Positions 1 through 64,000 of a stretch of DNA of 64,000 nucleotides are shown here, in pieces. Source of the DNA: Comamonas sp. B21-038 (GTDB lineage: Bacteria; Pseudomonadota; Gammaproteobacteria; Burkholderiales; Burkholderiaceae_C); assembly GCF_022387135.1 (NCBI RefSeq), contig NZ_CP092462.1, positions 2,480,001 to 2,544,000 of the forward strand, read 5' to 3'. The position numbers and the translations under genes are program-made. The notes beneath the pieces are model-generated. The model was given only the letters and a program-made list of their open reading frames with translations. It did not search any database and was not told the origin of the DNA. The stretch's first letter is position 1. Every line of letters begins with the position of its first letter.

Positions 1-2
1 TC

Positions 3-575
3 GAGAACGGCCACATCCTGCTGTGGACCAACACCTTGAACCCCGAGGTGCGCCCGATCTGGAACCAGCGCGAGGAACTCGCCCAGCGCGTGGGCCAGGA
101 GCGCGCGGATTTCATCGTGCGCCAGACCCGCAACCTCTGCCTCTACCCCAATGTGTTCCTGATGGACCAGTTCGGCACCCAGATCCGCGTGGCCCGCCCG
201 TTGAACGTGAACCAGACGGAGATCAGCATCTTCTGCTTTGGCCCCAAGGGCGAAAGCGCGCAAGACCGCGCCACCCGCATCCGCCAGTACGAGGATTTCT
301 TCAATGTCTCGGGCATGGGCACGGCCGATGACCTGGAAGAGTTCCGCGCCTGCCAGGCAGGTTACGCCGGCAGCGCAGTGCGCTGGAACGACATGAGCCG
401 GGGCGCGCCGCTGTGGATCGAGGGCCCCGACGAGAACGCGAAGAAGATGGGCATGCGCCCCTTGCTCAGCGGCGAGCGCAGCGAGGACGAGGGCCTGTTT
501 GTCTGCCAGCATGATTACTGGGCCAAGACCATGCGCAAGGCCGTGCAGCAAGAGCGCGCAGGAGCCCAGCCATGA
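3..575 (+). CDS. benA: Benzoate 1,2-dioxygenase large (alpha) subunit, 3' part
   Basis: This is the C-terminal 190 residues of a ring-hydroxylating dioxygenase alpha subunit; the Rieske domain and most of the catalytic domain lie outside the window. The visible part starts in the motif ENGHILLW and contains the VARPLNVNQTEI strand of the catalytic fold. The enzyme would insert O2 into benzoate to give the cis-diol carboxylate, using electrons from BenC. Identity rests mainly on context: the next genes are a small subunit, a ferredoxin-reductase and a cis-diol dehydrogenase in BenABCD order. The stop overlaps the benB start (ATGA). A toluate (XylX) or halobenzoate dioxygenase is possible; substrate range cannot be read from this fragment. 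Confidence 0.88.
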   Translation, partial: ENGHILLWTNTLNPEVRPIWNQREELAQRVGQERADFIVRQTRNLCLYPNVFLMDQFGTQIRVARPLNVNQTEISIFCFGPKGESAQDRATRIRQYEDFFNVSGMGTADDLEEFRACQAGYAGSAVRWNDMSRGAPLWIEGPDENAKKMGMRPLLSGERSEDEGLFVCQHDYWAKTMRKAVQQERAGAQP

Positions 576-1081
576 GCACGGGCAGCTACAGCAACACGGC
601 AGACCACCGCGCCATCTGCGCCTTTCTGTACCGCGAGGCCCGCTACCTGGACGACCGCGAATGGGAGCCCTGGCTCGCGCTCTACGCGCCCGATGCCGAG
701 TACTGGATGCCCGCCTGGGACGACGATGACCAGCTCACCGACGACCCGCACAGCCAGATCTCGCTGATCTACTACCCCAACCGCAATGGGCTGGAGGACC
801 GGGTCTTCCGCATCAAGACCGAGCGCTCCAGCGCCTCGATGCCCGAGCCGCGCACCAACCACATGATCACCAATGTGGAAGTGCTGGCCGAGCACGCCGA
901 TACGGTGGAGCTGCGCTACAACTTTCACACGCTGAGCCACCGCTACAAGCAGACCGATCATTTCTTCGGAACGGTCTTTCTGACCCTGCGCAAAGTGGCT
1001 GACAGCTTTCTGATCGCCCGCAAGAAGATCGTTCTCAAGAACGACTACATCCGCCAGGTCATTGATGTCTACCACATCTGA
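572..1081 (+). CDS. benB: Benzoate 1,2-dioxygenase small (beta) subunit
   Basis: The 169-residue product has the length and features of the beta subunit of benzoate/toluate dioxygenases: an N-terminal FLYREARYLDD segment, DAEYWMPAWDD and a C-terminal KNDYIRQVIDVYHI. It packs against the alpha subunit as a structural partner in an alpha3beta3 oxygenase and carries no metal site. The start codon overlaps the alpha-subunit stop by four bases, so translation is probably coupled. The reductase gene follows after 17 bases with an AGGAGA ribosome site. Nothing looks damaged. Confidence 0.92.
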   Translation: MSTGSYSNTADHRAICAFLYREARYLDDREWEPWLALYAPDAEYWMPAWDDDDQLTDDPHSQISLIYYPNRNGLEDRVFRIKTERSSASMPEPRTNHMITNVEVLAEHADTVELRYNFHTLSHRYKQTDHFFGTVFLTLRKVADSFLIARKKIVLKNDYIRQVIDVYHI

Positions 1082-1098
1082 CACGCCAGGAGACCAGC

Positions 1099-2136
1099 AT
1101 GAACAGCTATCGCATTGCCCTGAATTTTGAGGACGGGGTTACCCGCTTTGTGGACTGCGGCGCCCATGAGAAGGTGCTCGATGCCGCTTTCCGCAACCGC
1201 ATCAACCTGCCGATGGACTGCTCGGACGGCGTCTGCGGCACCTGCAAGTGCAAGGCCGAAAGCGGCACCTACGACCTGGGCGACGACTACATCGATGACG
1301 CGCTGACCGAGGATGAGGCCGGCCAGGGCCTGGTGCTGACCTGCCAGATGGTGCCGCAGTCCGACTGCGTGATCGCGGTGCCGGTGCCCTCCACCGCCTG
1401 CAAGACCGGCACGGGCCAGTTCAGCGCCACGGTGAGCGCCGTGCAGCCCCTTGGCGATGCCGCCTATGAACTGGTGCTGGATGTGGCAGACGCCGCACCC
1501 GCGTTTCTGCCCGGGCAGTACATCAATATCGGCGTGCCGGGCAGCAGCCTGCACCGGTCCTACTCGTTCAGTTCCGCGCCCGGCAATGGCCGCATGAGCT
1601 TCCTGATCAAGCAGGTGCCGGGCGGCCTGATGAGCAGCTGGCTCCAGGGCGCCAGCCAGGGCGAGCCGCTGCAGATGACCGGGCCGCTGGGCAGCTTCTA
1701 CCTGCGCGCAGTCACACGGCCGCTGCTGTTCTTGGCCGGCGGCACGGGCCTGGCGCCCTTCCTGTCGATGCTGGAAGTGCTGGCCCGCAACGGAGCAACC
1801 CAGCCCATACACATGGTCTATGGCGTCACCCGCGATGCAGACCTGGTGCTGGTCGAGCGCCTGCAGGCCTATGCGCTGCAGATCCCGGGCTTCACCTTCA
1901 GCACCTGCGTGGCCGATCCGCAAACCGTGCACGCGCGCCAAGGCTATGTGACCCAGCATCTGCCCGCCCAGGCGCTGCATGGCGGCAATGTCGATGTCTA
2001 CCTCTGCGGCCCGCCGCCCATGGTCGATGCCGTGCAGCAGCACTTCAAGGCCGAAGGCATAGTGCCCGCCCACTTCCATTACGAGAAGTTCACGCCCACC
2101 CAACCGCTGGCCGCCGTGGCGGAGGCTCTGGCATGA
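1099..2136 (+). CDS. benC: Benzoate dioxygenase NADH reductase component
   Basis: This is a three-domain electron-transfer protein of 345 residues. A plant-type 2Fe-2S ferredoxin domain comes first, with cysteines at 41, 46, 49 and 82. A FAD domain follows with RSYSFSS at 153-159, then an NAD domain with AGGTGLAP at 213-220 and a CGPPPM motif near the C terminus. It passes electrons from NADH through FAD and the iron-sulfur centre to the oxygenase. The ribosome site is AGGAGA in front of the ATG, and the gene overlaps benD by four bases. Length and domain order match BenC/XylZ. Confidence 0.95.
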   Translation: MNSYRIALNFEDGVTRFVDCGAHEKVLDAAFRNRINLPMDCSDGVCGTCKCKAESGTYDLGDDYIDDALTEDEAGQGLVLTCQMVPQSDCVIAVPVPSTACKTGTGQFSATVSAVQPLGDAAYELVLDVADAAPAFLPGQYINIGVPGSSLHRSYSFSSAPGNGRMSFLIKQVPGGLMSSWLQGASQGEPLQMTGPLGSFYLRAVTRPLLFLAGGTGLAPFLSMLEVLARNGATQPIHMVYGVTRDADLVLVERLQAYALQIPGFTFSTCVADPQTVHARQGYVTQHLPAQALHGGNVDVYLCGPPPMVDAVQQHFKAEGIVPAHFHYEKFTPTQPLAAVAEALA

Positions 2137-2930
2137 CCGCGCCCCTGCACCCCGCAAGCTACCAGCGCTTTGCCGGCAAGGTGATGGTGGTCACCGGCGC
2201 GGCCCAGGGCATTGGCCGGGGCGTGGCGCTGCGCGCCGTGGCCGAAGGCGCCCAGGTGCTGTTGGTGGACCGGGCCGACTTTATCGCCGAGGTGGCGGCC
2301 GAGGCGGGCAGCGCCAATGCCGCTGGCCTGGTGGCCGACCTGGAAACCTACGAAGGCGCGCAGGCCGCCATGGCGCGGGCGAGCCAGCTGTTTGGCGGCA
2401 TCGACATCCTCGTCAACGGCGTGGGCGGCGCGATCCGCATGCGCCCTTTTGCCGAGTTCGAGCCCGCGCAGATCGACGCAGAAATCCGCCGCTCGCTGAT
2501 GCCAACGCTGTACGCCTGCCATGCCGTGCTGCCGCATCTGCTGGCACGCGGCGGCGGCACCATCGTCAATGTGTCGTCCAACGCCACGCGCGGCATTCGC
2601 CGGGTGCCGTACTCGGCGGCCAAGGGCGGCGTCAATGCCTTGACGCAGTCGCTGGCGATGGAATACGCACCGCAGAACATCCGCGTCGTCGCCTCGGCCC
2701 CCGGCGGCACCCATGCGCCGCCCCGGCGTGTGCCGCGCAATGCCGCAGGCGACAGCCCTGAGGAGCAGGCCTGGATGCGCGAGGCCGTGCAGCAGGTGAC
2801 CGAGTCCAACTACTTCAAGCGCTACGGCAGCCTCGATGACCAGGTCGGCCCGATCCTGTTTCTGGCCTCCGACGAGGCGGCCTACATCACCGGTGCGGTG
2901 CTGCCTGTAGCCGGTGGCGACAACGGCTGA
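2133..2930 (+). CDS. benD: 1,6-dihydroxycyclohexa-2,4-diene-1-carboxylate dehydrogenase
   Basis: This 265-residue classical SDR has the cofactor motif TGAAQGIG at 21-28, catalytic serine at about 148-149 and YSAAK at 160-164. In the ben pathway this enzyme oxidises and decarboxylates the cis-diol made by BenABC to catechol with NAD+. The SDR fold alone does not give the substrate. The assignment comes from its position directly after benABC, its four-base overlap with benC, and BenD/XylL-like features such as VNGVGGAIRMRPF. Confidence 0.9.
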   Translation: MTAPLHPASYQRFAGKVMVVTGAAQGIGRGVALRAVAEGAQVLLVDRADFIAEVAAEAGSANAAGLVADLETYEGAQAAMARASQLFGGIDILVNGVGGAIRMRPFAEFEPAQIDAEIRRSLMPTLYACHAVLPHLLARGGGTIVNVSSNATRGIRRVPYSAAKGGVNALTQSLAMEYAPQNIRVVASAPGGTHAPPRRVPRNAAGDSPEEQAWMREAVQQVTESNYFKRYGSLDDQVGPILFLASDEAAYITGAVLPVAGGDNG

Positions 2931-2982
2931 GCTGCTGACCCGCCGCCGACCGCCCTACCCACGCTAAAAAAGAAAAAACCGC

Positions 2983-3020
2983 GCCCGCGCAGCACTGCAA
3001 GGCTGCAGCAATGCGCGGGC
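2983..3020 (-). terminator. Stem-loop in the benD-ridA gap; terminator-like on the minus strand
   Basis: The arms GCCCGCGCA (2983-2991) and TGCGCGGGC (3012-3020) form a perfect 9-bp stem; the loop contains a further small hairpin (CTGCA/TGCAG). Adenine runs lie just upstream on the + strand, so read on the minus strand the stem is followed by a T-rich tract, as in an intrinsic terminator. On the + strand it would be a plain hairpin just before the ridA ribosome site (AGGAGA), which could protect or separate the ben mRNA. Confidence 0.55.
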
Positions 3021-3032
3021 CCAGGAGACACC

Positions 3033-3450
3033 ATGACTGATCGCCAAGCCATTGTTCCGCCCGGCATGGAGGCGGTGTACGAGCAGATCGGCTATGCCCC
3101 GGCCATCCGGGTCGGGCAGACCGTCTATGTATCCGGCCAGATCGGCCGCACGCCCGGCTTGGAGCTGGTCGAAGACCGCGAAGCCCAGATCACGCAGGCC
3201 TTTGCCAACCTGCAGCGGGTGCTGGAGGCCGCAGGCGCCAGCCTGGCCGATGTGGTCGATCTGACCAGCTTCCACACCGATATGCGCGACCTGCCTTTGT
3301 TCATGCAGGTGCGCAACCGTTTCTTGCGCAGTGACCCGCTTCCCGCCTGGACGGCGGTGGGGCGCGCACATGCTGGGCGGCGCGCCCGGCTACATCGTGG
3401 AGATCAAGGCCATTGCAGTGATACCGGCCCATGAAGCCCAACCGGGCTGA
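3033..3450 (+). pseudogene. RidA/YjgF-family protein, frameshifted near the C terminus
   Basis: Residues 1 to about 108 read as a RidA (Rid/YER057c/UK114) protein, with VYVSGQIG and a conserved FHTDMRDLP region; such enzymes hydrolyse reactive enamine/imine intermediates. After WTAVG the frame is lost. One extra G in the run at 3359-3362 makes the difference: with GGG instead of GGGG the frame continues AHMLGGAPGYIVEIKAIAVIPAH to a stop at 3448-3450, the normal RidA ending. As written, the frame ends at 3434 with a nonsense tail. RidA-like genes occur in aromatic degradation operons, which fits this position after benD. Either a real frameshift or a sequencing error. Confidence 0.85.
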
Positions 3451-3480
3451 ACCCCCCAGCCCCTATAAAAGGAGACAGAG

Positions 3481-4831
3481 ATGACAACCTTGGACGTCAA
3501 CCAAGTCATAGACAACGCCCGCTTTACGCGCTTCCACTGGATGGTCACCCTGCTATGCGGCTTGCTGCTGGTGTTTGATGGCTATGACCTGTTCATCTAC
3601 GGCGCCGTGCTGCCGGTGCTGATGAAGGAGTGGAGCCTCTCGCCGGTGCAGGCCGGCGCCCTGGGCAGCTATGCGCTGTTCGGCATGATGTTTGGCGCCT
3701 TCATCTTTGGTCCGCTGGCCGACCGCATCGGCCGCAAAAAAGGGCGTGGCGATCAGCTTTGTGCTGTTCAGCATCTCCACCTTCATGAGCGGCTTTGCCA
3801 CCTCGCCGACCGAGTTTGGCATCTTCCGCTTTATCGCCGGTCTGGGCTGCGGCGGACTGATGCCCAATGCCGTGGCCTTGATCAATGAATACGCGCCCAA
3901 GCGCGCCCGCAGCACCCTGGTGGCGCTGATGTTCAGCGGCTACTCGCTGGGCGGCGTGCTCTGCGCGGGCCTGGGCATCTACATGCTGCCGCGCTTTGGC
4001 TGGCAGTCCATGTTCTTGGCCGCCGCCCTGCCGCTGGTGCTGCTGCCGCTGATCTTGTGGAAGCTGCCCGAGTCCGTGGGCTTTTTGCTGCGCCAGGGCC
4101 AGCAGGCCAAGGCGCGGCAGATGCTGTCGCAGGTAGCACCCGGTGTAGCCCTGGGCAGCGATGTGCATTTGCTGCAGACCGATGCCAAGGGCGCAGGCGT
4201 GCCCATGCTTGATTTGTTCCTCAAGGGCCGCGCCATGGGCACCTTCATGATCTGGCTGTCCTTCTTCTGCTGCCTGCTGATGGTCTATGCACTGGGCTCC
4301 TGGTTGCCCAAGCTGATGGCGACGGCCGGCTACAGCCTGGGGTCTAGCCTGTCGTTCCTGCTGATGCTGAACTTTGGCGGCGTCGTCGGCGCCATTGCCG
4401 GCGGCTGGCTGGGGGACCGCTTCAGCCTGCCCAAGGTGGTGCTGGCCTTCTTTGCGCTGGGCACCGTGGCCATCGCGCTGCTGGGCTTCAACAGCCCCAT
4501 GCCGGTGCTGTACTTGCTGATCGCGATAGCCGGCGCCACCACCATCGGCACGCAGATACTGCTGTATGCCAACACCGCCCAGTTCTACCCACAGGCCATC
4601 CGCTCCACCGGGCTGGGCTGGGCCTCGGGTGTCGGGCGCACCGGCGCCATTGTGGGCCCGCTGCTGGGCGGCTGGCTGATGGCCGCAGCGCTGCCGCTGC
4701 AGATGAACTTCCTGGTATTTGCCGTACCGGGCCTGGTGGCGGCGCTCGCGATCGGCTTCTTCATCCTTTACTACCGTGGCAAGCAAGAGGCGCCCCAGGT
4801 CGTCGTTGCTGCCGTGCGCCCCGCCGTTTGA
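3481..4831 (+). pseudogene. benK: Aromatic acid:H+ symporter (AAHS family, BenK-like), frameshifted
   Basis: This is a major facilitator transporter split by one base. Residues 1-88 read as the AAHS N terminus, including the family signature FDGYDLFIYG and the loop motif GPLADRIGRKK. The frame then shifts in the run AAAAAAGGG at 3736-3744, and the rest (transmembrane helices 3-12) is in the next frame. Removing one G restores about 449 residues, the usual length. It would import benzoate or a relative for the adjacent ben genes. The ribosome site AAAGGAGACAGAG precedes the ATG. The intact family sequence on both sides suggests a very recent lesion or a base-calling error. Confidence 0.87.
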
Positions 4832-4853
4832 TCGCTCCTTAGGAAAAAAACCC

Positions 4854-5133
4854 ATGCTCTATCTCGTTCATATGGTCGTCAACATCCCCGCCAGCGTGCC
4901 CGCCGAAGAGGCCGCGCGCATCAAGGCTGCGGAAAAAAGCCTATTCGCAGCAGCTGCAGGAATCCGGACAATGGCCGCACCTGTGGCGTGTGGTGGGCGA
5001 GTATGCGAACTACAGCGTCTTCGATGTAGCCAGCAACGACGAGCTGCACAGCACGCTGAGCCAGCTGCCGCTGTTCCCCTACATGCAGATAACAGTGACG
5101 CCTTTGGCCAAGCACCCCTCCTCCATCCGATAA
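4854..5133 (+). pseudogene. catC: Muconolactone delta-isomerase, frameshifted
   Basis: The first 28 residues (MLYLVHMVVNIP, then EEAARIKAAEK) match muconolactone isomerase. After the run of six A at 4933-4938 the frame is lost. With five A it continues AYSQQLQESGQWPHLWRVVG, then YSVFDVASNDELH and LPLFPYM, to a stop at 5131-5133, giving 92 residues, the normal CatC length. CatC isomerises muconolactone to the 3-oxoadipate enol-lactone in the catechol ortho-cleavage branch, downstream of BenABCD. catA and catB are not visible in this window. Confidence 0.88.
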
Positions 5134-5145
5134 GCAGACAGGCAT

Positions 5146-6134
5146 ATGCAGATGACAATGCAACGCAGAACCCTGGCCCTGCTGCTGGCAGCGCTGGCGC
5201 TGCCAGGCGCGGCAATGGCACAACCCGATGCCGCCTGGCCGGCCAAGCCCATCAAATGGGTGGTGCCCTTTTCCGCCGGGTGGCGCGATGGATGTGATTG
5301 CCCGAACTTCAGGTGATAGAGCCGCACGCGAGCTGGGCCAGCCCTTTGTGGTCGAGAACCGGCCCGGCGCCGGTGGCAATATCGGCGCCGACTATGTCGC
5401 CAAGCAGCCTGCCGATGGCTACACGATCATGATCACCTCGATCGGCATGGCTACCAACCCGGCGCTGTACGCCAAGCTGGCCTATGACCCGGTCAAGGAC
5501 TTTGCGCCCATCAGCCTGCTGGCGGTGGTGCCCAATGTGCTGGTGGTCAATGCCGCCCGCAGCCCCGACACATCGGTGCAGGATGTGCTGGCCCATGCGC
5601 GCCGCAACCCCGGCAAGCTCAGCTATGCCTCCGCTGGCAACGGCACCTCCATCCATTTGGCCGGTGAGGTGTTTTGCCTCCACCGCCGGGGTGGCGCTGA
5701 TGCATGTGCCCTACAAAGGCAGCGGCCCGGCCATTACCGACATGCTGGGCGGCCAGGTCGATCTGATGTTTGACAGCATCACCTCGGCGCGGCCCCATAT
5801 CCAGTCGGGCAAGCTGCGCGCGCTGGGTGTGACGACTGCCAAGCGCTCCTCCGCGCTGCCCGACGTGCCCACGATTGCCGAAGCCGGCCTGCCCGGCTAC
5901 GAGGTATCACCCTGGTTTGCGGTGTTTGCGCCCGCCGGCACGCCGCCCCAGGTGGTGGCCCGGCTCAACCAGGTGCTCAACGGCGCGATGCAGCAGCCCG
6001 ATACTCTCAAAAAGCTCGAAAGCGTGGGCGCCGAGCCCATTGGCAGCACGCCCCAGGCACTGGCCACGCACCTGCAGCAGGAGCTGGCGCGCTGGGGCAA
6101 GCTGATCAAAGAGCGCGGCATCCGCCTGGATTGA
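5146..6134 (+). pseudogene. Bug/TctC-family periplasmic solute receptor with two frameshifts
   Basis: This is a tripartite-tricarboxylate receptor. It has a signal peptide (MQRRTLALLLAALALPG, then AMA), PIKWVVPFSAGGAMD, ENRPGAGGNIGADYV, ADGYT, DVPTIAEAGLPGYE and a KLIKERGIRLD C terminus. The frame is broken twice, each time by one extra base in a short run: GGG at 5278-5280 and TTTT at 5672-5675. Corrected, the protein is about 328 residues, the normal size. These periplasmic binding proteins capture carboxylates. Here it ends the ben/cat operon and may bind an aromatic acid or a pathway product. Confidence 0.87.
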
Positions 6135-6150
6135 CGCCGCAGCCTGGCCT

Positions 6151-6350
6151 GGAAGAAAACGTCCAAGGCGCCATCGACACTGAACTGCTGCCCCAGCTGC
6201 AGCAGCTGCAACTGGCCTTGGCCCAGGAGCAGGAGCGCCTGCAGCAAAGCAAGGCAGCCATGCTGCGCGCCACTTGGCGCCAGACCATCCCAGCGCTGCC
6301 GGCGTTGCTGGAGCGGTATGCGGACCAGTGGCCGCTGTTGTCTGCCGAGC
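6151..6350 (+). repeat. Remnant copy 1 of a dispersed coding fragment
   Basis: About 200 bases are clearly related to 16097-16295. Both read in one frame as EENV.GAIDTELLPQLQQL, then LALAQEQ and IPALP.LLE.YA. Similarity begins abruptly at GGAAGAAAACGT, 16 bases after the stop of the Bug receptor, and ends where the convergent LysR gene stops. It is the N-terminal part of an unrecognised protein family; copy 2 shows more of the C terminus. I do not know its function. Confidence 0.6.
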
Positions 6351-7324
6351 TACCTGGAACCAGCGCTTGCAAGGGGTGTGCCGCTCGTCACCGCCTCGGC
6401 GGTCTGGCTTTGCAAATAGTCCAGCATGGCCCGCAATTTAGGGGGTACATGGGGGCCTGGTGCATGCAAGGCATAGGCGGTCCGAGGGGCATAGCTTCCC
6501 ACCAACTGCCAACCGGGCAGCACCTCCACCAGGCTGCCCTGGGCGAGATGGTTGCAGGCCACGAATTCGGCCATGAGCGCAATGCCAGCGACGGCATTGG
6601 ATTGCAGCGCGTTGAGCAAACCATGGCTGCTGGCAATCGTGATGGGCGTGTTCAGCCGCAGCTTGACGGGGGGCGCAGCAGGGCTCGCAACGCAAGCGAG
6701 TTCCACCACGTTCTGAAACGGCCCATAACCCAGGCTCATGCAGCGATGGGCCATCAGATCCTGGGGTTCGGTGATGGGCGGCCGGGTCTGCAGGTAGGCT
6801 GGGTGCGCGACCAGCAGATAACGAATGCGCTTGAGCGGCCGAGCCACCATCGCGGGCGGCAGCGCATCGGCCCCGCTGATGCGGATCGCCAGGTCCAGCC
6901 CTTCGGCGGTCAGGTCGAGCAGTTCATCGCGCATGGTCAGCTGGACTTGAACTTCGGGAAAAAGCGCGCAGAAACCGGGCAGCAGCGGGGCCAGCCACCA
7001 ATCGCCAAAGACCAAGGGGGCACTCATGCGCAACACGCCCTGCGGCTGTTGGCGGTGGGCAGTGGCACGCGACACCGCAAGCTCGGCGCTTTGCAGCATC
7101 AGCACACAATCGGCGTGCACGGCCGCACCCACCTCCGTCAACGACAAGGACCGGGTCGTGCGGTTGAGCAGCTTCACCCCCAGCTCGGACTCCAGGCGGC
7201 CAACGCTACGGCTCACGGCACTGGTGGTGAGGCGCAGGTGGCGCGCCGCACCCGCAAAACTATGCTGGGCCACCACCTGGACAAATACCTGCATGTCGGC
7301 GAGCGGAAGAGAGTCGGTATTCAT
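6350..7324 (-). CDS. LysR-family transcriptional regulator
   Basis: A winged helix-turn-helix lies at the N terminus (DMQVFVQVVAQHSFAGAARH, then TTSAVSRSVGRLE), followed by a periplasmic-binding-like effector domain; the length of 324 residues is typical. I chose the ATG at 7324 (MNTDSLPL), which fits the family; ATGs at 7330 and 7342 are possible. It is divergent from the EamA transporter gene 108 bases away and probably controls it, as well as itself. Its last codons run into the remnant repeat at 6151-6350, so the C-terminal tail may be altered. Confidence 0.9.
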   Translation of the reverse strand: MNTDSLPLADMQVFVQVVAQHSFAGAARHLRLTTSAVSRSVGRLESELGVKLLNRTTRSLSLTEVGAAVHADCVLMLQSAELAVSRATAHRQQPQGVLRMSAPLVFGDWWLAPLLPGFCALFPEVQVQLTMRDELLDLTAEGLDLAIRISGADALPPAMVARPLKRIRYLLVAHPAYLQTRPPITEPQDLMAHRCMSLGYGPFQNVVELACVASPAAPPVKLRLNTPITIASSHGLLNALQSNAVAGIALMAEFVACNHLAQGSLVEVLPGWQLVGSYAPRTAYALHAPGPHVPPKLRAMLDYLQSQTAEAVTSGTPLASAGSR

Positions 7325-7432
7325 GGGCATAGATCGTTGCATCACAGGCAACAATTAATTGATTTCAAGCCATATTGTCAATTCTATCGAAAGGCCTGAC
7401 CATCGCACTCCTCTTATCTCCTCGATGAAATC
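7325..7432. promoter_or_regulatory. Divergent LysR/EamA control region
   Basis: The AT-rich gap holds a perfect palindrome CAATTAATTG (7352-7361) and TTGA-N15-TCAA around 7360-7382, which are plausible LysR-type operator elements. The binding site is an inference from gene orientation. Confidence 0.4.
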
Positions 7433-8389
7433 ATGAACTCCTCAAGCGTAGCGGGCATCCCTCCAGTCAAGGCCAGTGCATTCACTGCAGTGCAAGGCGG
7501 CGGCACCTGGCGCATGGTGGCCGCGATGGCTCTGTCAGGGACGATCGGGCTGGTCGTCATCGAAAGTGGTTTGCCGGTAGAGCATGTCGTCCTGCTGCGC
7601 TGCCTGCTTGGCGCGCTGGGATTGGGCCTGTGGATCTTGTGGCAACGAGCCTGGGTGCCGCCGAGCAGGTCGGGCTGGCTCTCCATGGTGCTCGGTGGCG
7701 CGGCTCTGGTCGCCAACTGGGTGGCGCTGTTCCATGCCTATGCCTACGTGGGAATCGCCGTTGCCACCGTGGTCTACCATGTGCAGCCTTTCATGCTGGT
7801 ACTGGCGGCAGCGTTGGGCGGCGAGGCGATCGGTTGGCGCAAGCTGCTATGGATGCTGCCGGCACTGTGCGGCGTGGTACTGAGCAGCGGACTGGGCACG
7901 GATGCCGTGGCCAGTTTGGCCCCGTCCACGAGCGCGCCGGTATGGGGAATAGCGCTGGCGCTGCTGGCTGCCGCGCTTTACACCGCCACCGTCATCAGCA
8001 CCCGGCGGGTCAAGAACATCGTGCCAGCGCAGATTGCGATGGTGCAGATGCTGGCAGGCGGCGCCGCATTGGCATGCTGGTCCGCCCCTGCGCTGTTGCA
8101 GGCCATGCGCCACAGCACCGGTCTTCCCGGTGCCAGCACCGTGGTCTGCGTGCTGATTCTGGGGCTGCTGCACACCGCTTGGATGTATGGACTGATGTAC
8201 GGTGCGTTTCAGCGGCTCAGCGCCCCGGCAGTGGCGATGCTGAGCTTTATCTACCCGGCAGTTGCGTTGGCGGTGGATCTTCTCTGGTTTGGCACCCACC
8301 CCACCGTGCCTCAGTGGTTGGGCATGGGCACCATCGTGTTGGCGGTGCTGGGCTATCGTTGGCAGGATCTGCGCCCGCAGGCTGCTTGA
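7433..8389 (+). CDS. EamA/DMT-family membrane transporter
   Basis: The 318-residue protein has about ten hydrophobic helices in two repeated halves, as in drug/metabolite transporters of the EamA type. Residues 27-50 form the first helix and GLVVIESGLP.EHVVLLRCLLG matches the start of the domain. A second EamA half begins around residue 165 (WGIALALLAAALYTATV). Substrates in this family are amino acids, nucleotides or drugs and cannot be read from the sequence. The divergent LysR gene is its likely regulator. Confidence 0.85.
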   Translation: MNSSSVAGIPPVKASAFTAVQGGGTWRMVAAMALSGTIGLVVIESGLPVEHVVLLRCLLGALGLGLWILWQRAWVPPSRSGWLSMVLGGAALVANWVALFHAYAYVGIAVATVVYHVQPFMLVLAAALGGEAIGWRKLLWMLPALCGVVLSSGLGTDAVASLAPSTSAPVWGIALALLAAALYTATVISTRRVKNIVPAQIAMVQMLAGGAALACWSAPALLQAMRHSTGLPGASTVVCVLILGLLHTAWMYGLMYGAFQRLSAPAVAMLSFIYPAVALAVDLLWFGTHPTVPQWLGMGTIVLAVLGYRWQDLRPQAA

Positions 8390-9031
8390 TTGCGCGCTGG
8401 CAAGAGGGCGCCATGCGCGGCATGGAGCGCGGCCTCCTGCCTATCCACCTCGCGCCTCCAGGGGCACACCGGCAAGGCCTGAGGCCGGATGCGCTTCCCG
8501 GGAAAGTGGGCGCATGGCTGCACCGCGGGTTAAATGGCACGCGTTTATCGCAGCTAACACCGCGGAGCTTGCATTTTCAGCGCCACAGGCATTCAAACCC
8601 TCCCATTATCCGAGCGAGAGCGCGCCCAGTATTTTTGATTTCATTCAAAACTCTTTGTTTATTTCTACGTGATTGTCCGAATGGAGTAAAAGCCAATCAT
8701 GCGTCAAAGTTATCCGGCACCAGCATGAGGTGTTTTGCAGCCATCCGATATCCATATCATGGAATATTGCCGCCATAGTCATACCCTCAATCACCCAACA
8801 GACCCGCATCAAGCATATATATTATTTTTTTGTGATGCCGGCCATTCACCCCCTTGACTCAATAAGCACTGCCTCTTTATAGGCGCCTAGCCATCCGATG
8901 ACCAGTCCAATGAATGGCTCTGCTTGCCTTGGATATTGACCTCTCAGCGTGCAGCTGGATGACGGTACCCATACCAAACCAATGATTACCAACCCCTCAT
9001 AACAGGTCTATGGGGTTCAGGAGTATTTCCC
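8390..9031. other. Gene-poor gap of about 640 bases
   Basis: The stretch turns AT-rich from about 8560. I see no convincing coding frame, RNA gene or repeat. The last 60 bases must hold the promoter and ribosome site of the gene that follows, but no clear -35/-10 pair stands out. Confidence 0.5.
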
Positions 9032-10834
9032 ATGTGGTTCAAGCGTTTTATTGGCTCGTCTTCTGCCAGGCGAAGCCTGGTCATCACCGGCTTGCTCGCC
9101 ATTACTGGTATCGCACAGGCCCAGACCATCTCGACAGTGGCGGGCACCGGCACCACCATTACTCCTATTAGCAGTTGCGGCAGTGGGGCCGCGACCCAGG
9201 TCAATTTGGAGTACGGCGGCAACGATATCGCAGTGGACAGCCAAGGCAATTTATACATAGCCGAAAGCAATGTCATATGCAAGTTGGATACCAATGGAAG
9301 CATCACCACGTTTGCGGGCAATGGGAGTGCGGGAAACAGTGGGGACGGTGGCCCTGCCACCAGCGCCTCCTTCAACGAGATCACCGGGCTCGCGTTCGAC
9401 AACGCTGGCAACCTGTATGTGGGCTCGATGGCGGGAGGGATTCGCAAGATCGATGCCAGCGGCACGGTGACCTTGTTCTCTGATTTGAATGGCCGCAGTC
9501 CATTCGGAATAGCGGTGGACAGCAGCGGCAACCTCTATACGTCGCTGGCGTTTCAACACCTCGTTGTCAAAGTAGATGGCGGCGGCGCCATCACCACGGT
9601 TTCGGGAGTGGGCTCTGCGGGCTACAGCGGCGATGGAGGAGCCGCCACCAGCGCGGCCCTGAACTTCCCCACCGGACTTGCCTTTGACGCAGCGGGCCAT
9701 CTGCACATGGCCGATGTACAGAACCGGGTCGTGCGCAAGATCGATGCCGGTGGAATCATCAGCACGGTGCCAGGAGCAAACTTCAGCAATGACATGGGAA
9801 CCAGCCGCTACTCCTCGGGCCTCGCTTTTGACCGTGTCGGCAATCTCTATATTTCCAACGGGCAGGATAACGACGTCCTCAAAGTGGACGCCAATGGCGT
9901 CAACACGGTGGTGGCCGGAACCGGTGCTGCCGGCTATTCGGGCGATGGGGGTCCTGCTACCAGTGCACAACTGAGAGGCGCTTCGGCAGTCGCGTTCAAC
10001 AGCGCAGGCGCCCTGTTTATCAGTGACGCCTATAACGGGGTGGTCCGCAAGGTGGTGTTTTCCGACTTGGTGATGGCAGTCGCCCTGCCTGGCAACGCTA
10101 CGGTCGGCATGCCGTACAGCGGCACGGTCACCATCACCAACAACGGCTCGGGACCGGCAGATGCCGCTGCCTCGGTGTCCATCACAGGCCTGCCCAATGG
10201 ACTCACGCTGGGCAGCTGCAACGTGGCCCATCTGGCCGCCGGCGCCAGCGTCACCTGCAGCGTGAACGGCACCGCTAACACAGCAGGCAGCTTCGCTGTG
10301 ACGGCGGCTGCCACGGACACGGCCGATCTCGACCCCCGCAACAACAGCGCCATCGCCACCATTGCCGTGGGTGCTTTTCCAGACCTGGCCGTGAGCACCA
10401 ACCTCCCCGCAGGCACGGTTGGATCGGCTTACAGCGGCAGTATCACCATCACCAACAGTGGTACGGCGCCTGCCAGTGCAAGCGCTGCCGCTTCGGTGAC
10501 CGGCCTGCCCGCAGGCCTGGTGTTAGGCGCCTGCGATATCGCCAATCTCGCAGTCGGCGGCAGTGTCACCTGTGCCATCACCGGCACGCCCACAGCGGCA
10601 GGCAGCTTTGCTGCCACAGCGGCTGTGACCGATAGCACAGACAGCAATACCGCCAACAACACGGCGCTGGCAACGCTGACCATCGTTGGCGGCGTCCCCG
10701 TCAACGCGGTAGCCACCCCGGTGCCTACGCTGGGCCAATGGGGCTCGATACTGCTGGTATCTTTGATGCTGATGGCCGGTGGCTGGCGAACACGCCGGCC
10801 TGGGCAGCGCGTGCCTGTGCCACCAGCGTCTTGA
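9032..10834 (+). CDS. Secreted NHL-repeat protein with IPTL-CTERM sorting signal
   Basis: This is a 600-residue exported protein. An N-terminal signal peptide ends near GIAQAQ. An NHL-type beta-propeller covers about residues 30-345, with several copies of the motif SGDGGPATSA followed by GLAFD. Two related immunoglobulin-like (DUF11/CARDB-type) repeats follow at about 350-450 and 455-550, each with VTITNNG/ITITNSG and VTC. The C terminus is VPTLGQWG, a hydrophobic helix and an arginine cluster, which is the IPTL-CTERM signal recognised by exosortase H-type enzymes. It is therefore probably anchored or processed at the outer surface. Its ligand is unknown, and no exosortase gene is in this window. 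Confidence 0.88.
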   Translation: MWFKRFIGSSSARRSLVITGLLAITGIAQAQTISTVAGTGTTITPISSCGSGAATQVNLEYGGNDIAVDSQGNLYIAESNVICKLDTNGSITTFAGNGSAGNSGDGGPATSASFNEITGLAFDNAGNLYVGSMAGGIRKIDASGTVTLFSDLNGRSPFGIAVDSSGNLYTSLAFQHLVVKVDGGGAITTVSGVGSAGYSGDGGAATSAALNFPTGLAFDAAGHLHMADVQNRVVRKIDAGGIISTVPGANFSNDMGTSRYSSGLAFDRVGNLYISNGQDNDVLKVDANGVNTVVAGTGAAGYSGDGGPATSAQLRGASAVAFNSAGALFISDAYNGVVRKVVFSDLVMAVALPGNATVGMPYSGTVTITNNGSGPADAAASVSITGLPNGLTLGSCNVAHLAAGASVTCSVNGTANTAGSFAVTAAATDTADLDPRNNSAIATIAVGAFPDLAVSTNLPAGTVGSAYSGSITITNSGTAPASASAAASVTGLPAGLVLGACDIANLAVGGSVTCAITGTPTAAGSFAATAAVTDSTDSNTANNTALATLTIVGGVPVNAVATPVPTLGQWGSILLVSLMLMAGGWRTRRPGQRVPVPPAS

Positions 10835-10996
10835 TGGCGCAAAGCCGTGCAAGGCGCAACGGCAGTGGATGGCCATAGCAAAGCCTGTCCTGCGCTGGAA
10901 CGCTGTCGATGGGCAGACGCCCATCAGCGGCTGAGGCCCCCATGGGTTGAATGCGGGTGCCTATCCACCCAGGGCGCCGTTCGGCGCGCCCACCCT

Positions 10997-11016
10997 GGAC
11001 CATTGCCGCATGGTCC
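10997..11016. terminator. Perfect stem-loop between convergent genes
   Basis: The arms GGACCAT and ATGGTCC with a 6-base loop lie between the IPTL-CTERM gene (+) and the hydrolase gene (-). A second GC-rich hairpin (GGGCGC/GCGCCC) lies just upstream. No T-run follows, so termination strength is doubtful. Confidence 0.35.
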
Positions 11017-11055
11017 AAGGCGGCTCATCAGCAGGGCGCCCCGGTCTTCTAGCGC

Positions 11056-11892
11056 TTACTTTTGAATGAACGCAAGCAGATCTGCGTTGATGGCATCCGC
11101 GTTTTCGGTATGCATGCCGTGCGAATAGCCCTTGTAGATTTTCAACTCGCTGTTGGCCAGCAGCTGGTCTTGCAGCACCGCCGCGTTTTTATAGGGCACC
11201 ACCTGGTCGTCATCGCCTTGCAGCACCAAGGTAGGCACGGTGATGGCTTTCAGGTCGGCCGTCTGGTCCGTTTCTGAAAATGCCTTGATGCCTTCATAGT
11301 GCGCTTGGGCGCTGCCCATCATGCCTTGGCGCCACCAGTTCTGGATGGTGCCCTGCACCGGTTTGGCCCCAGCGCGGTTATAGCCGTAGAAGGGGCCAGT
11401 GGGCACGTCGATGTAGAACTGCGCACGGTTGGCGGCCAGCGCGGCGCGAAAACCGTCAAAAACTTCCATCGGTGTGCCTTCGGGGTTGGCCGGGGTCTTG
11501 ACCATCAATGGTGGCACGGCGCTGATGAGGACGGCCTTCGCCACCCGTCCCTGGGGCTGACCGTACTGGGCCACATAGCGCGCCACCTGACCACCGCCGG
11601 TGGAGTGGCCCACATGGATGGCCCGCTGCAGATCCAGATGCTCGGCTACCGCCGCAGCGTCCGCCGCGTAATGGTCCATGTCATGGCCTTCGCTGACCTG
11701 GCTGGAGCGGCCATGGCCACGGCGGTCATGCGCAACCACGCGAAAGCCCTGGGCAAGAAAGAACAGCATTTGGTTGTCCCAGTCATCAGCGCTCAGCGGC
11801 CAACCATGGTGAAAGACGATCGGCTGTGCGTCCTTGGGCCCCCAGTCTTTGTAAAAAATCTGGACGCCGTCTTTGGTAGTGACAAAGGACAT
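11056..11892 (-). CDS. Alpha/beta hydrolase, non-heme chloroperoxidase type
   Basis: The 278-residue protein follows cofactor-free haloperoxidases and related esterases closely. The oxyanion region FHHGWPLSADDW is at 28-39, HDRRGHGRSS at 55-64, the nucleophile motif GHSTGG with Ser97, an acid in GDDDQVVP (about Asp229) and His258 in GYSHGMH. The usual reaction is ester or peracid hydrolysis; halogenation is a side activity in vitro. The true substrate is unknown. It lies convergent to the IPTL-CTERM gene and divergent from the MerR gene. Confidence 0.9.
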   Translation of the reverse strand: MSFVTTKDGVQIFYKDWGPKDAQPIVFHHGWPLSADDWDNQMLFFLAQGFRVVAHDRRGHGRSSQVSEGHDMDHYAADAAAVAEHLDLQRAIHVGHSTGGGQVARYVAQYGQPQGRVAKAVLISAVPPLMVKTPANPEGTPMEVFDGFRAALAANRAQFYIDVPTGPFYGYNRAGAKPVQGTIQNWWRQGMMGSAQAHYEGIKAFSETDQTADLKAITVPTLVLQGDDDQVVPYKNAAVLQDQLLANSELKIYKGYSHGMHTENADAINADLLAFIQK

Positions 11893-12128
11893 GAAAAACT
11901 CCTAGCGGTTGACGAAAAAGAAGGGTGCCAAGCCTGTGAACGTTAAAATAAGGCTGTTGCACCGCTGTGTAAGACGTTGTCAGGGGGCCGCGTGCGGCAA
12001 TGGCCCGGTTGCGTCCGCTGGCATGGCGGGTGGAGGGCGCGCACCACCAACCGCCTCTGCAGCACTGGCCTTGCCAGCGCAGTAAGCTTCAACGTGCAGG
12101 GACGTTCAATGCACCACGAGAATGACGT

Positions 12129-12629
12129 ATGAATATTGGTGAACTGAGCAAACGCACAGGTCTGTCCACATCGCGCATCCGCTTCTACGAGCAAAGCGGC
12201 CTGCTGCCAGCGGCGCAGCGGGGCTTGAACGGCTACCGCAGCTACCCGCCGGAGATGGTGCAGATGCTGGAGTTGGTGGTCATGGCGCAAAAGGTGGGTT
12301 TCAGCCTGGAGGACATTCGCGCATTGCTGCCACGCGGCCTGCAAGGCTGGGACCATGACGGAGTCGTGGCCACCTTGCGCCAGAAACTGGCCGACATCAA
12401 GGCCATGGAAAAACAACTGCAAACCAGCAAAAGGCAGGTGCAGGCCTTGTTGGCCGACATAGAGGCGCGGCCAGATGACATGGATTGCCAGGACAACGCG
12501 CGCCGCGTGCTCACCCATGTGCTGGCACAGCAGTCTGCATCGCTGCCCTCTGCATCCGCTGCCGAAGAGAAGATGGGCCGGCTGATGCGTGCCGGGCGCA
12601 AGCAGCGGGCCAACGGCGCCAAGACCTGA
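12129..12629 (+). CDS. MerR-family transcriptional regulator
   Basis: The 166-residue protein has a MerR winged helix at the N terminus (MNIGELSKRTGLSTSRIRFYE, then GLLP and NGYRSY) and a long coiled coil at about 85-120 for dimerisation. There is no cysteine cluster of the metal-sensing type; the single Cys is in DMDCQDN. The C terminus resembles organic-effector MerR proteins. An inverted repeat AACGT-N6-ACGTT lies at 12091-12106, about 25 bases upstream, and may be an autoregulatory site. A MerR-type promoter at 13734-13764 drives the SDR gene that converges on this one, making that gene its most likely target. Confidence 0.9.
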   Translation: MNIGELSKRTGLSTSRIRFYEQSGLLPAAQRGLNGYRSYPPEMVQMLELVVMAQKVGFSLEDIRALLPRGLQGWDHDGVVATLRQKLADIKAMEKQLQTSKRQVQALLADIEARPDDMDCQDNARRVLTHVLAQQSASLPSASAAEEKMGRLMRAGRKQRANGAKT

Positions 12630-12767
12630 ACAGGTGCCCAAGTCGCGTTGCGCGGCAAACACCTCCCGGGCCGGTCCGGCTCAACTCTGGCAGCCACCGC
12701 GCCCTGGCGTGCACAGGGTGGCCGCCATCCTCGCGCTGGGCGGCGCCCTGCAGGGAACGCTGTGTGC

Positions 12768-13694
12768 TCAGGAAGACGCTTGCGCGATGTGCCTCAATCC
12801 CTGTTCGTAGCTGGTGACCACAAAGTGCGGAAAACGACGCCGGAACTTGGACGAATCAAAAACAAGGTCGTGCGCGTAGCGTGGTAGCAGTTCGCGCAGC
12901 TCGCGCACCGGCTTGGACACCCAGCTCGCAGCCACCAGCGCCCAATGGCTCAGCACGCGGTAGCGTGGCGCCACCCCGAAAGTGGTGGCGGCCACGTGCA
13001 CAAAGGCTTGGTAAGTCAGGCGCTCGTCCCAGCAAGGCAGGTGCCAGGTCTGGCCGTATGCATCCTCCGTATTGCCAATGATCGCCATCGCGCGGCTGGC
13101 ATCGGGCGTCCAGATCAGCGTACGCAGCGTGTCATCCCGTACCGGTACCTTGGCCTTTCGGCCAGCCTTGAGCGGCTCAATCACCAGCGTGTTGGTGACG
13201 CTCTGGGTCTTGCCAGGGCCATAGAACTCTGGCGCACGGGCAATGGCAACGGGGATATCGCCGCGTTGCATCTCGGCCAGCACCATCTCTGCCATCAAGG
13301 CCCGCACGCGGCCCTTGCGCCCTGTCGGGGCAAAAACGGTTTCCTCGGTTTGCCGCTGCGCGCTTTGCGGATACATATAGGTGTTGTCAAAGTAGACAAA
13401 CTTGGCCCCCGCTGCCCGGCTGGCATCGATTGCGTTACGCAGCATGGCCGGAAATTGCGTTTCCCATAATGCGCTGTCCGGAGGCAGGCCAGCGGTGAAA
13501 TACACGACCTCACTGCCACGCACTGCGTCCAGGGTCTGTATGGCATCGAGCAGGTCGGCGCGGACCAGTGCGTCGGTATCGTTGACCTTGCGCGGCTGGC
13601 GGCTGACCAGGCGCAGGTTCTGCGTGTAGTGGCGCTTCAACGCACGCGCCAACTCGGTCGCGATTTGGCCATTGGCCCCCAAGATGGTTTGCAT
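12768..13694 (-). CDS. NAD(P)-dependent epimerase/dehydratase-like (extended SDR) protein
   Basis: The 308-residue protein has a Rossmann motif at its very start (ILGANGQIATELARAL) and the fold pattern of atypical extended SDR/NmrA-like proteins: LVSRQPRKV for cofactor binding and FVYFDNTYMYP in the position of the catalytic strand. The exact reaction is unknown. The start ATG lies about 32 bases after the predicted transcription start of a MerR-type promoter, so it is probably induced by a small molecule through the nearby MerR protein. Confidence 0.82.
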   Translation of the reverse strand: MQTILGANGQIATELARALKRHYTQNLRLVSRQPRKVNDTDALVRADLLDAIQTLDAVRGSEVVYFTAGLPPDSALWETQFPAMLRNAIDASRAAGAKFVYFDNTYMYPQSAQRQTEETVFAPTGRKGRVRALMAEMVLAEMQRGDIPVAIARAPEFYGPGKTQSVTNTLVIEPLKAGRKAKVPVRDDTLRTLIWTPDASRAMAIIGNTEDAYGQTWHLPCWDERLTYQAFVHVAATTFGVAPRYRVLSHWALVAASWVSKPVRELRELLPRYAHDLVFDSSKFRRRFPHFVVTSYEQGLRHIAQASS

Positions 13695-13733
13695 GTCTAC
13701 CCTTGCAGCATCGGATGTGGTGAGAAGACAGCG

Positions 13734-13764
13734 AGCTTAAGCTTCAAGTTAAGTTGAATGTCAA
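13734..13764 (-). promoter_or_regulatory. MerR-type promoter with 19-bp spacer for the SDR gene
   Basis: Read on the minus strand, TTGACA (13759-13764) and TAAGCT (13734-13739) are separated by exactly 19 bases. This is the over-long spacer typical of MerR-activated promoters, where ordinary promoters have 17. The spacer carries the imperfect dyad AACTTAA/TTAAGCT. The gene start is at 13694. Confidence 0.75.
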
Positions 13765-14014
13765 GCGCTCACGGCACCCGTCCGGCTTCGGGCAGAAGAC
13801 CAGACCGCAGGCTTTGCGCGCCAAAGGGGCATCGCCCACCTGCCGAAGGCCGTACACAGGCCCGCCGCCGCTGGTTGGCACGGTTACTGCGCTGAGGGCG
13901 GCCGCCCGCTGCGCTGGGTGGTGTTGCGCAAACCGATGCCGAGAGACGGCGAGCTGCTGGCAATGCCCAGCGCGGCTCCCCTGCCGCACCATCGTCAAAC
14001 CCCTTGCCAGTGCA
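13765..14014. other. Gap between SDR gene and deacetylase gene
   Basis: GC-rich sequence without a supportable gene. Short open frames exist on both strands, but none has a ribosome site or a recognisable product. Confidence 0.4.
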
Positions 14015-14941
14015 TTACTGCGCCATGTGCGCCGGTATCAGTCCCTGGGCGCGTAGCGGGGGCGCCTCGTAGACGGAATCCTCGGCCGGGTAGCGCAGAC
14101 CCGGTATCCCCGCCGCCTTGGCGCTGGCCCAGAGGATGCTCTCGCCTGCTGGCAAGGTATCGATCTGCTCGGTATAGATCGGGTCATCGAAGGCGCTCCT
14201 GGCCGTGGTGAAACTCCACCCGCGCTCCCGGAATGCCCGGATCAATTCATCGAGCGCGGCAGCATTGATCCTGTTGGTGTGCAGCAGCATCACATGGGCT
14301 GGACTGCGGCCCAGGACCTGCCGGGCCAGGCCGTCGTAGTAGGCCGCGCGGTCCAGCAGATGCGCGATGTACGCGGCCTTCACCTGGTCGGCCTTGGCGG
14401 CATTTGCGTCGTTCAGCCAGGCCACATACACCTGGTTGTAGTACCAGTCGCTCGCGTCGATCGACACCGGAGCCGCCCTGTAGCCTGCGGCCTGCATCCA
14501 CAGGCGCATGCCGTCCCGCTTGGCCAGCGTGTTGCCTTCCTTGAGGTACGGAAAGCGCAGCATCTTCGTCCAACCAGGTACCCGGCTCAGCACGGCGCCG
14601 GCCTCCTTGACATCGCCAATAAAGTCCGCAAGCGGCACTTGAGGCGACCCCAGGCTGCGGTGCCGGGACGTGTGGTTGCCCACGGCGTGGCCTGCACGCC
14701 CCCAGTCCCCAATGAGGTCCAACCCCTCACCCCGGCCGGTACGCACCAGTGACGGAAACACCATGGACGAGATGCCCGCATCGCGGAGCGATTTCAGGAT
14801 CTGCCGGTTCCACGATGCAGCCGCAGGCTCGGTTGAAGGGTCCAAGCCGTCATCAAACGTCAGTGCCAAGGTCTGGGCCGGAACACAGGATGCGCTGAAA
14901 AGCAAAAGAACGGCGGCAAGCGCGCGACGCAGCACGACCAT
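14015..14941 (-). CDS. Polysaccharide deacetylase (NodB/CE4-type), exported
   Basis: The 308-residue product starts at the ATG at 14941 with a hydrophobic export signal (MVVLRRALAAVLLLFSASC); the cysteine could be a lipobox. The CE4 metal and catalytic motifs follow: LTFDDG with the Asp pair and NHTSRH for the metal His pair. RFPY and LLHT match the later CE4 motifs. Such enzymes remove acetyl groups from N-acetylglucosamine-containing polymers, possibly peptidoglycan, in the periplasm. It starts 13 bases after the beta-lactamase stop, so the two genes are likely one transcript. Confidence 0.88.
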   Translation of the reverse strand: MVVLRRALAAVLLLFSASCVPAQTLALTFDDGLDPSTEPAAASWNRQILKSLRDAGISSMVFPSLVRTGRGEGLDLIGDWGRAGHAVGNHTSRHRSLGSPQVPLADFIGDVKEAGAVLSRVPGWTKMLRFPYLKEGNTLAKRDGMRLWMQAAGYRAAPVSIDASDWYYNQVYVAWLNDANAAKADQVKAAYIAHLLDRAAYYDGLARQVLGRSPAHVMLLHTNRINAAALDELIRAFRERGWSFTTARSAFDDPIYTEQIDTLPAGESILWASAKAAGIPGLRYPAEDSVYEAPPLRAQGLIPAHMAQ

Positions 14942-14954
14942 GGCGATGCCCTTC

Positions 14955-15761
14955 TTACTGGTCAGTGGTGGGCAAAAGCCCAAGGAGCTCTTGGCGCGCA
15001 CGCAGCCCCGCGTTGGGCTTGAGGGCTTGCGCATCCTGGATCAGGCGCACAAACGCCAGCCTGCGCGCGCCCCTGGTCGCCCAGCCGACGTACCAGCCAT
15101 ACGCGTGGTTCGCGTCATAGCGGTGGTCGCTGCCCGGCGACCCGGTGCCCGTCTTGCCATGCACAGTCCAGCCGTTGACCTCGGTGCCGTAGTTCGAAAT
15201 GCCGGCGGTCATGTCATAGGCATGTGCACTCACCGGCAGTTGGCGGCGCACGATCTTGCGCATGAACGCGAGCTGTTCCTCAGCGGAGATACGCAGCGAA
15301 CTCATCACCCAGACCCCGTTCTGCCCCGGTTCATCGACCGGTACCGCAGAGACATCGGCATTGCCATATTCGAATGCCTTCACGTAGTGCGCGAGGCGCT
15401 CCTGCCCTAGCCGCTTGACCACCTGCTGCGAGTACCAGAAGACCGAATCCCGCATCCAGGTGGTCGGCGTGATGTCCCGCCGCCAGGCATCGCCCGCCCA
15501 ATCCGGATAGCCCGTCTGGTACGGCAAGGCAGGCTCTGCAGCATCCTTGAGCACTCCCGCGTCGTAGCCCATGAGGCTGATGGCGAGCTTGAAAGTCGAG
15601 GCAGGTGTCACGCGCTCGGAGCAGGCCGGGCCTTGCTGCACCAGCAGCTGGCCGGAATCGGCGTCTGCCATCAGCGTGCATAGCGTACGCGCGGTGGCGA
15701 TGGGCGCTGAAAGAACGAAGACCACTGCGGCGGCAGTGGCCTGGAGAGCGCGTTTGCACAT
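14955..15761 (-). CDS. Class D (OXA-type) beta-lactamase
   Basis: The 268-residue serine beta-lactamase carries all class D motifs: STFK at 55-58 (Ser55 nucleophile, Lys58 carboxylated in the family), SVF at 106-108, YGN at 132-134 and KTG at 203-205. The ATG at 15761 gives a signal peptide ending near IATA. It hydrolyses beta-lactams in the periplasm; the spectrum cannot be deduced. The adjacent polysaccharide deacetylase suggests a shared link to the cell wall. No integron or insertion sequence flanks it, so it looks like an intrinsic chromosomal gene. Confidence 0.92.
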   Translation of the reverse strand: MCKRALQATAAAVVFVLSAPIATARTLCTLMADADSGQLLVQQGPACSERVTPASTFKLAISLMGYDAGVLKDAAEPALPYQTGYPDWAGDAWRRDITPTTWMRDSVFWYSQQVVKRLGQERLAHYVKAFEYGNADVSAVPVDEPGQNGVWVMSSLRISAEEQLAFMRKIVRRQLPVSAHAYDMTAGISNYGTEVNGWTVHGKTGTGSPGSDHRYDANHAYGWYVGWATRGARRLAFVRLIQDAQALKPNAGLRARQELLGLLPTTDQ

Positions 15762-15979
15762 GTAAAAGGTTTCCAAAAGAAAGGAGAGGACTACAGCGCC
15801 GGGCATGCCGGTGGAGCGTCCTGCGGGTCCTGTCACCCCAAGAACCCGACGATGCCGGCCCAGTGTGGGGGTAGTGTCGCAGTGTTCTGGCCTCGCGCGT
15901 GGCGTATTTCACAAAATGGTTTCGGCGCCAGCGCGCCAGGCCCCCCCCAGGCACCGCCGTAGCGGGCTTCAGCCGCCAC

Positions 15980-16063
15980 TCAAAGACTGCCCGACGCCAC
16001 CTCCACAAATAGCCCCTCTCCCGGCATCACTGAAATACTGGCCCCCGCCCAGGCCTGCCAACA
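15980..16063 (-). pseudogene. Acyl-CoA dehydrogenase C-terminal remnant
   Basis: The last 27 codons of a minus-strand frame read QAWAGASISVMPGEGLFVEV and stop at 15980. This matches the C terminus of the full-length acyl-CoA dehydrogenase at 22480-24327 (QAWLAPVMAGEGLFLEVEG). The rest of the gene is absent, and unrelated coding sequence on the other strand begins directly upstream. Confidence 0.6.
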
Positions 16064-16079
16064 GCGCAAACCGGCCGAG

Positions 16080-16600
16080 GTGCTGCTGCACCACCAGGAA
16101 GAAAACGTACTAGGCGCCATCGACACCGAGTTGCTGCCCCAGCTGCAGCAGTTGCAACTGGCTTTGGCCCAGGAGCAAAGCGGCTGCAGCACTGCAAGGC
16201 GGCCATGCGGCGCGCCGCTTGGCGCAAGACCATCCCAGCGCTGCCTGGGTTGCTGGAGTTGTACGCGGGTCCGCTGTCTGTGTGGTCTGCTGAGGTTGCT
16301 GCGCGGGTTGAGGTAGAGATCCGCGAGCCACTGCGAGGGCATTTGGGGGGCTATGGGTTGCCGGTGCTGCCAACGGAAGCCGCTGCCGTGGTGCTGCCAG
16401 CGGGTGTTACTGGCCCTGATGCGCTTTACGCGGCTTTGCAAAATGCTGTGTGCGTGCAGATGGTGGCTGCGTTTGCTGCTGCGGTGGATGCTTGCAGCCA
16501 TGCGCTGGAGCCGATGCTGGTGCAAACCGAGAAGATGCAGGCGCACCTGCGACGGTGCGTGCAGGATCTGCAGGATTTAGGCATGTCGCTGCGTGGCTGA
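16080..16600 (+). pseudogene. Frameshifted gene of unknown family; copy 2 of a dispersed fragment
   Basis: With one base restored near 16178 this reads as about 174 residues. An alpha-helical N terminus (AIDTELLPQLQQLQLALAQEQ) shares about 65 codons with the remnant at 6151-6350. The C terminus, with VVLPAGVTGPDALYAALQNAV and MQAHLRRCVQDLQDLG, has no counterpart there. Compared with copy 1, one base is missing in the stretch CAAAGCGGCTGCAG. A GTG at 16080 is the only early start. The family is not recognised; the helical pattern suggests a coiled-coil protein. Confidence 0.5.
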
Positions 16601-16716
16601 CTGCAAACGGCCTCAACTCTCCCATATATCTCCTGACCTGCCACATAGAGTCACTGCTTGAAACCCCATTCGGGCTTCGGGCAACAACATGCCCATTTTT
16701 TTCAAAGGTGTGGACG

Positions 16717-17346
16717 ATGCTCAAGAGCCGTATGGTTGGGTGTTTGCTGGTCGTATTTCTCAACGGCATGGCCACTGCGCAAACGGTCTCGACCTTTCCG
16801 CCCGGCAGCCCCCTCTATGAAGCCGTCAAGGAGAACCTTCTTCAAAACGGCAACAAGGATCTGAGCCCGGGGACCGTCAACCAGCACATCCAGGCATCTG
16901 CCGTTATCGCCCAACTCAACGAGGAACTGGTGGCCTACTTTTCTGACCGCCACATGCAATCCGAGATCGACAATACCCGGGCGGGCTACCCATCGCTGAA
17001 GGTATATGTCAAGAACCTCCGCCCCCAGGACAGAAAGTACATCGCCTCCCAGCCGCAATATGCGCTAGTGACGCTGGTCAACAGCCAGCTCAACAAAACC
17101 GAGGCAGCGCAGATCAACCAGACCATTGGCGAAACGCTGGCCAAGGATGCAAATCTGCTGGAACTCGTATACAGCGGCCACTACGATCCCGCAACTGATC
17201 GCTTCATCGTGAAAACCTTGACCGATGACACTAGGGAATTGGAAGCTGCACTTCAATCACTGAAAGAGCGTTTCAAGACCAGGATCGCGTACTTGAAAGT
17301 TGAGGGGGCCTCGGCAGTGCGGCCTCGTTTGCTCAGAGCGGATTGA
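16717..17346 (+). CDS. Exported protein of unknown function
   Basis: The 209-residue product has a clear signal peptide (MLKSRMVGCLLVVFLNGMATAQ). The mature part is mostly helical, with YEAVKENLLQNG, LNEELVAYFSDRHMQSEID and IASQPQYALVTLVNSQLN. No catalytic motif, cysteine pair or known domain is evident. The open frame extends upstream, but the signal peptide fixes the start at 16717. No operon partner is visible. Confidence 0.7.
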   Translation: MLKSRMVGCLLVVFLNGMATAQTVSTFPPGSPLYEAVKENLLQNGNKDLSPGTVNQHIQASAVIAQLNEELVAYFSDRHMQSEIDNTRAGYPSLKVYVKNLRPQDRKYIASQPQYALVTLVNSQLNKTEAAQINQTIGETLAKDANLLELVYSGHYDPATDRFIVKTLTDDTRELEAALQSLKERFKTRIAYLKVEGASAVRPRLLRAD

Positions 17347-17528
17347 TTTTGCTTAGCGGTAGCCTGTGACCGTAGGCTCAATTGAAGAGTCAGTGGTACC
17401 AGATCCTTGCTCTCGTAATTCAAGCCGTCCTTTGAATGGCAACGCCTGTATTGCTTCACTGCTCATCTCAATCTGCTGCTTGCGCCATTGGCAAACTACC
17501 GCACCTTGCCATGCGCTATGCCGGGCTA

Positions 17529-18431
17529 TTATGAAGCTATGTAGCTCTTTAGCCCGGTCAAAAGCGCATCAAACGTCACCTTGCAACTCGGGTTGTTGCG
17601 CAGATCTTCGTGCATGGTGATCCAAGTCTCCAGGCTCAACGGTATGCTTCCCGGCAATATGTTCACCAGATTGGGCTCGCGCGCTGCCAGATTCACTTGG
17701 CACACGCCAATACCGTAGCCTGCTCGGATCAGCGCCATCTGCGCCATATCGTTATCGGTGCGCAGCGCAAAGTTCTCCCGGCTCCAGATTGGGAATGCTT
17801 TGCGCGCGGCACGAACAAACGGCGTCTCTTCATCAAAGCCAATCAGCGCGTGCTGCGTCAGATCGGCCAGCGAGGCAGGGGTGCCATGCTTTTCCAGATA
17901 ACGCTTATGCGCATGCAGGCCAAGTGGTATCACCCCCACGCGCCGGGCAATCAATTGCTCTTGGCGGGGTTGTGTCATACGTACAGCGATGTCGGCCTCA
18001 CGCTGCAGCAAGTCCTGCACACGGCTGGTCAGCACCAGTTCCACCGTCAGGTCGGGGTAGGTGTCCTGCAGTTGTGCCAGGAGCGGTGGCAACACCTCTT
18101 GACCTATCACTTCACTGGCCGTCACCCGCACCGTACCCTGGATGCCCGATCCTTGACTTTTGGCCGCACGTTGTAACGCAGTGGCCGCCCGTTGCATGGC
18201 CTGAGCCAAGGGCTGCAGGGCCAGCGCCGCCTCGGTGGGCAGCAGCCCCGTTTGCGAACGGGTAAATAGCGTCACGCCCAGCGCCTTTTCCAGCGAGACC
18301 ACGTGCCGTCCCACAGTTGGCTGGGCAATTCCCATGGCGCGCGCCGCACCGGACAGTGAACCCGCGTCCAGCACGCCCAAGAAAGAGCGGTACAGCTCCC
18401 AGCCAATCTCGGTGGTGTTGTCGATAGTCAT
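17529..18431 (-). CDS. LysR-family transcriptional regulator
   Basis: The 300-residue protein has an N-terminal helix-turn-helix (FLGVLDAGSLSGAARAMGIAQPTVGRHV) and an effector-binding domain with VRVTASEVIGQEVLPPLL. The start at 18431 (MTIDNTTE) is preferred over a longer frame. It is divergent from the epimerase-like gene and overlaps an inverted repeat at its own start, so it probably represses itself and controls the neighbour. Confidence 0.92.
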   Translation of the reverse strand: MTIDNTTEIGWELYRSFLGVLDAGSLSGAARAMGIAQPTVGRHVVSLEKALGVTLFTRSQTGLLPTEAALALQPLAQAMQRAATALQRAAKSQGSGIQGTVRVTASEVIGQEVLPPLLAQLQDTYPDLTVELVLTSRVQDLLQREADIAVRMTQPRQEQLIARRVGVIPLGLHAHKRYLEKHGTPASLADLTQHALIGFDEETPFVRAARKAFPIWSRENFALRTDNDMAQMALIRAGYGIGVCQVNLAAREPNLVNILPGSIPLSLETWITMHEDLRNNPSCKVTFDALLTGLKSYIAS

Positions 18432-18453
18432 ACAAAAATGTATAACGACTATC
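18423..18453. promoter_or_regulatory. Inverted repeat operator between LysR and epimerase genes
   Basis: GATAGTC (18423-18429) and GACTATC (18447-18453) flank an inner pair ATAC/GTAT around AAAAAT. The palindrome overlaps the LysR start codon, a common place for LysR autoregulation. Confidence 0.6.
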
Positions 18454-18527
18454 ATATATTGGTCAATTGCTTAATAGCATGGCTCGCCCGAAACTCCCAA
18501 CATCGCAACAGATTCAGGAGTATTGAA

Positions 18528-19511
18528 ATGGCAAGCAACATGGCCTTGGTTCTAGGCGCCACTGGCGGTATCGGTGGTGAAGTAGCCCGACAACTACGCG
18601 ATGCAGGCTGGACAGTGCGTGCATTGCGCCGCAGCGGTGAGCACCACATTGAGCAGCGCGACGGCATGGTCTGGGTACGCGGCGATGCGATGAGCTTGGA
18701 CAACGTCCTGGCCGCTGCCAAAGGCTGCTCCGTCATTGTCCATGCCGTCAACCCTCCCGGCTACCTTCGCTGGGGTGAGTTGGTACTGCCCATGCTGGAC
18801 AACACCATCGCTGCCGCGCAGGCAAACTGCGCCACCATCGTGCTGCCCGGCACCGTCTACAACTATGGCCCCAGCGCCTTTCCCACCTTAGGTGAGGATT
18901 CACCGCAACAGCCCGTCACCCGGAAGGGGGCCATCCGTGTCGAGATGGAGCGGCGCCTGCAGCAGGCCAGCAGTGGAAGTTGCAAAGTGGTTGTGGTGCG
19001 CGCGGGGGATTTTTTCGGACCTAAGCCAGGCAATAGCTGGTTCTCACAGGGCATGCTAAAGCCGGGCCGCCCCGTCAAGGCCATCAGCGTTCCCAACGCA
19101 CCCGGCGTGGGACATCAATGGTCTTACCTCCCTGACGTTGCCCGCACGATGGTGGAGCTGGCGGAACGGCGCGACACGCTGGCACCCTTTGCTAGCTTCC
19201 ACATGGCCGGCCATTGGGATGCCGACGGCACCCAGCTGGCCGAAGCAATCTGCCGCGTAGTCGTCAAGCGCGGCGGAGTCCGGCCTAAAGTCAGAGCCTT
19301 CCCTTGGCGGCTTACCGCGCTTGCCGCTACCTTTGTACCGACACTGCATGAGCTGCGTGAGATGCGCTATTTGTGGACCACCCGGGTAGAGATGAAGAAC
19401 GCCAAGCTGGTCGCAACGCTTGGGCATGAACCGCATACGCCGCTGGATGACGCTGTGGAGGCTGCCTTGGAAGGTATGGGTTGCCTGCCGGCAATGGCTG
19501 TTGGCAAGTGA
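18528..19511 (+). CDS. NAD-dependent epimerase/dehydratase-like protein
   Basis: The 327-residue extended SDR has a Rossmann motif at 7-15 (VLGATGGIGGEV) and a dehydratase-like core (HAVNPPGYLRWGELVLPMLDNTI, then LPGTVYNYGP, with the Tyr of the active site). The start is fixed by AGGAG seven bases before the ATG at 18528. It is transcribed away from the LysR gene. The substrate is unknown; relatives act on nucleotide sugars or small carbonyl compounds. Confidence 0.85.
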   Translation: MASNMALVLGATGGIGGEVARQLRDAGWTVRALRRSGEHHIEQRDGMVWVRGDAMSLDNVLAAAKGCSVIVHAVNPPGYLRWGELVLPMLDNTIAAAQANCATIVLPGTVYNYGPSAFPTLGEDSPQQPVTRKGAIRVEMERRLQQASSGSCKVVVVRAGDFFGPKPGNSWFSQGMLKPGRPVKAISVPNAPGVGHQWSYLPDVARTMVELAERRDTLAPFASFHMAGHWDADGTQLAEAICRVVVKRGGVRPKVRAFPWRLTALAATFVPTLHELREMRYLWTTRVEMKNAKLVATLGHEPHTPLDDAVEAALEGMGCLPAMAVGK

Positions 19512-19652
19512 CGCCCCGTCAAATAGTCTTCATCGCAGCGGTGCCTACCGCATGCGCTTGAGCGATATCCACGTTGGAATGTTGTGACTGACCTGCTCTG
19601 AAATGAGAAGTGCCCGAGCAAATGCTATGGGACTTCGATGTGGCACACCAAG

Positions 19653-20006
19653 CTATGCATTACGAGAAGCTAGGGCATTAGAGATAGCCATAAAAGTAGC
19701 TATCATAAAGCTTCCTTCATTCGAATCCGCCTCATGAAACTCGCCATCCAATATACGCACTAGCAATCCACTCGAAGCAAAACCATCTAATGATCCATTA
19801 ATTTCGAAGCACCTTTTAACTGCATTAAATACGGACGCTTTGAAAATATCGGGGATTTGCTCTTGAGACACCTGCCAGCTAAATGCAAGATCTCCAAGCG
19901 AGTTCTCGATTGACAGCATGACTTCTCCATACCGATGGATTCCACCAGCCTGGCGCACAAATCTTCCCCTCCCGATAAAAGCTGAAGAAATAATTAATTT
20001 TTTCAT
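19653..20006 (-). CDS. Small protein of unknown function
   Basis: The 117-residue product begins MKKLIISSAFIGRGRF and has a regular mix of strands and helices (RYGEVMLSIENSLGDLAFSW, then IPDIFKASVFNAVKRCFE). It lacks a signal peptide or known motif. The codon use is more AT-rich than in the neighbours, which suggests an acquired gene. It lies at the edge of a cluster of small orphan genes (19.6-22.3 kb). Confidence 0.55.
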   Translation of the reverse strand: MKKLIISSAFIGRGRFVRQAGGIHRYGEVMLSIENSLGDLAFSWQVSQEQIPDIFKASVFNAVKRCFEINGSLDGFASSGLLVRILDGEFHEADSNEGSFMIATFMAISNALASRNA

Positions 20007-20254
20007 GACTTCACATGGCCATTTATTGCATAATTTTCTCAGACTCGAGCGGCTTTCATAGCCATCTGCAGTATTGCATCAATTGAGACAGCCTCCCTAC
20101 GCAATAGTCCACCCAGTGCATCTTGACGCGAATGTCTGCAGGTAGTGCGCCTATTACGTCCATCACATAGATGTCGGCAAGCCGCTTAATGGGTGTCTCC
20201 TGTTACCGCTCCATGTCTGTATCGCTCATTTCCCCAACTTCCGCTGCTGGCCGA

Positions 20255-20608
20255 CTAAAGCCGTTCGATTGATCTAGCCAGAATCTCAGCAGGAAATGCC
20301 GAGAAATGGCCGCACCCTCCAAGCTTCTCATTAGGACCAAGCAAGGTCCCGAGCACGATGACTCGTTTGCCATGCCATCGCCGGAGCTGTTTTTCGTTGA
20401 ACTGCAATGCGCCCGTCCCAATACTCAGCCAGATGCTAGATGGCATTACCGGCCCCCCATCTGGCACATTGCGACGTTCTGCCTTGGGGAAATGGTCCAA
20501 GGCAGTTCCTTCGAATTCAAAGCAAAGGATACCCTGCACTGCGACGTCGCCACCGACTAAAGTGGCAAGCTGATCAAGCGCGGCATGGACGCAAAGCGGA
20601 TGTTTCAT
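20255..20608 (-). CDS. Small protein of unknown function (orphan cluster)
   Basis: From the ATG at 20608 the product has 117 residues (MKHPLCVHAALDQLATLVGG). It has a strand-rich core (VQGILCFEFEG) and a segment RRWHGKRVIVLGTLLGPN followed by GGCGHFSAFPAEILA. The composition is that of a folded protein rather than a chance frame. It ends near 20255 and lies 3' of an SMI1/KNR4-like gene on the same strand. An immunity function is possible by neighbourhood only. Confidence 0.55.
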   Translation of the reverse strand: MKHPLCVHAALDQLATLVGGDVAVQGILCFEFEGTALDHFPKAERRNVPDGGPVMPSSIWLSIGTGALQFNEKQLRRWHGKRVIVLGTLLGPNEKLGGCGHFSAFPAEILARSIERL

Positions 20609-20643
20609 CGAATTTAGACACAAGATCAAATATCCATTTGGGG

Positions 20644-21088
20644 CTATTCAACCTCCAGCACCCTGGTGCGGAGCCAAGCGTTGAAGTCCTTCGCCACTGG
20701 CGAAGGACGATGGGTGTTGAGTTGGGAACAGACGACTGCCATCTCTCCTGACGAGTTGGTAGATGCCAAATCAATGCAGTGTGGAGCATCATCCGGCTGA
20801 ATGACCAGAAGCGAGAGAGGCAAACCGAAGTCCATCCGAGAGCGCATGGTCTCCCCATACGCCGATCCACCCGAGAGGTCGAGAGGATTCCCGTCGATGA
20901 TTCCGGCGACTTCGACTCCGTCTAAGTTCAGCGCCCGTGGAACTAAGAAACTCCCGATAACATGGCGGCAACTTCAGCTGCAATGCGCGTTCCAGCGCTT
21001 GGATTTGCGCCTCATTCGCACCACCAGCAGTCCATATATCTCTCCCGTTTGCTGACGCGGCTATGAGCCTCTCACGCACAGTTTTCAT
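20644..21088 (-). pseudogene. SMI1/KNR4 (SUKH)-family protein, frameshifted
   Basis: The N-terminal half (MKTVRERLIAASANG, then IQALERALQLKLPPCYREFLSS) is the SMI1/KNR4 signature. The second half (ALNLDGVEVAGII, MDFGLPLSLLVIQPDDAP, and a C terminus FNAWLRTRVLEVE) is in another frame. The shift falls in the CCC run at 20934-20936 (GGG on the coding strand); removing one base joins both halves to about 147 residues. SUKH proteins often act as immunity proteins beside polymorphic toxins. No toxin gene is visible here. Confidence 0.7.
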
Positions 21089-21386
21089 GGATTCCTCAAA
21101 AAGATAGTCCACTGCAGCTGACTCTGACGCGATCTTCCGTTTGCCACGGGCTCGGGGGACAGGTCTGGTCGAAAATGATCAGTAAAGGCTTTAAACAAGC
21201 GAGTCCTTGAGCAAGCGATAGCCGGATGCTGGCCGTTCACAGAATGCGTATGTCATGGTTGCAAAGTCATAGATCAGCGGCGAGGCAAGAAAGATCGCTT
21301 TCGGTCGCAAGCTGCATCCTAGCGCAGCTTGGCAGCTGCACCCGGCAGTCGCTGCGGACGTACTCTCCATCGGATATCCTGACGGC

Positions 21387-21770
21387 ATGCACCCATCCTG
21401 TCCCCAATGCCATGGAAAAATAACATTCAGCGAAGCTGGTGGACTCTTCGAGATTCATTGTCTGAGCTGTGATTGGACGGTCGAGGGGACCGTCAGCTAC
21501 AACTGGCCAGACATGCGGCCTTCGGAGCGCATGCCCATCATGGCGGCAAAGGTTACAGGGCCAGCGTCAGCGGCAGCACTCAAATGCGTGCGAGACGTCT
21601 TCGCTGAGGCAAGACAGCTCCCCTTGGGCGTGCTTGCGGCACAACTGTCATCGTCCGACGGACTGCTGGTTGGCACATTACAGACTTATCGCCTGACGGA
21701 CGTGGAGTTGCGGCTATCCGGGTCTGGTGTGTATTTGGAGCGGCTGCCTCATGAGGACGATGAGCGTTAG
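21387..21770 (+). CDS. Small zinc-ribbon-like protein of unknown function
   Basis: The 127-residue product starts MHPSCPQCHGK and has CPQC followed by CLSC about 20 residues later, a plausible four-cysteine zinc ribbon. The rest is helical, then strand-rich (GLLVGTLQTYRLTDVELRLSGSG), with an acidic C terminus. It is the only + strand gene of the orphan cluster. The family is not recognised. Confidence 0.55.
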   Translation: MHPSCPQCHGKITFSEAGGLFEIHCLSCDWTVEGTVSYNWPDMRPSERMPIMAAKVTGPASAAALKCVRDVFAEARQLPLGVLAAQLSSSDGLLVGTLQTYRLTDVELRLSGSGVYLERLPHEDDER

Positions 21771-21879
21771 CAGCTCAACAGTCTGGTTGCAGCAAACGGG
21801 CGATCACTCCCATTAGCTATCTGTCGCCGCGCCTGCAACCAAAGGAACCATGTCCAAATCGGCTCGATCAACGCTGCTC

Positions 21880-21996
21880 TCAGCGTTGCGCGCTGAGGTA
21901 GCACGCGCTTCTCCAGCGCAGATGGTGGTCGCTGTAATAGGTATCGCTGCCGTTGCCAAGACAGATGCAATAGTAAGTTCCGTCCGATATCTCCAT
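21880..21996 (-). CDS. Possible 38-residue protein downstream of an in-frame stop
   Basis: This frame (MEISDGTYYCICLGNGSDTY, then YSDHHLRWRSACYLS) lies in the same register as the gene at 22027-22326 and follows its TAG stop. An AGGG element lies a few bases before the ATG. It could be a tiny gene of its own or the severed C-terminal end of the upstream gene. Confidence 0.3.
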   Translation of the reverse strand: MEISDGTYYCICLGNGSDTYYSDHHLRWRSACYLSAQR

Positions 21997-22026
21997 GTCG
22001 CCCTGATGCAAGACCAGTTCGCAAAG

Positions 22027-22326
22027 CTACCGACGGGTCGTGTCCGCGCCGATTTCTCGAAGAAACCTTGAGACCGCTGAACGGGCTTCAGCCTCATCCA
22101 TGGAAAACTTGCGCTGCAAGATGGAAGTGCAGGATTGAATGCAATTCTCGACCATGACCCCATAAGGAGGCTCATCGAAGAACTCCGCGCCCCACTCCTT
22201 GACCAAGAGGCTGCCTAGTTGATCTGCGAGTGCCTTTAGGTTGCTGTGTGTCATGACCACATCGCCAGAATCCTCGAGTTGAACGAGTCCGGCAAGCAGG
22301 CAGGTAGAAATTTGCGCTTGGTTCAT
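22027..22326 (-). CDS. Small protein of unknown function
   Basis: The 99-residue helical product (MNQAQISTCLLAGLVQL) has a long helix NLKALADQLGSLLVKEWG and a C-terminal FSMDEAEARSAVSRFLREIG. It ends with TAG at 22027-22029; the same frame then stays open for 48 further codons. No known motif is seen. Confidence 0.5.
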   Translation of the reverse strand: MNQAQISTCLLAGLVQLEDSGDVVMTHSNLKALADQLGSLLVKEWGAEFFDEPPYGVMVENCIQSCTSILQRKFSMDEAEARSAVSRFLREIGADTTRR

Positions 22327-22479
22327 GCAGCGTTGTCAGTGAAGTAAAGCCAGGCACCGCTATTCGGTTTGCAATTGCTGGCGATGGAGAGTCCGCAGGT
22401 TGGCGGATTCTGCCCTGAAACGGCGACGCGGCGGAGCATCCAACACAAGCCCCGACCTGGCCATTTCACACCCCTCCGC

Positions 22480-24327
22480 TCAAAAACCGCTCCCCTCCAC
22501 CTCCAAAAACAACCCCTCCCCCGCCATCACCGGCGCCAGCCAGGCCTGCACCAGCGGCAACTCATACGCGTAAAAATAGCGCGCGCAATCGAGCTTGCCT
22601 TGCAAGAAGGCCTGCTGCCCAGCATCGGCCGCCGCCATGCCCGCATGCGCTTTGACAGCGATATCCAGCCACAGCCAGGCCAGCGTGACATGGCCGAAGG
22701 CGGTCATGTAGGCGGTGGCGTTGGCGAGGGCCAGTTGGGCGTTGCCGCTGGACCAGGCGGCATCGGTGGCGGCTTGTAGGGCTTGGGTGGCGGTGGCCAG
22801 GCTGTCGGCCCAGGGGGTGCATGCGGGGACCGTTCTGGCAGCGGCGACGGTTTGTGCGATCTCAGCCTGCAGCAAGGCCCAGGCGGCGCCGCCGTCCATG
22901 CGCATTTTGCGGCCCAGCAGGTCGAGGGCCTGGATGCCGTGGGTGCCTTCATGGATCATGTTGAGCCGGTTGTCGCGCCAGTGCTGCTCTACCGCATAGT
23001 CGCGCGTGTAGCCATAGCGGCCCAGCACCTGGATGGCGAGGCTGTTGCCCTCCTGGCACCACTGGCTGGGCCAGCTCTTGGCGATGGGGGTGAGCACCTG
23101 CAGCAGCAACTGGGCGGCATCGCCCTGCTGCGGCGCGCCGGCGCGCTGGGTATCGACCAGCCTGGCGCAGTACAGCTGCAGCGCGAGCGCGCCTTCGGCA
23201 TAGCTTTTTTGCGCCAGCAGCATGCGTTTGACGTCGGCATGCTCGGCAATGGGTACCTGGGGCTGCTGCGCGTTCTTCACCACCTTCTGGCCGGCAGCGA
23301 CCGGGCGGCCCTGGGGCCGCTGGCGGGCATAGTCGCGCGATTGCAGGTAGCCGGCATAGCCCAGCATCGTGGCGCCCAGGCCCACCTGGATGCGGGCCTC
23401 GTTCATCATGTGGAACATGCACTGCAGGCCCGCGCCCAGCGCGCCCACGCGGTAGCCAATGGCCCCGCCCCGCTCGCCATAGTGCAGCAAGGTGTTGACG
23501 GTGCCCCGGTAGCCCAGCTTGTGGTTCAGCCCGGCCAGTGCAATATCGTTGCGCTCGCCGGTCACCCGGCCTTCGGTATCGACCAAGTATTTGGGCACGA
23601 TGAACAGCGAGATGCCACCCACGCCTGCGGGCAGTTGGCCGCTGTCGTCGGGCACCTTGGCCAGCACCAGGTGGACGATGTTCTCGCCCATCGCATGCTC
23701 GCCGCCAGAGATCCACATCTTGCGGCCCGTCAGCCGGTAGCGCGGGCCCAGCGGGTCGTCGGCAAAGCCGGCGCCATCGGGCACGGCACGCGTCGTGATG
23801 TCCGACAGGCTGGAGCCGGCCTGCGGCTCGCTGAGGTTCATCGTGCCAAAAAAGCGGCCTTGCAGCTGGGGCAGCGCAAAGGCCTTTTGCTGCGCGGGCG
23901 TGCCATGGGCCATCAGCAGGCCGGCATTGGCCGCCGTCAGCATTGAATAGGCCTTCAGGGCAATGCTGGCCGCCGAAACCATGCTGTTGGCCGCCATCTC
24001 CAGCACGCAGGGCAGCTGCATCCCCCCCACCTCGTAGTCGTGCGATGCCGCCAGCATGCCCGATTCGGCATAGGCGGCGCATGCCGCCGGTGTGCAGTCG
24101 GGCAGGTGCAGCTGCTGCCCGTCAAAATGCGGCTCCTGCTGGTCGACCAGGCGGTTGAAGGGCTCGAACTTGTCGGCGGCCAGCCGCTCGCACAGGTCCA
24201 GCACCGCGCCATAGGTCTGGCGGTCGTGCCCGGCATAGCGCGCATGGCGGCCGAGCGTTTCTACCTCTAGCCAGTCGTAGAGCAAAAAATCCAGGGTCTG
24301 GCGGATGCTGGCGTAGTCGAGTTGCAT
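22480..24327 (-). CDS. Acyl-CoA dehydrogenase, long form (DmdC-like)
   Basis: The 615-residue flavoprotein belongs to the long acyl-CoA dehydrogenase branch (DmdC, methylthiopropanoyl-CoA dehydrogenase type). It has N-terminal, beta and helical dehydrogenase domains with FGTMNLSEPQAGSSLSDI, GRKMWISGGEH and the active-site loop MIHEGTHGIQALDLLG (catalytic Glu), plus an extra C-terminal domain ending MAGEGLFLEVEG. It oxidises acyl-CoA to enoyl-CoA. It is last in a minus-strand set after thiolase, hydratase/dehydrogenase and monooxygenase, so it probably serves the same beta-oxidation path. A TIR element separates it from the thiolase gene. The acyl group is unknown. Confidence 0.9.
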   Translation of the reverse strand: MQLDYASIRQTLDFLLYDWLEVETLGRHARYAGHDRQTYGAVLDLCERLAADKFEPFNRLVDQQEPHFDGQQLHLPDCTPAACAAYAESGMLAASHDYEVGGMQLPCVLEMAANSMVSAASIALKAYSMLTAANAGLLMAHGTPAQQKAFALPQLQGRFFGTMNLSEPQAGSSLSDITTRAVPDGAGFADDPLGPRYRLTGRKMWISGGEHAMGENIVHLVLAKVPDDSGQLPAGVGGISLFIVPKYLVDTEGRVTGERNDIALAGLNHKLGYRGTVNTLLHYGERGGAIGYRVGALGAGLQCMFHMMNEARIQVGLGATMLGYAGYLQSRDYARQRPQGRPVAAGQKVVKNAQQPQVPIAEHADVKRMLLAQKSYAEGALALQLYCARLVDTQRAGAPQQGDAAQLLLQVLTPIAKSWPSQWCQEGNSLAIQVLGRYGYTRDYAVEQHWRDNRLNMIHEGTHGIQALDLLGRKMRMDGGAAWALLQAEIAQTVAAARTVPACTPWADSLATATQALQAATDAAWSSGNAQLALANATAYMTAFGHVTLAWLWLDIAVKAHAGMAAADAGQQAFLQGKLDCARYFYAYELPLVQAWLAPVMAGEGLFLEVEGSGF

Positions 24328-24330
24328 GTT

Positions 24331-24505
24331 AGAACGTGTTGAGGATCTCTACGCAGCTGCGTTGGAGAGCCATCGGGATGAGTTCGAAGGGATGGAACGC
24401 AGCTTGCACCGGGGTGCAAGCAAGGGCCAGCGCGAAGAAATCGCCCGATTTCGCTCCAACCCGTAGGGACACTGTCGCGGCGCGAGGAGATCGTCAGCAC
24501 GTTCT
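24331..24505. repeat. MITE-like element with terminal inverted repeats, copy 1
   Basis: This 175-base element is bounded by AGAACGTGTTGAGGATCTC and its inverted counterpart (ATCGTCAGCACGTTCT). Most of it matches the copy at 57620-57851, including the internal palindrome AGCTTGCACCGGGGTGCAAGC. It fills the gap between thiolase and acyl-CoA dehydrogenase. Its right end touches the thiolase stop codon (TTA at 24505-24507). No coding frame is inside. Confidence 0.8.
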
Positions 24506-25689
24506 TACCCCACCTCAAACAGCGCAGCGGCCCCCATGCCCCCGCCCACGCACATGGTGGCCACCACATAGCGCACGCCCCGGCGCTGGCCTTCCAGCAA
24601 CGCGTGGCAGGCGATGCGGGCGCCCGTCATGCCATAGGGGTGGCCGATGGAGATGCCGCCGCCGTTGACATTGAAGCGCTCGGGATCGATGCCCAGCTGG
24701 TCGCGGCAGTACAGCGCCTGGCAGGCAAAGGCCTCGTTCAGCTCCCACAGGCCGATGTCCTGCACGCCCAGCCCGTGCTGGGCCAGCAGTTTGGGGATCG
24801 CATAGATGGGGCCGATGCCCATCTCTTCCGGCGCGCATCCTGCTACCGCCATGCCCCGGTAAATGCCCAGCACCTCCAGGCCCCGGCGCTCGGCCAATAC
24901 CGAATCCATGACCACGCAGGCCGAGGCGCCATCCGACAGCTGGCTGGCATTGCCGGCGGTAATGACGCCGCCCTCGATCACCGGTTTGAGGGCGGCCAGC
25001 CCTGCCAGGCTGGTGTCAGGGCGGTTGCCTTCGTCGCGGGCCAGGGTCACGGCCTGCAGGCTGACTTCCTTGGTTTGCTTGTCGGTCACCTCCATCTGGG
25101 TGCTGAAGGGCACGATCTCGCGGTCGAACAGGCCAGCGGCCTGGGCGCGTGCGGTGCGCAGTTGGGACTCCAGCGCATAGGCATCCTGCGCCTCGCGGCT
25201 GATGCGGTACTGGCGCGCCACATGCTCGGCCGTTTGCAGCATCGGCATATAGGCATGGGCGGCATGGGCGATGACGGCCGGATCGCGCTCGCGGCTGGCC
25301 CATTCCATATAAGGCGTTTGCACGGCGGTGATGTTCTCGCAGCCGCCTGCCACCACCACCTGCATGCCATCGACCAGCACCTGCTTGGCTGCGCTGGCAA
25401 TCGCCATCAGGCCGGAGGCGCATTGCCGGTCTACCGTCTGGCCCGCCACGCTCATCGGCAGGCCTGCGGCCAGCAAGGCATTGCGTGCCAGGTTCATGCC
25501 GGCGGTGCCTCCGGTCAGCACGCAGCCGACGATCACATCGTCCACCTCCGCCGGGTCCACCCCGGCGCGCGCCACCGCGTGCTCGATGGTGTGGCCCATC
25601 AGGTGGGGCGAGCGGGTGTGGTTGAGTGAGCCTCTGTAGGCCCGGCCGATGCCCGTGCGGGCGGTGGAAACAATGACGGCGTCTTTCAT
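24505..25689 (-). CDS. Acetyl-CoA acyltransferase (thiolase)
   Basis: The 394-residue thiolase has all three catalytic residues: Cys90 in VDRQCASGL (acyl nucleophile), His350 in [16 protein letters not shown] and Cys380 in CVGGGMG. It cleaves 3-oxoacyl-CoA to acetyl-CoA and a shortened acyl-CoA, or runs in reverse. The gene follows the hydratase/dehydrogenase gene by 65 bases in the same direction, and together they form the classic last steps of beta-oxidation. The stop codon lies at the edge of a TIR element. Confidence 0.94.
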
Positions 25690-25754
25690 GGCGGTGCTCC
25701 TGGATGGTGATGGGGTTGCGGCGCTGAGGCGCTGAGGCTCTGGTGCTCAGGCCC

Positions 25755-27860
25755 TCAGGCGGCTTGCAGGCTGTCAAATCCCTGGCGCTCAGCGGCCAGC
25801 CGCTGCAGCAGCGGCGATACGTTCCAGTAGCCATAGCGGTTGCCGCGCGTTGTGGCCTGGTGCTCGAGCCGCTCCACGATCTGCGCCAGGCCGATCTGCT
25901 CGGCCATGAACATCGGCCCGCCCCGAAAATCCGGAAAGCCATAGCCGGCCGCCCAGACCACATCGATATCGCTGGCGCGGTAGGCAATGCCCTCGTCCAG
26001 AATCTTGCAGCCTTCGTTGACCATGCTGTAGAGCAGGCGCTCGACAATCTCCTGCGCCGCAATATCGCTGCGCTGGGCAATGCCATGCGCCTGGGCAAGT
26101 TCTGCAGCAATGCGGCCCGTCTCGGGGTCGGGCAGCGCCTGGCGGCCCTCGTAGCGGTAGTAGCCCAGGCCGCTTTTTTGGCCAAAGCGGCCCAGTTCAA
26201 ACATCTTGCGCACCACTGCGCGGTAGCTGGCATCGGGCGGCAGGCCGCCGGCCTTGCCGCATTCGATGACGGTCTTGGCGCCCACATCGAGCCCGGCCAT
26301 ATCCAGCATGCGGCAAGGGCCCATCGCCAGGCCCAGCGCCTGCACGGCCTCATCAATCTGCGCGGGGCTTGCGCCTTCCATCAGCAAAAATTCGGCCTCG
26401 CGCAGGTAAACCTCGGCCATGCGGTTGCCAATAAAGCCAAAGCAGACGCCCGATACCACCGGCGTCTTGCCGATCTTGCCGGCCAGGTCGATGACGGTCT
26501 TGAGCACCTGCGGGGCGGTGTGCGCGCCGCGCACCACCTCCAGCAAGCGCATGATGTTGGCCGGGCTGAAGAAGTGCATGCCGACCACATCGGCAGGCCG
26601 CCCGGTGGCCTGGGCCAGCGCATCCACATCCAGGGTCGAGGTATTGCTGGCGATGATGGCGCCGGGTTTGCAGACCTCGCCCAGGCGGCGGCAGACCTGC
26701 AGCTTCAGCGCCATGTCCTCAAACACCGCTTCGATCACCAGATCGCAGGGCGCCAGCGCCTGGTCGTCCAGTGAGGTGGTCAGCAAAGCCAGGCGCGCAC
26801 TGGCCTGGTCGGCACCCATGCGGCCCTTGGCCACCTGGGCCTCGTAGGTCGAGCGGATCAGCTGCAGCCCGCGCTCCAGCCCCGCAGGCGCGGCATCCAC
26901 CAGCACGGTGCGGATGCCGGCGTTCAAAAAGCACATTGCAATGCCGCTGCCCATGGTGCCTGCTCCCAAAATGCCGACCTGCTCGATGTTGCCGGCCGGC
27001 ACCTGCCGCTCCAGACCGGGAATCTGCCGGCTGCGGCGCTGTGCAAAAAACAAATGGCGCAGTGCGCGCGACTGTGCCGATGGCAGCAAGCGGTTGAAGG
27101 CCTCGGCCTCGGCGCGGGCGCCGCTGGCAAAGTCCCCATTCAGTGCCTGCTGCACGCACAGCACGATGGCCTCTTTGGCGGGGTACTGCGGGCTCTTGCG
27201 CGCAGCGTCCAGCGCCGCTGCAATGGCCTGGCTGTGCTCGCCGGGCGGGGCAGTTTGCGCGCTCAGGCGGCGCGGCTGGGCGCCGCTGGCCAGCAACTGG
27301 CGGCCAAAGGCCAGGCCGAATGCCAGCGGGTCGCCCTTTTCCACCGCATCGACGATGCCGCTGGCCAGCGCCTCTTGCGCGGGCACCGGGCGGCCGCTCA
27401 GCATCATGTCCAGCGCCAGCGTTGCGCCCACCAGGCGCGGCAAGCGCTGGGTGCCGCCTGCGCCGGGCAGAATGCCCAGCTTCACCTCGGGCAGGCCCAG
27501 TCTGGTGCCCTGTTGCGCCACACGGTAGTGGCAGGCCAAGGCCAGCTCCATGCCGGCGCCGAGCACCGTGCCATGCACGGCCACCACCACCGGACGCGTC
27601 TGCGCCTCGATGCGGTTCAGCAGCGCATTGATGGCCTCGGCAGAAAAGGCCGGGTTGTCGAACTCGGCAATGTCCGCGCCCGCGACAAAGGACGGGCCCT
27701 CGCAGTAGATCAGCAGCAGCGGCAGCGAGGCATCGGCCTCAAACTGCGCCAGCGCGGCGCTCAGCCCCGTCAGCAGGCGGTGCGAGAACAGGTTCAACGG
27801 CGGGTGGGAGATGCAGATACGGCCTATCCCGTCTGCGCTGTGAAAGGTGACGTTGCTCAT
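25755..27860 (-). CDS. Enoyl-CoA hydratase/3-hydroxyacyl-CoA dehydrogenase fusion (FadB/FadJ-like)
   Basis: This 701-residue bifunctional enzyme has an N-terminal crotonase domain, with the oxyanion motif around 97-104 and the catalytic glutamates Glu105 and Glu125. It is followed by an NAD-binding 3-hydroxyacyl-CoA dehydrogenase with GAGTMGSG at 299-306, the catalytic His in GMHFFSP and two C-terminal dimerisation domains. It hydrates enoyl-CoA and oxidises the product to 3-oxoacyl-CoA for the adjacent thiolase. I chose the ATG at 27860 (MSNVTFHS) because it has a ribosome-site-like GAGCTGCCAGCC region and the upstream frame lacks family sequence. It lies between the monooxygenase and the thiolase. 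Confidence 0.93.
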   Translation of the reverse strand: MSNVTFHSADGIGRICISHPPLNLFSHRLLTGLSAALAQFEADASLPLLLIYCEGPSFVAGADIAEFDNPAFSAEAINALLNRIEAQTRPVVVAVHGTVLGAGMELALACHYRVAQQGTRLGLPEVKLGILPGAGGTQRLPRLVGATLALDMMLSGRPVPAQEALASGIVDAVEKGDPLAFGLAFGRQLLASGAQPRRLSAQTAPPGEHSQAIAAALDAARKSPQYPAKEAIVLCVQQALNGDFASGARAEAEAFNRLLPSAQSRALRHLFFAQRRSRQIPGLERQVPAGNIEQVGILGAGTMGSGIAMCFLNAGIRTVLVDAAPAGLERGLQLIRSTYEAQVAKGRMGADQASARLALLTTSLDDQALAPCDLVIEAVFEDMALKLQVCRRLGEVCKPGAIIASNTSTLDVDALAQATGRPADVVGMHFFSPANIMRLLEVVRGAHTAPQVLKTVIDLAGKIGKTPVVSGVCFGFIGNRMAEVYLREAEFLLMEGASPAQIDEAVQALGLAMGPCRMLDMAGLDVGAKTVIECGKAGGLPPDASYRAVVRKMFELGRFGQKSGLGYYRYEGRQALPDPETGRIAAELAQAHGIAQRSDIAAQEIVERLLYSMVNEGCKILDEGIAYRASDIDVVWAAGYGFPDFRGGPMFMAEQIGLAQIVERLEHQATTRGNRYGYWNVSPLLQRLAAERQGFDSLQAA

Positions 27861-27965
27861 GGCTGGCAGCTCTTGGTGGAAGACAACAATGCCCCCTGCA
27901 GGGTGCAGGCAGGCACAGCGCCTGGATGGCCGCAGGGCCATCCAAAGGTTCGGGGACTGAGGTTA

Positions 27966-29630
27966 TCAGTGCGTGGCGTTTTCCACTGTTGCGCTGGCGT
28001 CTGCCGCGCGCTCGCGTTCGCGCTTTTGCGCAAAGTGGTAGCCGCTGAAGCCCTTGTGGATAGCAGCCAGGCAGTGCTCGCGGTACTTCTGGAAGCCGCC
28101 GGTAAACATCGTCAGGCCCGGGGCCTTGCCCTGCACGTTAGCGCCCACGTACCAGGTCTTGGCCTTGGACAGCAGGGTGCGCGGCGCCAGCGAATGGACC
28201 AGGTCCATCCAGGCCTGCTCCTCTTGCGCGCTCGGCTCGATGCTGCTCAAGCCATGGGCCTGCAGGTGGCGGATGGCAGCAGCCGTCCAGTCCACATCGT
28301 TCTCGCTGGTGCGCACCACATTGGCCAGGGCCGAAGGGCCGTTGGGCCCGGTGGTCATGAACAGGTTGGGGAAGCCATGCATCATGATGCCCAGGCACGA
28401 GGTCGCGCCCTCCTTCCACTTCTGCTGCACCGTCAGGCCGTCGCGCCCTTCCACCTCAAAGGCCAGCAGCGCGCCGGTCAGGCCGTCGTAGCCGGTGGCA
28501 AAGATCAGCACATCCAGTTCCACCTCGCCCGATTGCGTGCGCACGCCCTTCTCGGTGATGGACACGATCGGGTCCGTGATGCAGTCGCGCAGATGCACAT
28601 GGGGCTGGTTGTAGGTTTCGTAGTAGCCGGTGTCCAGGCAGGGGCGGCGCGCAAAGATGGGGTAGCCGCGCGGCTTCAGCGCCTCGGCGGTGGCCGGGTC
28701 ATCCACCGCCTCGCCAATCTTGCCGCGCACAAACTCGGCCACTTCCTCGTTGGCCTGCTCGTTTTGCATCAGGTCGGCAAAGGTGCCCAGCATCGCCAGG
28801 CCGCCTTGCAGCCAGGCATCTTCCAGCAGCGCCCGGCGCTGCGCTGGCGTCACGCTGAAAAACGGGCGGCTCGACTGCGGCCGCACGCCGCCCACATTGC
28901 TGTTGCGCGCCAGCTCGCGGATGCCGGCATAGTGGCGCTTGACTTCGGCCACGTACGTGGGCTCCAGCGGCACATTGCGCATCGGCATCGTAAAGCTCGG
29001 CGTGCGCTGAAACACGAACAGCTCGCCCGCCTGCTTGCCCACTTCCTGCACGATCTGGATGCCGGTCGATCCGGTGCCGATCACGCCCACGCGCTTGCCG
29101 CTGAAATCCACCGGCTCATGGGGCCAGCGCGCTGCACGCAGAATCTGCCCGCCAAAGCGCGCAATGCCTTCAATCTCGGGCTCCTTGGGCACCGACAGCG
29201 GGCCGGTCGCCATGATGCAGTAGCGCGCCTCATAGCACTCGCCCCGGTTGGTGCGTACTACCCAGAGCTGGCGGGCATCGTCCCAGCGGGCGCTGTCGAC
29301 GCGGGTGTTGAACTGGTAGTGCTTGCGCAGGTCCAGCCGCTCGGCGACAAAATTGAAGTAGCGCATCAGCTCGGGCTGCGCTGCAAACTGCTCCGACCAG
29401 GTCCATTCCTGCTCGATCTCGGGCGAGAAGGAGAAGCTGTAGTCGATGCTGGGCAGGTCCACCCGCGCGCCGGGGTAGCGGTTCCAGTACCAGACGCCGC
29501 CCACATCGCCGCCGGCCTCGAAGGCCTGGATCTTCAGCCCCATCTCCCGGAACTTGTGCACTGCGCACAGACCGCCAAAACCGGCGCCCACGATGACCGC
29601 ATCCACCTGGTGGATTGTGTGATTGTCCAT
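27966..29630 (-). CDS. Baeyer-Villiger-type flavin monooxygenase
   Basis: The 554-residue protein matches cyclohexanone monooxygenase-type enzymes. The FAD Rossmann motif GAGFGG is at 15-20, GGVWYWNRYPGARVD at 44-58, the fingerprint at 159-170 and the NADPH Rossmann motif GTGSTG at 185-190. The enzyme would insert oxygen next to a ketone to give an ester or lactone. The fingerprint FxGxxxHxxxWP reads FGGQILRAARWP: the usually conserved histidine is Arg165. The start at 29630 gives the normal length. It leads the minus-strand beta-oxidation genes, and a shared operator lies about 110 bases upstream. A downstream SMP-30 lactonase on the divergent operon fits lactone formation. Confidence 0.88.
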   Translation of the reverse strand: MDNHTIHQVDAVIVGAGFGGLCAVHKFREMGLKIQAFEAGGDVGGVWYWNRYPGARVDLPSIDYSFSFSPEIEQEWTWSEQFAAQPELMRYFNFVAERLDLRKHYQFNTRVDSARWDDARQLWVVRTNRGECYEARYCIMATGPLSVPKEPEIEGIARFGGQILRAARWPHEPVDFSGKRVGVIGTGSTGIQIVQEVGKQAGELFVFQRTPSFTMPMRNVPLEPTYVAEVKRHYAGIRELARNSNVGGVRPQSSRPFFSVTPAQRRALLEDAWLQGGLAMLGTFADLMQNEQANEEVAEFVRGKIGEAVDDPATAEALKPRGYPIFARRPCLDTGYYETYNQPHVHLRDCITDPIVSITEKGVRTQSGEVELDVLIFATGYDGLTGALLAFEVEGRDGLTVQQKWKEGATSCLGIMMHGFPNLFMTTGPNGPSALANVVRTSENDVDWTAAAIRHLQAHGLSSIEPSAQEEQAWMDLVHSLAPRTLLSKAKTWYVGANVQGKAPGLTMFTGGFQKYREHCLAAIHKGFSGYHFAQKRERERAADASATVENATH

Positions 29631-29741
29631 TGCTCTTTGTCTCCTGCTGGCTGGTGCCGGCCGCCCCGCCACACCGCAGCGGGGCACCGGCTCGATAGGG
29701 GATGGCAGGCCGCCTCCGCCTTGTTCTCGCTGCATCATGCC

Positions 29742-29757
29742 TACTTGCCGACCGGTA
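29742..29757. promoter_or_regulatory. Operator A (TetR-type palindrome), monooxygenase side
   Basis: TACTTGCCGACCGGTA belongs to the four-site motif of this locus. Read towards the monooxygenase gene it begins TTTACCGG, the same register as in the other promoters. It lies about 104 bases from operator B. Confidence 0.7.
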
Positions 29758-29845
29758 AACAACAGGGTTTCCCCGCAAGCGTTTTGGAGGGGACAGGTCC
29801 AGGGTAATCCCGGGCTTGCAGCGCTGCTGCGGCTGCTAAACTTTT

Positions 29846-29861
29846 TACCTGCCGACAGGTA
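29846..29861. promoter_or_regulatory. Operator B, acyl-CoA ligase promoter
   Basis: TACCTGCCGACAGGTA has perfect 6-bp arms (TACCTG/CAGGTA). It is identical to operator D at 54355-54370. A -10-like TAAACT (29837-29842) abuts it upstream, and the ligase ATG is 24 bases downstream with AAGGAG between, so a bound repressor would cover the transcription start. Confidence 0.8.
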
Positions 29862-29884
29862 TATAAAACAAAACAAGGAGCAAC

Positions 29885-31537
29885 ATGCAAGGGTTAATGC
29901 AGCAGCGCGCGCTGCGGATTTCCGGCTTGCTGGAACATGCAGCACGCTTTCATCCCCAGGTGGAAGTCGTCTCCCGCACGCCGGATGGCGCGCTCACGCG
30001 CTCGAACTGGCTGACCGTGTCCCAGCGCTCGCGGCGCCTGGCCGCCGCCCTGCTGCGCCAGGGCATGGCCAGCGGTGCACGCGTGGCTACTCTGGCCTGG
30101 AACACGCACCGCCACCTGGAGCTGTACTACGCCGTGTCGGGCGCGGGCGCCGTGCTGCACACTGTCAACCCGCGCCTGTTTGCCGACCAGATCCGCTACA
30201 TCCTCAACCACGCGGCCGATGATTATGTGTTCTTTGACCTGAGCTTTGCCGGCCTGGTGGCCGAACTGGCGCCCAGCCTCACAACCGTGAAGGCCTATGT
30301 GGCGCTGTGCCAGCCCGGCCAGCTGCCCGCCATGGACCTGCCCGCCCCGCTGCTGTGCTACGAAGACCTGGTGGCCCAGGACGCCGGCGATTTTGACTGG
30401 CCCGAGTTGGCCGAAGACAGCGCCTCATCGCTGTGCTACACCTCGGGCACCACCGGCAACCCCAAGGGCGTGCTCTACAGCCACCGCTCTACCGTGCTGC
30501 ATTCCTGGGTGGTCTGCGCTGCCGATGGCCTGGCCTTGCGCGCCCGCGATTGCGTGCTGCTCACCGTGCCGATGTTCCATGTCAACGCCTGGGGCCTGCC
30601 CTATGCCAGCGCCATGTGCGGCGCCAAGCTGGTGCTGCCCGGGCCGGACTTGAGTGGCAAGGCGCTGTACCAGCTGATGCGCGATGAGGGCTGCACCTTC
30701 TCGCTGGGCGTTCCCACCGTCTGGATGGGCTTTTTGCAATATGTAGAGAGCCTGCCCGCCGGCGACAAGGAGGCCTTAAAGCTCGAACGCATCATGATGG
30801 GCGGCTCTGCCGCGCCCCGCGCAATGATCGACCAGTTCGACAGCCTGCTGGGTGTGACCGCCAACCAGGCCTGGGGCATGACCGAGACCAGCCCCGTCGC
30901 CACCGTCAGCACCCTGCTGCCCCAGCATGAGGCACTGGCCCGCGACGCGCGCATCGATGTGCGCGCCCGCCAGGGCCGGCCCATGTATGGCGTGGATGTG
31001 GCCATCTTCAATGACGAGGGTCAGCAGCTGCCGCCCGGCGACCCGGCCCCTGGCGAGCTGCGCGTGCGCGGCCCCTGGGTCATCTCCGCCTATTACGGGC
31101 AAGAGGCCGGCTCGGCGCTGGATGCGCAAGGCTGGTTCAGCACCGGCGATGTGGCACGGATGGATGAAGAAGGCTTTGTGCAGATCACCGACCGCGCCAA
31201 GGATGTCATCAAGTCCGGCGGCGAATGGATCTCGTCGATCGACATCGAGAACCTGGCGCTGGCCCACCCCGCTGTCAAGGAAGCCGCCGTCATCGGCGTG
31301 CACCACGAACGCTGGCAGGAACGCCCGCTGCTGGTCATCGTGCGCAAACCCGGCACCGATGTGAGCGGCCAGGACGTGCTGGACTTTATGAAGGACCGGC
31401 TGGCGCGCTGGTGGCTGCCCGATGCGGTGGAGTTTGTCGATGAGCTGCCCCACACGGCTACCGGCAAGCTGCTCAAGACCCGGCTGCGCGAGCAGTTCAA
31501 AGGCTACCAGCTGCCGGCCGCAACAGCTGCCCACTAA
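29885..31537 (+). CDS. Acyl-CoA ligase (medium-chain, AMP-forming)
   Basis: The 550-residue adenylate-forming enzyme has the P-loop [11 protein letters not shown] at 185-195, WGMTETSP for ATP/acyl binding, the hinge region [22 protein letters not shown] and the catalytic lysine (Lys528) in [12 protein letters not shown]. It converts a carboxylic acid to its CoA thioester through an acyl-AMP. It resembles medium-chain ligases of the AlkK type. First gene of the plus-strand operon, with operator B at its promoter, it probably activates the hydroxy- or dicarboxylic acid produced after ring opening. Confidence 0.92.
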
Positions 31538-31634
31538 CTAAAACACCCGCCCGGTACGCGCACGGCCCCACCAGAAAAGGCCGGCGCAGCCGCAGCAGCC
31601 GGGCCCCGTTGGCTGCCGCACCAGGAGACAAGAC

Positions 31635-32555
31635 ATGAACGCCCTCACCGCGCCGGCGCTGGCCGCGCGCATCCATCCTCTGCTGCCCCAGCGCGATCTG
31701 CTGGGCGAATGCCCGCTGTGGGATGTGGCCACGCAATCGCTGTACTGGATTGATGGCCGCGCCCAGTTGGTACACCGCTACTGGCCGGCAGATGGCCGGC
31801 AGCAGCAGTGGGCGCTGCATGCCCATATCGGCTCGATCGCGCTGTGCCGCAGCGGGCGCCTGCTGCTGGCGCTGGAAGATGACTTCCATTTTCTGGACCC
31901 GGACAGCGGCCAGACCACGCCGATGCGCGTGCAGGTACAGCACAGCGCCGAGCGCATGCGCCTGAACGACGGGCGCTGCGACCGGGGCGGCCGCTTTGTG
32001 GTCGGCTCGATGAGCATGACGCCGCAGTCCCCCACCGGCAAGCTCTACCAGCTGAGCGGCGATGGCCGCTTGCGCGAGCTGGACCAAGGCTTTCAGGTCG
32101 CGAACGCCACCTGTTTTAGCCCCAACGGCCGCTGGCTCTACTTTGCCGACAGCCCGGCACGCCAGATCTGGCGCTATGCCTATGACCCGGCCACCGGTGC
32201 CTGCGGTGCGCGTGAGGCTTTTATTGATACCGCTGCACTGGGCCTGGCGCCCGATGGCGCCACCGTCGATGCCCAGGGCTACCTCTGGGTGGCCATGGTG
32301 CTCAACGGCCAGCTGGCCCGCTTTACGCCCAGTGGCGAGCTGGCGGCCACGGTGGACTTTCCCGCCGATGCCTTCATCACCTGCCCGGCCTTTGGTGGCC
32401 CCGCGCTGCAGACCATCTACCTCACCTCGATCAGCAACAGCGGCAACCTGCTGCGCTCCAGCCACCCGGATGCGGGGGCCGTCTTCGTCATCGACGGCCT
32501 GGCCCTGCCGGGGCTGGAAGAAGCGCGTTTTGACGACAGCCAGAGCCCCCGCTGA
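31635..32555 (+). CDS. SMP-30/gluconolactonase-family lactonase
   Basis: The 306-residue beta-propeller has the metal ligands of the SMP-30 family: Glu in GECPLWD, Asn in MRLNDGRCD and Asp in APDGATVD, plus Asn in QVANATCFSPNG. Family members hydrolyse lactones using a divalent metal. Beside a Baeyer-Villiger-type enzyme the likely job is to open the resulting lactone, rather than gluconolactone. The ribosome site AGGAGA precedes the ATG. It follows the ligase gene by 97 bases. Confidence 0.88.
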   Translation: MNALTAPALAARIHPLLPQRDLLGECPLWDVATQSLYWIDGRAQLVHRYWPADGRQQQWALHAHIGSIALCRSGRLLLALEDDFHFLDPDSGQTTPMRVQVQHSAERMRLNDGRCDRGGRFVVGSMSMTPQSPTGKLYQLSGDGRLRELDQGFQVANATCFSPNGRWLYFADSPARQIWRYAYDPATGACGAREAFIDTAALGLAPDGATVDAQGYLWVAMVLNGQLARFTPSGELAATVDFPADAFITCPAFGGPALQTIYLTSISNSGNLLRSSHPDAGAVFVIDGLALPGLEEARFDDSQSPR

Positions 32556-32603
32556 GACCGGCGCGGCGAACCCCATTTTTATTGATACCAGGAGACAAAC
32601 ACC

Positions 32604-33356
32604 ATGACACAACGCTTTGCAGGCAAGGTCGCACTCGTGACCGGCGGCGCACAGGGCATCGGCCGCGCCATCGTCCAGGCCATCGCTGATGAGGGCGGCA
32701 GCGTCGGCATTCTGGACCGCGCCGAGGACAAGGCCGCCGAGGTGGCCGCAGCCATCGTGGCCCAGGGCGGCCGCGCCCATGCCTATGGCGGCAATGTGGC
32801 CGACCGCGACAGCTTTAGCAGCGCGATTGCCGATCTGAAGCAGCGCTACGGCCGCTTCGACATCATGGTCAACAACGCCATCTGGGTGCGCTACGGCCCG
32901 ATTGCCGACATCACGCCAGAGGCGCTGCAGCGCATGGTGGGCACCGGCTTCAACTCCATCGTCTGGGGCATCCAGACAGCAGCAGAAGCCATGGACGACG
33001 GCGGCAGCATCGTCAACATCGCCTCGGCGGCCGCCTTTATCGGCATGCCCCAGGGCATGGTGTACTGCGGCGTCAAGGCCGGGGCGCTGGGCCTGTCGCG
33101 CGCAGCAGCGGCAGAGCTGGGGCCACGCGGCATCCGCGTCAACTCGGTCTGCCCCGGCTCCATCCCGACCGAAGGCGTGGGCATCAATGTCGATGCAGAA
33201 AAAGTACGCCTGCGCATCGCCAAGACGCCGATGGGGCGCCTGGGCACGGTGCAGGACATTGCCCGCGCCGCCTGCTTTTTCGCGTCTGACGACAGCCGCT
33301 TTGTCACCGGCGAATCGATGCTGGTCGACGGCGGCGCCACCCAGTCCTTCATCTGA
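32604..33356 (+). CDS. Short-chain dehydrogenase/reductase
   Basis: This 250-residue classical SDR has TGGAQGIG for NAD(P), NNAIWVRYG in place of the usual NNAG, IASAAAFIG with the catalytic Ser, and the active-site pair Tyr-x-x-x-Lys in YCGVK. VDGGATQSFI ends the chain. It probably oxidises an alcohol intermediate to a ketone or the reverse. It is tightly placed after the lactonase (AGGAGACAAACACC before the ATG) and before livG. Confidence 0.9.
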   Translation: MTQRFAGKVALVTGGAQGIGRAIVQAIADEGGSVGILDRAEDKAAEVAAAIVAQGGRAHAYGGNVADRDSFSSAIADLKQRYGRFDIMVNNAIWVRYGPIADITPEALQRMVGTGFNSIVWGIQTAAEAMDDGGSIVNIASAAAFIGMPQGMVYCGVKAGALGLSRAAAAELGPRGIRVNSVCPGSIPTEGVGINVDAEKVRLRIAKTPMGRLGTVQDIARAACFFASDDSRFVTGESMLVDGGATQSFI

Positions 33357-33370
33357 TCGGAGGCGCCGCG

Positions 33371-34144
33371 ATGACTGCTCCCCCCGAGGCCGATGCCCCC
33401 ATCCTGGAGGCGCGCCAGCTCTGCCGCCAGTTCAGCGGCTTCTATGCCGTCAAGGATGTGAACCTCCAGGTCAAGCGCCATTCGGTGCATGCGCTGATCG
33501 GCCCCAATGGTGCCGGCAAGACCACCTGCTTCAACCTGCTGACCACCTTTTTGCGCCCCAGCTCGGGCCAGGTGCTGTTCAACGGGCGTGATATCTCGCG
33601 CAGCGACCCGGCCAGCGTGTCGGCGCTGGGTCTGGTGCGCTCGTTCCAGATTGCGGCTGTCTTCAGCCACATGACGGTGCTGGAGAACGTGCGCATTGCG
33701 CTGCAGCGCAAGACCGGCGGCACGTTCACCTTCTGGCGCTCAGTCAAGGTGCTGAGCGCGCTGGACGAGCGCGCGATGGACCTGCTCGATAGCGTGGGCC
33801 TGACGCGCTGGAAAAACGTCAAGGCTTGCGACCTGCCCTATGGCCGCAAGCGCGTGCTGGAGCTGGTCACCACGATCGCGATGGAGCCCGAAATGATCCT
33901 GCTGGACGAGCCCATGGCGGGCCTGGGCCATGAGGACATCTGGCCGGTGGTGGAGCTGATCGGCAAGGTGGCGCAGGGGCGCACCGTGCTGATGGTGGAG
34001 CACAACATGAAGGTGATATCGCAGCTGTGCGAGACCGTCACCGTGCTGCAGGCCGGCCAGGTGCTGGCCGAAGGCAGCTATGACGAGGTATCGCGCGACC
34101 CGAGGGTCATTGAAGCCTATGTCGGAGGGGCCGCCCATGCCTGA
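33371..34144 (+). CDS. livG: Branched-chain amino acid-type ABC transporter ATPase (LivG-like)
   Basis: The 257-residue ATPase has Walker A GPNGAGKTT at 44-52, the signature region as LPYGRKR and Walker B MILLDEPMAGL with the LivG-type spacing. It couples ATP hydrolysis to import through LivH/LivM. Its end overlaps livF by 8 bases. In this operon the transporter most likely imports a carboxylate or CoA precursor rather than leucine. Confidence 0.93.
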   Translation: MTAPPEADAPILEARQLCRQFSGFYAVKDVNLQVKRHSVHALIGPNGAGKTTCFNLLTTFLRPSSGQVLFNGRDISRSDPASVSALGLVRSFQIAAVFSHMTVLENVRIALQRKTGGTFTFWRSVKVLSALDERAMDLLDSVGLTRWKNVKACDLPYGRKRVLELVTTIAMEPEMILLDEPMAGLGHEDIWPVVELIGKVAQGRTVLMVEHNMKVISQLCETVTVLQAGQVLAEGSYDEVSRDPRVIEAYVGGAAHA

Positions 34145-34889
34145 GAACAACCAAAACGCCCACGCCAACAACGGCAGCAACACCGCACCGCGCCAGATGC
34201 TGCAGGTGCAGAACCTGCGCGCCTGGTATGGCGAAACGCTGGCGCTCGACGGCATCGACCTGCATGTCGGCGAAGGCGAGGTCGTCTGCCTGCTGGGCCG
34301 CAATGGCGCCGGTAAGACAACCACCTTGCGCGCCATCATGGGCCTGCTCAAAAAGCGTGAGGGCCAGATCAGCATCCAGGGCAAGCCCACCGAAGGCCTG
34401 CCGCCCGAGGCCATTGCCCACCTGGGCGTGGCCTATTGCCCGGAGGAGCGCGGCATTTTTGCCAGCCTCAGCACCGAAGAGAACCTGATGCTGCCGCCCC
34501 TGCTGCACCCCGGCGGGCTGACGGTGGAGGAGATCTACCAGGTCTTCCCCAACCTGCATGCGCGCCGCAAAAGCCCGGGCACCCGCCTGTCGGGCGGTGA
34601 GCAGCAGATGCTGGCCATTGCCCGCATTCTGCGCACCGGCGCGCGCCTGCTGCTGCTCGATGAGGCCACCGAAGGGCTGGCACCGGTCATCGTGCAGAAG
34701 ATCGGCCAGACGCTGGAGATGATCCGCGCGCGCGGCTACACGGTGCTGATGGTGGAGCAGAACTTCCGCTTTGCCGCATCGGTGGCGGACCGCTTCTACG
34801 TGATCGAGGAAGGGCGCCTGGCCAGCCACTTCCACCGCGCCGAGCTGGAAACGCGGCGCGACGAGATCGAAGCGCTGCTGGGACTGTGA
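34137..34889 (+). CDS. livF: Branched-chain amino acid-type ABC transporter ATPase (LivF-like)
   Basis: The 250-residue ATPase has Walker A GRNGAGKTT at 54-62, signature LSGGEQQM and Walker B LLLLDEATEGLAP; the last motif and EERGIF are typical of LivF. The start at 34137 overlaps livG; GGAGGGG serves as ribosome site. The N-terminal 20 residues are Asn-rich and variable. It forms the ATPase pair with LivG. Confidence 0.93.
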   Translation: MPENNQNAHANNGSNTAPRQMLQVQNLRAWYGETLALDGIDLHVGEGEVVCLLGRNGAGKTTTLRAIMGLLKKREGQISIQGKPTEGLPPEAIAHLGVAYCPEERGIFASLSTEENLMLPPLLHPGGLTVEEIYQVFPNLHARRKSPGTRLSGGEQQMLAIARILRTGARLLLLDEATEGLAPVIVQKIGQTLEMIRARGYTVLMVEQNFRFAASVADRFYVIEEGRLASHFHRAELETRRDEIEALLGL

Positions 34890-34906
34890 CAGGCGGAGAC
34901 AATACG

Positions 34907-35788
34907 ATGGATACTCTTTTCGGAATCCCGACAGCCGCGCTGATCGGCCAGCTCGTGGTGGGCCTGATCAATGGCTCGTTCTACGCGCTGATGAGCCTGG
35001 GCCTGTCGATCATCTTCGGCCTGCTGCATGTGGTGAACTTTGCCCACGGCGCACAGTACATGCTGGGCGCCTTTGTGGCCTGGGGCCTGCTGCACTACCT
35101 GGGGCTGAGCTACTGGTGGGCGCTGATCCTGGCGCCGCTGGTGGTGGCGGCCTTTGGCATCCTGCTGGAGCGCACGATGCTGCGCCACTTGTACGCGGTG
35201 GACCATGTCTACGCGCTGCTGCTCACCTTCGGCATCTCCATCCTGATGGAGGGCGCCTTCCGGCTGTGGTTTGGCGTCAGCGGCCAGCCCTACCCCAACC
35301 CGCTGCAAGGCGGCATCGATGTGGGCCTGAGCTTTTTGCCGATGTACCGCGTCTGGGTGATCCTGGCGGGCCTGGCCGTCTGCCTGGTGACCTGGTACTT
35401 TATCGAAAAAACCAAGCTGGGCGCCTACCTGCGCGCCGCCAACGAGAACACGCCGCTGGTGCGCACTTTCGGCATCAATGTGCCGCGCATGCTGACCCTG
35501 ACCTATGCGCTGGGCGTGGGCCTGGCCGGCTTCAGCGGCGTGATGGCCGCGCCCATCTACCAGGTCAGCCCGCTGATGGGTTCGAACCTGATGATCATCG
35601 TCTTTGCCGTGGTCGTCATCGGCGGCATGGGCTCGATCATGGGATCGATCATCACCGGCTTTGCGCTGGGCGCCATCGAAGGCCTGACCCGCGTCATCTA
35701 CCCCGAAGGCGCCGGCGTGGTCATCTTCATCGTGATGATCATCGTGCTGGCCGTGCGCCCCAACGGCCTGTTTGGTAGAGCGCACTGA
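34907..35788 (+). CDS. livH: Branched-chain amino acid-type ABC permease (LivH-like)
   Basis: The 293-residue membrane protein has about eight helices and LivH motifs: GLINGSFYALMSLGLSIIFG, VNFAHGAQYMLGAF, AANENTPLVRTFGIN and VVVIGGMGSIMGSIITG. The start at 34907 (MDTLFGIP) has GGCGGAGA as ribosome site. It is one half of the membrane channel together with LivM. Confidence 0.93.
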   Translation: MDTLFGIPTAALIGQLVVGLINGSFYALMSLGLSIIFGLLHVVNFAHGAQYMLGAFVAWGLLHYLGLSYWWALILAPLVVAAFGILLERTMLRHLYAVDHVYALLLTFGISILMEGAFRLWFGVSGQPYPNPLQGGIDVGLSFLPMYRVWVILAGLAVCLVTWYFIEKTKLGAYLRAANENTPLVRTFGINVPRMLTLTYALGVGLAGFSGVMAAPIYQVSPLMGSNLMIIVFAVVVIGGMGSIMGSIITGFALGAIEGLTRVIYPEGAGVVIFIVMIIVLAVRPNGLFGRAH

Positions 35789-35852
35789 TGCGCCCGCGCC
35801 GCCCTGCACCCTGGGTCTCCACCCAAGCTCTTGTCTTTCCCAAGGATTGAAC

Positions 35853-36866
35853 ATGCATTTCTTCTCACAACGCACCAACACCATCTTGCTGGTGCTGGCG
35901 CTGGTGGCCCTGCTGCTGGCGCCGCTGGTGGCCTACCCGGTCTTTCTGATCAAGCTGATGTGCTACGCGCTGCTGGCCGCATCGGTCAACCTGCTGATGG
36001 GTTACGCCGGCCTGCTGTCCTTTGGCCACGCCATGTTCTTTGGCACGGCCGGCTACGCCGCCGCGCATGCCATCAAGGTCTGGGGCTGGGACGGCTCGGC
36101 CGCCATCCTGCTGGCCATGCTCTGCGCGATGGCCGTGGCCGTGGTCACCGGGCTGCTGGCCATCCGCCGCCATGGCATCTACTTCTCGATGATCACCTTG
36201 GCCTTCTCCCAGGTCATCTACTTCTTCGCGTTGCGCCTGCCCTTTACCGGTGGTGAGGACGGCATCCAGAACGTGCCCCGGCCGGAGGTGTTTGGCTTTA
36301 TCTCGCTGGCCGACAACACCACGCTGTACTACTTTGCCGCCACCCTGGTCGCCGCCGCCTTCTGGCTCATCTACCGCATCGTCTATTCGCCCTTCGGCCA
36401 GGTGCTGCGCGCCATCCGCGACAGCGAGGCGCGCGCCCAGTCGCTGGGCTACCAGGTGCTGCGCTACAAGCTGGTGATCTTTGTGCTGTCGGCCGCGCTC
36501 GCCGGCCTGGCCGGTGCGCTCAAGGTCATCACCTTCCAGCTGGCCACCCTCAACGATGTGAACTGGACCACCTCGGGCGAGGCGCTGCTCATCTGCATCG
36601 TCGGCGGCCTGCAGACCTTGCTGGGCCCTGTCATCGGCGCGGCCATCATCGTCAGCATGCAGAACTACCTGGTCGCCATGGCCGAGTGGGTGCTGATCAT
36701 CCAGGGCCTCGTCTTTGTCGTCGTCGTGATGCTGTTCCGCAAGGGCATCATCGGCCAGCTCTACGCCTGGCTGGAAACCCGCCAGGCACGCCAGGCGGCA
36801 CCACAGTTGGAGGCCCACAACCAAGCCGAGCGCCAGAGCCGCAGCCAAACTGGACAAGGAGCATGA
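35853..36866 (+). CDS. livM: Branched-chain amino acid-type ABC permease (LivM-like)
   Basis: The 337-residue permease has LLMGYAGLLSFGHAMFFGTAGYAAA, AIRDSEARAQSLGY and VGGLQTLLGPVIGA, all typical of LivM. The start at 35853 is preceded by AAGGA. The C-terminal tail is Gln/Arg-rich and variable. It overlaps the following SDR gene by four bases. A matching periplasmic binding protein is encoded separately at 53053-54276 under an identical operator. Confidence 0.92.
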   Translation: MHFFSQRTNTILLVLALVALLLAPLVAYPVFLIKLMCYALLAASVNLLMGYAGLLSFGHAMFFGTAGYAAAHAIKVWGWDGSAAILLAMLCAMAVAVVTGLLAIRRHGIYFSMITLAFSQVIYFFALRLPFTGGEDGIQNVPRPEVFGFISLADNTTLYYFAATLVAAAFWLIYRIVYSPFGQVLRAIRDSEARAQSLGYQVLRYKLVIFVLSAALAGLAGALKVITFQLATLNDVNWTTSGEALLICIVGGLQTLLGPVIGAAIIVSMQNYLVAMAEWVLIIQGLVFVVVVMLFRKGIIGQLYAWLETRQARQAAPQLEAHNQAERQSRSQTGQGA

Positions 36867-37693
36867 GCATGAGCGACCCAACATCCGTACCCGCGCAAGC
36901 CGCTGTCCAGCCCCAAGCCCCCAGCCATTTCCCCGAAACGCCCGGCTTGCTGCAAGGCCGCCTGGCCCTCATCACCGGCGCAGCCAGCGGCATCGGCCAG
37001 GCCATAGCCATCAGCTTTGCCAAGGCCGGCGCCCGCGTCATCGTGACCGACCTGGACACTGCACGCTGCGCCGACACCCTGGCCCAGGTAAAAGCCGCAG
37101 GCACAGACGGCTGGGCCTTTGCGCTCGACGTCACCGATCTGGAGGCCTGCCAAACACTGGCCGCCCGCATCGGCAGCGACATCGGCCCGGTGGACACCCT
37201 CGTCAACAACGCCGGCCTGCTGATCCGCGAAGGCATCGACCACCCCCAGGCATCGCGCCACCTGCGCCAGGTCATCGATGTGAACGTGTTTGGCCTCTAC
37301 AACATGGTGCAGTCCTGGCTGCCTGCGCTGCGCGCCACGCGCGGCTGCATCCTCAACATCGCCTCCGGCGCGGCCTTTATCGCCCAAGGCAACGCCATGG
37401 GCTACTCCGCCTCCAAAGGTGCCGTAAAAATGGCCACCCAGACCTTGGCCCTGGACCTGGGCCGCGACGGCATCCGCGTCAACGCCCTCGCCCCCGGCGT
37501 CATCCACACCCCCATGACCGAAGCCACCCGCAACAACCCGCAGCGCCTACAAGGCTTTATCCAGCGCACGCCTGCTGGGCGGATTGGCGTGCCGCAAGAG
37601 CTGGCCGGGCCGGCGGTGTTTTTGGTGTCGGGGCTGGCTAGTTATGTGAATGGGGTGACGTTGCCGGTGGATGGAGGGACGGTGGCGGTTTAG
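36863..37693 (+). CDS. Short-chain dehydrogenase/reductase
   Basis: This 276-residue SDR has TGAASGIG, NNAGLL, NIASGAAFI and YSASK in the active site, and VDGG near the C terminus. A variable Pro/Gln-rich tail of about 30 residues precedes the core. ATGs at 36863 and 36869 are both possible; the second is better spaced from AAGGA. It is the last gene before the Gabija island. Its partner in the pathway, the enoyl-CoA hydratase, resumes at 42859. Confidence 0.88.
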   Translation: MSMSDPTSVPAQAAVQPQAPSHFPETPGLLQGRLALITGAASGIGQAIAISFAKAGARVIVTDLDTARCADTLAQVKAAGTDGWAFALDVTDLEACQTLAARIGSDIGPVDTLVNNAGLLIREGIDHPQASRHLRQVIDVNVFGLYNMVQSWLPALRATRGCILNIASGAAFIAQGNAMGYSASKGAVKMATQTLALDLGRDGIRVNALAPGVIHTPMTEATRNNPQRLQGFIQRTPAGRIGVPQELAGPAVFLVSGLASYVNGVTLPVDGGTVAV

Positions 37694-37962
37694 GGCGGGT
37701 GTTTGTTAAGCGCCGTCGATCATCTCTAACAATGATCGAAGACAACCGTCTATGTACTGGCTAAGGCGTACGTGCAAATGATGACGCTGCGCGATAAGGG
37801 CATCATTCTTAATCGCCCCTTTAGCTACTTCAGCAAGATCTAGCTAGGCACCGACCCTACTTGATCTAGTAGCAAGAGCGACGGTAGAAGACCTTAAGAA
37901 GCTTACACGTATGGCGCTGACGTGCGCGTGTGGACAGGGGCCGACTACGCGACGCATGCCAT
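37694..37962. other. Left edge of the defence island
   Basis: Base composition falls from GC-rich to mixed here. Several stop-interrupted frames run through it. I found no transposase, integrase or clear repeat at the boundary. Confidence 0.4.
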
Positions 37963-38946
37963 CTAGAGCGAACGGATGGATGCGTATCTTCCCCCAATAC
38001 GCTCACCATCCGACAGCATTTGTACGACGCAATTTGTTGAAGAGTCAACTAAGACACCGTCTAGCATCTCACCAAACTTCGGTTTTGAATATGACAGGTC
38101 TGGCCCCAGGTCTGCCAGTGTCCCAGCGAGATAATCAGCCAGACGGATAAGCGCGTCGAACCTATTCTCACCTGCCTTCTCTGGCAATTCAAACCAGATT
38201 TTCGGCAGCTCCAATATTAGTCTACCTTGTGCACCAACCTCTTGCGACCGAGCCTGAGAAGACATCATCAGCACAAAATAGACATACGCCAAGTCATAAA
38301 CCACAGTGTCGTTATGCTCAATTAGCTTATCCCTGTCTGAAATCCACCTCATATCCCCCGCGCGAGTAGAATGCGCAACAAGATAGAACATGGTCGCTGC
38401 GAATGCAGACGCGAGGTGAATCTGCCTAGCCAGCTTGGCATTCGGCTGCTTCCTTGCCAAATCTTTCGCAAAAATTCGCAGCCGCTGAGTCACTTCCTTA
38501 AAATACATCGAATCGACTGCATCGCTAGCAGGCGAATTAATGCCCATCGATTCAATAAAATCACAGACGTCGGGTATGAAATTTAACATGTCTTCGATAC
38601 GCAAATAGTCTCGTAGCAGAGCAGACTTTCTTTCTATGACGAAAGATACGCTAAACGTTACCGGCTCTGGACACGTCAGGTACTGCATCAACCCTATTGG
38701 CACTCGTTGAACTTTTTTTATATCCTGCGGTGCAACCGCTGAGAGGTACTCCATGATTTCCGCTGTCTTGTCGTGGTGCGCGATGACCACAAACGAGAAA
38801 ACATCGTTCTTCTTTTCTTTATCGTCGATGCAGTAATCTGAAACGATTGTCCATGGCATACCTGCAGGGTAGCCTGAAAACCATTGCCTCATCGATTTTC
38901 TGATATTTTTCGTAGTTGTTTCAAGCACTGGCAGCAGATCAATCAT
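37963..38946 (-). CDS. Unknown protein, companion of the Gabija genes
   Basis: This 327-residue protein is not recognised. It is predicted soluble and helical, with MRQWFSGYPAGMPWTIVSDY, DDKEKKNDVFSFVVIAHHDK, IHLASAFAATMFYLVAHSTRAGDM and a C terminus VLVDSSTNCVVQMLSDGERI. There is no Walker, nuclease or membrane motif that I can see. It has the same strand and AT-rich codon use as gajB, 184 bases downstream of it, and may be cotranscribed. It could be an extra component, a regulator or an unrelated island gene. Confidence 0.6.
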   Translation of the reverse strand: MIDLLPVLETTTKNIRKSMRQWFSGYPAGMPWTIVSDYCIDDKEKKNDVFSFVVIAHHDKTAEIMEYLSAVAPQDIKKVQRVPIGLMQYLTCPEPVTFSVSFVIERKSALLRDYLRIEDMLNFIPDVCDFIESMGINSPASDAVDSMYFKEVTQRLRIFAKDLARKQPNAKLARQIHLASAFAATMFYLVAHSTRAGDMRWISDRDKLIEHNDTVVYDLAYVYFVLMMSSQARSQEVGAQGRLILELPKIWFELPEKAGENRFDALIRLADYLAGTLADLGPDLSYSKPKFGEMLDGVLVDSSTNCVVQMLSDGERIGGRYASIRSL

Positions 38947-39130
38947 CACTCTCTTCCTTCTATGGCGCCCATTACTTCAATATATTTCCTCACCCGTGAC
39001 GCGCGATTCATTATATTTAAACTGGAAAATTCCTACTGAGAATCAAGCGCTAGCACCAAAGATATATTAATGGCATTCTCAATGCATGAACCAAACTAGG
39101 CCCTATGGCAATATCGATCGGAATTTATTT

Positions 39131-40762
39131 TTAACGATTCAAAGATTTGAATAGATTTTCAAGACCAGGCAACCCCAAGAAATCCGAAGGACTGGCATTT
39201 TTAGTTTCACCACTTGCATTAATTCGCTTACTAGTGTGAACTAAGAAACATGCGTTTTTTGCTCTAGTGATCCCAACATAATGCAGGTTGAGATCTTGTT
39301 CCCAATCCGGGAAAACACGATCACTGTAGCTCTTACCAGGCACGCGCTTGGGAAAGACCCAGTCAACCAAATCTAAATGAATTACGACATCAAACTCTAA
39401 ACCCTTCGATTTGTGAAGTGTCATACACTGAACTTGATCTTGGGTCGCTGGAAGATAATAATTTAGTGCCTCACGATCGTTGATAATCCGACGAAGTACA
39501 TCCTGTTCGTAGGCTGTAGGCAGCTTGTCGAGCAGAACTGTAGAAGCAGCAACTAAGCACTCCTCCAACTCATCTACAGCAACGCTCCGTACTTTTTTAA
39601 TGCTGTCACGGAGTGATCTAATTCGACCTCTATTACCATCTGATACTGAGCTATATGCGTTTACGATATCATCAGCCAGCAACTCATTATTAAATTTGTA
39701 TTCGAGAAGCAACACCCAAAGCTGAGAGATCTTGGACTCTATCTTCGTAAGATCATCGTCGAAGAAAATTTTACAGGGTATGGAGAGTTTCTCCCGAAGC
39801 CGTTTAAGACCTGAATTATACCTTGTAAGAATCCCAATATTTGAGTTGCTTTTCACTGCAAATTTTTTAGCAATTTGGGGAACTATTTTGTTTATTTTTT
39901 CGGCAGCATCAAGCTCAGTGCCATCCATTAAAATTTGATACACTCGCAAATCATCACATTCAGAAATACTAACACTCGATGAGAAAAGTCGATTCGCGTA
40001 ATTAGAAATTGATATATGACAGCGGTGATTCATGGAGATAGCAATATGATGAAAGCTTGAAAGTGCTACAAGCTGCTTGAGAAATTCTGGACTACTTTTT
40101 CTCCAGCCATATATTGATTGCTGTACATCTCCCACGCAAACTCCACGAATATTAATCTTCAGCAACTGCAAAAATAACTGATGTTGGGCAGCCGAAGTAT
40201 CCTGATATTCATCTATATAAACGGTAGAATATCTTGCCTTAATATAACGACGACACGCCTCAGATTTACTAAGAATATGATTTGCAAGAAATGGTATATA
40301 TGGAAAATATAAGCACCCAATTTTGTAAAGCTCTTCTATCGTAGCTAAATAGCTCTCGAAGTTTTCAGAAGTCATTTCCCCAATTTGCTGCTCAATCTCA
40401 TCAATGGCCTCCTTCTCTTGACTTGATAGCTCATCTGGAAATTTTGGTTCTTGCTTAGATGTGCAATTAAAAATAAATTTAGAAAAGGGGAGGATTATTT
40501 CCGATATACAGAATGCATCTATAGTGCCAAAAAAGCTAGCCTTAACATCTTTCCCCTGGCGCTTACACCTCTCTGAGAGCTCCATGCTAGCTTTTCGCGT
40601 GAATGTAATAGCAACAATACCTTGATGCCGTTTTAGAGAATCAACTTCGTTTCTAATTTTTTCAGAAATAACAGTCGTTTTCCCACTCCCTGGACATGCA
40701 GTGATAACTAAATTTCCAGGATATTTGATAGCATCTATCTGGCCGTCGGTGAAATCTATCAT
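39131..40762 (-). CDS. gajB: Gabija UvrD-like helicase (GajB)
   Basis: The 543-residue SF1A helicase has Walker A ACPGSGKTT at 22-30, ITFTRKASMELSER (motif Ia), FGTIDAFC, Walker B YIDEYQDTS at 182-190, motif III GDVQQSIYGWR at 211-221, MTLHKSKGLEFD (motif V) and YVGITRAKN (motif VI). It starts one base after the gajA stop on the same strand. In the Gabija anti-phage system GajB senses DNA termini and acts with GajA. The protein lacks long accessory domains, as GajB proteins do. Low GC content compared with the flanks supports acquisition. Confidence 0.88.
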   Translation of the reverse strand: MIDFTDGQIDAIKYPGNLVITACPGSGKTTVISEKIRNEVDSLKRHQGIVAITFTRKASMELSERCKRQGKDVKASFFGTIDAFCISEIILPFSKFIFNCTSKQEPKFPDELSSQEKEAIDEIEQQIGEMTSENFESYLATIEELYKIGCLYFPYIPFLANHILSKSEACRRYIKARYSTVYIDEYQDTSAAQHQLFLQLLKINIRGVCVGDVQQSIYGWRKSSPEFLKQLVALSSFHHIAISMNHRCHISISNYANRLFSSSVSISECDDLRVYQILMDGTELDAAEKINKIVPQIAKKFAVKSNSNIGILTRYNSGLKRLREKLSIPCKIFFDDDLTKIESKISQLWVLLLEYKFNNELLADDIVNAYSSVSDGNRGRIRSLRDSIKKVRSVAVDELEECLVAASTVLLDKLPTAYEQDVLRRIINDREALNYYLPATQDQVQCMTLHKSKGLEFDVVIHLDLVDWVFPKRVPGKSYSDRVFPDWEQDLNLHYVGITRAKNACFLVHTSKRINASGETKNASPSDFLGLPGLENLFKSLNR

Positions 40763-40763
40763 T

Positions 40764-42470
40764 TTATCCTCTTGCTTGATTAATGCAGTGGAATAAAGCG
40801 CGAGCTATTTCTCCATCTCTGATTTTAGACAAATTGGAAGATTGGCTACTTAGAAACTCCCGCATCCTTATAGCCTTCTTAGCTTGAAGGTATGTGATAG
40901 CCGATGAAATATCTGCTTTTGACGTATATTCCAAAATTTCACTCTGCATTTCTATTGCCAAATCATGCTCCAAGTCAATTTTGGAAAGAAAAATTCCCTT
41001 CTTGTTAACTTTTCTAGAGCATTCCTGCCAAAGTCCATTAGAAATTAAGTCATCATGAGTAGTTTTTTCACTCATATGATTTTGCTTCTTAAAACCTGCT
41101 ATTGTTAAACATCGATTAATTCCAGCTAAATTTTTATATAACCTTTTCTTTTTTGTGACATCAGATAAATCATTATCGGTTCTTATTGTCCAAGGGATTT
41201 CCATCGCATTTAATATATTGACATAGACTTGAAACTGCACACCATCAACACCAAGAATAGAAATATTATAAAAATCAAGATCTATATCAAGACATTTTGC
41301 TAATTCCGTGTAAAATAGCTGTTCTGACGGGCCCTCGACGAGAAACACGCTTTTCGCAAAAAATGCTTCTGCTGGAAGAATACTCATTCTATACCCTAGC
41401 TCATCCCAGGCATCGTCGATACATTTTGCACAACCTCCACTTGCAGCATGACTTTTACCGCCCTTCAACTTTATATGCACAATAGATTCAGGAGAAAATC
41501 TAGCTGTTATTTGAGGGGAGTGCGTAGTAATAAATGTTTGCCCGGGAAGCTCGCTTATTAGGTAGTCAGCCAGCTTTCTTTGCTGATGCGGATGAAGGTG
41601 TGCCTCAGGCTCCTCGATACAATAGAATACAACTTCACTATCAGGGTCGAATTCCCTTTCGCTTTTTGCTTTCCAAAGTGAAAGCAGAATTTGATTATTT
41701 CTACCATCTCCGCCAAGTGAAATACGAGCACCAGCAGTGCTTGCTCCCAATTTCAAACTGTCAATGAACTGCTGTGTCTCTATCGCCCCTGAGTCCAAAT
41801 GCACAGAATAAGAAGAAAGGTCATGAGAGAGCTTTGACAATTCAGCATTTACCGCCTCGGTTGCTCCTTTTACGTAGTGCAACTCTTGAACACGTTTATT
41901 GATGGAACTTAACCCCTTCTCAATCGTCGTAAGCTTAACTTTATCTTCCTCTATTTGTTTTTCACAACGATTCTCTTGCGAAATTTTCAGAAGTTGGCGC
42001 TTTTCAGCGTTGATATATTTTTCCAAGTCTCTTTGGGATTTAACATATCTCAAATTCAAATATTTTAAATAATATCTCCCGGCAACCTCTTCAAGATCAT
42101 TCAACGCAGGACCACACCACAATGTATAGCTTAGACTATCCCGTTTTGCGGCATACCGTAGGATACATTTACCATCATCTCCAACTTTTCCTTTGAGTAT
42201 TGAAAGAACTGCATCCTCTGTAACTTCTTTAAAATACAGATCGATGCATATGTCATCACTTTGTTTGCCATTGAGTTCAAAGTGAAAATCTGCCTCGGAT
42301 GGTTCAAGTTCACTTTCCGCCAAGCTTTTATCAAGCAAGAGGCGCATCGCATATATTAGATTGGTCTTCCCGCTATCGTTGGCCCCTATCACCAAAGTGC
42401 TTTTATTGAAATTAATTTCAGCATTTAGATAGTTTCGAAAACCTGCTATTGAAATCTTCTCTATTTCCAT
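40764..42470 (-). CDS. gajA: Gabija OLD-type ATPase/TOPRIM nuclease (GajA)
   Basis: The 568-residue protein has an OLD-type ATPase domain: Walker A GANDSGKTN at 29-37, ABC signature region SLGGDGRNNQ at 251-260, Walker B with VFYCIEEPEAHLHP at 281-294 and TTHSPQ at 315-320. A C-terminal TOPRIM nuclease domain follows, with the acidic Glu in LVEGPSE (Glu379) and Asp residues in RTDND (430-434). A coiled-coil insert covers about 150-215. In Gabija, GajA nicks DNA when nucleotide levels fall. Gene order gajA-gajB with a 1-base gap is diagnostic. A plain OLD nuclease is less likely because of the helicase partner. Confidence 0.87.
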   Translation of the reverse strand: MEIEKISIAGFRNYLNAEINFNKSTLVIGANDSGKTNLIYAMRLLLDKSLAESELEPSEADFHFELNGKQSDDICIDLYFKEVTEDAVLSILKGKVGDDGKCILRYAAKRDSLSYTLWCGPALNDLEEVAGRYYLKYLNLRYVKSQRDLEKYINAEKRQLLKISQENRCEKQIEEDKVKLTTIEKGLSSINKRVQELHYVKGATEAVNAELSKLSHDLSSYSVHLDSGAIETQQFIDSLKLGASTAGARISLGGDGRNNQILLSLWKAKSEREFDPDSEVVFYCIEEPEAHLHPHQQRKLADYLISELPGQTFITTHSPQITARFSPESIVHIKLKGGKSHAASGGCAKCIDDAWDELGYRMSILPAEAFFAKSVFLVEGPSEQLFYTELAKCLDIDLDFYNISILGVDGVQFQVYVNILNAMEIPWTIRTDNDLSDVTKKKRLYKNLAGINRCLTIAGFKKQNHMSEKTTHDDLISNGLWQECSRKVNKKGIFLSKIDLEHDLAIEMQSEILEYTSKADISSAITYLQAKKAIRMREFLSSQSSNLSKIRDGEIARALFHCINQARG

Positions 42471-42858
42471 TTCTCTTCCTTTTTACAAGTCTTAGAAAGC
42501 AGCTCACCCGCCTCAGAAGTCAAACCTATCCATGATGAAAGGCTAATTTTCGGTAAGTTCAGATACGTCTCCCCTTATCCTAACCGTGAATGTCTCCAGG
42601 CCTCCGCAGCTAACTGAAGTCAATAGATGACTTCCACTGGGTACAACGGCCCATGCATATCCCATGTACTTTCAACGCCCACACGAGAAGTCCCCCGCCC
42701 CAGTAGCGCCATATCCGAGCCAAGCTTTTCATCCCCCCAATCACCTGAGCGACACCCCCACCCCCTCCCCGTACCAACCCGCTTGAGCCCTCCGCCGTTA
42801 TTCGCTAATATTTACTTGCCGACCGGTAAATTACTAGTATTCAACCAGGAGACCCTGC
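42471..42858. promoter_or_regulatory. Right edge of island and enoyl-CoA hydratase promoter with operator C
   Basis: Composition returns to GC-rich over this gap. At its end a promoter reads TTGAGC (42783-42788), 17 bases, TAATAT (42806-42811), immediately followed by the palindrome TTTACTTGCCGACCGGTAAA (42811-42830), the operator C of the locus. AGGAGA and the ATG at 42859 follow. The rest shows no gene. Confidence 0.75.
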
Positions 42859-43632
42859 ATGGCCTACAACACGCTCATCGTCGACATCAAGGACAAGATT
42901 GCCGTTGTCACCCTCAACCGCCCGCCCGTCAACGCGCAGAACAAGGAGTTTCGCAACGAGATCATGGAGCTGTTTGACGAGCTGTCTGACCGCGACGATG
43001 TGGCCTGCATCGTGCTCACGGGCACGGGCAAGGTGTTCTCGGCCGGTGCCGACATTCGCGAGCGCCCCAACCTGGCGGGTGAGCCCGGTGCCTATGGCCG
43101 CCACAACCGCCTGGTGCGCGAGTCGAACAACGCGATCATGGAATGCTCCAAGCCCATCATTGCGGCGATCAACGGCCCGGCGCTGGGGGCTGGGTTTGGG
43201 CTGGTGATGGCTTCGGACATCTGGGTGGCCTCGGAAGATGCCTATTTCTCGATGCCTGAAATCAATGTGGGCCTGGCGGGGGGCGTGACCTTCTTGCAGC
43301 GCTATTTCAGCCAATCGCGCGCGCGCCGCATGTTCTTTACCGGCATGAAGGTGTCGGCGCAAGAGATGTACCGCCTGGGCCTGATCGAGGCCTGCCTGCC
43401 CGCCGACCAGCTGATGCCCTATGCGATGGAGATGGCGCGCGAGATTGCCTCCAAGAGCCCCATCGCCTTGCGCCTGGCCAAGGAAGCTGCGCGCATGACC
43501 TTGCTGATGCCCACGCGTGATGCCTACCGCTACGAGCAAGGCAACACCGTGGCGCTGTCCAAGACGGAAGACACGCGCGAGGCGCAGCAGGCGTTTTTGG
43601 AAAAGCGCGAGCCGGTCTACAAGGGCCGCTGA
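42859..43632 (+). CDS. Enoyl-CoA hydratase/isomerase
   Basis: The 257-residue crotonase has the oxyanion-hole segments VFSAGADIRERP and GPALGAGFGL and a catalytic Glu in SMPEINVGLAGG. It probably hydrates or isomerises an enoyl-CoA of the pathway. It is separated from the upstream SDR/Liv operon only by the Gabija island but has its own promoter with operator C, so it stays under the same control. AAGCGEP-type C terminus (EKREPVYKGR) is typical. Confidence 0.92.
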   Translation: MAYNTLIVDIKDKIAVVTLNRPPVNAQNKEFRNEIMELFDELSDRDDVACIVLTGTGKVFSAGADIRERPNLAGEPGAYGRHNRLVRESNNAIMECSKPIIAAINGPALGAGFGLVMASDIWVASEDAYFSMPEINVGLAGGVTFLQRYFSQSRARRMFFTGMKVSAQEMYRLGLIEACLPADQLMPYAMEMAREIASKSPIALRLAKEAARMTLLMPTRDAYRYEQGNTVALSKTEDTREAQQAFLEKREPVYKGR

Positions 43633-43980
43633 GACTAGCCGGGTACCGCTAAGAGCCGCTGACACAGGCCTTGATAGGTTGTTGCCTCGCCGGTCGCGCC
43701 CTGTCCTGCCGGGGGCGAGCCTCAACTGCAAACCATCGGTTTGCTGGGCCTTGTTAGCGGCCCCCCTTCCCACGTGCCGAGAATCATCGATCGCTGCCGC
43801 CCCTGGGCTACAACCCTGGGGCAACGCAGCCTTTGCGCCCCCCCGACAGCGTCGGGCTGGGCCCGATGGATGGATGATTTTCGTTGAACTATGATGGTGC
43901 CACCGCCCAGAAGCCACAAGCCGCCGGGTGCGGATCGACCGTCTCCCGGGCGATATCAGGGCAAATAAATTTTGGTGACT
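43633..43980. other. Gap between hydratase and TetR genes
   Basis: GC-rich gap with a hairpin CCCGAC-AGC-GTCGGG (43842-43856) and other short inverted repeats, no convincing gene and no copy of the shared operator. The TetR promoter is not obvious. Confidence 0.4.
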
Positions 43981-44628
43981 ATGCAAAAAAACACGACGAA
44001 AACCTCCGACGCCCCCGAAGAAGGCAGCATCACGCGCATGCGTGTGGAAGACCGGAAAGAGCAACTGATAGAAATAGCGATGCGGCTGTTTGCCACCAAG
44101 GGCTTTGACGGCACCTCGCTGCGCGACATTGCCGAAGAGGCCCAGATCACCAAGGCCGCGCTGTACTACCACTTCCCCAACAAGGATGCGCTCTACGAAA
44201 GCATCCTGGTCGATGGCATGCGCACCCTCGTCAACTACGTGTCTGCAGCCATGGGCAAGGTGACCAGCCCCGAGGCCAAGGTGCGCGAGTTCATGCTGTC
44301 CTCGGCAGACTATATGGAGCGCAACCGCGACTCCTGGATCGCCGGCTCCAACATGTTCTGGTTTGGCGACAATGCCAAGCCCCGTACCGAGAATCTGGCC
44401 CTGCGCGACCAGTATGAAAAACTGCTGCGCGACGCGATCCAGCAAGCTGTGGACAGCCAGGTGTTCCAGAAGGTGGACCCCACCATTGCCAGCCGCATGC
44501 TGCTGGCCGTGCTGAACCAGCTGCCCCGCTGGCACTCGCCCACCGGGCGGCTCAGCACCCGCCAGGTGGTGCAGCAGTACATTGACATGATTTTCCAGGG
44601 GCTGCTGGCTAGCAATCCAACACGCTAA
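43981..44628 (+). CDS. TetR-family transcriptional regulator
   Basis: The 215-residue protein has an N-terminal TetR helix-turn-helix (TSLRDIAEEAQITKAALYYHF followed by NKDALY) at about 45-72 and a helical ligand domain ending QYIDMIFQGLL. The ATG at 43981 is preferred over upstream GTG/TTG codons. It is the only TetR gene in the locus and the obvious candidate to bind the four shared palindromes; the ligand might be an acyl-CoA. No operator copy lies upstream of it, so autoregulation is not evident. Confidence 0.92.
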   Translation: MQKNTTKTSDAPEEGSITRMRVEDRKEQLIEIAMRLFATKGFDGTSLRDIAEEAQITKAALYYHFPNKDALYESILVDGMRTLVNYVSAAMGKVTSPEAKVREFMLSSADYMERNRDSWIAGSNMFWFGDNAKPRTENLALRDQYEKLLRDAIQQAVDSQVFQKVDPTIASRMLLAVLNQLPRWHSPTGRLSTRQVVQQYIDMIFQGLLASNPTR

Positions 44629-44646
44629 AGCTACTCCCCATAAAAA

Positions 44647-44674
44647 GGGCCCAGGCGCTGCAAACGCCTGGGCC
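44647..44674. terminator. Bidirectional intrinsic terminator
   Basis: A perfect 10-bp stem GGCCCAGGCG/CGCCTGGGCC with a 7-base loop lies between tetR (+) and the porin gene (-). On the minus strand it is followed by a T-run (AAAAA on the + strand at 44642-44646); on the + strand by TTGTTGCTTT. Confidence 0.85.
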
Positions 44675-44693
44675 TTGTTGCTTTCGCCTGCCG

Positions 44694-45887
44694 TTAGAAG
44701 CTGTGGATGATGCCCACCCGGTAGGCATTGCTGTTGCCGTTGTTGGTAAAGCCGGCCGCAGTCACCGCGCCGGTCAAGGTGTAGCCAGCACCGTTCTTGT
44801 TCTTCACATAGCCATAGTCGGTGTACAAGGTAGTGCGCTTGGACATGGGGTACAGGTAGGCCACGCCGTACTGGCGTGCATCGCGGTTCAGCGGGCCGGT
44901 GTCGTTCAGGTCGATGGCGTTGAGCAGCAAGGTGCCAGGGCCCAGCTTGACGGAGGCGCCGATCGAGAAGCTGCGGTCGTCCTGGCCTTCGTAGTAGCCG
45001 ACCGAGGGGAAGCCGGCGAGCTGGCCGCTGTTGTCCAGGCCGGTGTTCACGGTCGGTGTGATGGCCGCGCCGGGGTTCTTGAAGGTGGCAAACGAGCCAA
45101 ACAGCTTGAAGGCCTTGAAGTCATAGGCCAGCGCCGAGTTGAAATAGCGCGTTGCCGATCCATCGGTGGGGTTGGTCATGCGCGTGGCCGATACGGCTGC
45201 GCTCCAGGCATCGTTCTTGTAGAACAGCGCCAGGGTGTACTGGTGGGCGCGGTGCTCGATGTCGATGTTCTGGCGCGTGTACTCGCTGATCGTGTAGGCG
45301 GCCTTGCCGATAAAGCCACCGATCGACGGGCTCTGGTAGAGGATGTTGTTGTTCTGCCGGCCGGGCGATGGCTGGATGCCCTGCAGGTTGCCGCCGCCGC
45401 CCAGGCCAAAGGGGTCACCCACCGCCTGCACCTCGGTCGGCAGCGATGCCAGGGTACGGCCCATGCGCAGCTCGCCAAAGTTGCCGGTCAGGCTGATCAG
45501 CGAGCCCCGGCCAAAGGCCTTGGCGCCAAAGCCCTGGTTTTGTTGCTGCGCGCCGTTGGAGGTGTTGATGCCCATCTCCAGCTGGAAGTTGGCCCGCAGG
45601 CCGCCGCCCAGGTCCTCGCTCCCCTTGAAGCCCAGGCGCGAGCCCATCATGTGGCCGCTCTCCAGCTTGGTGGCCCGTTGGCCTTGCATCGATACGCTGG
45701 CCACGCTGCTGTCGATCAGACCATAGACCTGTACCGAGCTGCTGCTGCCCAGTGCCAGCCCCCCGGCTGGCGAGGTAATCTGCTTGAGCTCCTGGGTCTG
45801 CGCGGTTTGCGCCGCTGCGCCCCCGGCCGCCGCGGTAGCGATGAGTGCTGCGAGCAGCGGATGAAGTCTGGGCTTGTTGGCTTTCAT
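44694..45887 (-). CDS. Gram-negative outer-membrane porin
   Basis: The 397-residue protein starts at 45887 with a signal peptide (MKANKPRLHPLLAALIATAAAGGAAA). It then has the betaproteobacterial porin start VQVYGLIDSSV, alternating beta-strands with SRLGFKGSEDLGGGLRANFQLE and a C-terminal phenylalanine (AYRVGIIHSF). It forms an outer-membrane channel, probably for the substrate of this catabolic locus. Its position between tetR and the SBP operon supports this. Confidence 0.93.
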   Translation of the reverse strand: MKANKPRLHPLLAALIATAAAGGAAAQTAQTQELKQITSPAGGLALGSSSSVQVYGLIDSSVASVSMQGQRATKLESGHMMGSRLGFKGSEDLGGGLRANFQLEMGINTSNGAQQQNQGFGAKAFGRGSLISLTGNFGELRMGRTLASLPTEVQAVGDPFGLGGGGNLQGIQPSPGRQNNNILYQSPSIGGFIGKAAYTISEYTRQNIDIEHRAHQYTLALFYKNDAWSAAVSATRMTNPTDGSATRYFNSALAYDFKAFKLFGSFATFKNPGAAITPTVNTGLDNSGQLAGFPSVGYYEGQDDRSFSIGASVKLGPGTLLLNAIDLNDTGPLNRDARQYGVAYLYPMSKRTTLYTDYGYVKNKNGAGYTLTGAVTAAGFTNNGNSNAYRVGIIHSF

Positions 45888-46082
45888 GGTTTGTCTCCTG
45901 TAGTACTTTTGGAAAGACGTGGTCGGGCCTGGCCCCATGCACGACCACGGTGAAAACGCTTTGCTGTTTTGTTAGACCGAGCAGATCCGCACCGCGCTAG
46001 GTAGCGCAGTGAGAAAGGAAGTCCCTGGCATCAGGCGCAGGGGCAGAAGGGGCGGATGCGATCCGCCTGAGTAGGGGTGCGC

Positions 46083-46664
46083 TTAGGGACTGGCAGGCAT
46101 GGCCACCTCGCGCATCAACGCGTACCAGGGGTCGTCAGGCGCCCTGGCGCCAATCGGTAGGCGCCGGCCAAAGCGCGTGGCTTCGTCCTGCGTGGGCGCG
46201 GACCAGATGTCCTGCCAGTCATAAACCACCACGCGCCTGGCCACCCGCCATTCACGCTCTGCGGTGGCCGTGGCGCGGCAGGTGAACAGATCGACATAGC
46301 GGCCACACAAGAAGGTGGCGCGCGGCGCGCCAGCGGCATCGGTGTCCGTCTGGTAGGCCAGAAAATACGCCTCCACCGCAGCGGCATCGCCGTTCAGGTG
46401 GATGGACAGGTTGGCAATGTTGTGGATGTAGCGCCCCTTGGCCAGCTGGGGCAGCGCTGCCTGGATAAAGCCTTCCGCACTGCCCTGGTAGGCGCCATGG
46501 CGGTCGGTGGCATCCGGCCAGTAGGCGGCGCGCAGGGCGGCTTCGTCGCCCCGGTCAATACCCCGGCAGTAGGAGTAGAGGGCTTCGCGGATCGCCTCGC
46601 GGTCGCTCAGCGCCTGGAGCCGCGCCTCCAGCTGGGCCAGCCTGGCTTCGCTGCTCATGCTCAT
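46083..46664 (-). CDS. SnoaL/NTF2-like protein
   Basis: The 193-residue protein has the nuclear transport factor 2-like fold pattern of SnoaL-like proteins: LSDREAIREALYSYCRGIDRGDEAALRAAYWPDA near the N terminus, followed by a strand-rich cone. Such proteins act as isomerases or dehydratases, or lack activity. The start at 46664 overlaps the stop of the synthetase gene. Its role is probably an isomerisation or dehydration of an intermediate; this is inferred from position only. Confidence 0.85.
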   Translation of the reverse strand: MSMSSEARLAQLEARLQALSDREAIREALYSYCRGIDRGDEAALRAAYWPDATDRHGAYQGSAEGFIQAALPQLAKGRYIHNIANLSIHLNGDAAAVEAYFLAYQTDTDAAGAPRATFLCGRYVDLFTCRATATAEREWRVARRVVVYDWQDIWSAPTQDEATRFGRRLPIGARAPDDPWYALMREVAMPASP

Positions 46665-48778
46665 GGCTGTTCCTCCTGCGCGCGCAGCTCGATCACCGCA
46701 TCCAGGCACATGGCGCCCCGGGTGCGCACCATCAGCGGGTTGATGTCCACGCTCTGGATGCTGTCGGCATGCTGCATCGCAAACTCCGACAGCCGGCACA
46801 ACGCCTGCACCAGTGCGGCCTCGTCGTAGTGCGGCCCACCGCGCCAGCCGCGCAGCAGCTGGCTGGAGCGCACCGCATCGACCAGCGCCTGGGCGCGGTC
46901 TGCCGTGAGCGGTGCCGATGCCAGCGCCACATCCTGGAACAGCTCCACCGCCGTGCCGCCGCTGCCATACATCACCATCTGGCCAAAGGTCGGGTCGCGG
47001 TGCAGGCCCAGGATCACCTCCACACCGCCACTGAGCATCGGGGCGATCAGCACGCCCTCCAGGCGGGCACCGGGCCGCGCTGTGCGGGCGCGGTCCATCA
47101 AGGTACCAAAGGCGCGTTCGACGGCAGCAGCATCCTGCAGGTTGAGCAGTACACCGCCGACCTCGGTCTTGTGCGCGATGTCGGGCGAGACAATCTTGGC
47201 CACGACCGGGAAACCGACTTCTGCCGCTGCTGCGGCCGCCTGGGCGGCGGTGCTGCACAGGTACTCCGGCGGCACCGGCAGGCCGGCAGCCGACAGCGCG
47301 CGCTTGGCGCCGCTTTCGGTATGCACATCGTCCAGCGCCAACGCGGGCGCGGCAGGCGGTTCGCCGCCGGGCAGCTGGTACAGCGCCTGCCAGCGCTGGC
47401 GGATCTTGGCCAGGCCGGCTACGGCGCGCACGGCGCGGGTCGGGTCCTCAAACACGGCCACGCCCTGCTGCTCCAGCGCGCTGCGCACCTGGGGCAAGGC
47501 CAGCATCACCAGGATGGTCAGGCGCTCGCGGTGCTGCGCGGCCAGTTCCGCAATCTCTTGCTGGGTGCTGGCAAAGCGCTCGGGCGACAGGCCCACATGG
47601 GCCAGGTAGCCCAGCACCGCGCCATAGCGCGTGTGCTCCAGCATCACACCCAGGGTGCGCGCGGTGCCACTGGCCACCGAGGTGACCTGGGCCGTCATGT
47701 CCAGCGGGTTGGCGGCCACCGCAAAAGGCAGCAGCGCCAGGGTCGCCTCGCGGGCGGGGGCGGGCAACGGTGGCAGCTCCATGCCCTGGGCGCCCGCCTC
47801 GTCGGCCATCAGCACGCCAATGCCGCCCGAGCCGGTGAACACGCCCAACTCGTCATTGGCCGGCAGCACGCCGCTGACGGTGTAGAGGTAGGCGATGTCC
47901 AGCATCTCCTCGATGGACTCGGGCCGCAGGGCGCCGCATTCGCGGAACACCGTGTCGTAGACCTTGTCATTGCCGGCCAGCGAGCCGGTATGGGTGGAGG
48001 CAGCGGCGGCACCCAGCTCGGTGCGCCCTACCTTCATGATCAGCACTGGCTTGCCGGCGCGGGCCGCCTTGAGCAGGGCGCGGCGCAGGCGGTTGCCGTC
48101 GCGGCAAGATTCGACCGCCGCGCAGATGATGCGGGTGTCCGGGTCGTCGGCCAGGTAGTCGATGCTCTCGGCCACATCGACATCGGCCTCGTTGCCGGTG
48201 GCGATGATCTTGCTGAAACCCAGGCCGCGCAAGGTGGCCATGCCGTAGGCGGCCGAGCCAAAGGCGCCGCTTTGCGTGGCCAGCGAGATGGCGCCCGGCC
48301 GGGGCTGGGCGCCATTGAGAAAGGTGGAGAAGGTCGAGAAAAAGCGCGCCGGCACATTGAGCAGGCCCAGCGAGTTGGGGCCGAGCATGCGCACATCGGC
48401 AGCGCGGCACAGGCCCACCATGCGGTCCTGCAGCGCGCGGCCGGCCGCATCAATCTCGGCAAAGCCGGCCGTCATCACCTGGATGGCCTTGACGCCCTTG
48501 GCAATGGCATCGCGCACGGCCTCTTCCACCCCGGCCACCGGCACGCAGATGATGGCCTGGTCGACCGGGAAAGGGATATCGGACACCTTTTGGTAGGACT
48601 GCAGGCCCTGGATCAGCGCGCCGCTGCGGTTGACCGGGTAGATGGGCGCGGCAAAGCCGGCTTCGAGCATGAAGCGCAGCGGGCGGCCGCCAATGCGCTC
48701 GGGATCGGACGAGGCGCCCACCAGCGCTACCGAACGGGGGTGGAACAAGGCGTCGAGGGACGAAGATGCGTGGCTCAT
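46661..48778 (-). CDS. Acyl-CoA synthetase, NDP-forming (acetate-CoA ligase type)
   Basis: The 705-residue protein has a CoA-binding domain (SVALVGASSDPERIGGRPL), succinyl-CoA ligase-like domains with the phosphorylated histidine motif STHTGSLAGND (His263) and an ATP-grasp domain (about 480-700, with VGFPVVAKIVSPDIAHKTEVGGV). It makes an acyl-CoA from acid, CoA and ATP. It lies between an acyl-CoA dehydrogenase and the SnoaL gene in the minus-strand operon and may activate a side-chain acid different from that of the AMP-forming ligase at 29885. Confidence 0.9.
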   Translation of the reverse strand: MSHASSSLDALFHPRSVALVGASSDPERIGGRPLRFMLEAGFAAPIYPVNRSGALIQGLQSYQKVSDIPFPVDQAIICVPVAGVEEAVRDAIAKGVKAIQVMTAGFAEIDAAGRALQDRMVGLCRAADVRMLGPNSLGLLNVPARFFSTFSTFLNGAQPRPGAISLATQSGAFGSAAYGMATLRGLGFSKIIATGNEADVDVAESIDYLADDPDTRIICAAVESCRDGNRLRRALLKAARAGKPVLIMKVGRTELGAAAASTHTGSLAGNDKVYDTVFRECGALRPESIEEMLDIAYLYTVSGVLPANDELGVFTGSGGIGVLMADEAGAQGMELPPLPAPAREATLALLPFAVAANPLDMTAQVTSVASGTARTLGVMLEHTRYGAVLGYLAHVGLSPERFASTQQEIAELAAQHRERLTILVMLALPQVRSALEQQGVAVFEDPTRAVRAVAGLAKIRQRWQALYQLPGGEPPAAPALALDDVHTESGAKRALSAAGLPVPPEYLCSTAAQAAAAAAEVGFPVVAKIVSPDIAHKTEVGGVLLNLQDAAAVERAFGTLMDRARTARPGARLEGVLIAPMLSGGVEVILGLHRDPTFGQMVMYGSGGTAVELFQDVALASAPLTADRAQALVDAVRSSQLLRGWRGGPHYDEAALVQALCRLSEFAMQHADSIQSVDINPLMVRTRGAMCLDAVIELRAQEEQP

Positions 48779-48789
48779 GGCGGCTCCTC

Positions 48790-49941
48790 TCAGGCGCGGG
48801 CGGCGGTGGGTGCCGATTCTGCGGCGACTTCAGCCGCAATCTCGGCGGCCATGTCGGCTGCCAGGCTGTCGAGCTGCTCGTAGCGGTCGCCCCACTGCAG
48901 GCTGCAGCCTATCGCATGCATGGCCAGGCGGGCCGCAGGCAGCTCGCGCGACATGCCAATGCCGCCATGCAGCTGGATCGCCGACTCGCCCACCTGGCGG
49001 GCCGCGATCGACAGGTAGTGCTTGAGCAGCGCCACTGCATGCGCGTCACTATCCCCCAGGTCAAAGGCCACGACGCGCTCGCGCACCATGCCGCGCACGC
49101 TCTCATAGGCCACATACATCTCTACCGTGCGGTGGCGCAGCGCCTGGAAGGTGGAGAGCTGCACGCCAAACTGCTGGCGCGTGTTCAGGTACTCGATGGT
49201 CTGCTCCACCATCGCGCCAATGGCGCCGACGATCTGCGCGCAGCAGACCAGCGCGCCCACGGTATTGGCGCGCTCGGCAGCGGCCACGGCCGCCCGGCCC
49301 CGTTGCAGCACGGCACTGGCGGGCAGGCGTGTGGCCTTCAGGCTCAAGTCGGCGGTCAACCGGCCGTCATGGCCAGCCCAGCTTTGCAGGCTGCCGCCCA
49401 GCTGGTCGCGGCTGGCCAGCAGCAGCAAGGCTTCGCCAGCAGCGCTGCGGGCCAGAAAGAGCAGATGGCTGGCCGGCTCGCTCAAGTCGATGCCGCGCAG
49501 GCTGCCCTGCAGTTGCACGCCTTCGGCATCGACCATCGCCGTCAGGCTGCAGCTGCCGTCATGCGCAAACACGGGGGCGATGGAGACTTCGCCCGCGGCC
49601 AGCAGGCCCAGCATCTGGGCCACATCGTCGCGGCCGGGGATGGCGCCCAGCACCGCTGGCACCACGGCGCAGCGTGCGACCAGCGGCGTGGTCAGGCCAT
49701 AGCGGCCAGCGGCCTCTGCGATGGAGGCCACATCGGCAAAGGTCGAGCCCGCGCCGCCACTGGCCTCGGGCACCAGCACGGCTTGCCAGCCGAGTTCCAG
49801 AAACTGCTGCCAGCTGTCACTGGCCTGGTCGGAGGGCTCGGCTTCGGTCAGCGTGGCATTCACCGCCTGGGCATTGGCCGCCACCCGCAGCGTTGTGTCA
49901 TACAGGTCGCCCGGAAACATGGGAGAGGCTTGAAAAGGCAT
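48790..49941 (-). CDS. Acyl-CoA dehydrogenase (short form, subunit 2)
   Basis: The 383-residue flavoprotein has a weak N-terminal domain and a typical C-terminal part (YLNTRQQFGVQLSTFQALRH, then QLHGGIGMSRELPAARL). It is paired with the gene directly upstream on the same strand (3 bases apart). Such tandem pairs in steroid and related degraders encode heteromeric acyl-CoA dehydrogenases with one active site per pair. The usual catalytic Glu is not obvious here, in line with the role of a partner subunit. Confidence 0.88.
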   Translation of the reverse strand: MPFQASPMFPGDLYDTTLRVAANAQAVNATLTEAEPSDQASDSWQQFLELGWQAVLVPEASGGAGSTFADVASIAEAAGRYGLTTPLVARCAVVPAVLGAIPGRDDVAQMLGLLAAGEVSIAPVFAHDGSCSLTAMVDAEGVQLQGSLRGIDLSEPASHLLFLARSAAGEALLLLASRDQLGGSLQSWAGHDGRLTADLSLKATRLPASAVLQRGRAAVAAAERANTVGALVCCAQIVGAIGAMVEQTIEYLNTRQQFGVQLSTFQALRHRTVEMYVAYESVRGMVRERVVAFDLGDSDAHAVALLKHYLSIAARQVGESAIQLHGGIGMSRELPAARLAMHAIGCSLQWGDRYEQLDSLAADMAAEIAAEVAAESAPTAARA

Positions 49942-49944
49942 GGG

Positions 49945-51123
49945 TCAGGCTCCAAAGATATCGCGTGCAATCACGTTTTTTTGTACTTCGCTGGTACCGC
50001 CGGCCAGGGTGCGTGAGCGGTAGAAGAGATAGGTGTGGATCAGCTCGCGCTTGAGCTCCACATCGGCGGGGCTGCCCTCGGGCAGGCTCGGAATCAGGCG
50101 CGCCGCGTAGTCGGGGCTCATGTCGAAGGCGATACCGATGATCTGCTGGGCCAGGTCGGAGCAGAACAGCTTGAGCGCCGAGGATTTGGACGAGGCCAGG
50201 GTGCCCTGCATCTCTTCGTCGATGGCGCTGATCAGCATCTCCTTGGCGCCAGCCACGGCTGCCTGGGCCAGGAACAGACGCTCCAGCAGCATGTGCTGGC
50301 TGGCGCCCTGTTGCGTGCGGCCGCGCTCGCGCAGCGGCTGCTCGATCTGCTCCAACAGGCGCACCAGGCGCGGCACGGTGGCGGGCGACAGGCGCTCGCG
50401 GTCGAGCAGGAACTTGGCGCAAGCCCAGCCGCCGCCCTCTTCGCCAATCAGGTTGGCCACGGGCACGCGCACATCGCGCAGGAACACCTCGTTGACATGG
50501 TGCCAGTGGTCAATCGTCGGGATGGGGCGCACCTCGATGCCGGGCGTGTCCATCGGCACCAGCAGCAAGGAGATGCCGGCCTGCTTCTTGCCCTCTTTGG
50601 AAGTACGCACCAGGGTGTACATCATGTCCGCCTCCTGCGCATGGGAGGTCCAGATCTTCTGGCCGTTGATGACATAGTCATCGCCATCGCGCACTGCTGC
50701 GGTGCGCAGCGAGGCCAGGTCGGAGCCGGCACCGGGCTCGGAGTAGCCCTGGCACCACCATTCGCTGCCGTCCACAATGCGCGGCAGGTAGCGCTCCTTT
50801 TGCACGGGCGTGCCAAAGTGCATGATCACCGGGCCGATATGGCCGATGCCATGGTGGTAGAGCGGCGGGCAGTCTTCCTGCGCCATCACCTCCTCAAACA
50901 GGTAGCGCTGCTGCATGTCCCAGCCGGTGCCGCCCCACTCGATCGGCCAGTTGGGGGCGCTCCAGCCCTTGCGTTGCAGGATCTTGGCCCACGCGCTCAT
51001 CTCGGCGCGGCCCAGCTTCTCGTTGGCGCGGACCTTGGCTTTCAGCGCGGGCGGGCAGTGCTGCTGCGCAAAGTCGCGCAGGGTTTGTCGAAAGTCGGCA
51101 TAGGGATCGGTGGTTGCTGTCAT
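49945..51123 (-). CDS. Acyl-CoA dehydrogenase (subunit 1)
   Basis: The 392-residue protein shows a complete acyl-CoA dehydrogenase fold: WWCQGYSEPGAGSDLASL, GQKIWTSHAQEADMMYTLVRT and a C terminus LAGGTSEVQKNVIARDIFG. It oxidises acyl-CoA to enoyl-CoA with FAD. It probably forms a complex with the next gene product; the close spacing of two different acyl-CoA dehydrogenase genes supports this. Confidence 0.92.
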   Translation of the reverse strand: MTATTDPYADFRQTLRDFAQQHCPPALKAKVRANEKLGRAEMSAWAKILQRKGWSAPNWPIEWGGTGWDMQQRYLFEEVMAQEDCPPLYHHGIGHIGPVIMHFGTPVQKERYLPRIVDGSEWWCQGYSEPGAGSDLASLRTAAVRDGDDYVINGQKIWTSHAQEADMMYTLVRTSKEGKKQAGISLLLVPMDTPGIEVRPIPTIDHWHHVNEVFLRDVRVPVANLIGEEGGGWACAKFLLDRERLSPATVPRLVRLLEQIEQPLRERGRTQQGASQHMLLERLFLAQAAVAGAKEMLISAIDEEMQGTLASSKSSALKLFCSDLAQQIIGIAFDMSPDYAARLIPSLPEGSPADVELKRELIHTYLFYRSRTLAGGTSEVQKNVIARDIFGA

Positions 51124-51186
51124 GTTTCCGGGTTCAAGGTCAAATCAAACGACAAGGGGTTGGCAGGGGCTGAGGGCCCCCTGCCC

Positions 51187-52170
51187 TCATTCCTGGGTAA
51201 TGTGCTTTTCTCGGATCACGGCGGCCCAGCGCGGGCGCTGGGCATCCAGGTAGGCCGTGAAGTCTTCGGGGCCGAGCAGATGCAGCTCGCCACCGGGACG
51301 GGTCACGCCCTCTGCTACGGTTGGCACTTCCACCACGGCGCGCAGATCGCGGTAGATGCGCTGCTGCAGTGCGGCGGGCACCTTGGCCGGCATGAAAAAG
51401 CCAAAGAAGCTGCTGCAGCTGTAGCGCTTGAGCTCAGGCGCGGACGACTGGGAGAACGGGGTCAGCGGCAGCGCGCTGCGCACCGGTTTGTCACTGGCAA
51501 CGCCCAGCACCTTCATGCGACCTGCCTGTACGTAGCTGACCGAGCTGGGCGCATCCAGCAACGCAGCCACCTCGCCAGCCATCAAGGCATTCAACGCCGG
51601 GGCATTGCCCCGGTACGGTGCGTGGATGATGTGCGCGCCCACGGCCGAGGCCAGCATCTCGGCACAGATATGCGGGCTGGATCCGACGCCCGACGAGGCG
51701 AAGGCTACCTTGCCATCGTTGGCGCGCATATAGCTGGCGAACTCGGCCAGGTTGCTGGCGGGCACCTGCTTGCCCACATAGAGCACGCTGGGTGATTCGG
51801 ACACCATCATCAGCGGCTTGAGGTCCTGCGGGTCATAGGGCAGCCGGGCCATCATCAGCGGGTTGGTCAGGTAACCCAGGCTGCTCAGCAGCAGGGTATG
51901 GCCATCGGCCGGGGCCCGGGCGACCAGGGCCGTGCCAATCGTGGTGCCGCCGCCGGGGCGGTTGTCGATCACCACCGGCTTGCCCCATTTCTCGGCCAGC
52001 ACCGGTGCCATGGCGCGGGCCACCTGGTCGGTAAAGCCGCCGGCCGCATAGGGCACGACGATGGTGACCTGCTTGTCAGGGAACTCCGCCGCCTGCACCA
52101 CCGCCCCGGCCCAGGCACCGATGAGCACGCCCCAGCTGGCGGCCCGCTTGAATTTTTGAGAGATAGACAC
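51187..52170 (-). CDS. Bug/TctC-family periplasmic solute receptor
   Basis: The 327-residue secreted protein has a signal peptide ending near VVQA, then FPDKQVTIVVPYAAGGFTDQVARAMAP, DNRPGGGTTIGTALV, ADGHTLL and TRPGGELHLLGPEDF, typical of Bug proteins. It probably binds a carboxylate in the periplasm. It is the only transport-related gene in the acyl-CoA dehydrogenase operon, between the SDR gene and the dehydrogenases; no TctA/TctB partner is visible. Confidence 0.92.
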   Translation of the reverse strand: MSISQKFKRAASWGVLIGAWAGAVVQAAEFPDKQVTIVVPYAAGGFTDQVARAMAPVLAEKWGKPVVIDNRPGGGTTIGTALVARAPADGHTLLLSSLGYLTNPLMMARLPYDPQDLKPLMMVSESPSVLYVGKQVPASNLAEFASYMRANDGKVAFASSGVGSSPHICAEMLASAVGAHIIHAPYRGNAPALNALMAGEVAALLDAPSSVSYVQAGRMKVLGVASDKPVRSALPLTPFSQSSAPELKRYSCSSFFGFFMPAKVPAALQQRIYRDLRAVVEVPTVAEGVTRPGGELHLLGPEDFTAYLDAQRPRWAAVIREKHITQE

Positions 52171-52222
52171 GGCAGGTCTCCATCACACAGTACGTTGTTG
52201 CTATGGGCTGGCCAACTGCGGC

Positions 52223-53053
52223 CTAGCCAGCGGCAGCGGCCTGGGGCACGCGGCGCTGCGCCGCCTGGTCCTGCCAGGCCTGTTGGGGCAGCGAGGCCAT
52301 CATGGTGTGGGCCAGCCCGCCATCGACCACCAGCTCGGCGCCGTTGATGTAGGCAGCCGCATCGCTCAGCAAGAAGCTGACGGCGCCCGCTATATCACCC
52401 GGCCCGCCAATGCGGCGCAGCGGCACGCGCTGCTCGCGGTGGGCCTTGGCGGCCGGGTCGGCATAGGCCAGCGCAGTACCCGGCGTGGCAATCAAACCGG
52501 GCGACAGCGCATTGGTGCGTACACCCAGCGGCCCCCACTCGGTCGCCAGCTGGCGCACCAGCATCAGCGCGGCTGCCTTGCTGGCACTGTAGGCGCCCAG
52601 CGGCGGCGTGGCATGGCTGGCCGATACCGAGGTGATGACCACGATGCTGCCGCCACTGGCACGCAGCGGCGCCAGCGCCGCCTGGGCCAGCAGCAACGGC
52701 GCACGTGCATTGAGCGCGAAGGTCCGGTCCCAGTCGGCGACTGGGTAATCGCTCAGCGCACCGGGAAAGGCCGCGCCCGCATTGCTGACCAGCCCATCGA
52801 GCCCGCCCCAGTGCTGCACGGCAGCGGCCAGGGCCTGGGCGGCAAAGTCCAGCCCCGACAGATCACCCGCCAGCACCTGGACCTGGGCGCCCAGCGCTTG
52901 CAGCTCGGCGGCCAGCGCATCCAGCTCGGCGGCATGCTGGTCCAGCAGGGTCAGCTGCGCCCTACCGCCCTGGTCCTGGGCATCCTGGGCCAGGCGCAGC
53001 GCAATGGCGCGGCCAATGCCGCGTGCGGCACCGGTGACGAGGGTGCGGCCCAT
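52223..53053 (-). CDS. Short-chain dehydrogenase/reductase
   Basis: This 276-residue SDR has TGAARGIG at the N terminus, NAGAAFPG, ITSVSAS and YSASK in the active site, and VDGGLAHTMM. It starts at 53053, overlapping the TGA of the binding protein gene; a GTG three bases earlier is also possible. It probably oxidises a hydroxy intermediate of the pathway. Confidence 0.9.
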   Translation of the reverse strand: MGRTLVTGAARGIGRAIALRLAQDAQDQGGRAQLTLLDQHAAELDALAAELQALGAQVQVLAGDLSGLDFAAQALAAAVQHWGGLDGLVSNAGAAFPGALSDYPVADWDRTFALNARAPLLLAQAALAPLRASGGSIVVITSVSASHATPPLGAYSASKAAALMLVRQLATEWGPLGVRTNALSPGLIATPGTALAYADPAAKAHREQRVPLRRIGGPGDIAGAVSFLLSDAAAYINGAELVVDGGLAHTMMASLPQQAWQDQAAQRRVPQAAAAG

Positions 53054-54276
53054 CACTGCCCCTTGAGCAGGTCGCAGACGCTTTCGGAGGCGGGGCGCCA
53101 GGCGTCTTCCGGCGCGATGGTGCCGATGATCTTGTAGTAGTCGAACTTGGCCTTGGACTCCGCCGGCGTCTTGACCTGCACCGCATAGAGCGGCCGCAGC
53201 ACCTGGCCGTCGGCCCGCACCTTGACCTGCTTGGAGAAGAAGTCGTTGACCGGCAGCTCGCGGATCTTGGCCGCCACGGCCTTGCCCTCGTCGGTACCGG
53301 CAGCCTGCACCGCCTGCAGGTAGTGCGTGGTGGCGCTGTAGGCACCGGCCATCAGGTAGGTGGGTGCGCCATTGTTATAGCGCGCCATGAAGCGCTTGGA
53401 CCAGGCCCGGGTCTCGTCGTTCTGGTCCCAGTAGAAGGGCAGCGCCAGCTGCAGGCCCTGGGCCACATCCAGGCCCATGGCGGTGACGCTGTTGATCGTC
53501 ATGCCAAACACGGCGACCTTCTGTCCACCCCGCGCAATGCGGTATTCAGCCGCTTGCTTGAGTGCGTTGGACAGATCCAGCCCCGCGTTGATGATGACAA
53601 TCGCCTCGGCACCGCTGGCCTGCGCCTGCAGCAGGTAGGACGAGAAATCGGCCGTGCCCAGCGGATGGCGCGTGACCCCGGCGACCTTGCCGCCGCCCTC
53701 TTTGATAAAGCGGGTGGCCTCGTCCAGGTAGGCCTGGCCAAAGGCGTAGTCGACCGCGATGAAGTAGAAGCTCTTGACGCCCTGCTTCAGCAGCGCCTTC
53801 ACCCCTGCCTTGGGCATCGCGTAGGAGTCGGCGACAAAGTTGAAATTCATCGGCGAGCAGGCCTTGTTGGTCAGGTCGGCCGTCGTGGTGCCTGCGATCA
53901 GGTAGGGCTTGCTGCGCTCCTTCATCAGCTGGGCCACCGTCAGCGCGATCGACGAGGCGGAGTTGCCGACGATCGTGTCGAACTTCTCCACATCCAGCCA
54001 GCGGCGGGTGATGCTCAGGCCAATGTCGGGCTTGTTCTGGTCATCCGCTACCACCACCTCGATGGGCTTGCCCAGCACCTTGCCACCAAAGTCCTCGACC
54101 GCCATCTTGACGGCCAGCGCATGGCCGGGCCCGCCGTTGCCCGAATAAGGCCCCGTCTGGTCCCCCATCACACCAATGCGGACCACGTCATCACTGACCT
54201 GGGCCCAGGACGCGGACGGCGCGGCCATGGCCGCCGATAACGACAAAAGCAATGCATGCGGGCGTACAGATTTCAC
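53053..54276 (-). CDS. Liv-type ABC transporter substrate-binding protein
   Basis: The 407-residue periplasmic binding protein (LivK/PBP type 1 fold) has an export signal (VKSVRPHALLLSLSAAMAAPSASWA), VRIGVMGDQTGPYSG and VVADDQNKPDIGLSITRRWLD. A GTG start at 54276 with AAGGAGA just upstream fits better than the much longer frame. It lacks a permease next to it, and its promoter holds operator D, identical to operator B in front of the operon that contains LivGFHM. It therefore very likely serves that transporter. Confidence 0.9.
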   Translation of the reverse strand: MKSVRPHALLLSLSAAMAAPSASWAQVSDDVVRIGVMGDQTGPYSGNGGPGHALAVKMAVEDFGGKVLGKPIEVVVADDQNKPDIGLSITRRWLDVEKFDTIVGNSASSIALTVAQLMKERSKPYLIAGTTTADLTNKACSPMNFNFVADSYAMPKAGVKALLKQGVKSFYFIAVDYAFGQAYLDEATRFIKEGGGKVAGVTRHPLGTADFSSYLLQAQASGAEAIVIINAGLDLSNALKQAAEYRIARGGQKVAVFGMTINSVTAMGLDVAQGLQLALPFYWDQNDETRAWSKRFMARYNNGAPTYLMAGAYSATTHYLQAVQAAGTDEGKAVAAKIRELPVNDFFSKQVKVRADGQVLRPLYAVQVKTPAESKAKFDYYKIIGTIAPEDAWRPASESVCDLLKGQ

Positions 54277-54725
54277 GTTGTCTCCTTGATCAGCTCTTTT
54301 TTTGCGATGAACCGTGTCTTTGGCCGGCCGTCCAGATCTTGGCGTTGGACTACATACCTGCCGACAGGTAAATAGTACAAACAAAAGCCTGAATGGCTTT
54401 CAGTGCTAACCCTTGGTCGCTCGGAGCTGTGTGTTTTTGCCGCTGCTGGATGGGGCTGGGGAGGCTGATGCACGGGTAGTGCTGGCGGGAACCAAAGGCC
54501 TGAGAAACTGCCGAAGGCGCCCTGCTCTGGGCGGCCGTTGCGCATGCCCCAGCAGGCAGGGGCCAACAAGAAAACCCCTCGGCTTTGGATAAGCAGAGGC
54601 GCGAAGGCGCATAGAAGGCGCCGCTGGGGGAGGCCGTAGCAAGCGTCGCCTGGCGCGAGCACTTGCCGATTCTCAAATTAATTGCCGCAAGCGCCCTGTT
54701 CCCAAGCGCTTGTGGCCGGACACGA
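54277..54725. other. Gap of 449 bases with operator D
   Basis: Only the first part, with the ribosome site and operator D (54355-54370), has a clear role. Open frames on the minus strand further on (with RRLLCAFAPLL) have no ribosome site and look like non-coding or remnant sequence. Confidence 0.45.
54355..54370. promoter_or_regulatory. Operator D, binding-protein promoter
   Basis: TACCTGCCGACAGGTA, identical in all 16 bases to operator B. Read on the minus strand a -10-like TACTAT (54372-54377 on the + strand) abuts it. The gene start is about 80 bases downstream. Confidence 0.8.
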
Positions 54726-55901
54726 TCAAGACGCCAGGGCCCGCATCTCCGCGATCAGATCGGACTTGCCTTCAAAGCCAATGCCCGGCAGCGCTGGCAG
54801 GGTGACATAGCCGTTGTCCACCTTCACGCCATCGGGGAAGCCGCCATAGGGCTGGAACAGGTCCGGGTAGCTTTCGTTGCCACCCAGGCCCAGGCCTGCG
54901 GCGATGGCCAGCGACATCTGGTGGCCGCCGTGGGGAATGCAGCGGCTGGGCGACCAGCCGTATTCCTTGAGCATGTCCAAGGTGCGCAGGTACTCCACCA
55001 GGCCATAGCTCAGCGCGCAGTCAAACTGCAGCCAGTCGCGGTCCTTGTGCATGCCGCCGTGGCGGATCAGGTTGCGGGCATCCTGCATGGAGAACAGGTT
55101 CTCCCCGGTGGCCATGGGGCCCTTGTAGACCTCACCCAGTTTGGCCTGCAGTTCAAAATCCAGCGGGTCACCGGCCTCTTCGTACCAGAACAGCGGGTAC
55201 TGCGACAGCGCCTTGCCATAGTCGATAGCAGTATGCAGGTCAAAGCGGCCATTGGCATCCACCGCCAGCTGCTGGCCAGGGCCCAGGATCTTCAGCACCG
55301 ATTCAATGCGCTCGCAGTCCTCGGCCAGGGTGGCGCCGCCGATCTTCATCTTGACCACCGAGTAGCCGCGCGCCAGGTAGCTTTCCATTTCCTTCTTCAA
55401 CCCATCCAGGCCCTTGCCGGGGTAGTAGTAGCCGCCAGCTGCATAGACAAACACGCGCGGGTTGGGCGTGCCATTGCCATAGCGTTCGGCCAGCAGCTGG
55501 AACAAGGGCTTGCCGGCGATCTTGGCGGTGGCATCCCAGACAGCCATGTCGATGGTGCCGACAGCCACCGAGCGTTCACCATGGCCGCCGGGCTTTTCAT
55601 TGATCATCATGCGCGCCCAGACCTTGTGCGGGTACAGGTTCTCGCCGGTCTCGTCCAGCAGGCTGCCAGGCTCGGCCTCCAGAACGCGGGGGATAAAGCG
55701 GTCGCGCATCAGCGCGCCCTGCCCGTAGCGGCCGTTGGAGTTGAAGCCATAGCCAATGACGGGCTTGCCATCGCGGATCACATCGGTGACCACGGCGACC
55801 AGGCTCAAGGTCATCTTGGAGAAGTCGATGTAGGCGTTGCGGATGTCCGACTTGATGGGACGGGTGGATTCGAGGATGTTGACGATCTTCATGGTGGTCA
55901 T
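54726..55901 (-). CDS. tarD: D-tartrate dehydratase, enolase superfamily
   Basis: The 391-residue protein belongs to the mandelate racemase group. It has KMK with Lys184 and Lys186, metal ligands Asp215 (VDANGRF), Glu241 (WYEE) and Glu267 (TGENLF), and IPHGGHQ with His324. These features and long matching stretches, for example IDMAVWDATAKIAGKPLF and NESYPDLFQPYGGFPDG, agree with my memory of the characterised D-tartrate dehydratase TarD, which makes oxaloacetate. The start at 55901 gives the family length. It ends a minus-strand operon with an SDR, a Bug receptor and a DapA-like lyase. Confidence 0.85.
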   Translation of the reverse strand: MTTMKIVNILESTRPIKSDIRNAYIDFSKMTLSLVAVVTDVIRDGKPVIGYGFNSNGRYGQGALMRDRFIPRVLEAEPGSLLDETGENLYPHKVWARMMINEKPGGHGERSVAVGTIDMAVWDATAKIAGKPLFQLLAERYGNGTPNPRVFVYAAGGYYYPGKGLDGLKKEMESYLARGYSVVKMKIGGATLAEDCERIESVLKILGPGQQLAVDANGRFDLHTAIDYGKALSQYPLFWYEEAGDPLDFELQAKLGEVYKGPMATGENLFSMQDARNLIRHGGMHKDRDWLQFDCALSYGLVEYLRTLDMLKEYGWSPSRCIPHGGHQMSLAIAAGLGLGGNESYPDLFQPYGGFPDGVKVDNGYVTLPALPGIGFEGKSDLIAEMRALAS

Positions 55902-55927
55902 CGGTTGTGAAAATAGTGGATGAAATA

Positions 55928-56626
55928 TCAGCGGGCCAGGGACGAGCCACCGCAGATGGCAATGTCCTGCCCGGTAATGGCTGCCGCCGCCGGAGACAGA
56001 AGAAAGCCCACCAGGGCGGCGATCTCGGCCGGCTCGATCAAGCGGCCAATGGGTGGCAGGCGCGGCGCACTGCCGGCGCGGGCCGGGTCGTTCAACATGC
56101 CCGTTGCCGTGGCTGCGGGCGAGACCACATTTACTGTCACGCCCTGCGCAGCCACCTCGGCCGCCCAGCTGCGCGCCAGCGCGATTAAGGCCGCCTTGGT
56201 GGCCGCATACTGGCCGCGCCCTGCCATGCCCTGCGCCACCCGGCTGCCAATAAACACCACCCGGCCCTGGCCGCGCTGCGCCATGCCAGGCACGATGGCA
56301 TCGGCCAGGCGCGTGGCGGCATCCACATGCAGGCGCCACATCAGCGTGCCGCCATCATGGTCAAGCTGGCCCAGCGCACCCACGCGCAGCACGCCGGCAG
56401 CATGCACTAGCGCATCCACGGCGGGCAGGTCGGCAGCGGTACGTGCGATGGCAGCGCCGTCCGTCAGATCGACCGCCACATGCGCATAGCTGCCATGCAC
56501 GATGGCGGCCGGCGCCAGGTCCAGCCCCGTGACGCGCCAGCCCGCCGCCAGCAGCGCCTGGGCAATGGCCCGGCCAATGCCACTGCTGGCACCGGTCACG
56601 ACGGCATGGCGGGCGTCATTCGGCAC
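55928..56626 (-). CDS. Short-chain dehydrogenase/reductase
   Basis: This small 232-residue SDR has TGASSGIG, HAAGVL, IGSRVAQGMAG and the active-site YAATK. It overlaps the Bug receptor gene by 11 bases and precedes tarD by 26 bases. In a sugar-acid operon it may oxidise or reduce a hydroxy-acid. Confidence 0.88.
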   Translation of the reverse strand: MPNDARHAVVTGASSGIGRAIAQALLAAGWRVTGLDLAPAAIVHGSYAHVAVDLTDGAAIARTAADLPAVDALVHAAGVLRVGALGQLDHDGGTLMWRLHVDAATRLADAIVPGMAQRGQGRVVFIGSRVAQGMAGRGQYAATKAALIALARSWAAEVAAQGVTVNVVSPAATATGMLNDPARAGSAPRLPPIGRLIEPAEIAALVGFLLSPAAAAITGQDIAICGGSSLAR

Positions 56627-57590
56627 GGATGTTCCCTTCGCTCACGATCTTTTGCGCGCGCTCGATCTCGCTGCGCTGGAATTGGGCAAAGTCCTCCACG
56701 CTGCCCGGGGTGGACAGCAGGCCCTGCTCCTTGAGCTTGGGGCCCATCTCGGCCAGGGCCTTGTTGACCTCGGCGTTCAGCCGCTGCACCAGTGCGGGCG
56801 GGGTCTTGGCCGGTGCCCAGAGGCCATACCAGCTGTAGAACTCATAGCCTGGAATGGTCTCTGCTACCGTGGGTACATCTGGCAAGTTGGGTACGCGCTG
56901 GGCCGAGGTAACGGCCACCACGCGCAGCATGCCGCCCTTGTGGTACTGGAGCGAGCCAAGGATGGGGTCGATAAAACCGTCGATCTGCCCGCCGATCAAA
57001 TCCTGGAACGCGGGCGCCGTGCCCTTGTAGGGAACGATCAGGTAATCCAGCCCGCCCGCGCGCTTGAGCAGCTCGGTCGACAAATGCCCGGCCGAGCCTA
57101 GCGAACCCACGGCAAAGGTCATCTTGCCGGGGTTGGCCTTGCCATAGGCGATGAGCGACTTGATATCGGTCACCGGCAAGTTCTTGTTGATGGCCACCGA
57201 CAGCGGGGCCTTGGCCACCAGCGCAAGCGGCGCAAAATCCTGCGTCACGTTGTAGGGCACGGACTTGAGGGTGAGTGGCGCTGTCACATGCGTAGAAGCA
57301 CTGAACAGCAGGGTGTAGCCATCGGCCGGCGCGCGGGCCACCGTCTCGCCGCCGATCACGCCGCTGGCGCCGGGCTTGTTCTCGATAACAAAGGGCTGGC
57401 CCAGTTGGTCGGCCAGCTTTTGCCCCAGCATGCGGCCCACCGCATCGAGGGTGCCGCCTGGTGGAAAGGGGATCACTACACGGATCGCCTTGTTCGGGTA
57501 GGTCTGCGCAAAGCCGCTGGCGGCCATGGCCAAGGCGGCAGCGCCAATGGCGGTACGTAGCGCGGTGCGGATGAATTGTTGGCGTTGCAT
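56616..57590 (-). CDS. Bug/TctC-family periplasmic solute receptor
   Basis: The 324-residue secreted protein has a signal peptide (IGAAALAMAASGFAQ), YPNKAIRVVIPFPPGGTLD, ENKPGASGVIGGETVARAPADGYTLL and PDVPTVAETIPGYE, all Bug motifs. It probably binds tartrate or a related acid. It is first in the tarD operon after the TIR element at 57620-57851. Confidence 0.93.
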   Translation of the reverse strand: MQRQQFIRTALRTAIGAAALAMAASGFAQTYPNKAIRVVIPFPPGGTLDAVGRMLGQKLADQLGQPFVIENKPGASGVIGGETVARAPADGYTLLFSASTHVTAPLTLKSVPYNVTQDFAPLALVAKAPLSVAINKNLPVTDIKSLIAYGKANPGKMTFAVGSLGSAGHLSTELLKRAGGLDYLIVPYKGTAPAFQDLIGGQIDGFIDPILGSLQYHKGGMLRVVAVTSAQRVPNLPDVPTVAETIPGYEFYSWYGLWAPAKTPPALVQRLNAEVNKALAEMGPKLKEQGLLSTPGSVEDFAQFQRSEIERAQKIVSEGNIRAE

Positions 57591-57619
57591 GGTGTCTTGT
57601 CTCCTGTCGATTTTTTTCT

Positions 57620-57851
57620 AGAACGTGTTGACGATCTCTACGCAGCCGCGTTGGCGTGCAATCGGGATGAGTTCGAAGCGGTGGTTCGCAGCTTGCACCG
57701 AGGTGCAAGCAAGAGCCAACGCGAAGAAATCGCCCGATTTCACGTCAACCCGTAGGGACAGTGACTTTGCGGACACCCCGTCTTGAGGTGCACGCATCAC
57801 TTCATTCCGCAAGGGCACTGTCGAGGCGCGAGGAAATCGTCAACACGTTCT
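57620..57851. repeat. MITE-like element with terminal inverted repeats, copy 2
   Basis: This 232-base element starts AGAACGTGTTGACGATCTC and ends with the inverse of AGAACGTGTTGACGAT, a 16-base perfect terminal inverted repeat. It matches copy 1 (24331-24505) but carries about 57 extra bases after CGTAGGGACA. It lies between the DapA-like gene and the Bug gene, i.e. inside the presumed operon. No coding frame is inside. Confidence 0.82.
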
Positions 57852-57906
57852 TCGGGACCCCAGGAGCAGAGGACTCATAATCCCCTGCCCCGCTTCAACA
57901 GCAGGC

Positions 57907-58845
57907 TTAGCGCTTGAGCAGCCCGGCTTGCTTGACGGCGGCGCGCAGTGCCTCCACTTCCTTGGCATTGGGCGCTTCGGTCGGTGGGCGCACGGTGGCG
58001 TCGTCGATCACGCCGGCCAGGTACATGCCGCCCTTCATGCGGGCATGGGCCTCGCCGGTGGGCTCGCCCCCGCCGTACACGGCATCCTTGAGCGGGGTGA
58101 TGATGGCCTGCACGTCCATCGCCTTCTTCAGGTCGCCTGCCTTCACCGCGTTCCACAGGTCGATGATCAGCTGCGGAATAAACGTCGCAAAGCCCACCAG
58201 CGCGCCGTCCACGCCCTGCACCATCGAGGCGAGCAGGTACTCGTCATGGCAGGTCAGGATGGCCTTGGAGGCATCGGCCTCGCGGATCGCCTGGATGTCT
58301 CGGGCGTACTTGTTCATGTCGCGCTGGCCCACCTTGAAGGCCTGCAGGTATGGCAGCTTGGCCAGGTCGGCCAGCAGTTGCGACGAGTAGGAAGCACGCG
58401 TCCACGCCGGGTAGACATGGCAGACCAGGTCGGCATTGGGGGCGGCTTTGTGGATGGCTTCGAAATACTGCAGCGCATGGCCGGAGGTGAAGCCAAAGCG
58501 CAGCCAGTGGTGCGGGGGCATCACATCCAGCGCCACGGCACCGGCTTCCACCGCAGCGCGGGCATGTTCGGCCGCATCGGCCAGGCCTTCGCAAACGATG
58601 GACGAGATCACCGGCATGCGGCCCTTGAGCTCGTCGGCCACAATGCGTGTCACCTCAGCGCGCTCGGCCGGAGTCAGCGAGAACACCTCGCCGGTATGGC
58701 CGTTGGTCATGATCGCCACCACGCCATCGTGGCCGGCTAGCCAGGATGCGAGCTTGCGCAGTGCGGGTTCGTCAATGCGGTGGTCCGGGGTGAAAGGGCA
58801 AGAGATGGCAGGAATAATTCCACGATAATTCGCGATGGCAGGCAT
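57907..58845 (-). CDS. DapA-family aldolase/lyase
   Basis: The 312-residue (beta/alpha)8 protein has the Schiff-base lysine Lys171 (FKVG), Tyr145 in HVYP and GHTGE at 49-53, where the family usually has GTTGE. Such enzymes cleave or condense 2-oxo acids with pyruvate; the substrate here is probably a sugar acid-derived 2-oxo acid. The ATG at 58845 fits the fold better than an upstream start. It is divergent from the LysR gene. Confidence 0.88.
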   Translation of the reverse strand: MPAIANYRGIIPAISCPFTPDHRIDEPALRKLASWLAGHDGVVAIMTNGHTGEVFSLTPAERAEVTRIVADELKGRMPVISSIVCEGLADAAEHARAAVEAGAVALDVMPPHHWLRFGFTSGHALQYFEAIHKAAPNADLVCHVYPAWTRASYSSQLLADLAKLPYLQAFKVGQRDMNKYARDIQAIREADASKAILTCHDEYLLASMVQGVDGALVGFATFIPQLIIDLWNAVKAGDLKKAMDVQAIITPLKDAVYGGGEPTGEAHARMKGGMYLAGVIDDATVRPPTEAPNAKEVEALRAAVKQAGLLKR

Positions 58846-58928
58846 GTTTTTGTCTCCGTGAGGGGTGCTGGTGGTCAACGGTGTTCATCATTTCGCACGC
58901 TGCCCCTGCTGTCCAATACCCGAAACGC

Positions 58929-58938
58929 ATACATGTAT
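58929..58938. promoter_or_regulatory. Palindrome in the DapA/LysR divergent gap
   Basis: ATACATGTAT is a perfect 10-bp palindrome within CATACATGTATCTATG, a plausible LysR-type box between divergent genes. Confidence 0.45.
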
Positions 58939-58968
58939 CTATGAGCCAGGAAGGCTCCAAGGAAACCC

Positions 58969-59961
58969 ATGGGACCCGGCAACCGCCCGCTCGATCTGGA
59001 GTGGCTCGAAGACTTCATGGCACTGGCCGACACCGGCAACTTCTCGCGCGCAGCCGAGGCCCGCGCCATTGCACAGCCGGCCTTCAGCCGCCATATCCGA
59101 TCGCTGGAAGACTGGGTCGGCGTGGAGCTGTTTGACCGCAGCGCCCACCCTGCGGCGCTCACCCCTGCCGGCCAGCGCTTTCTGCCGCTGCTGCAGAACG
59201 TGCTGGCCAACCTGGAGGCCGCCCGCATCAAGGCCCGCGCCGCGCATGATGCGGCGGCCGCCAGCCTGCGCTTTGCTGCCACCCATGTGCTGTCGCTCAC
59301 TTTCTTTCCGCGCTGGCTGGTGGGCATGGAAGCGCAGCTGCGCATGGGCCCGATCCAGACGATGAGCGACAGCTCCCTCGCCTGTGAAGACCTGATGCTG
59401 CAGCGGCGCGTGCAGTTTGTGCTGTGCCACGGCCATGCCGCCGTGCCCGGCCGCCTGGACGAAGGCCAGTACCCCATGCTCCGCCTGTCCGATGATTTGC
59501 TGTGCCCCGTCAGCGCCGCCGCACCCGATGCCCCCGGCCAGCCGCTGCACCGCATCGGCCAGCACAGCGCCGTCCCGGTCCTCGCCTACAGCGAAGCCTC
59601 GGGCCTGGGCCGCATCATGCGATCGCGCATGCGCGGCATGTTTGCCGACGGCGCCGACGCCGTGCACGCCGCCCAGCCCGGCATCGAGCATGGCGTCGCC
59701 GTCGTGTTCACCGCCCACCACGCTGCCTTACTCAAAACCATGGCGCTGGAAGGCCGAGGCATCGCCTGGCTGCCCCACAGCCTCATCGCCGAAGAACTGC
59801 GCAGCGGCAGCTTGGTGCCCGCTGGCGACGACCGCTGGAACGTACCGGTGGAGATCCGCCTGTACCGCCAACGGTCGGAGATGGCGCCGGCGGCGGAGGC
59901 TTTGTGGGCGCTGGTGCAGGGGCAGCAGGCTGAGAGTACGGATAAGAAGCAAGCCGGCTGA
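58969..59961 (+). CDS. LysR-family transcriptional regulator
   Basis: The 330-residue regulator has an N-terminal helix-turn-helix (FMALADTGNFSRAAEARAIAQPAFSRHI) and an effector domain. It is divergent from the DapA/Bug/SDR/tarD operon, which it probably activates with a sugar-acid ligand. The frame starts at an ATG with AAGGA upstream. Confidence 0.93.
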   Translation: MGPGNRPLDLEWLEDFMALADTGNFSRAAEARAIAQPAFSRHIRSLEDWVGVELFDRSAHPAALTPAGQRFLPLLQNVLANLEAARIKARAAHDAAAASLRFAATHVLSLTFFPRWLVGMEAQLRMGPIQTMSDSSLACEDLMLQRRVQFVLCHGHAAVPGRLDEGQYPMLRLSDDLLCPVSAAAPDAPGQPLHRIGQHSAVPVLAYSEASGLGRIMRSRMRGMFADGADAVHAAQPGIEHGVAVVFTAHHAALLKTMALEGRGIAWLPHSLIAEELRSGSLVPAGDDRWNVPVEIRLYRQRSEMAPAAEALWALVQGQQAESTDKKQAG

Positions 59962-60053
59962 TGAGCCATAGAGCTGCAGTCAAGCAGCGAATATCGCGCT
60001 GGATGACCTGTTCATGTGGAGCGGCGCTCCACCCAGTGCGTTCTACCAAGCAC

Positions 60054-60590
60054 TCAAACGGCGCTTTGGCCAAAGCGCCGAAGCCAGCTATTCAGGGACG
60101 CGGGCAACACACTCTGGTTCGCATCTACGATTGTGCATTTATCAACCTTCCTCAGCTTGACGCCATTGGCGGTGGCGCCTGTGATTTTCTCCAGCTGCGC
60201 CTCTAGCTTGTAGCTGACGCAATAGTCGCCAGGCAATGCTCTTTCGCCTGCGGCTAGTTGGCCCACCATGGCTTCAATGAGCCGATTCATCGCCAGCTCC
60301 GCGATTTTCATGGCAGCGGCTTGCGATTCCGGAGGCAGCTCGGCCAGCGCGGCAAAGGGCTCGCTGTTTACTTTTCCAAATTTCTCGCGGTAATCCTCGT
60401 CCTCGACCAGCGCAGCCAGCGTGGAGAGAATGTCGTTGCGCGATTGGAATAGCGCACAGCCAAAAATATCGCCCTGGTTTTGGAGCCGATTTTCTGCATC
60501 GGCCACCAGTTGATCGCCCGAGACTGGATAGCTGGGGATTCGACCCATGCGAAAAGGCTTTATCGTGCGATTTGGAAAGCTTTGGTCCAT
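60054..60590 (-). CDS. Protein of unknown function
   Basis: The 178-residue soluble protein has a helical middle (AALVEDEDYREKFGKVNSEPF, then MNRLIEAMVGQLAAGER) and a short C-terminal part (TIVDANQSVLPASLNSWLRRF). The family is not recognised. A perfect 22-base palindrome (60059-60080) overlaps its last codons. Confidence 0.6.
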   Translation of the reverse strand: MDQSFPNRTIKPFRMGRIPSYPVSGDQLVADAENRLQNQGDIFGCALFQSRNDILSTLAALVEDEDYREKFGKVNSEPFAALAELPPESQAAAMKIAELAMNRLIEAMVGQLAAGERALPGDYCVSYKLEAQLEKITGATANGVKLRKVDKCTIVDANQSVLPASLNSWLRRFGQSAV

Positions 60591-60749
60591 GTGGGTATTC
60601 CAATTTTTCTAACGGGTGTGCGCCATCAAAACGGCGTTTAAGTGCCGGACGCCTGGATACTACATGCTCCGCTGAATAAACCCATTCGATCATTTTGTGG
60701 GCGTCGTACACTGCCAGCCTCTGCCTTTTAACAAGCCTTGTGCAAGCCA

Positions 60750-61319
60750 ATGACAATGCCCGTGTTCCCTGACAGTGTCGACACCCCCATTCCAACACCC
60801 CGCCTGAGCTTGCGCCTAGCCGGCCCCGGCGATGGCCAAGCCGTTTACGCTGCCGTCGTAGAAAGCCTGGACAGCCTGCGCGCCTGGCCCACCTCGCTGC
60901 CCTGGGCACTGTATGAGCCATCGGCATCCGCCTCCGAAGACTTCTGCCTGGCGAGCATGCGTGACCGCGAAAACGGCACGGGCCTGGCATTTCTGGTGTG
61001 GGACCACCAGCAGCGATTGGTCGGCAGCGTGGGCCTGCACACGATCCGCTGGGACATTCCCAGCATGGAGATGGGTTTTTGGATGCGCACTGGCATGCAC
61101 CGAAACGGATTTGCGAAAGAAGCGGTCACCGCAGTGCTGCACTTGGCGTTCACGCAATTGAAGGCGCGGCGGGTGTTTGCGCGCACCGATGAAGACAACG
61201 CGGGCAGCCGCGCGACCTGCGCCAGCGCGGGGATGCTGCTGGAGGGCGTGATGAAAAATGAGCGCATCACCCCGTCGGGGCAGTTGAAGAACGGCTGCGT
61301 CTATGCCTCTACACGGTAG
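60750..61319 (+). CDS. GNAT-family N-acetyltransferase (RimJ/RimL-like)
   Basis: The 189-residue protein has the GNAT fold in RimJ/RimL form: TPRLSLRLAGPGDGQAV at the start, GSVGLHTIRW, EMGFWMRTGMHRNGFAKEAV (acetyl-CoA loop) and ARTDEDNAGSRATCASAGM. It acetylates an amine or a protein N terminus. ATGs at 60750 and 60756 are possible. Confidence 0.88.
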   Translation: MTMPVFPDSVDTPIPTPRLSLRLAGPGDGQAVYAAVVESLDSLRAWPTSLPWALYEPSASASEDFCLASMRDRENGTGLAFLVWDHQQRLVGSVGLHTIRWDIPSMEMGFWMRTGMHRNGFAKEAVTAVLHLAFTQLKARRVFARTDEDNAGSRATCASAGMLLEGVMKNERITPSGQLKNGCVYASTR

Positions 61320-61461
61320 CCGGCGAGTGCCGTAATGGGACGGCGGCGGGCTGGGCAGATGGGCTGCTGTGGGCTGTCAGCCTCGCCTCGGTGCCATGCG
61401 CCCATGGCCATCTCTGCAGCAGACCGAGGGTCTTCCACGCCTCCCCACAACCCGGCTGCAA

Positions 61462-62085
61462 TTACTCGGGCTTGCCTTTCATCCCCAACAATTCGCTCGC
61501 GCCGATGATGGCCTGGGCGATCTCTTCGACGGATACGCGCTTTTTCATGGCCTGCTCGCGCAGCATTTCGTAGGCGCGGTCTTCACTGACCTGGTGGGTG
61601 GCGATGAGGATGGCTTTGGCGTCGGTCACACGGCGTTGGCCCAGCAGCTTGTTTTGCAGTTTGTGCACGTGCTGCTGCATCTGCCGGTGCTCCTTGTGGA
61701 TCTGCCGCGCAACGACCAGGGTGGAGAGCAGGCCAAAGGAGCGTATCGGCGAAGGCAGGACGGCCTGGGCCTTGAGCTCCAGCACGGCAGACACGATGGT
61801 GGGGTTTTCATAGTTCACCACCGCGACCAGGGCGGGCGCCTGCTCGCCGCTCGCCCACGGCATGAGCAGGTGTAAAAAATCAGGGCGTACCGCCAACAGC
61901 ACGATATCCGGGTCGCCCGGCAACTGCTGCACCGGTGGCCAGACGCTGCGCACCTGGCAGCCGATACGCTGGAGCTGCTGGGCCAGCAGCAAGCCATCGG
62001 CATCATCGGGGTGCATCAGGATGATGTTGAGTTGCCGCAGCTCTTTGAGGTGCTGCGAGGTGGCGCGGGGCTGCTGCTGGTTCAC
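61462..62085 (-). CDS. amiR: AmiR-like ANTAR-domain antitermination regulator
   Basis: The 207-residue protein has a pseudo-receiver domain (LNIILMHPDDADGLLLAQQL) and a C-terminal ANTAR domain (VTDAKAILIATHQVSEDRAYEMLREQAM followed by VSVEEIAQAII). In Pseudomonas AmiR binds the leader RNA of the amidase operon and prevents termination, and AmiC holds it silent. It follows amiC by 2 bases. Confidence 0.9.
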   Translation of the reverse strand: MNQQQPRATSQHLKELRQLNIILMHPDDADGLLLAQQLQRIGCQVRSVWPPVQQLPGDPDIVLLAVRPDFLHLLMPWASGEQAPALVAVVNYENPTIVSAVLELKAQAVLPSPIRSFGLLSTLVVARQIHKEHRQMQQHVHKLQNKLLGQRRVTDAKAILIATHQVSEDRAYEMLREQAMKKRVSVEEIAQAIIGASELLGMKGKPE

Positions 62086-62087
62086 GC

Positions 62088-63233
62088 TCAGACCTCGATC
62101 TTCGCCGTCCAGTCGCCCAGGGAATGGGTGACCAGATAAGGGTCAGGCGATACGGCGCGTTTGGCCTCGCGCAGAATGCTGAACGCTCCTTGCGCATTGG
62201 CCCGGCCAATACGGGGGTAGACCCAGGTGTGGTGGTTGCCGGGATCGATGCGCACACGCCCCTGCGGGGCATCAAACTCGCTGCCCAGCAGATGAGGCAG
62301 CAACTCGCTGATGGTGTCGCTGCCCGAGCGGCGAAAGGCGTTGGCAAACATATGCATCTGGAAATAGGACGCTTCCCAGCACAGATTGGGGCGGCAGTCA
62401 TCGCCGAACAGCCGTTTGAGGTGGGCCAGGCAGCGCTGGTTGGCAGCAGACTGGATCGACTGGAAATAAGGCGCCGAGGTGATGTGGCCGGCTGCGATGT
62501 CAAAACCCATTTGTCCGATCTCGGCCTCCGACGTCGTGAGGCTGCAAATGGGCATTTCCTTGGTGTCGAACCCGGCATCGGCATAGGCGCGGTACAGCCG
62601 GGCGGTGGAGTCGCCGACCACCGTGGAAAAGATGAAGTCAGGGCGCTTCTGGCGTACATCCTCCATGACGATTTGGTAGTCCTGCTCGGTGGCCGCCAGC
62701 GGCAGGTAGCGCTCGCCGAGGATTTCTCCCTCGGGGTGCTGCAGAACCAATTCGCGCAGTATGCGGTTGGATTCGTACGGGTAGATGTAGTCCGAGCCGA
62801 TGAGGTACACACGCGCACCAAAGCTGCTGGTCATGAAATCGGCCAACTGCACGCTGTTCTGGTTGGGGGCGGCGCCGGTGTAGATGATGTTCGCCGAGAA
62901 CTCGAAGCCTTCGTAGAGCGTGGGGTAGAACAAGAGCTTGTTCCATTTCTCGACCACGGGCAGCACGGCCTTGCGGCTGCTGGACATATAGCAGCCAAAG
63001 ATGGTGTTGACGCGGTCGTGCATGATCAACTGCTCGGCCAGGCGCGCGTACTCGGCAGGGTTGGAAGCCGGGTCGTAGCGCACGGCCACCAGCTCCCGCC
63101 CAAGCACGCCGCCGGCGTTGTTGATTTCGTCGATGGCCAGCAGGCTGCCCTGCAGCTGCGATTGACCGATGGTGGACGTGGTGCCAGTTTCCGAAAAAAG
63201 AATGCCGACGCGCAAGGGATCGTTGTTTGCCAA
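62088..63233 (-). CDS. amiC: AmiC-like amide-sensing negative regulator
   Basis: The 381-residue protein has the AmiC features: RVGILFSETGTTS, FGCYMSSSRKAVLPVVEKWN, TLYEGFEFSANIIYTGAAPNQ, IGSDYIYPYESNRI and LTTSEAE. It is a periplasmic-binding-like cytosolic sensor of small amides that inhibits AmiR. A TTG start at 63233 with GGAGACAGG upstream gives the normal size; the longer frame upstream has no family sequence. Confidence 0.9.
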   Translation of the reverse strand: MANNDPLRVGILFSETGTTSTIGQSQLQGSLLAIDEINNAGGVLGRELVAVRYDPASNPAEYARLAEQLIMHDRVNTIFGCYMSSSRKAVLPVVEKWNKLLFYPTLYEGFEFSANIIYTGAAPNQNSVQLADFMTSSFGARVYLIGSDYIYPYESNRILRELVLQHPEGEILGERYLPLAATEQDYQIVMEDVRQKRPDFIFSTVVGDSTARLYRAYADAGFDTKEMPICSLTTSEAEIGQMGFDIAAGHITSAPYFQSIQSAANQRCLAHLKRLFGDDCRPNLCWEASYFQMHMFANAFRRSGSDTISELLPHLLGSEFDAPQGRVRIDPGNHHTWVYPRIGRANAQGAFSILREAKRAVSPDPYLVTHSLGDWTAKIEV

Positions 63234-63374
63234 AACCTGTCTCCTGGTCTGTCCCGCACCCCTGCGCTGTGCAGTGGAGCGGGCACGGTGAAATGGCTGC
63301 AAGCCAGCCAGCTTAGCGCAACTGCGGGCGCTGGCTTGCCTGTTCTGTGCCAGGCTGGACAGCGCCCTGCGCAT

Positions 63375-64000
63375 CTAGCTCCCAGCCGCCAGGCGCGCGC
63401 TCATCCTGGTCAGGCGCGGCACCAGTTGCGCGGCGTCGTCCGCGATGTCGTAACCCCGCCAGCCGAAGATGTGGCGCACATAGGCATCGGCCTGGGCATC
63501 GACGGCCAGACAGCAAACGCGCACACCGGCACGCTTGGCCTCTTGAACAGCATGCCGTGCGTCTTCGATCAGGTAGCGCTTGTCGTGTACATCGATATCG
63601 TGGGGCGCGCCATCGGTGACCACCAACAGGCTGCGCTGCCCTTCGGGTTCATGGCGCAGCAAGCTGCTGGCGTGGCGCAGCGCCGCGCCCATGCGGGTGG
63701 AAAAGCGCCCGCGCACCGCCTGGATCATCGCGGCCGTGGCGCGGCTGTGCCCTTGGCCAAAATCCAGCAGGCGGTAGTAGTTGACTTCGGCACGGGTGTT
63801 GGACGAGAACGCATGGATGGCCAGGCGCTCAGCGCTGCGCGAGCTGGCCTGCGCCAGCAACAATGCGGCCTGCTTTTCCAAAGCCAGCAGGCTCTGGCCC
63901 TGTGGCCCTAGGTCGTTGACCGATTCGGAAATGTCCAGCAGCACCAACATGCTGCCAGGGCGTGGGCCCTTGCCGGCGCGCATGAAAAGGCGCGGGTCGG
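63375..64000 (-). CDS. VWA-domain protein (NorD/CbbO-like), partial
   Basis: The 3' 208 codons are visible; the gene continues past the window end. A von Willebrand A domain starts with the metal motif DISES and has LLVVTDGAPHDI. NorD/CbbO proteins work with AAA+ ATPases (NorQ/CbbQ) to remodel enzyme complexes. Gene order VWA-amiC-amiR resembles the ami operon, where an AAA-type gene (amiB) precedes amiC. That link is an inference. Confidence 0.75.
   Translation of the reverse strand, partial: DPRLFMRAGKGPRPGSMLVLLDISESVNDLGPQGQSLLALEKQAALLLAQASSRSAERLAIHAFSSNTRAEVNYYRLLDFGQGHSRATAAMIQAVRGRFSTRMGAALRHASSLLRHEPEGQRSLLVVTDGAPHDIDVHDKRYLIEDARHAVQEAKRAGVRVCCLAVDAQADAYVRHIFGWRGYDIADDAAQLVPRLTRMSARLAAGS

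Follow-up and report, generated by a model that had tools for sequence, protein, structure and literature searches.

A palindrome at four catabolic transcription units in Comamonas and its link to a local TetR-family protein

We propose, with a probability of roughly 0.85, that a palindrome occurring four times in the window (the whole analysed stretch, 64,000 nucleotides of contig NZ_CP092462.1 of Comamonas sp. B21-038) serves as operator for a TetR-family protein whose gene lies at 43981-44628; judging from the sequence comparisons below, this protein would act as a local and pathway-specific repressor of four transcription units. The sites, their uniqueness in the genome, their conservation and their link to the TetR protein and the cluster genes were all observed computationally. 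The arrangement holds up and recurs in related bacteria, and control of this kind is familiar.

The first-pass annotation had placed one 16-base palindrome at four positions, and all four sites were found there, with the second variant located at 42813-42828 within 42811-42830. The sequence TACCTGCCGACAGGTA is present at both 29846-29861 and 54355-54370, and TACTTGCCGACCGGTA at both 29742-29757 and 42813-42828, where it forms the core of the 20-mer TTTACTTGCCGACCGGTAAA at 42811-42830. By inspection, 7 of 8 pairs are symmetric in TACCTGCCGACAGGTA and 5 of 8 in TACTTGCCGACCGGTA, and a comparison of 48 distinct sites yielded the 20-bp operator consensus YTTACCTGYC|GRCAGGTAAR. The four operators are:

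29740..29759, minus strand: operator O1 (20-mer), BVMO promoter; minus-strand reading TTTACCGGTCGGCAAGTAGG; same place in G007, G014 and G018
29844..29863, plus strand: operator O2 (20-mer), acyl-CoA ligase/lactonase/Liv operon; TTTACCTGCCGACAGGTATA
42811..42830, plus strand: operator O3 (20-mer), enoyl-CoA hydratase-tetR unit; TTTACTTGCCGACCGGTAAA
54353..54372, minus strand: operator O4 (20-mer), binding-protein/SDR/Bug/acyl-CoA dehydrogenase operon; minus-strand reading TTTACCTGTCGGCAGGTATG

A motif scattered at random over the genome would have undermined the annotation, but across the 5.18-Mb genome TACYTGCCGACMGGTA is matched exactly at these four sites only, all inside the locus, and four more places differ from it by 2 mismatches. 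A search of the window at up to 3 mismatches returned six rows that correspond to four places, two of them read on both strands (shuffled sequences: mean 0.86, maximum 3), and a scan with the 20-bp matrix at a score of at least 11 recovered the four operators and nothing else.

All four sites are intergenic and each faces a separate transcription unit, which bears out the claim that four different units lie downstream. These are a BVMO/beta-oxidation unit (minus strand), an acyl-CoA ligase/lactonase/Liv unit (plus), an enoyl-CoA hydratase-tetR unit (plus) and a binding protein/SDR/Bug/acyl-CoA dehydrogenase unit (minus), with the following genes:

22480..24327, minus strand: acyl-CoA dehydrogenase, BVMO unit (read from translation)
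24505..25689, minus strand: thiolase, BVMO unit (read from translation)
25755..27866, minus strand: FadB-like hydratase/3-hydroxyacyl-CoA dehydrogenase, BVMO unit (read from translation)
27966..29624, minus strand: type I Baeyer-Villiger monooxygenase (BVMO) relative, nearest phenylacetone and steroid monooxygenases
29885..31537, plus strand: AMP-forming acyl-CoA ligase (domain and family models)
31635..32555, plus strand: SMP-30/gluconolactonase-like lactonase (domain models)
32604..33356, plus strand: short-chain dehydrogenase SDR1 (read from translation; kept in relatives)
33371..36866, plus strand: LivG, LivF, LivH and LivM ABC transporter genes (read from translation; kept in relatives)
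36869..37693, plus strand: short-chain dehydrogenase SDR2, which ends the ligase unit (read from translation; relatives compared)
42859..43632, plus strand: enoyl-CoA hydratase, PRK06495 subfamily (family models)
43981..44628, plus strand: TetR-family regulator (TetR_N and TetR_C_24), proposed repressor (domain matches, predicted fold)
46083..46655, minus strand: SnoaL-like protein (domain models)
46661..48778, minus strand: NDP-forming acyl-CoA ligase (domain and family models)
48790..51123, minus strand: two acyl-CoA dehydrogenases, nearest the models for the small and large pimeloyl-CoA dehydrogenase, neither of which reaches its cut-off
51187..52170, minus strand: Bug/TctC-type binding protein (read from translation; annotated in relatives as tripartite tricarboxylate transporter binding protein)
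52223..53056, minus strand: short-chain dehydrogenase SDR3 (read from translation; relatives compared)
53053..54276, minus strand: Liv-type periplasmic binding protein, which opens the O4 unit (domain and family models)

The counterparts of the Liv genes in relatives are annotated as ABC transporter ATP-binding proteins and branched-chain amino acid permeases. The monooxygenase matches characterised enzymes over its full length (phenylacetone monooxygenase with 563.7 bits over residues 5-529, steroid monooxygenase with 531.4 bits). Type I Baeyer-Villiger monooxygenases carry the fingerprint FxGxxxHxxxW, from which the window protein departs by reading FGGQILRAARWP, with Arg for His; among the 16 sequences with this stretch, the window included, the position is Arg in 12 and His in 4.

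Strong support for the local TetR protein as the candidate regulator comes from comparative sequence analysis, in which the sites go with its orthologue from locus to locus and from genome to genome. A matrix derived solely from the window found sites scoring at least 16 in 28 of 29 loci with a TetR orthologue, against 7 of 51 with another TetR only; at a score of at least 20 the two counts were 23 of 29 and 0 of 51. After shuffling, the orthologue loci gave 0.33 hits per set at the lower threshold and none at the higher. In a sample of 399 genomes of the family, of which nine contain the TetR protein at E <= 1e-40, sites with at most one mismatch occur in 6 of these 9 (the window's own genome included) and in 4 of the 390 others (Fisher p 3e-9), although such p-values are too small, given the shared ancestry of the loci and the different composition of the 51 paralogue loci. 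Among 399 genomes of the order, only the window's own contains this TetR at E <= 1e-40. In 11 TetR-bearing relatives, 31 of the 32 places within 2 mismatches share the contig of the TetR gene, at most about 28 kb away, and in each of three close relatives (TetR 94-96%) the symmetric pattern has four perfect matches and no more, at the same genes. Where gene order is reshuffled, the sites still precede the same genes, and several relatives have an operator ahead of the TetR gene as well. Chance occurrence of the sites is rejected on the strength of the shuffles, the uniqueness in the genome and the counts for orthologue loci and family genomes.

No site within 2 mismatches was found in G634, G764 and G776, three of the nine TetR-bearing family genomes, in which the TetR match has 48-51% identity, and none at a score of at least 16 with the window-only matrix in locus L118; hence either the operator code has diverged or the cut-off is loose enough to admit sister regulators, and the three genomes may use a sister code such as CTTACTAACCGGCCGGTAGA. 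An alphaproteobacterial plasmid cluster (BVMO 65%, TetR match 34%) lacks sites at a score of at least 13. We rejected the idea that the motif follows the enzymes rather than the TetR protein on the basis of this siteless cluster with related enzymes, which is a single case.

The protein falls within the TetR family, with 67 bits for PF00440 (cut-off 24) and 75.7 for PF17932, the TetR_C_24 domain (cut-off 26.4), and its gene is the sole hit of a profile of this TetR among six-frame open reading frames of at least 60 amino acids in the window at E <= 1. Across 30 sequences, residues T57-F65 of the helix-turn-helix vary little or not at all. All 25 matched NCBIfam TetR equivalogs, among them ScbR, FadR, PsrA, KstR, BetI, RutR, AcrR and others, score below their curated cut-offs (ScbR, the best, 63.1 bits vs 150; FadR 48 vs 200; PsrA 46.1 vs 300; KstR 30.1 vs 280). 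The predicted fold is helical (pLDDT 84) and nearest to PfmR, KstR2 and AibR, with PfmR on top, among the best 50 of 982 fold matches. The fold does not fix the ligand, because DarR, a c-di-AMP binder, is also among these 50. AibR has been solved with isovaleryl-CoA, and an acyl-CoA inducer is therefore our best guess; the predicted fold would be consistent with release by such a compound.

The operators appear to be placed either within the -35/-10 spacer or just after the -10 element. The first-pass annotation had a -10-like hexamer directly abutting the palindrome at three sites, and such hexamers are indeed present within 1-3 bases of the 16-mer at O2 (TAAACT, 29837-29842), O3 (TAATAT, 42806-42811) and O4 (TACTAT, minus strand, 54377-54372), but this does not extend to a conserved rule (6 of 49 sites on the promoter side vs 2 of 49 on the other, p 0.27). 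The suggestion that a bound protein would cover the start site suits the operators just after a -10 element, whereas O1 instead fills the spacer of the putative BVMO promoter. Two promoters are proposed:

29734..29762, minus strand: putative BVMO promoter, TTGTTT 29762-29757, 17-bp spacer filled by O1, CATGAT 29739-29734 (sequence only)
42783..42811, plus strand: putative ECH-unit promoter ending at O3, TTGAGC-N17-TAATAT (read from sequence)

The BVMO layout, with a spacer of 17-18, is repeated in L101, L102, L110, L111 and L113 and was not found in L122 or G009. Across the aligned genomes, TAATAT of the ECH promoter is the same in 5 of 5 and TTGAGC in 4 of 5 (TTGAGT in G018). A strict sigma-70 scan of three promoter regions identified no promoter, and a softer oriented score was 7.68 toward the downstream gene vs 6.87 in the opposite direction (n = 49, p 7.6e-5). 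The 49 sites score at least 16, come from the window and L099-L125, have a gene start on one side only and exclude duplicates; O4 alone of the four window sites enters the set, and the gene names are nearest labels, some of them loose (fadB or Bug2 for a hydratase or Bug gene). In a number of relatives the operator is preceded, at a distance of 13-15 bp, by a second box, GGGTTA or GGGTAA; the pattern AGGGTWANYCC has 18 places genome-wide and its reversed control 7.

From these patterns we infer binding, repression, an acyl-CoA inducer, the substrate class and co-transcription of the hydratase gene and tetR in this genome. One TetR dimer would sit on the 20-bp consensus, blocking the -35/-10 spacer at the BVMO promoter and covering the -10 and start region at the hydratase promoter and probably also at the other two, so that the four units would be switched off jointly. 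The combination of uptake (Liv transporter and binding proteins), BVMO, lactonase, dehydrogenase, CoA ligase and beta-oxidation genes fits a route from a cyclic ketone to a lactone, a hydroxy acid, a CoA ester and beta-oxidation, and the cluster probably degrades a ring-shaped, ketone-like compound; a CoA-ester intermediate produced by one of the ligases would probably free the repressor from its operators. In 22 of the 29 named loci the gene immediately before the TetR orthologue is that of the hydratase; in the window, a matrix scan identified no operator in the 351-bp gap between the two genes. Since many relatives either place tetR after the hydratase gene or give it an operator of its own, the repressor probably limits its own synthesis, an autoregulation that for this genome is predicted from gene order and operators in relatives.

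Could the sites instead be read by the product of a gene outside the locus, for example a general fatty-acid regulator of the FadP type, with the TetR gene as a bystander? FadP belongs to the TetR family and is, in the accessible text of PMC5343134, the predicted controller of fatty-acid degradation in the Comamonadaceae. However, a general regulator should be common, whereas the sites occur in 10 of 399 family genomes, six of them with the TetR protein; the exact sites are confined to the locus, near-exact ones in relatives cluster near TetR, and the operator precedes the TetR gene in several relatives, all of which makes this explanation improbable. The possibility that the TetR protein acts as an activator or dual regulator on the same sites seems slightly less probable still. 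Some operators lie within the -35/-10 spacer, where bound proteins can also activate (MerR type), and the second box could point the same way, but operators that overlap the -10 and start region suit repression, and characterised TetR proteins are mostly repressors, as is generally known and also stated in the accessible part of PMC4424350.

We give very little credence to the view that the sites are shared by descent or belong to a repeat element that regulates nothing. At O1/O2 and O4 the close Comamonas genomes resemble one another across the entire intergenic regions, and conservation there therefore proves little by itself. Against this, the site persists in distant relatives whose flanking sequence and gene order have changed, the genome has no exact copy outside the locus, and 62 of 63 sites at 27 loci lie outside mapped cluster genes, with one inside, despite a gene coverage of 58% (a figure for which MR_enolase, 54726-55890, one of 30 query proteins, was entered out of frame with 9 stops; the numbers of sites and orthologues do not depend on it). 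We favor the TetR protein as a local repressor acting on these operators.

The operator marks the gene set of one pathway that annotation leaves scattered, and several catabolic operons become a single unit that shares a known switch and is open to testing. Repressor and operator together could also be used as a sensor for the substrate, in that the compound whose CoA ester releases the repressor identifies the pathway. The loci with TetR carry the names Comamonas, Variovorax, Acidovorax, Polaromonas, Ottowia, Limnohabitans, Hydrogenophaga and Curvibacter. Neither the operator motif strings nor a description of the regulon was found in the literature, within a search scope that leaves out most subscription papers, nor was a paper that joins Baeyer-Villiger, SMP-30/gluconolactonase and acyl-CoA dehydrogenase or enoyl-CoA hydratase as in this cluster. 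Among the broader matches listed, no title or abstract start concerned this regulon, and the available portion of PMC6370202 deals with another pathway. We tentatively suggest, at a little under an even chance, that the Comamonadaceae harbor a repressor family with its own 20-bp operator code and CoA-ester sensing, controlling an uptake-to-beta-oxidation route for a cyclic ketone (or the corresponding alcohol), both undescribed in the literature searched, located on chromosomes and large plasmids and with a BVMO that mostly has Arg for the fingerprint His.

Several known systems are comparable. KstR2 controls part of a ring-degrading CoA pathway, and its operator, AnCAAGnnCTTGnT, is different from the one described here. 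Its structures (4w97, 4w1u), from mycobacterial cholesterol catabolism, have a similar fold (TM 0.76-0.79 by query length) at 23% identity, but unlike in the KstR2 context, no sterol pathway was identified in this cluster. AibR (5k7z, with isovaleryl-CoA and operator) and PfmR (3vpr) are among the nearest folds at 26-33% identity and come from other organisms; the effector of AibR is an acyl-CoA according to the title of its structure entry. FadP, a predicted regulator of fatty-acid degradation in Burkholderiales that according to the accessible text of PMC5343134 would have assumed control of fatty-acid degradation genes in three taxa, resembles our protein in belonging to the TetR family, in its occurrence in beta-proteobacteria including the Comamonadaceae and in its acyl-CoA genes. 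The presence of our TetR in 9 of 399 family genomes and the restriction of its sites to the locus speak against a FadP regulon, a distinction drawn from the description of FadP rather than its motif.

The name MbdR is absent from the best 60 of 174 listed matches and the best 50 of 982 fold matches, and the MbdR operator ATACN10GTAT is not matched by the consensus TTACN10GTAA, although two window sites read ATACN10GTAA on one strand. In the part of PMC4424350 available, the MbdR regulon of Azoarcus sp. CIB serves an anaerobic aromatic pathway for 3-methylbenzoate, with a TetR repressor inside the catabolic cluster, one palindrome at several promoters over the -10, -35 or start, transporter and CoA-ligase genes, and a CoA-ester inducer. 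The arms differ (ATAC/GTAT vs TTAC/GTAA here), whereas the tetR gene in a catabolic cluster, the single palindrome at several promoters, the apparent placement of operators over promoter elements or the start region, the transporter and CoA-ligase genes and the N10 spacing are common to both systems as far as that text describes them.

The 16-base near-palindrome occurs in four copies in the window, with starts at 29742, 29846, 42813 and 54355, and its placement before different transcription units, as described in the first-pass annotation, is confirmed. The motif is not spread at random over the 5.18-Mb genome, in which all exact matches to TACYTGCCGACMGGTA are these four sites, and a 20-bp matrix scan of the window gave no score of 11 or higher beyond them. 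Two of the sites, 104 bp apart, share one 260-bp divergent region between the genes for the monooxygenase (minus strand, start 29624) and an acyl-CoA ligase (plus strand, start 29885). The predicted operators (O1 to O4) and the genes behind them are as follows; each gene set is taken as one transcript from gene spacing and strand, and the gene names rest on domain evidence for some and on translation alone for several.

29740..29759, O1, minus-strand unit: monooxygenase (a type I Baeyer-Villiger relative), FadB-like protein, thiolase, acyl-CoA dehydrogenase
29844..29863, O2: ligase, lactonase, short-chain dehydrogenase SDR1, LivGFHM, SDR2
42811..42830, O3: enoyl-CoA hydratase, with tetR (43981..44628, plus strand) another 351 bp downstream
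54353..54372, O4, minus-strand unit: binding protein, SDR3, Bug-type binding protein, two acyl-CoA dehydrogenases, NDP-forming ligase, SnoaL-like protein

Behind O4, translations of 54726-59961 indicate a mandelate-racemase-like enzyme, an SDR, a Bug protein, a DHDPS-like enzyme and a LysR gene; this set is without an operator of its own and adjoins the regulon in three close relatives too.

Among 37 same-genus genomes, the window's own included, the TetR protein was found at 94-96% identity in three (G007, G014, G018). Each of these has the symmetric pattern TACYKGYCGRCMRGTA without mismatch at four places and no others, at the genes that have sites in the window, and keeps the O1-O2 distance of 104 bp. 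Matches to TACYKGYCGRCMRGTA at one mismatch carry little weight, because they occur in 33 of the 37 genomes, mostly a few per genome, and are more numerous still in the reversed control. In three further relatives (G026, G031, G009) TetR is 48-53% identical and the clusters are rearranged; their combined sites precede the acyl-CoA ligase, the hydratase, the Bug/dehydrogenase operon, a porin, SDR1, the monooxygenase and tetR itself.

A scan of named genomes kept at least 80 loci encoding a relative, of 435. The first 29 (L097-L125) encode a TetR of 46-98% identity over most of its length, and the other 51 encode other TetR proteins (paralogue loci). With a matrix built from the window's four sites alone, 67 matches scoring at least 16 were found in 28 of the 29 orthologue loci (the sole exception being L118) and seven in 7 of the 51 paralogue loci, with 0.33 per shuffled set; at a score of at least 20 the counts were 23/29, 0/51 and zero. 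Without two near-copies of the window (L097, L098), 26 of 27 orthologue loci retain a site at 16 or above. Locus counts were compared by Fisher tests, the p-values of which overstate the case because three loci are, judging by length and position, contigs of relatives already described (L098 = G007, L106 = G026, L125 = G009) and others are mutually close (e.g., L114-L116). Genes matched by 30 query proteins make up 57.8% of the sequence of these 27 loci, yet only one of the 63 sites there falls inside such a gene. From 48 distinct sites the consensus reads YTTACCTGYC followed by GRCAGGTAAR.

Across 399 family genomes, taken from their handles as an identical set for both searches, TetR was present at E <= 1e-40 in nine and TTACCKGYCGRCMGGTAA with at most one mismatch in ten. 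Both occur in six, one of them the window's own (G000, G474, G511, G721, G751, G803), or in five of eight TetR-bearing genomes when the window's own is left out. Three genomes (G634, G764, G776) have TetR and no site at up to two mismatches, and four (G456, G622, G642, G662) show the reverse, a single site in each with TetR absent at this threshold. Eight of 11 TetR-bearing relatives contained matches at up to two mismatches, and 31 of the 32 places lie on the contig of TetR within about 28 kb, the remaining one (G751:C5) lying elsewhere. In a single control case, a Pseudosulfitobacter plasmid (L178) encodes the monooxygenase (65%), lactonase (37%), NDP-forming ligases, Liv genes and hydratases with a TetR match of only 34%, and no site scored 13 or above. 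That sites track TetR orthologues across loci and genomes supports the earlier proposal that the local TetR is the regulator acting at the palindrome.

In five loci (L114-L116, L120, L177) one cluster encodes two TetR orthologues, separated by about 5 kb in L177, and has a diverged site such as CTTACTAACCGGCCGGTAGA; this reads as a duplicated regulator, perhaps with a shifted recognition code. Related clusters reside on large plasmids in L178, Comamonas antarctica (L179, NZ_CP054841.1) and Variovorax PBL-E5 (L177, plasmid 3), one of them near conjugation genes, and the pathway may therefore move between bacteria.

The regulon interpretation is supported with its promoter part corrected. The suggested -10-like hexamers do adjoin O2, O3 and O4, but abutment is no general rule: among 49 sites flanked by a gene start on a single side, TANNNT abuts the promoter side in six and the other side in two, which is no enrichment. 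Strict promoter scans of three operator regions found none. The best consensus promoter near an operator scored on average 7.68 in gene direction vs. 6.87 in the opposite one, and scores of at least 8.5 were reached 19 vs. 5 times. TTGAGC-N17-TAATAT is a plausible hydratase promoter, its -35 reading TTGAGT in one of five genomes. At the putative monooxygenase promoter, TTGTTT-N17-CATGAT, the operator occupies the whole -35/-10 spacer; this layout (spacer 17-18) recurs in L101, L102, L110, L111 and L113, giving six of eight distinct cases with the window, and a pattern search did not find it in L122 and G009, though a site precedes this gene there. TTGACA-N17-TAANCT at the hydratase promoters of L109, L110 and L111 has the same spacer layout. 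So there appear to be two operator placements, both suited to blocking the polymerase.

Within 60 bp of operators, GGGTTA/GGGTAA on either strand shows an enrichment of about 14-fold (overlapping windows count a few twice). It often stands 13-15 bp upstream of the operator at Bug/dehydrogenase promoters, there usually in the form AGGGTWANYCC or a near variant, and is possibly the mark of a second regulator; in the window's genome AGGGTWANYCC occurs at 18 places, against 7 for the reversed control.

29801-29811 and near 54407: GGGTTA/GGGTAA box, also seen in L099, L100, L102, L103, L105, L107, L110, L111, L117, L124, G026 and G031

A Gabija defence pair (39134-42470, minus strand; PADLOC, GajB 1.2e-200, GajA 4.1e-247) lies between SDR2 and the hydratase unit. 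The adjoining 328-aa protein (37966-38949, minus strand) had no PADLOC match and is a possible accessory gene or bystander. The interval from SDR2 to the hydratase promoter (about 37700-42735, with its counterpart in L075-L080) measures 5.5 kb in G018, 10 kb in G007 and 8.1 kb in G014, with no match there to the pair or its neighbor, and a conserved block begins again near 42735, immediately ahead of the promoter. From comparison of the three contents with the window, this looks like an insertion hot spot within the regulon by which the operator is left undisturbed.

The nearest solved structures of the monooxygenase are phenylacetone and steroid monooxygenases; taken with the lactonase, the CoA ligases and the acyl-CoA dehydrogenases, this points to a cyclic ketone or its alcohol as substrate. 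The Baeyer-Villiger fingerprint is FxGxxxHxxxW. The window's enzyme (27966-29624) has Arg at the His position, as do 12 of 16 sequences with this stretch, the window included; four have His.

The helix-turn-helix of TetR is nearly invariant in 30 sequences, and the protein falls below the cut-off of every NCBIfam equivalog. Its AlphaFold model (pLDDT 84) is placed by Foldseek nearest to PfmR, then KstR2 and AibR, with 3dcf, DarR and FadR below. AibR was solved with isovaleryl-CoA, but fold alone is no proof of an acyl-CoA ligand, because DarR binds c-di-AMP. The best reading, by analogy, is that TetR would bind and repress the four units locally and be released by a CoA-ester intermediate. The proposed control is of a known kind. 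MbdR (PMC4424350) is released by 3-methylbenzoyl-CoA, much as we propose for TetR here.
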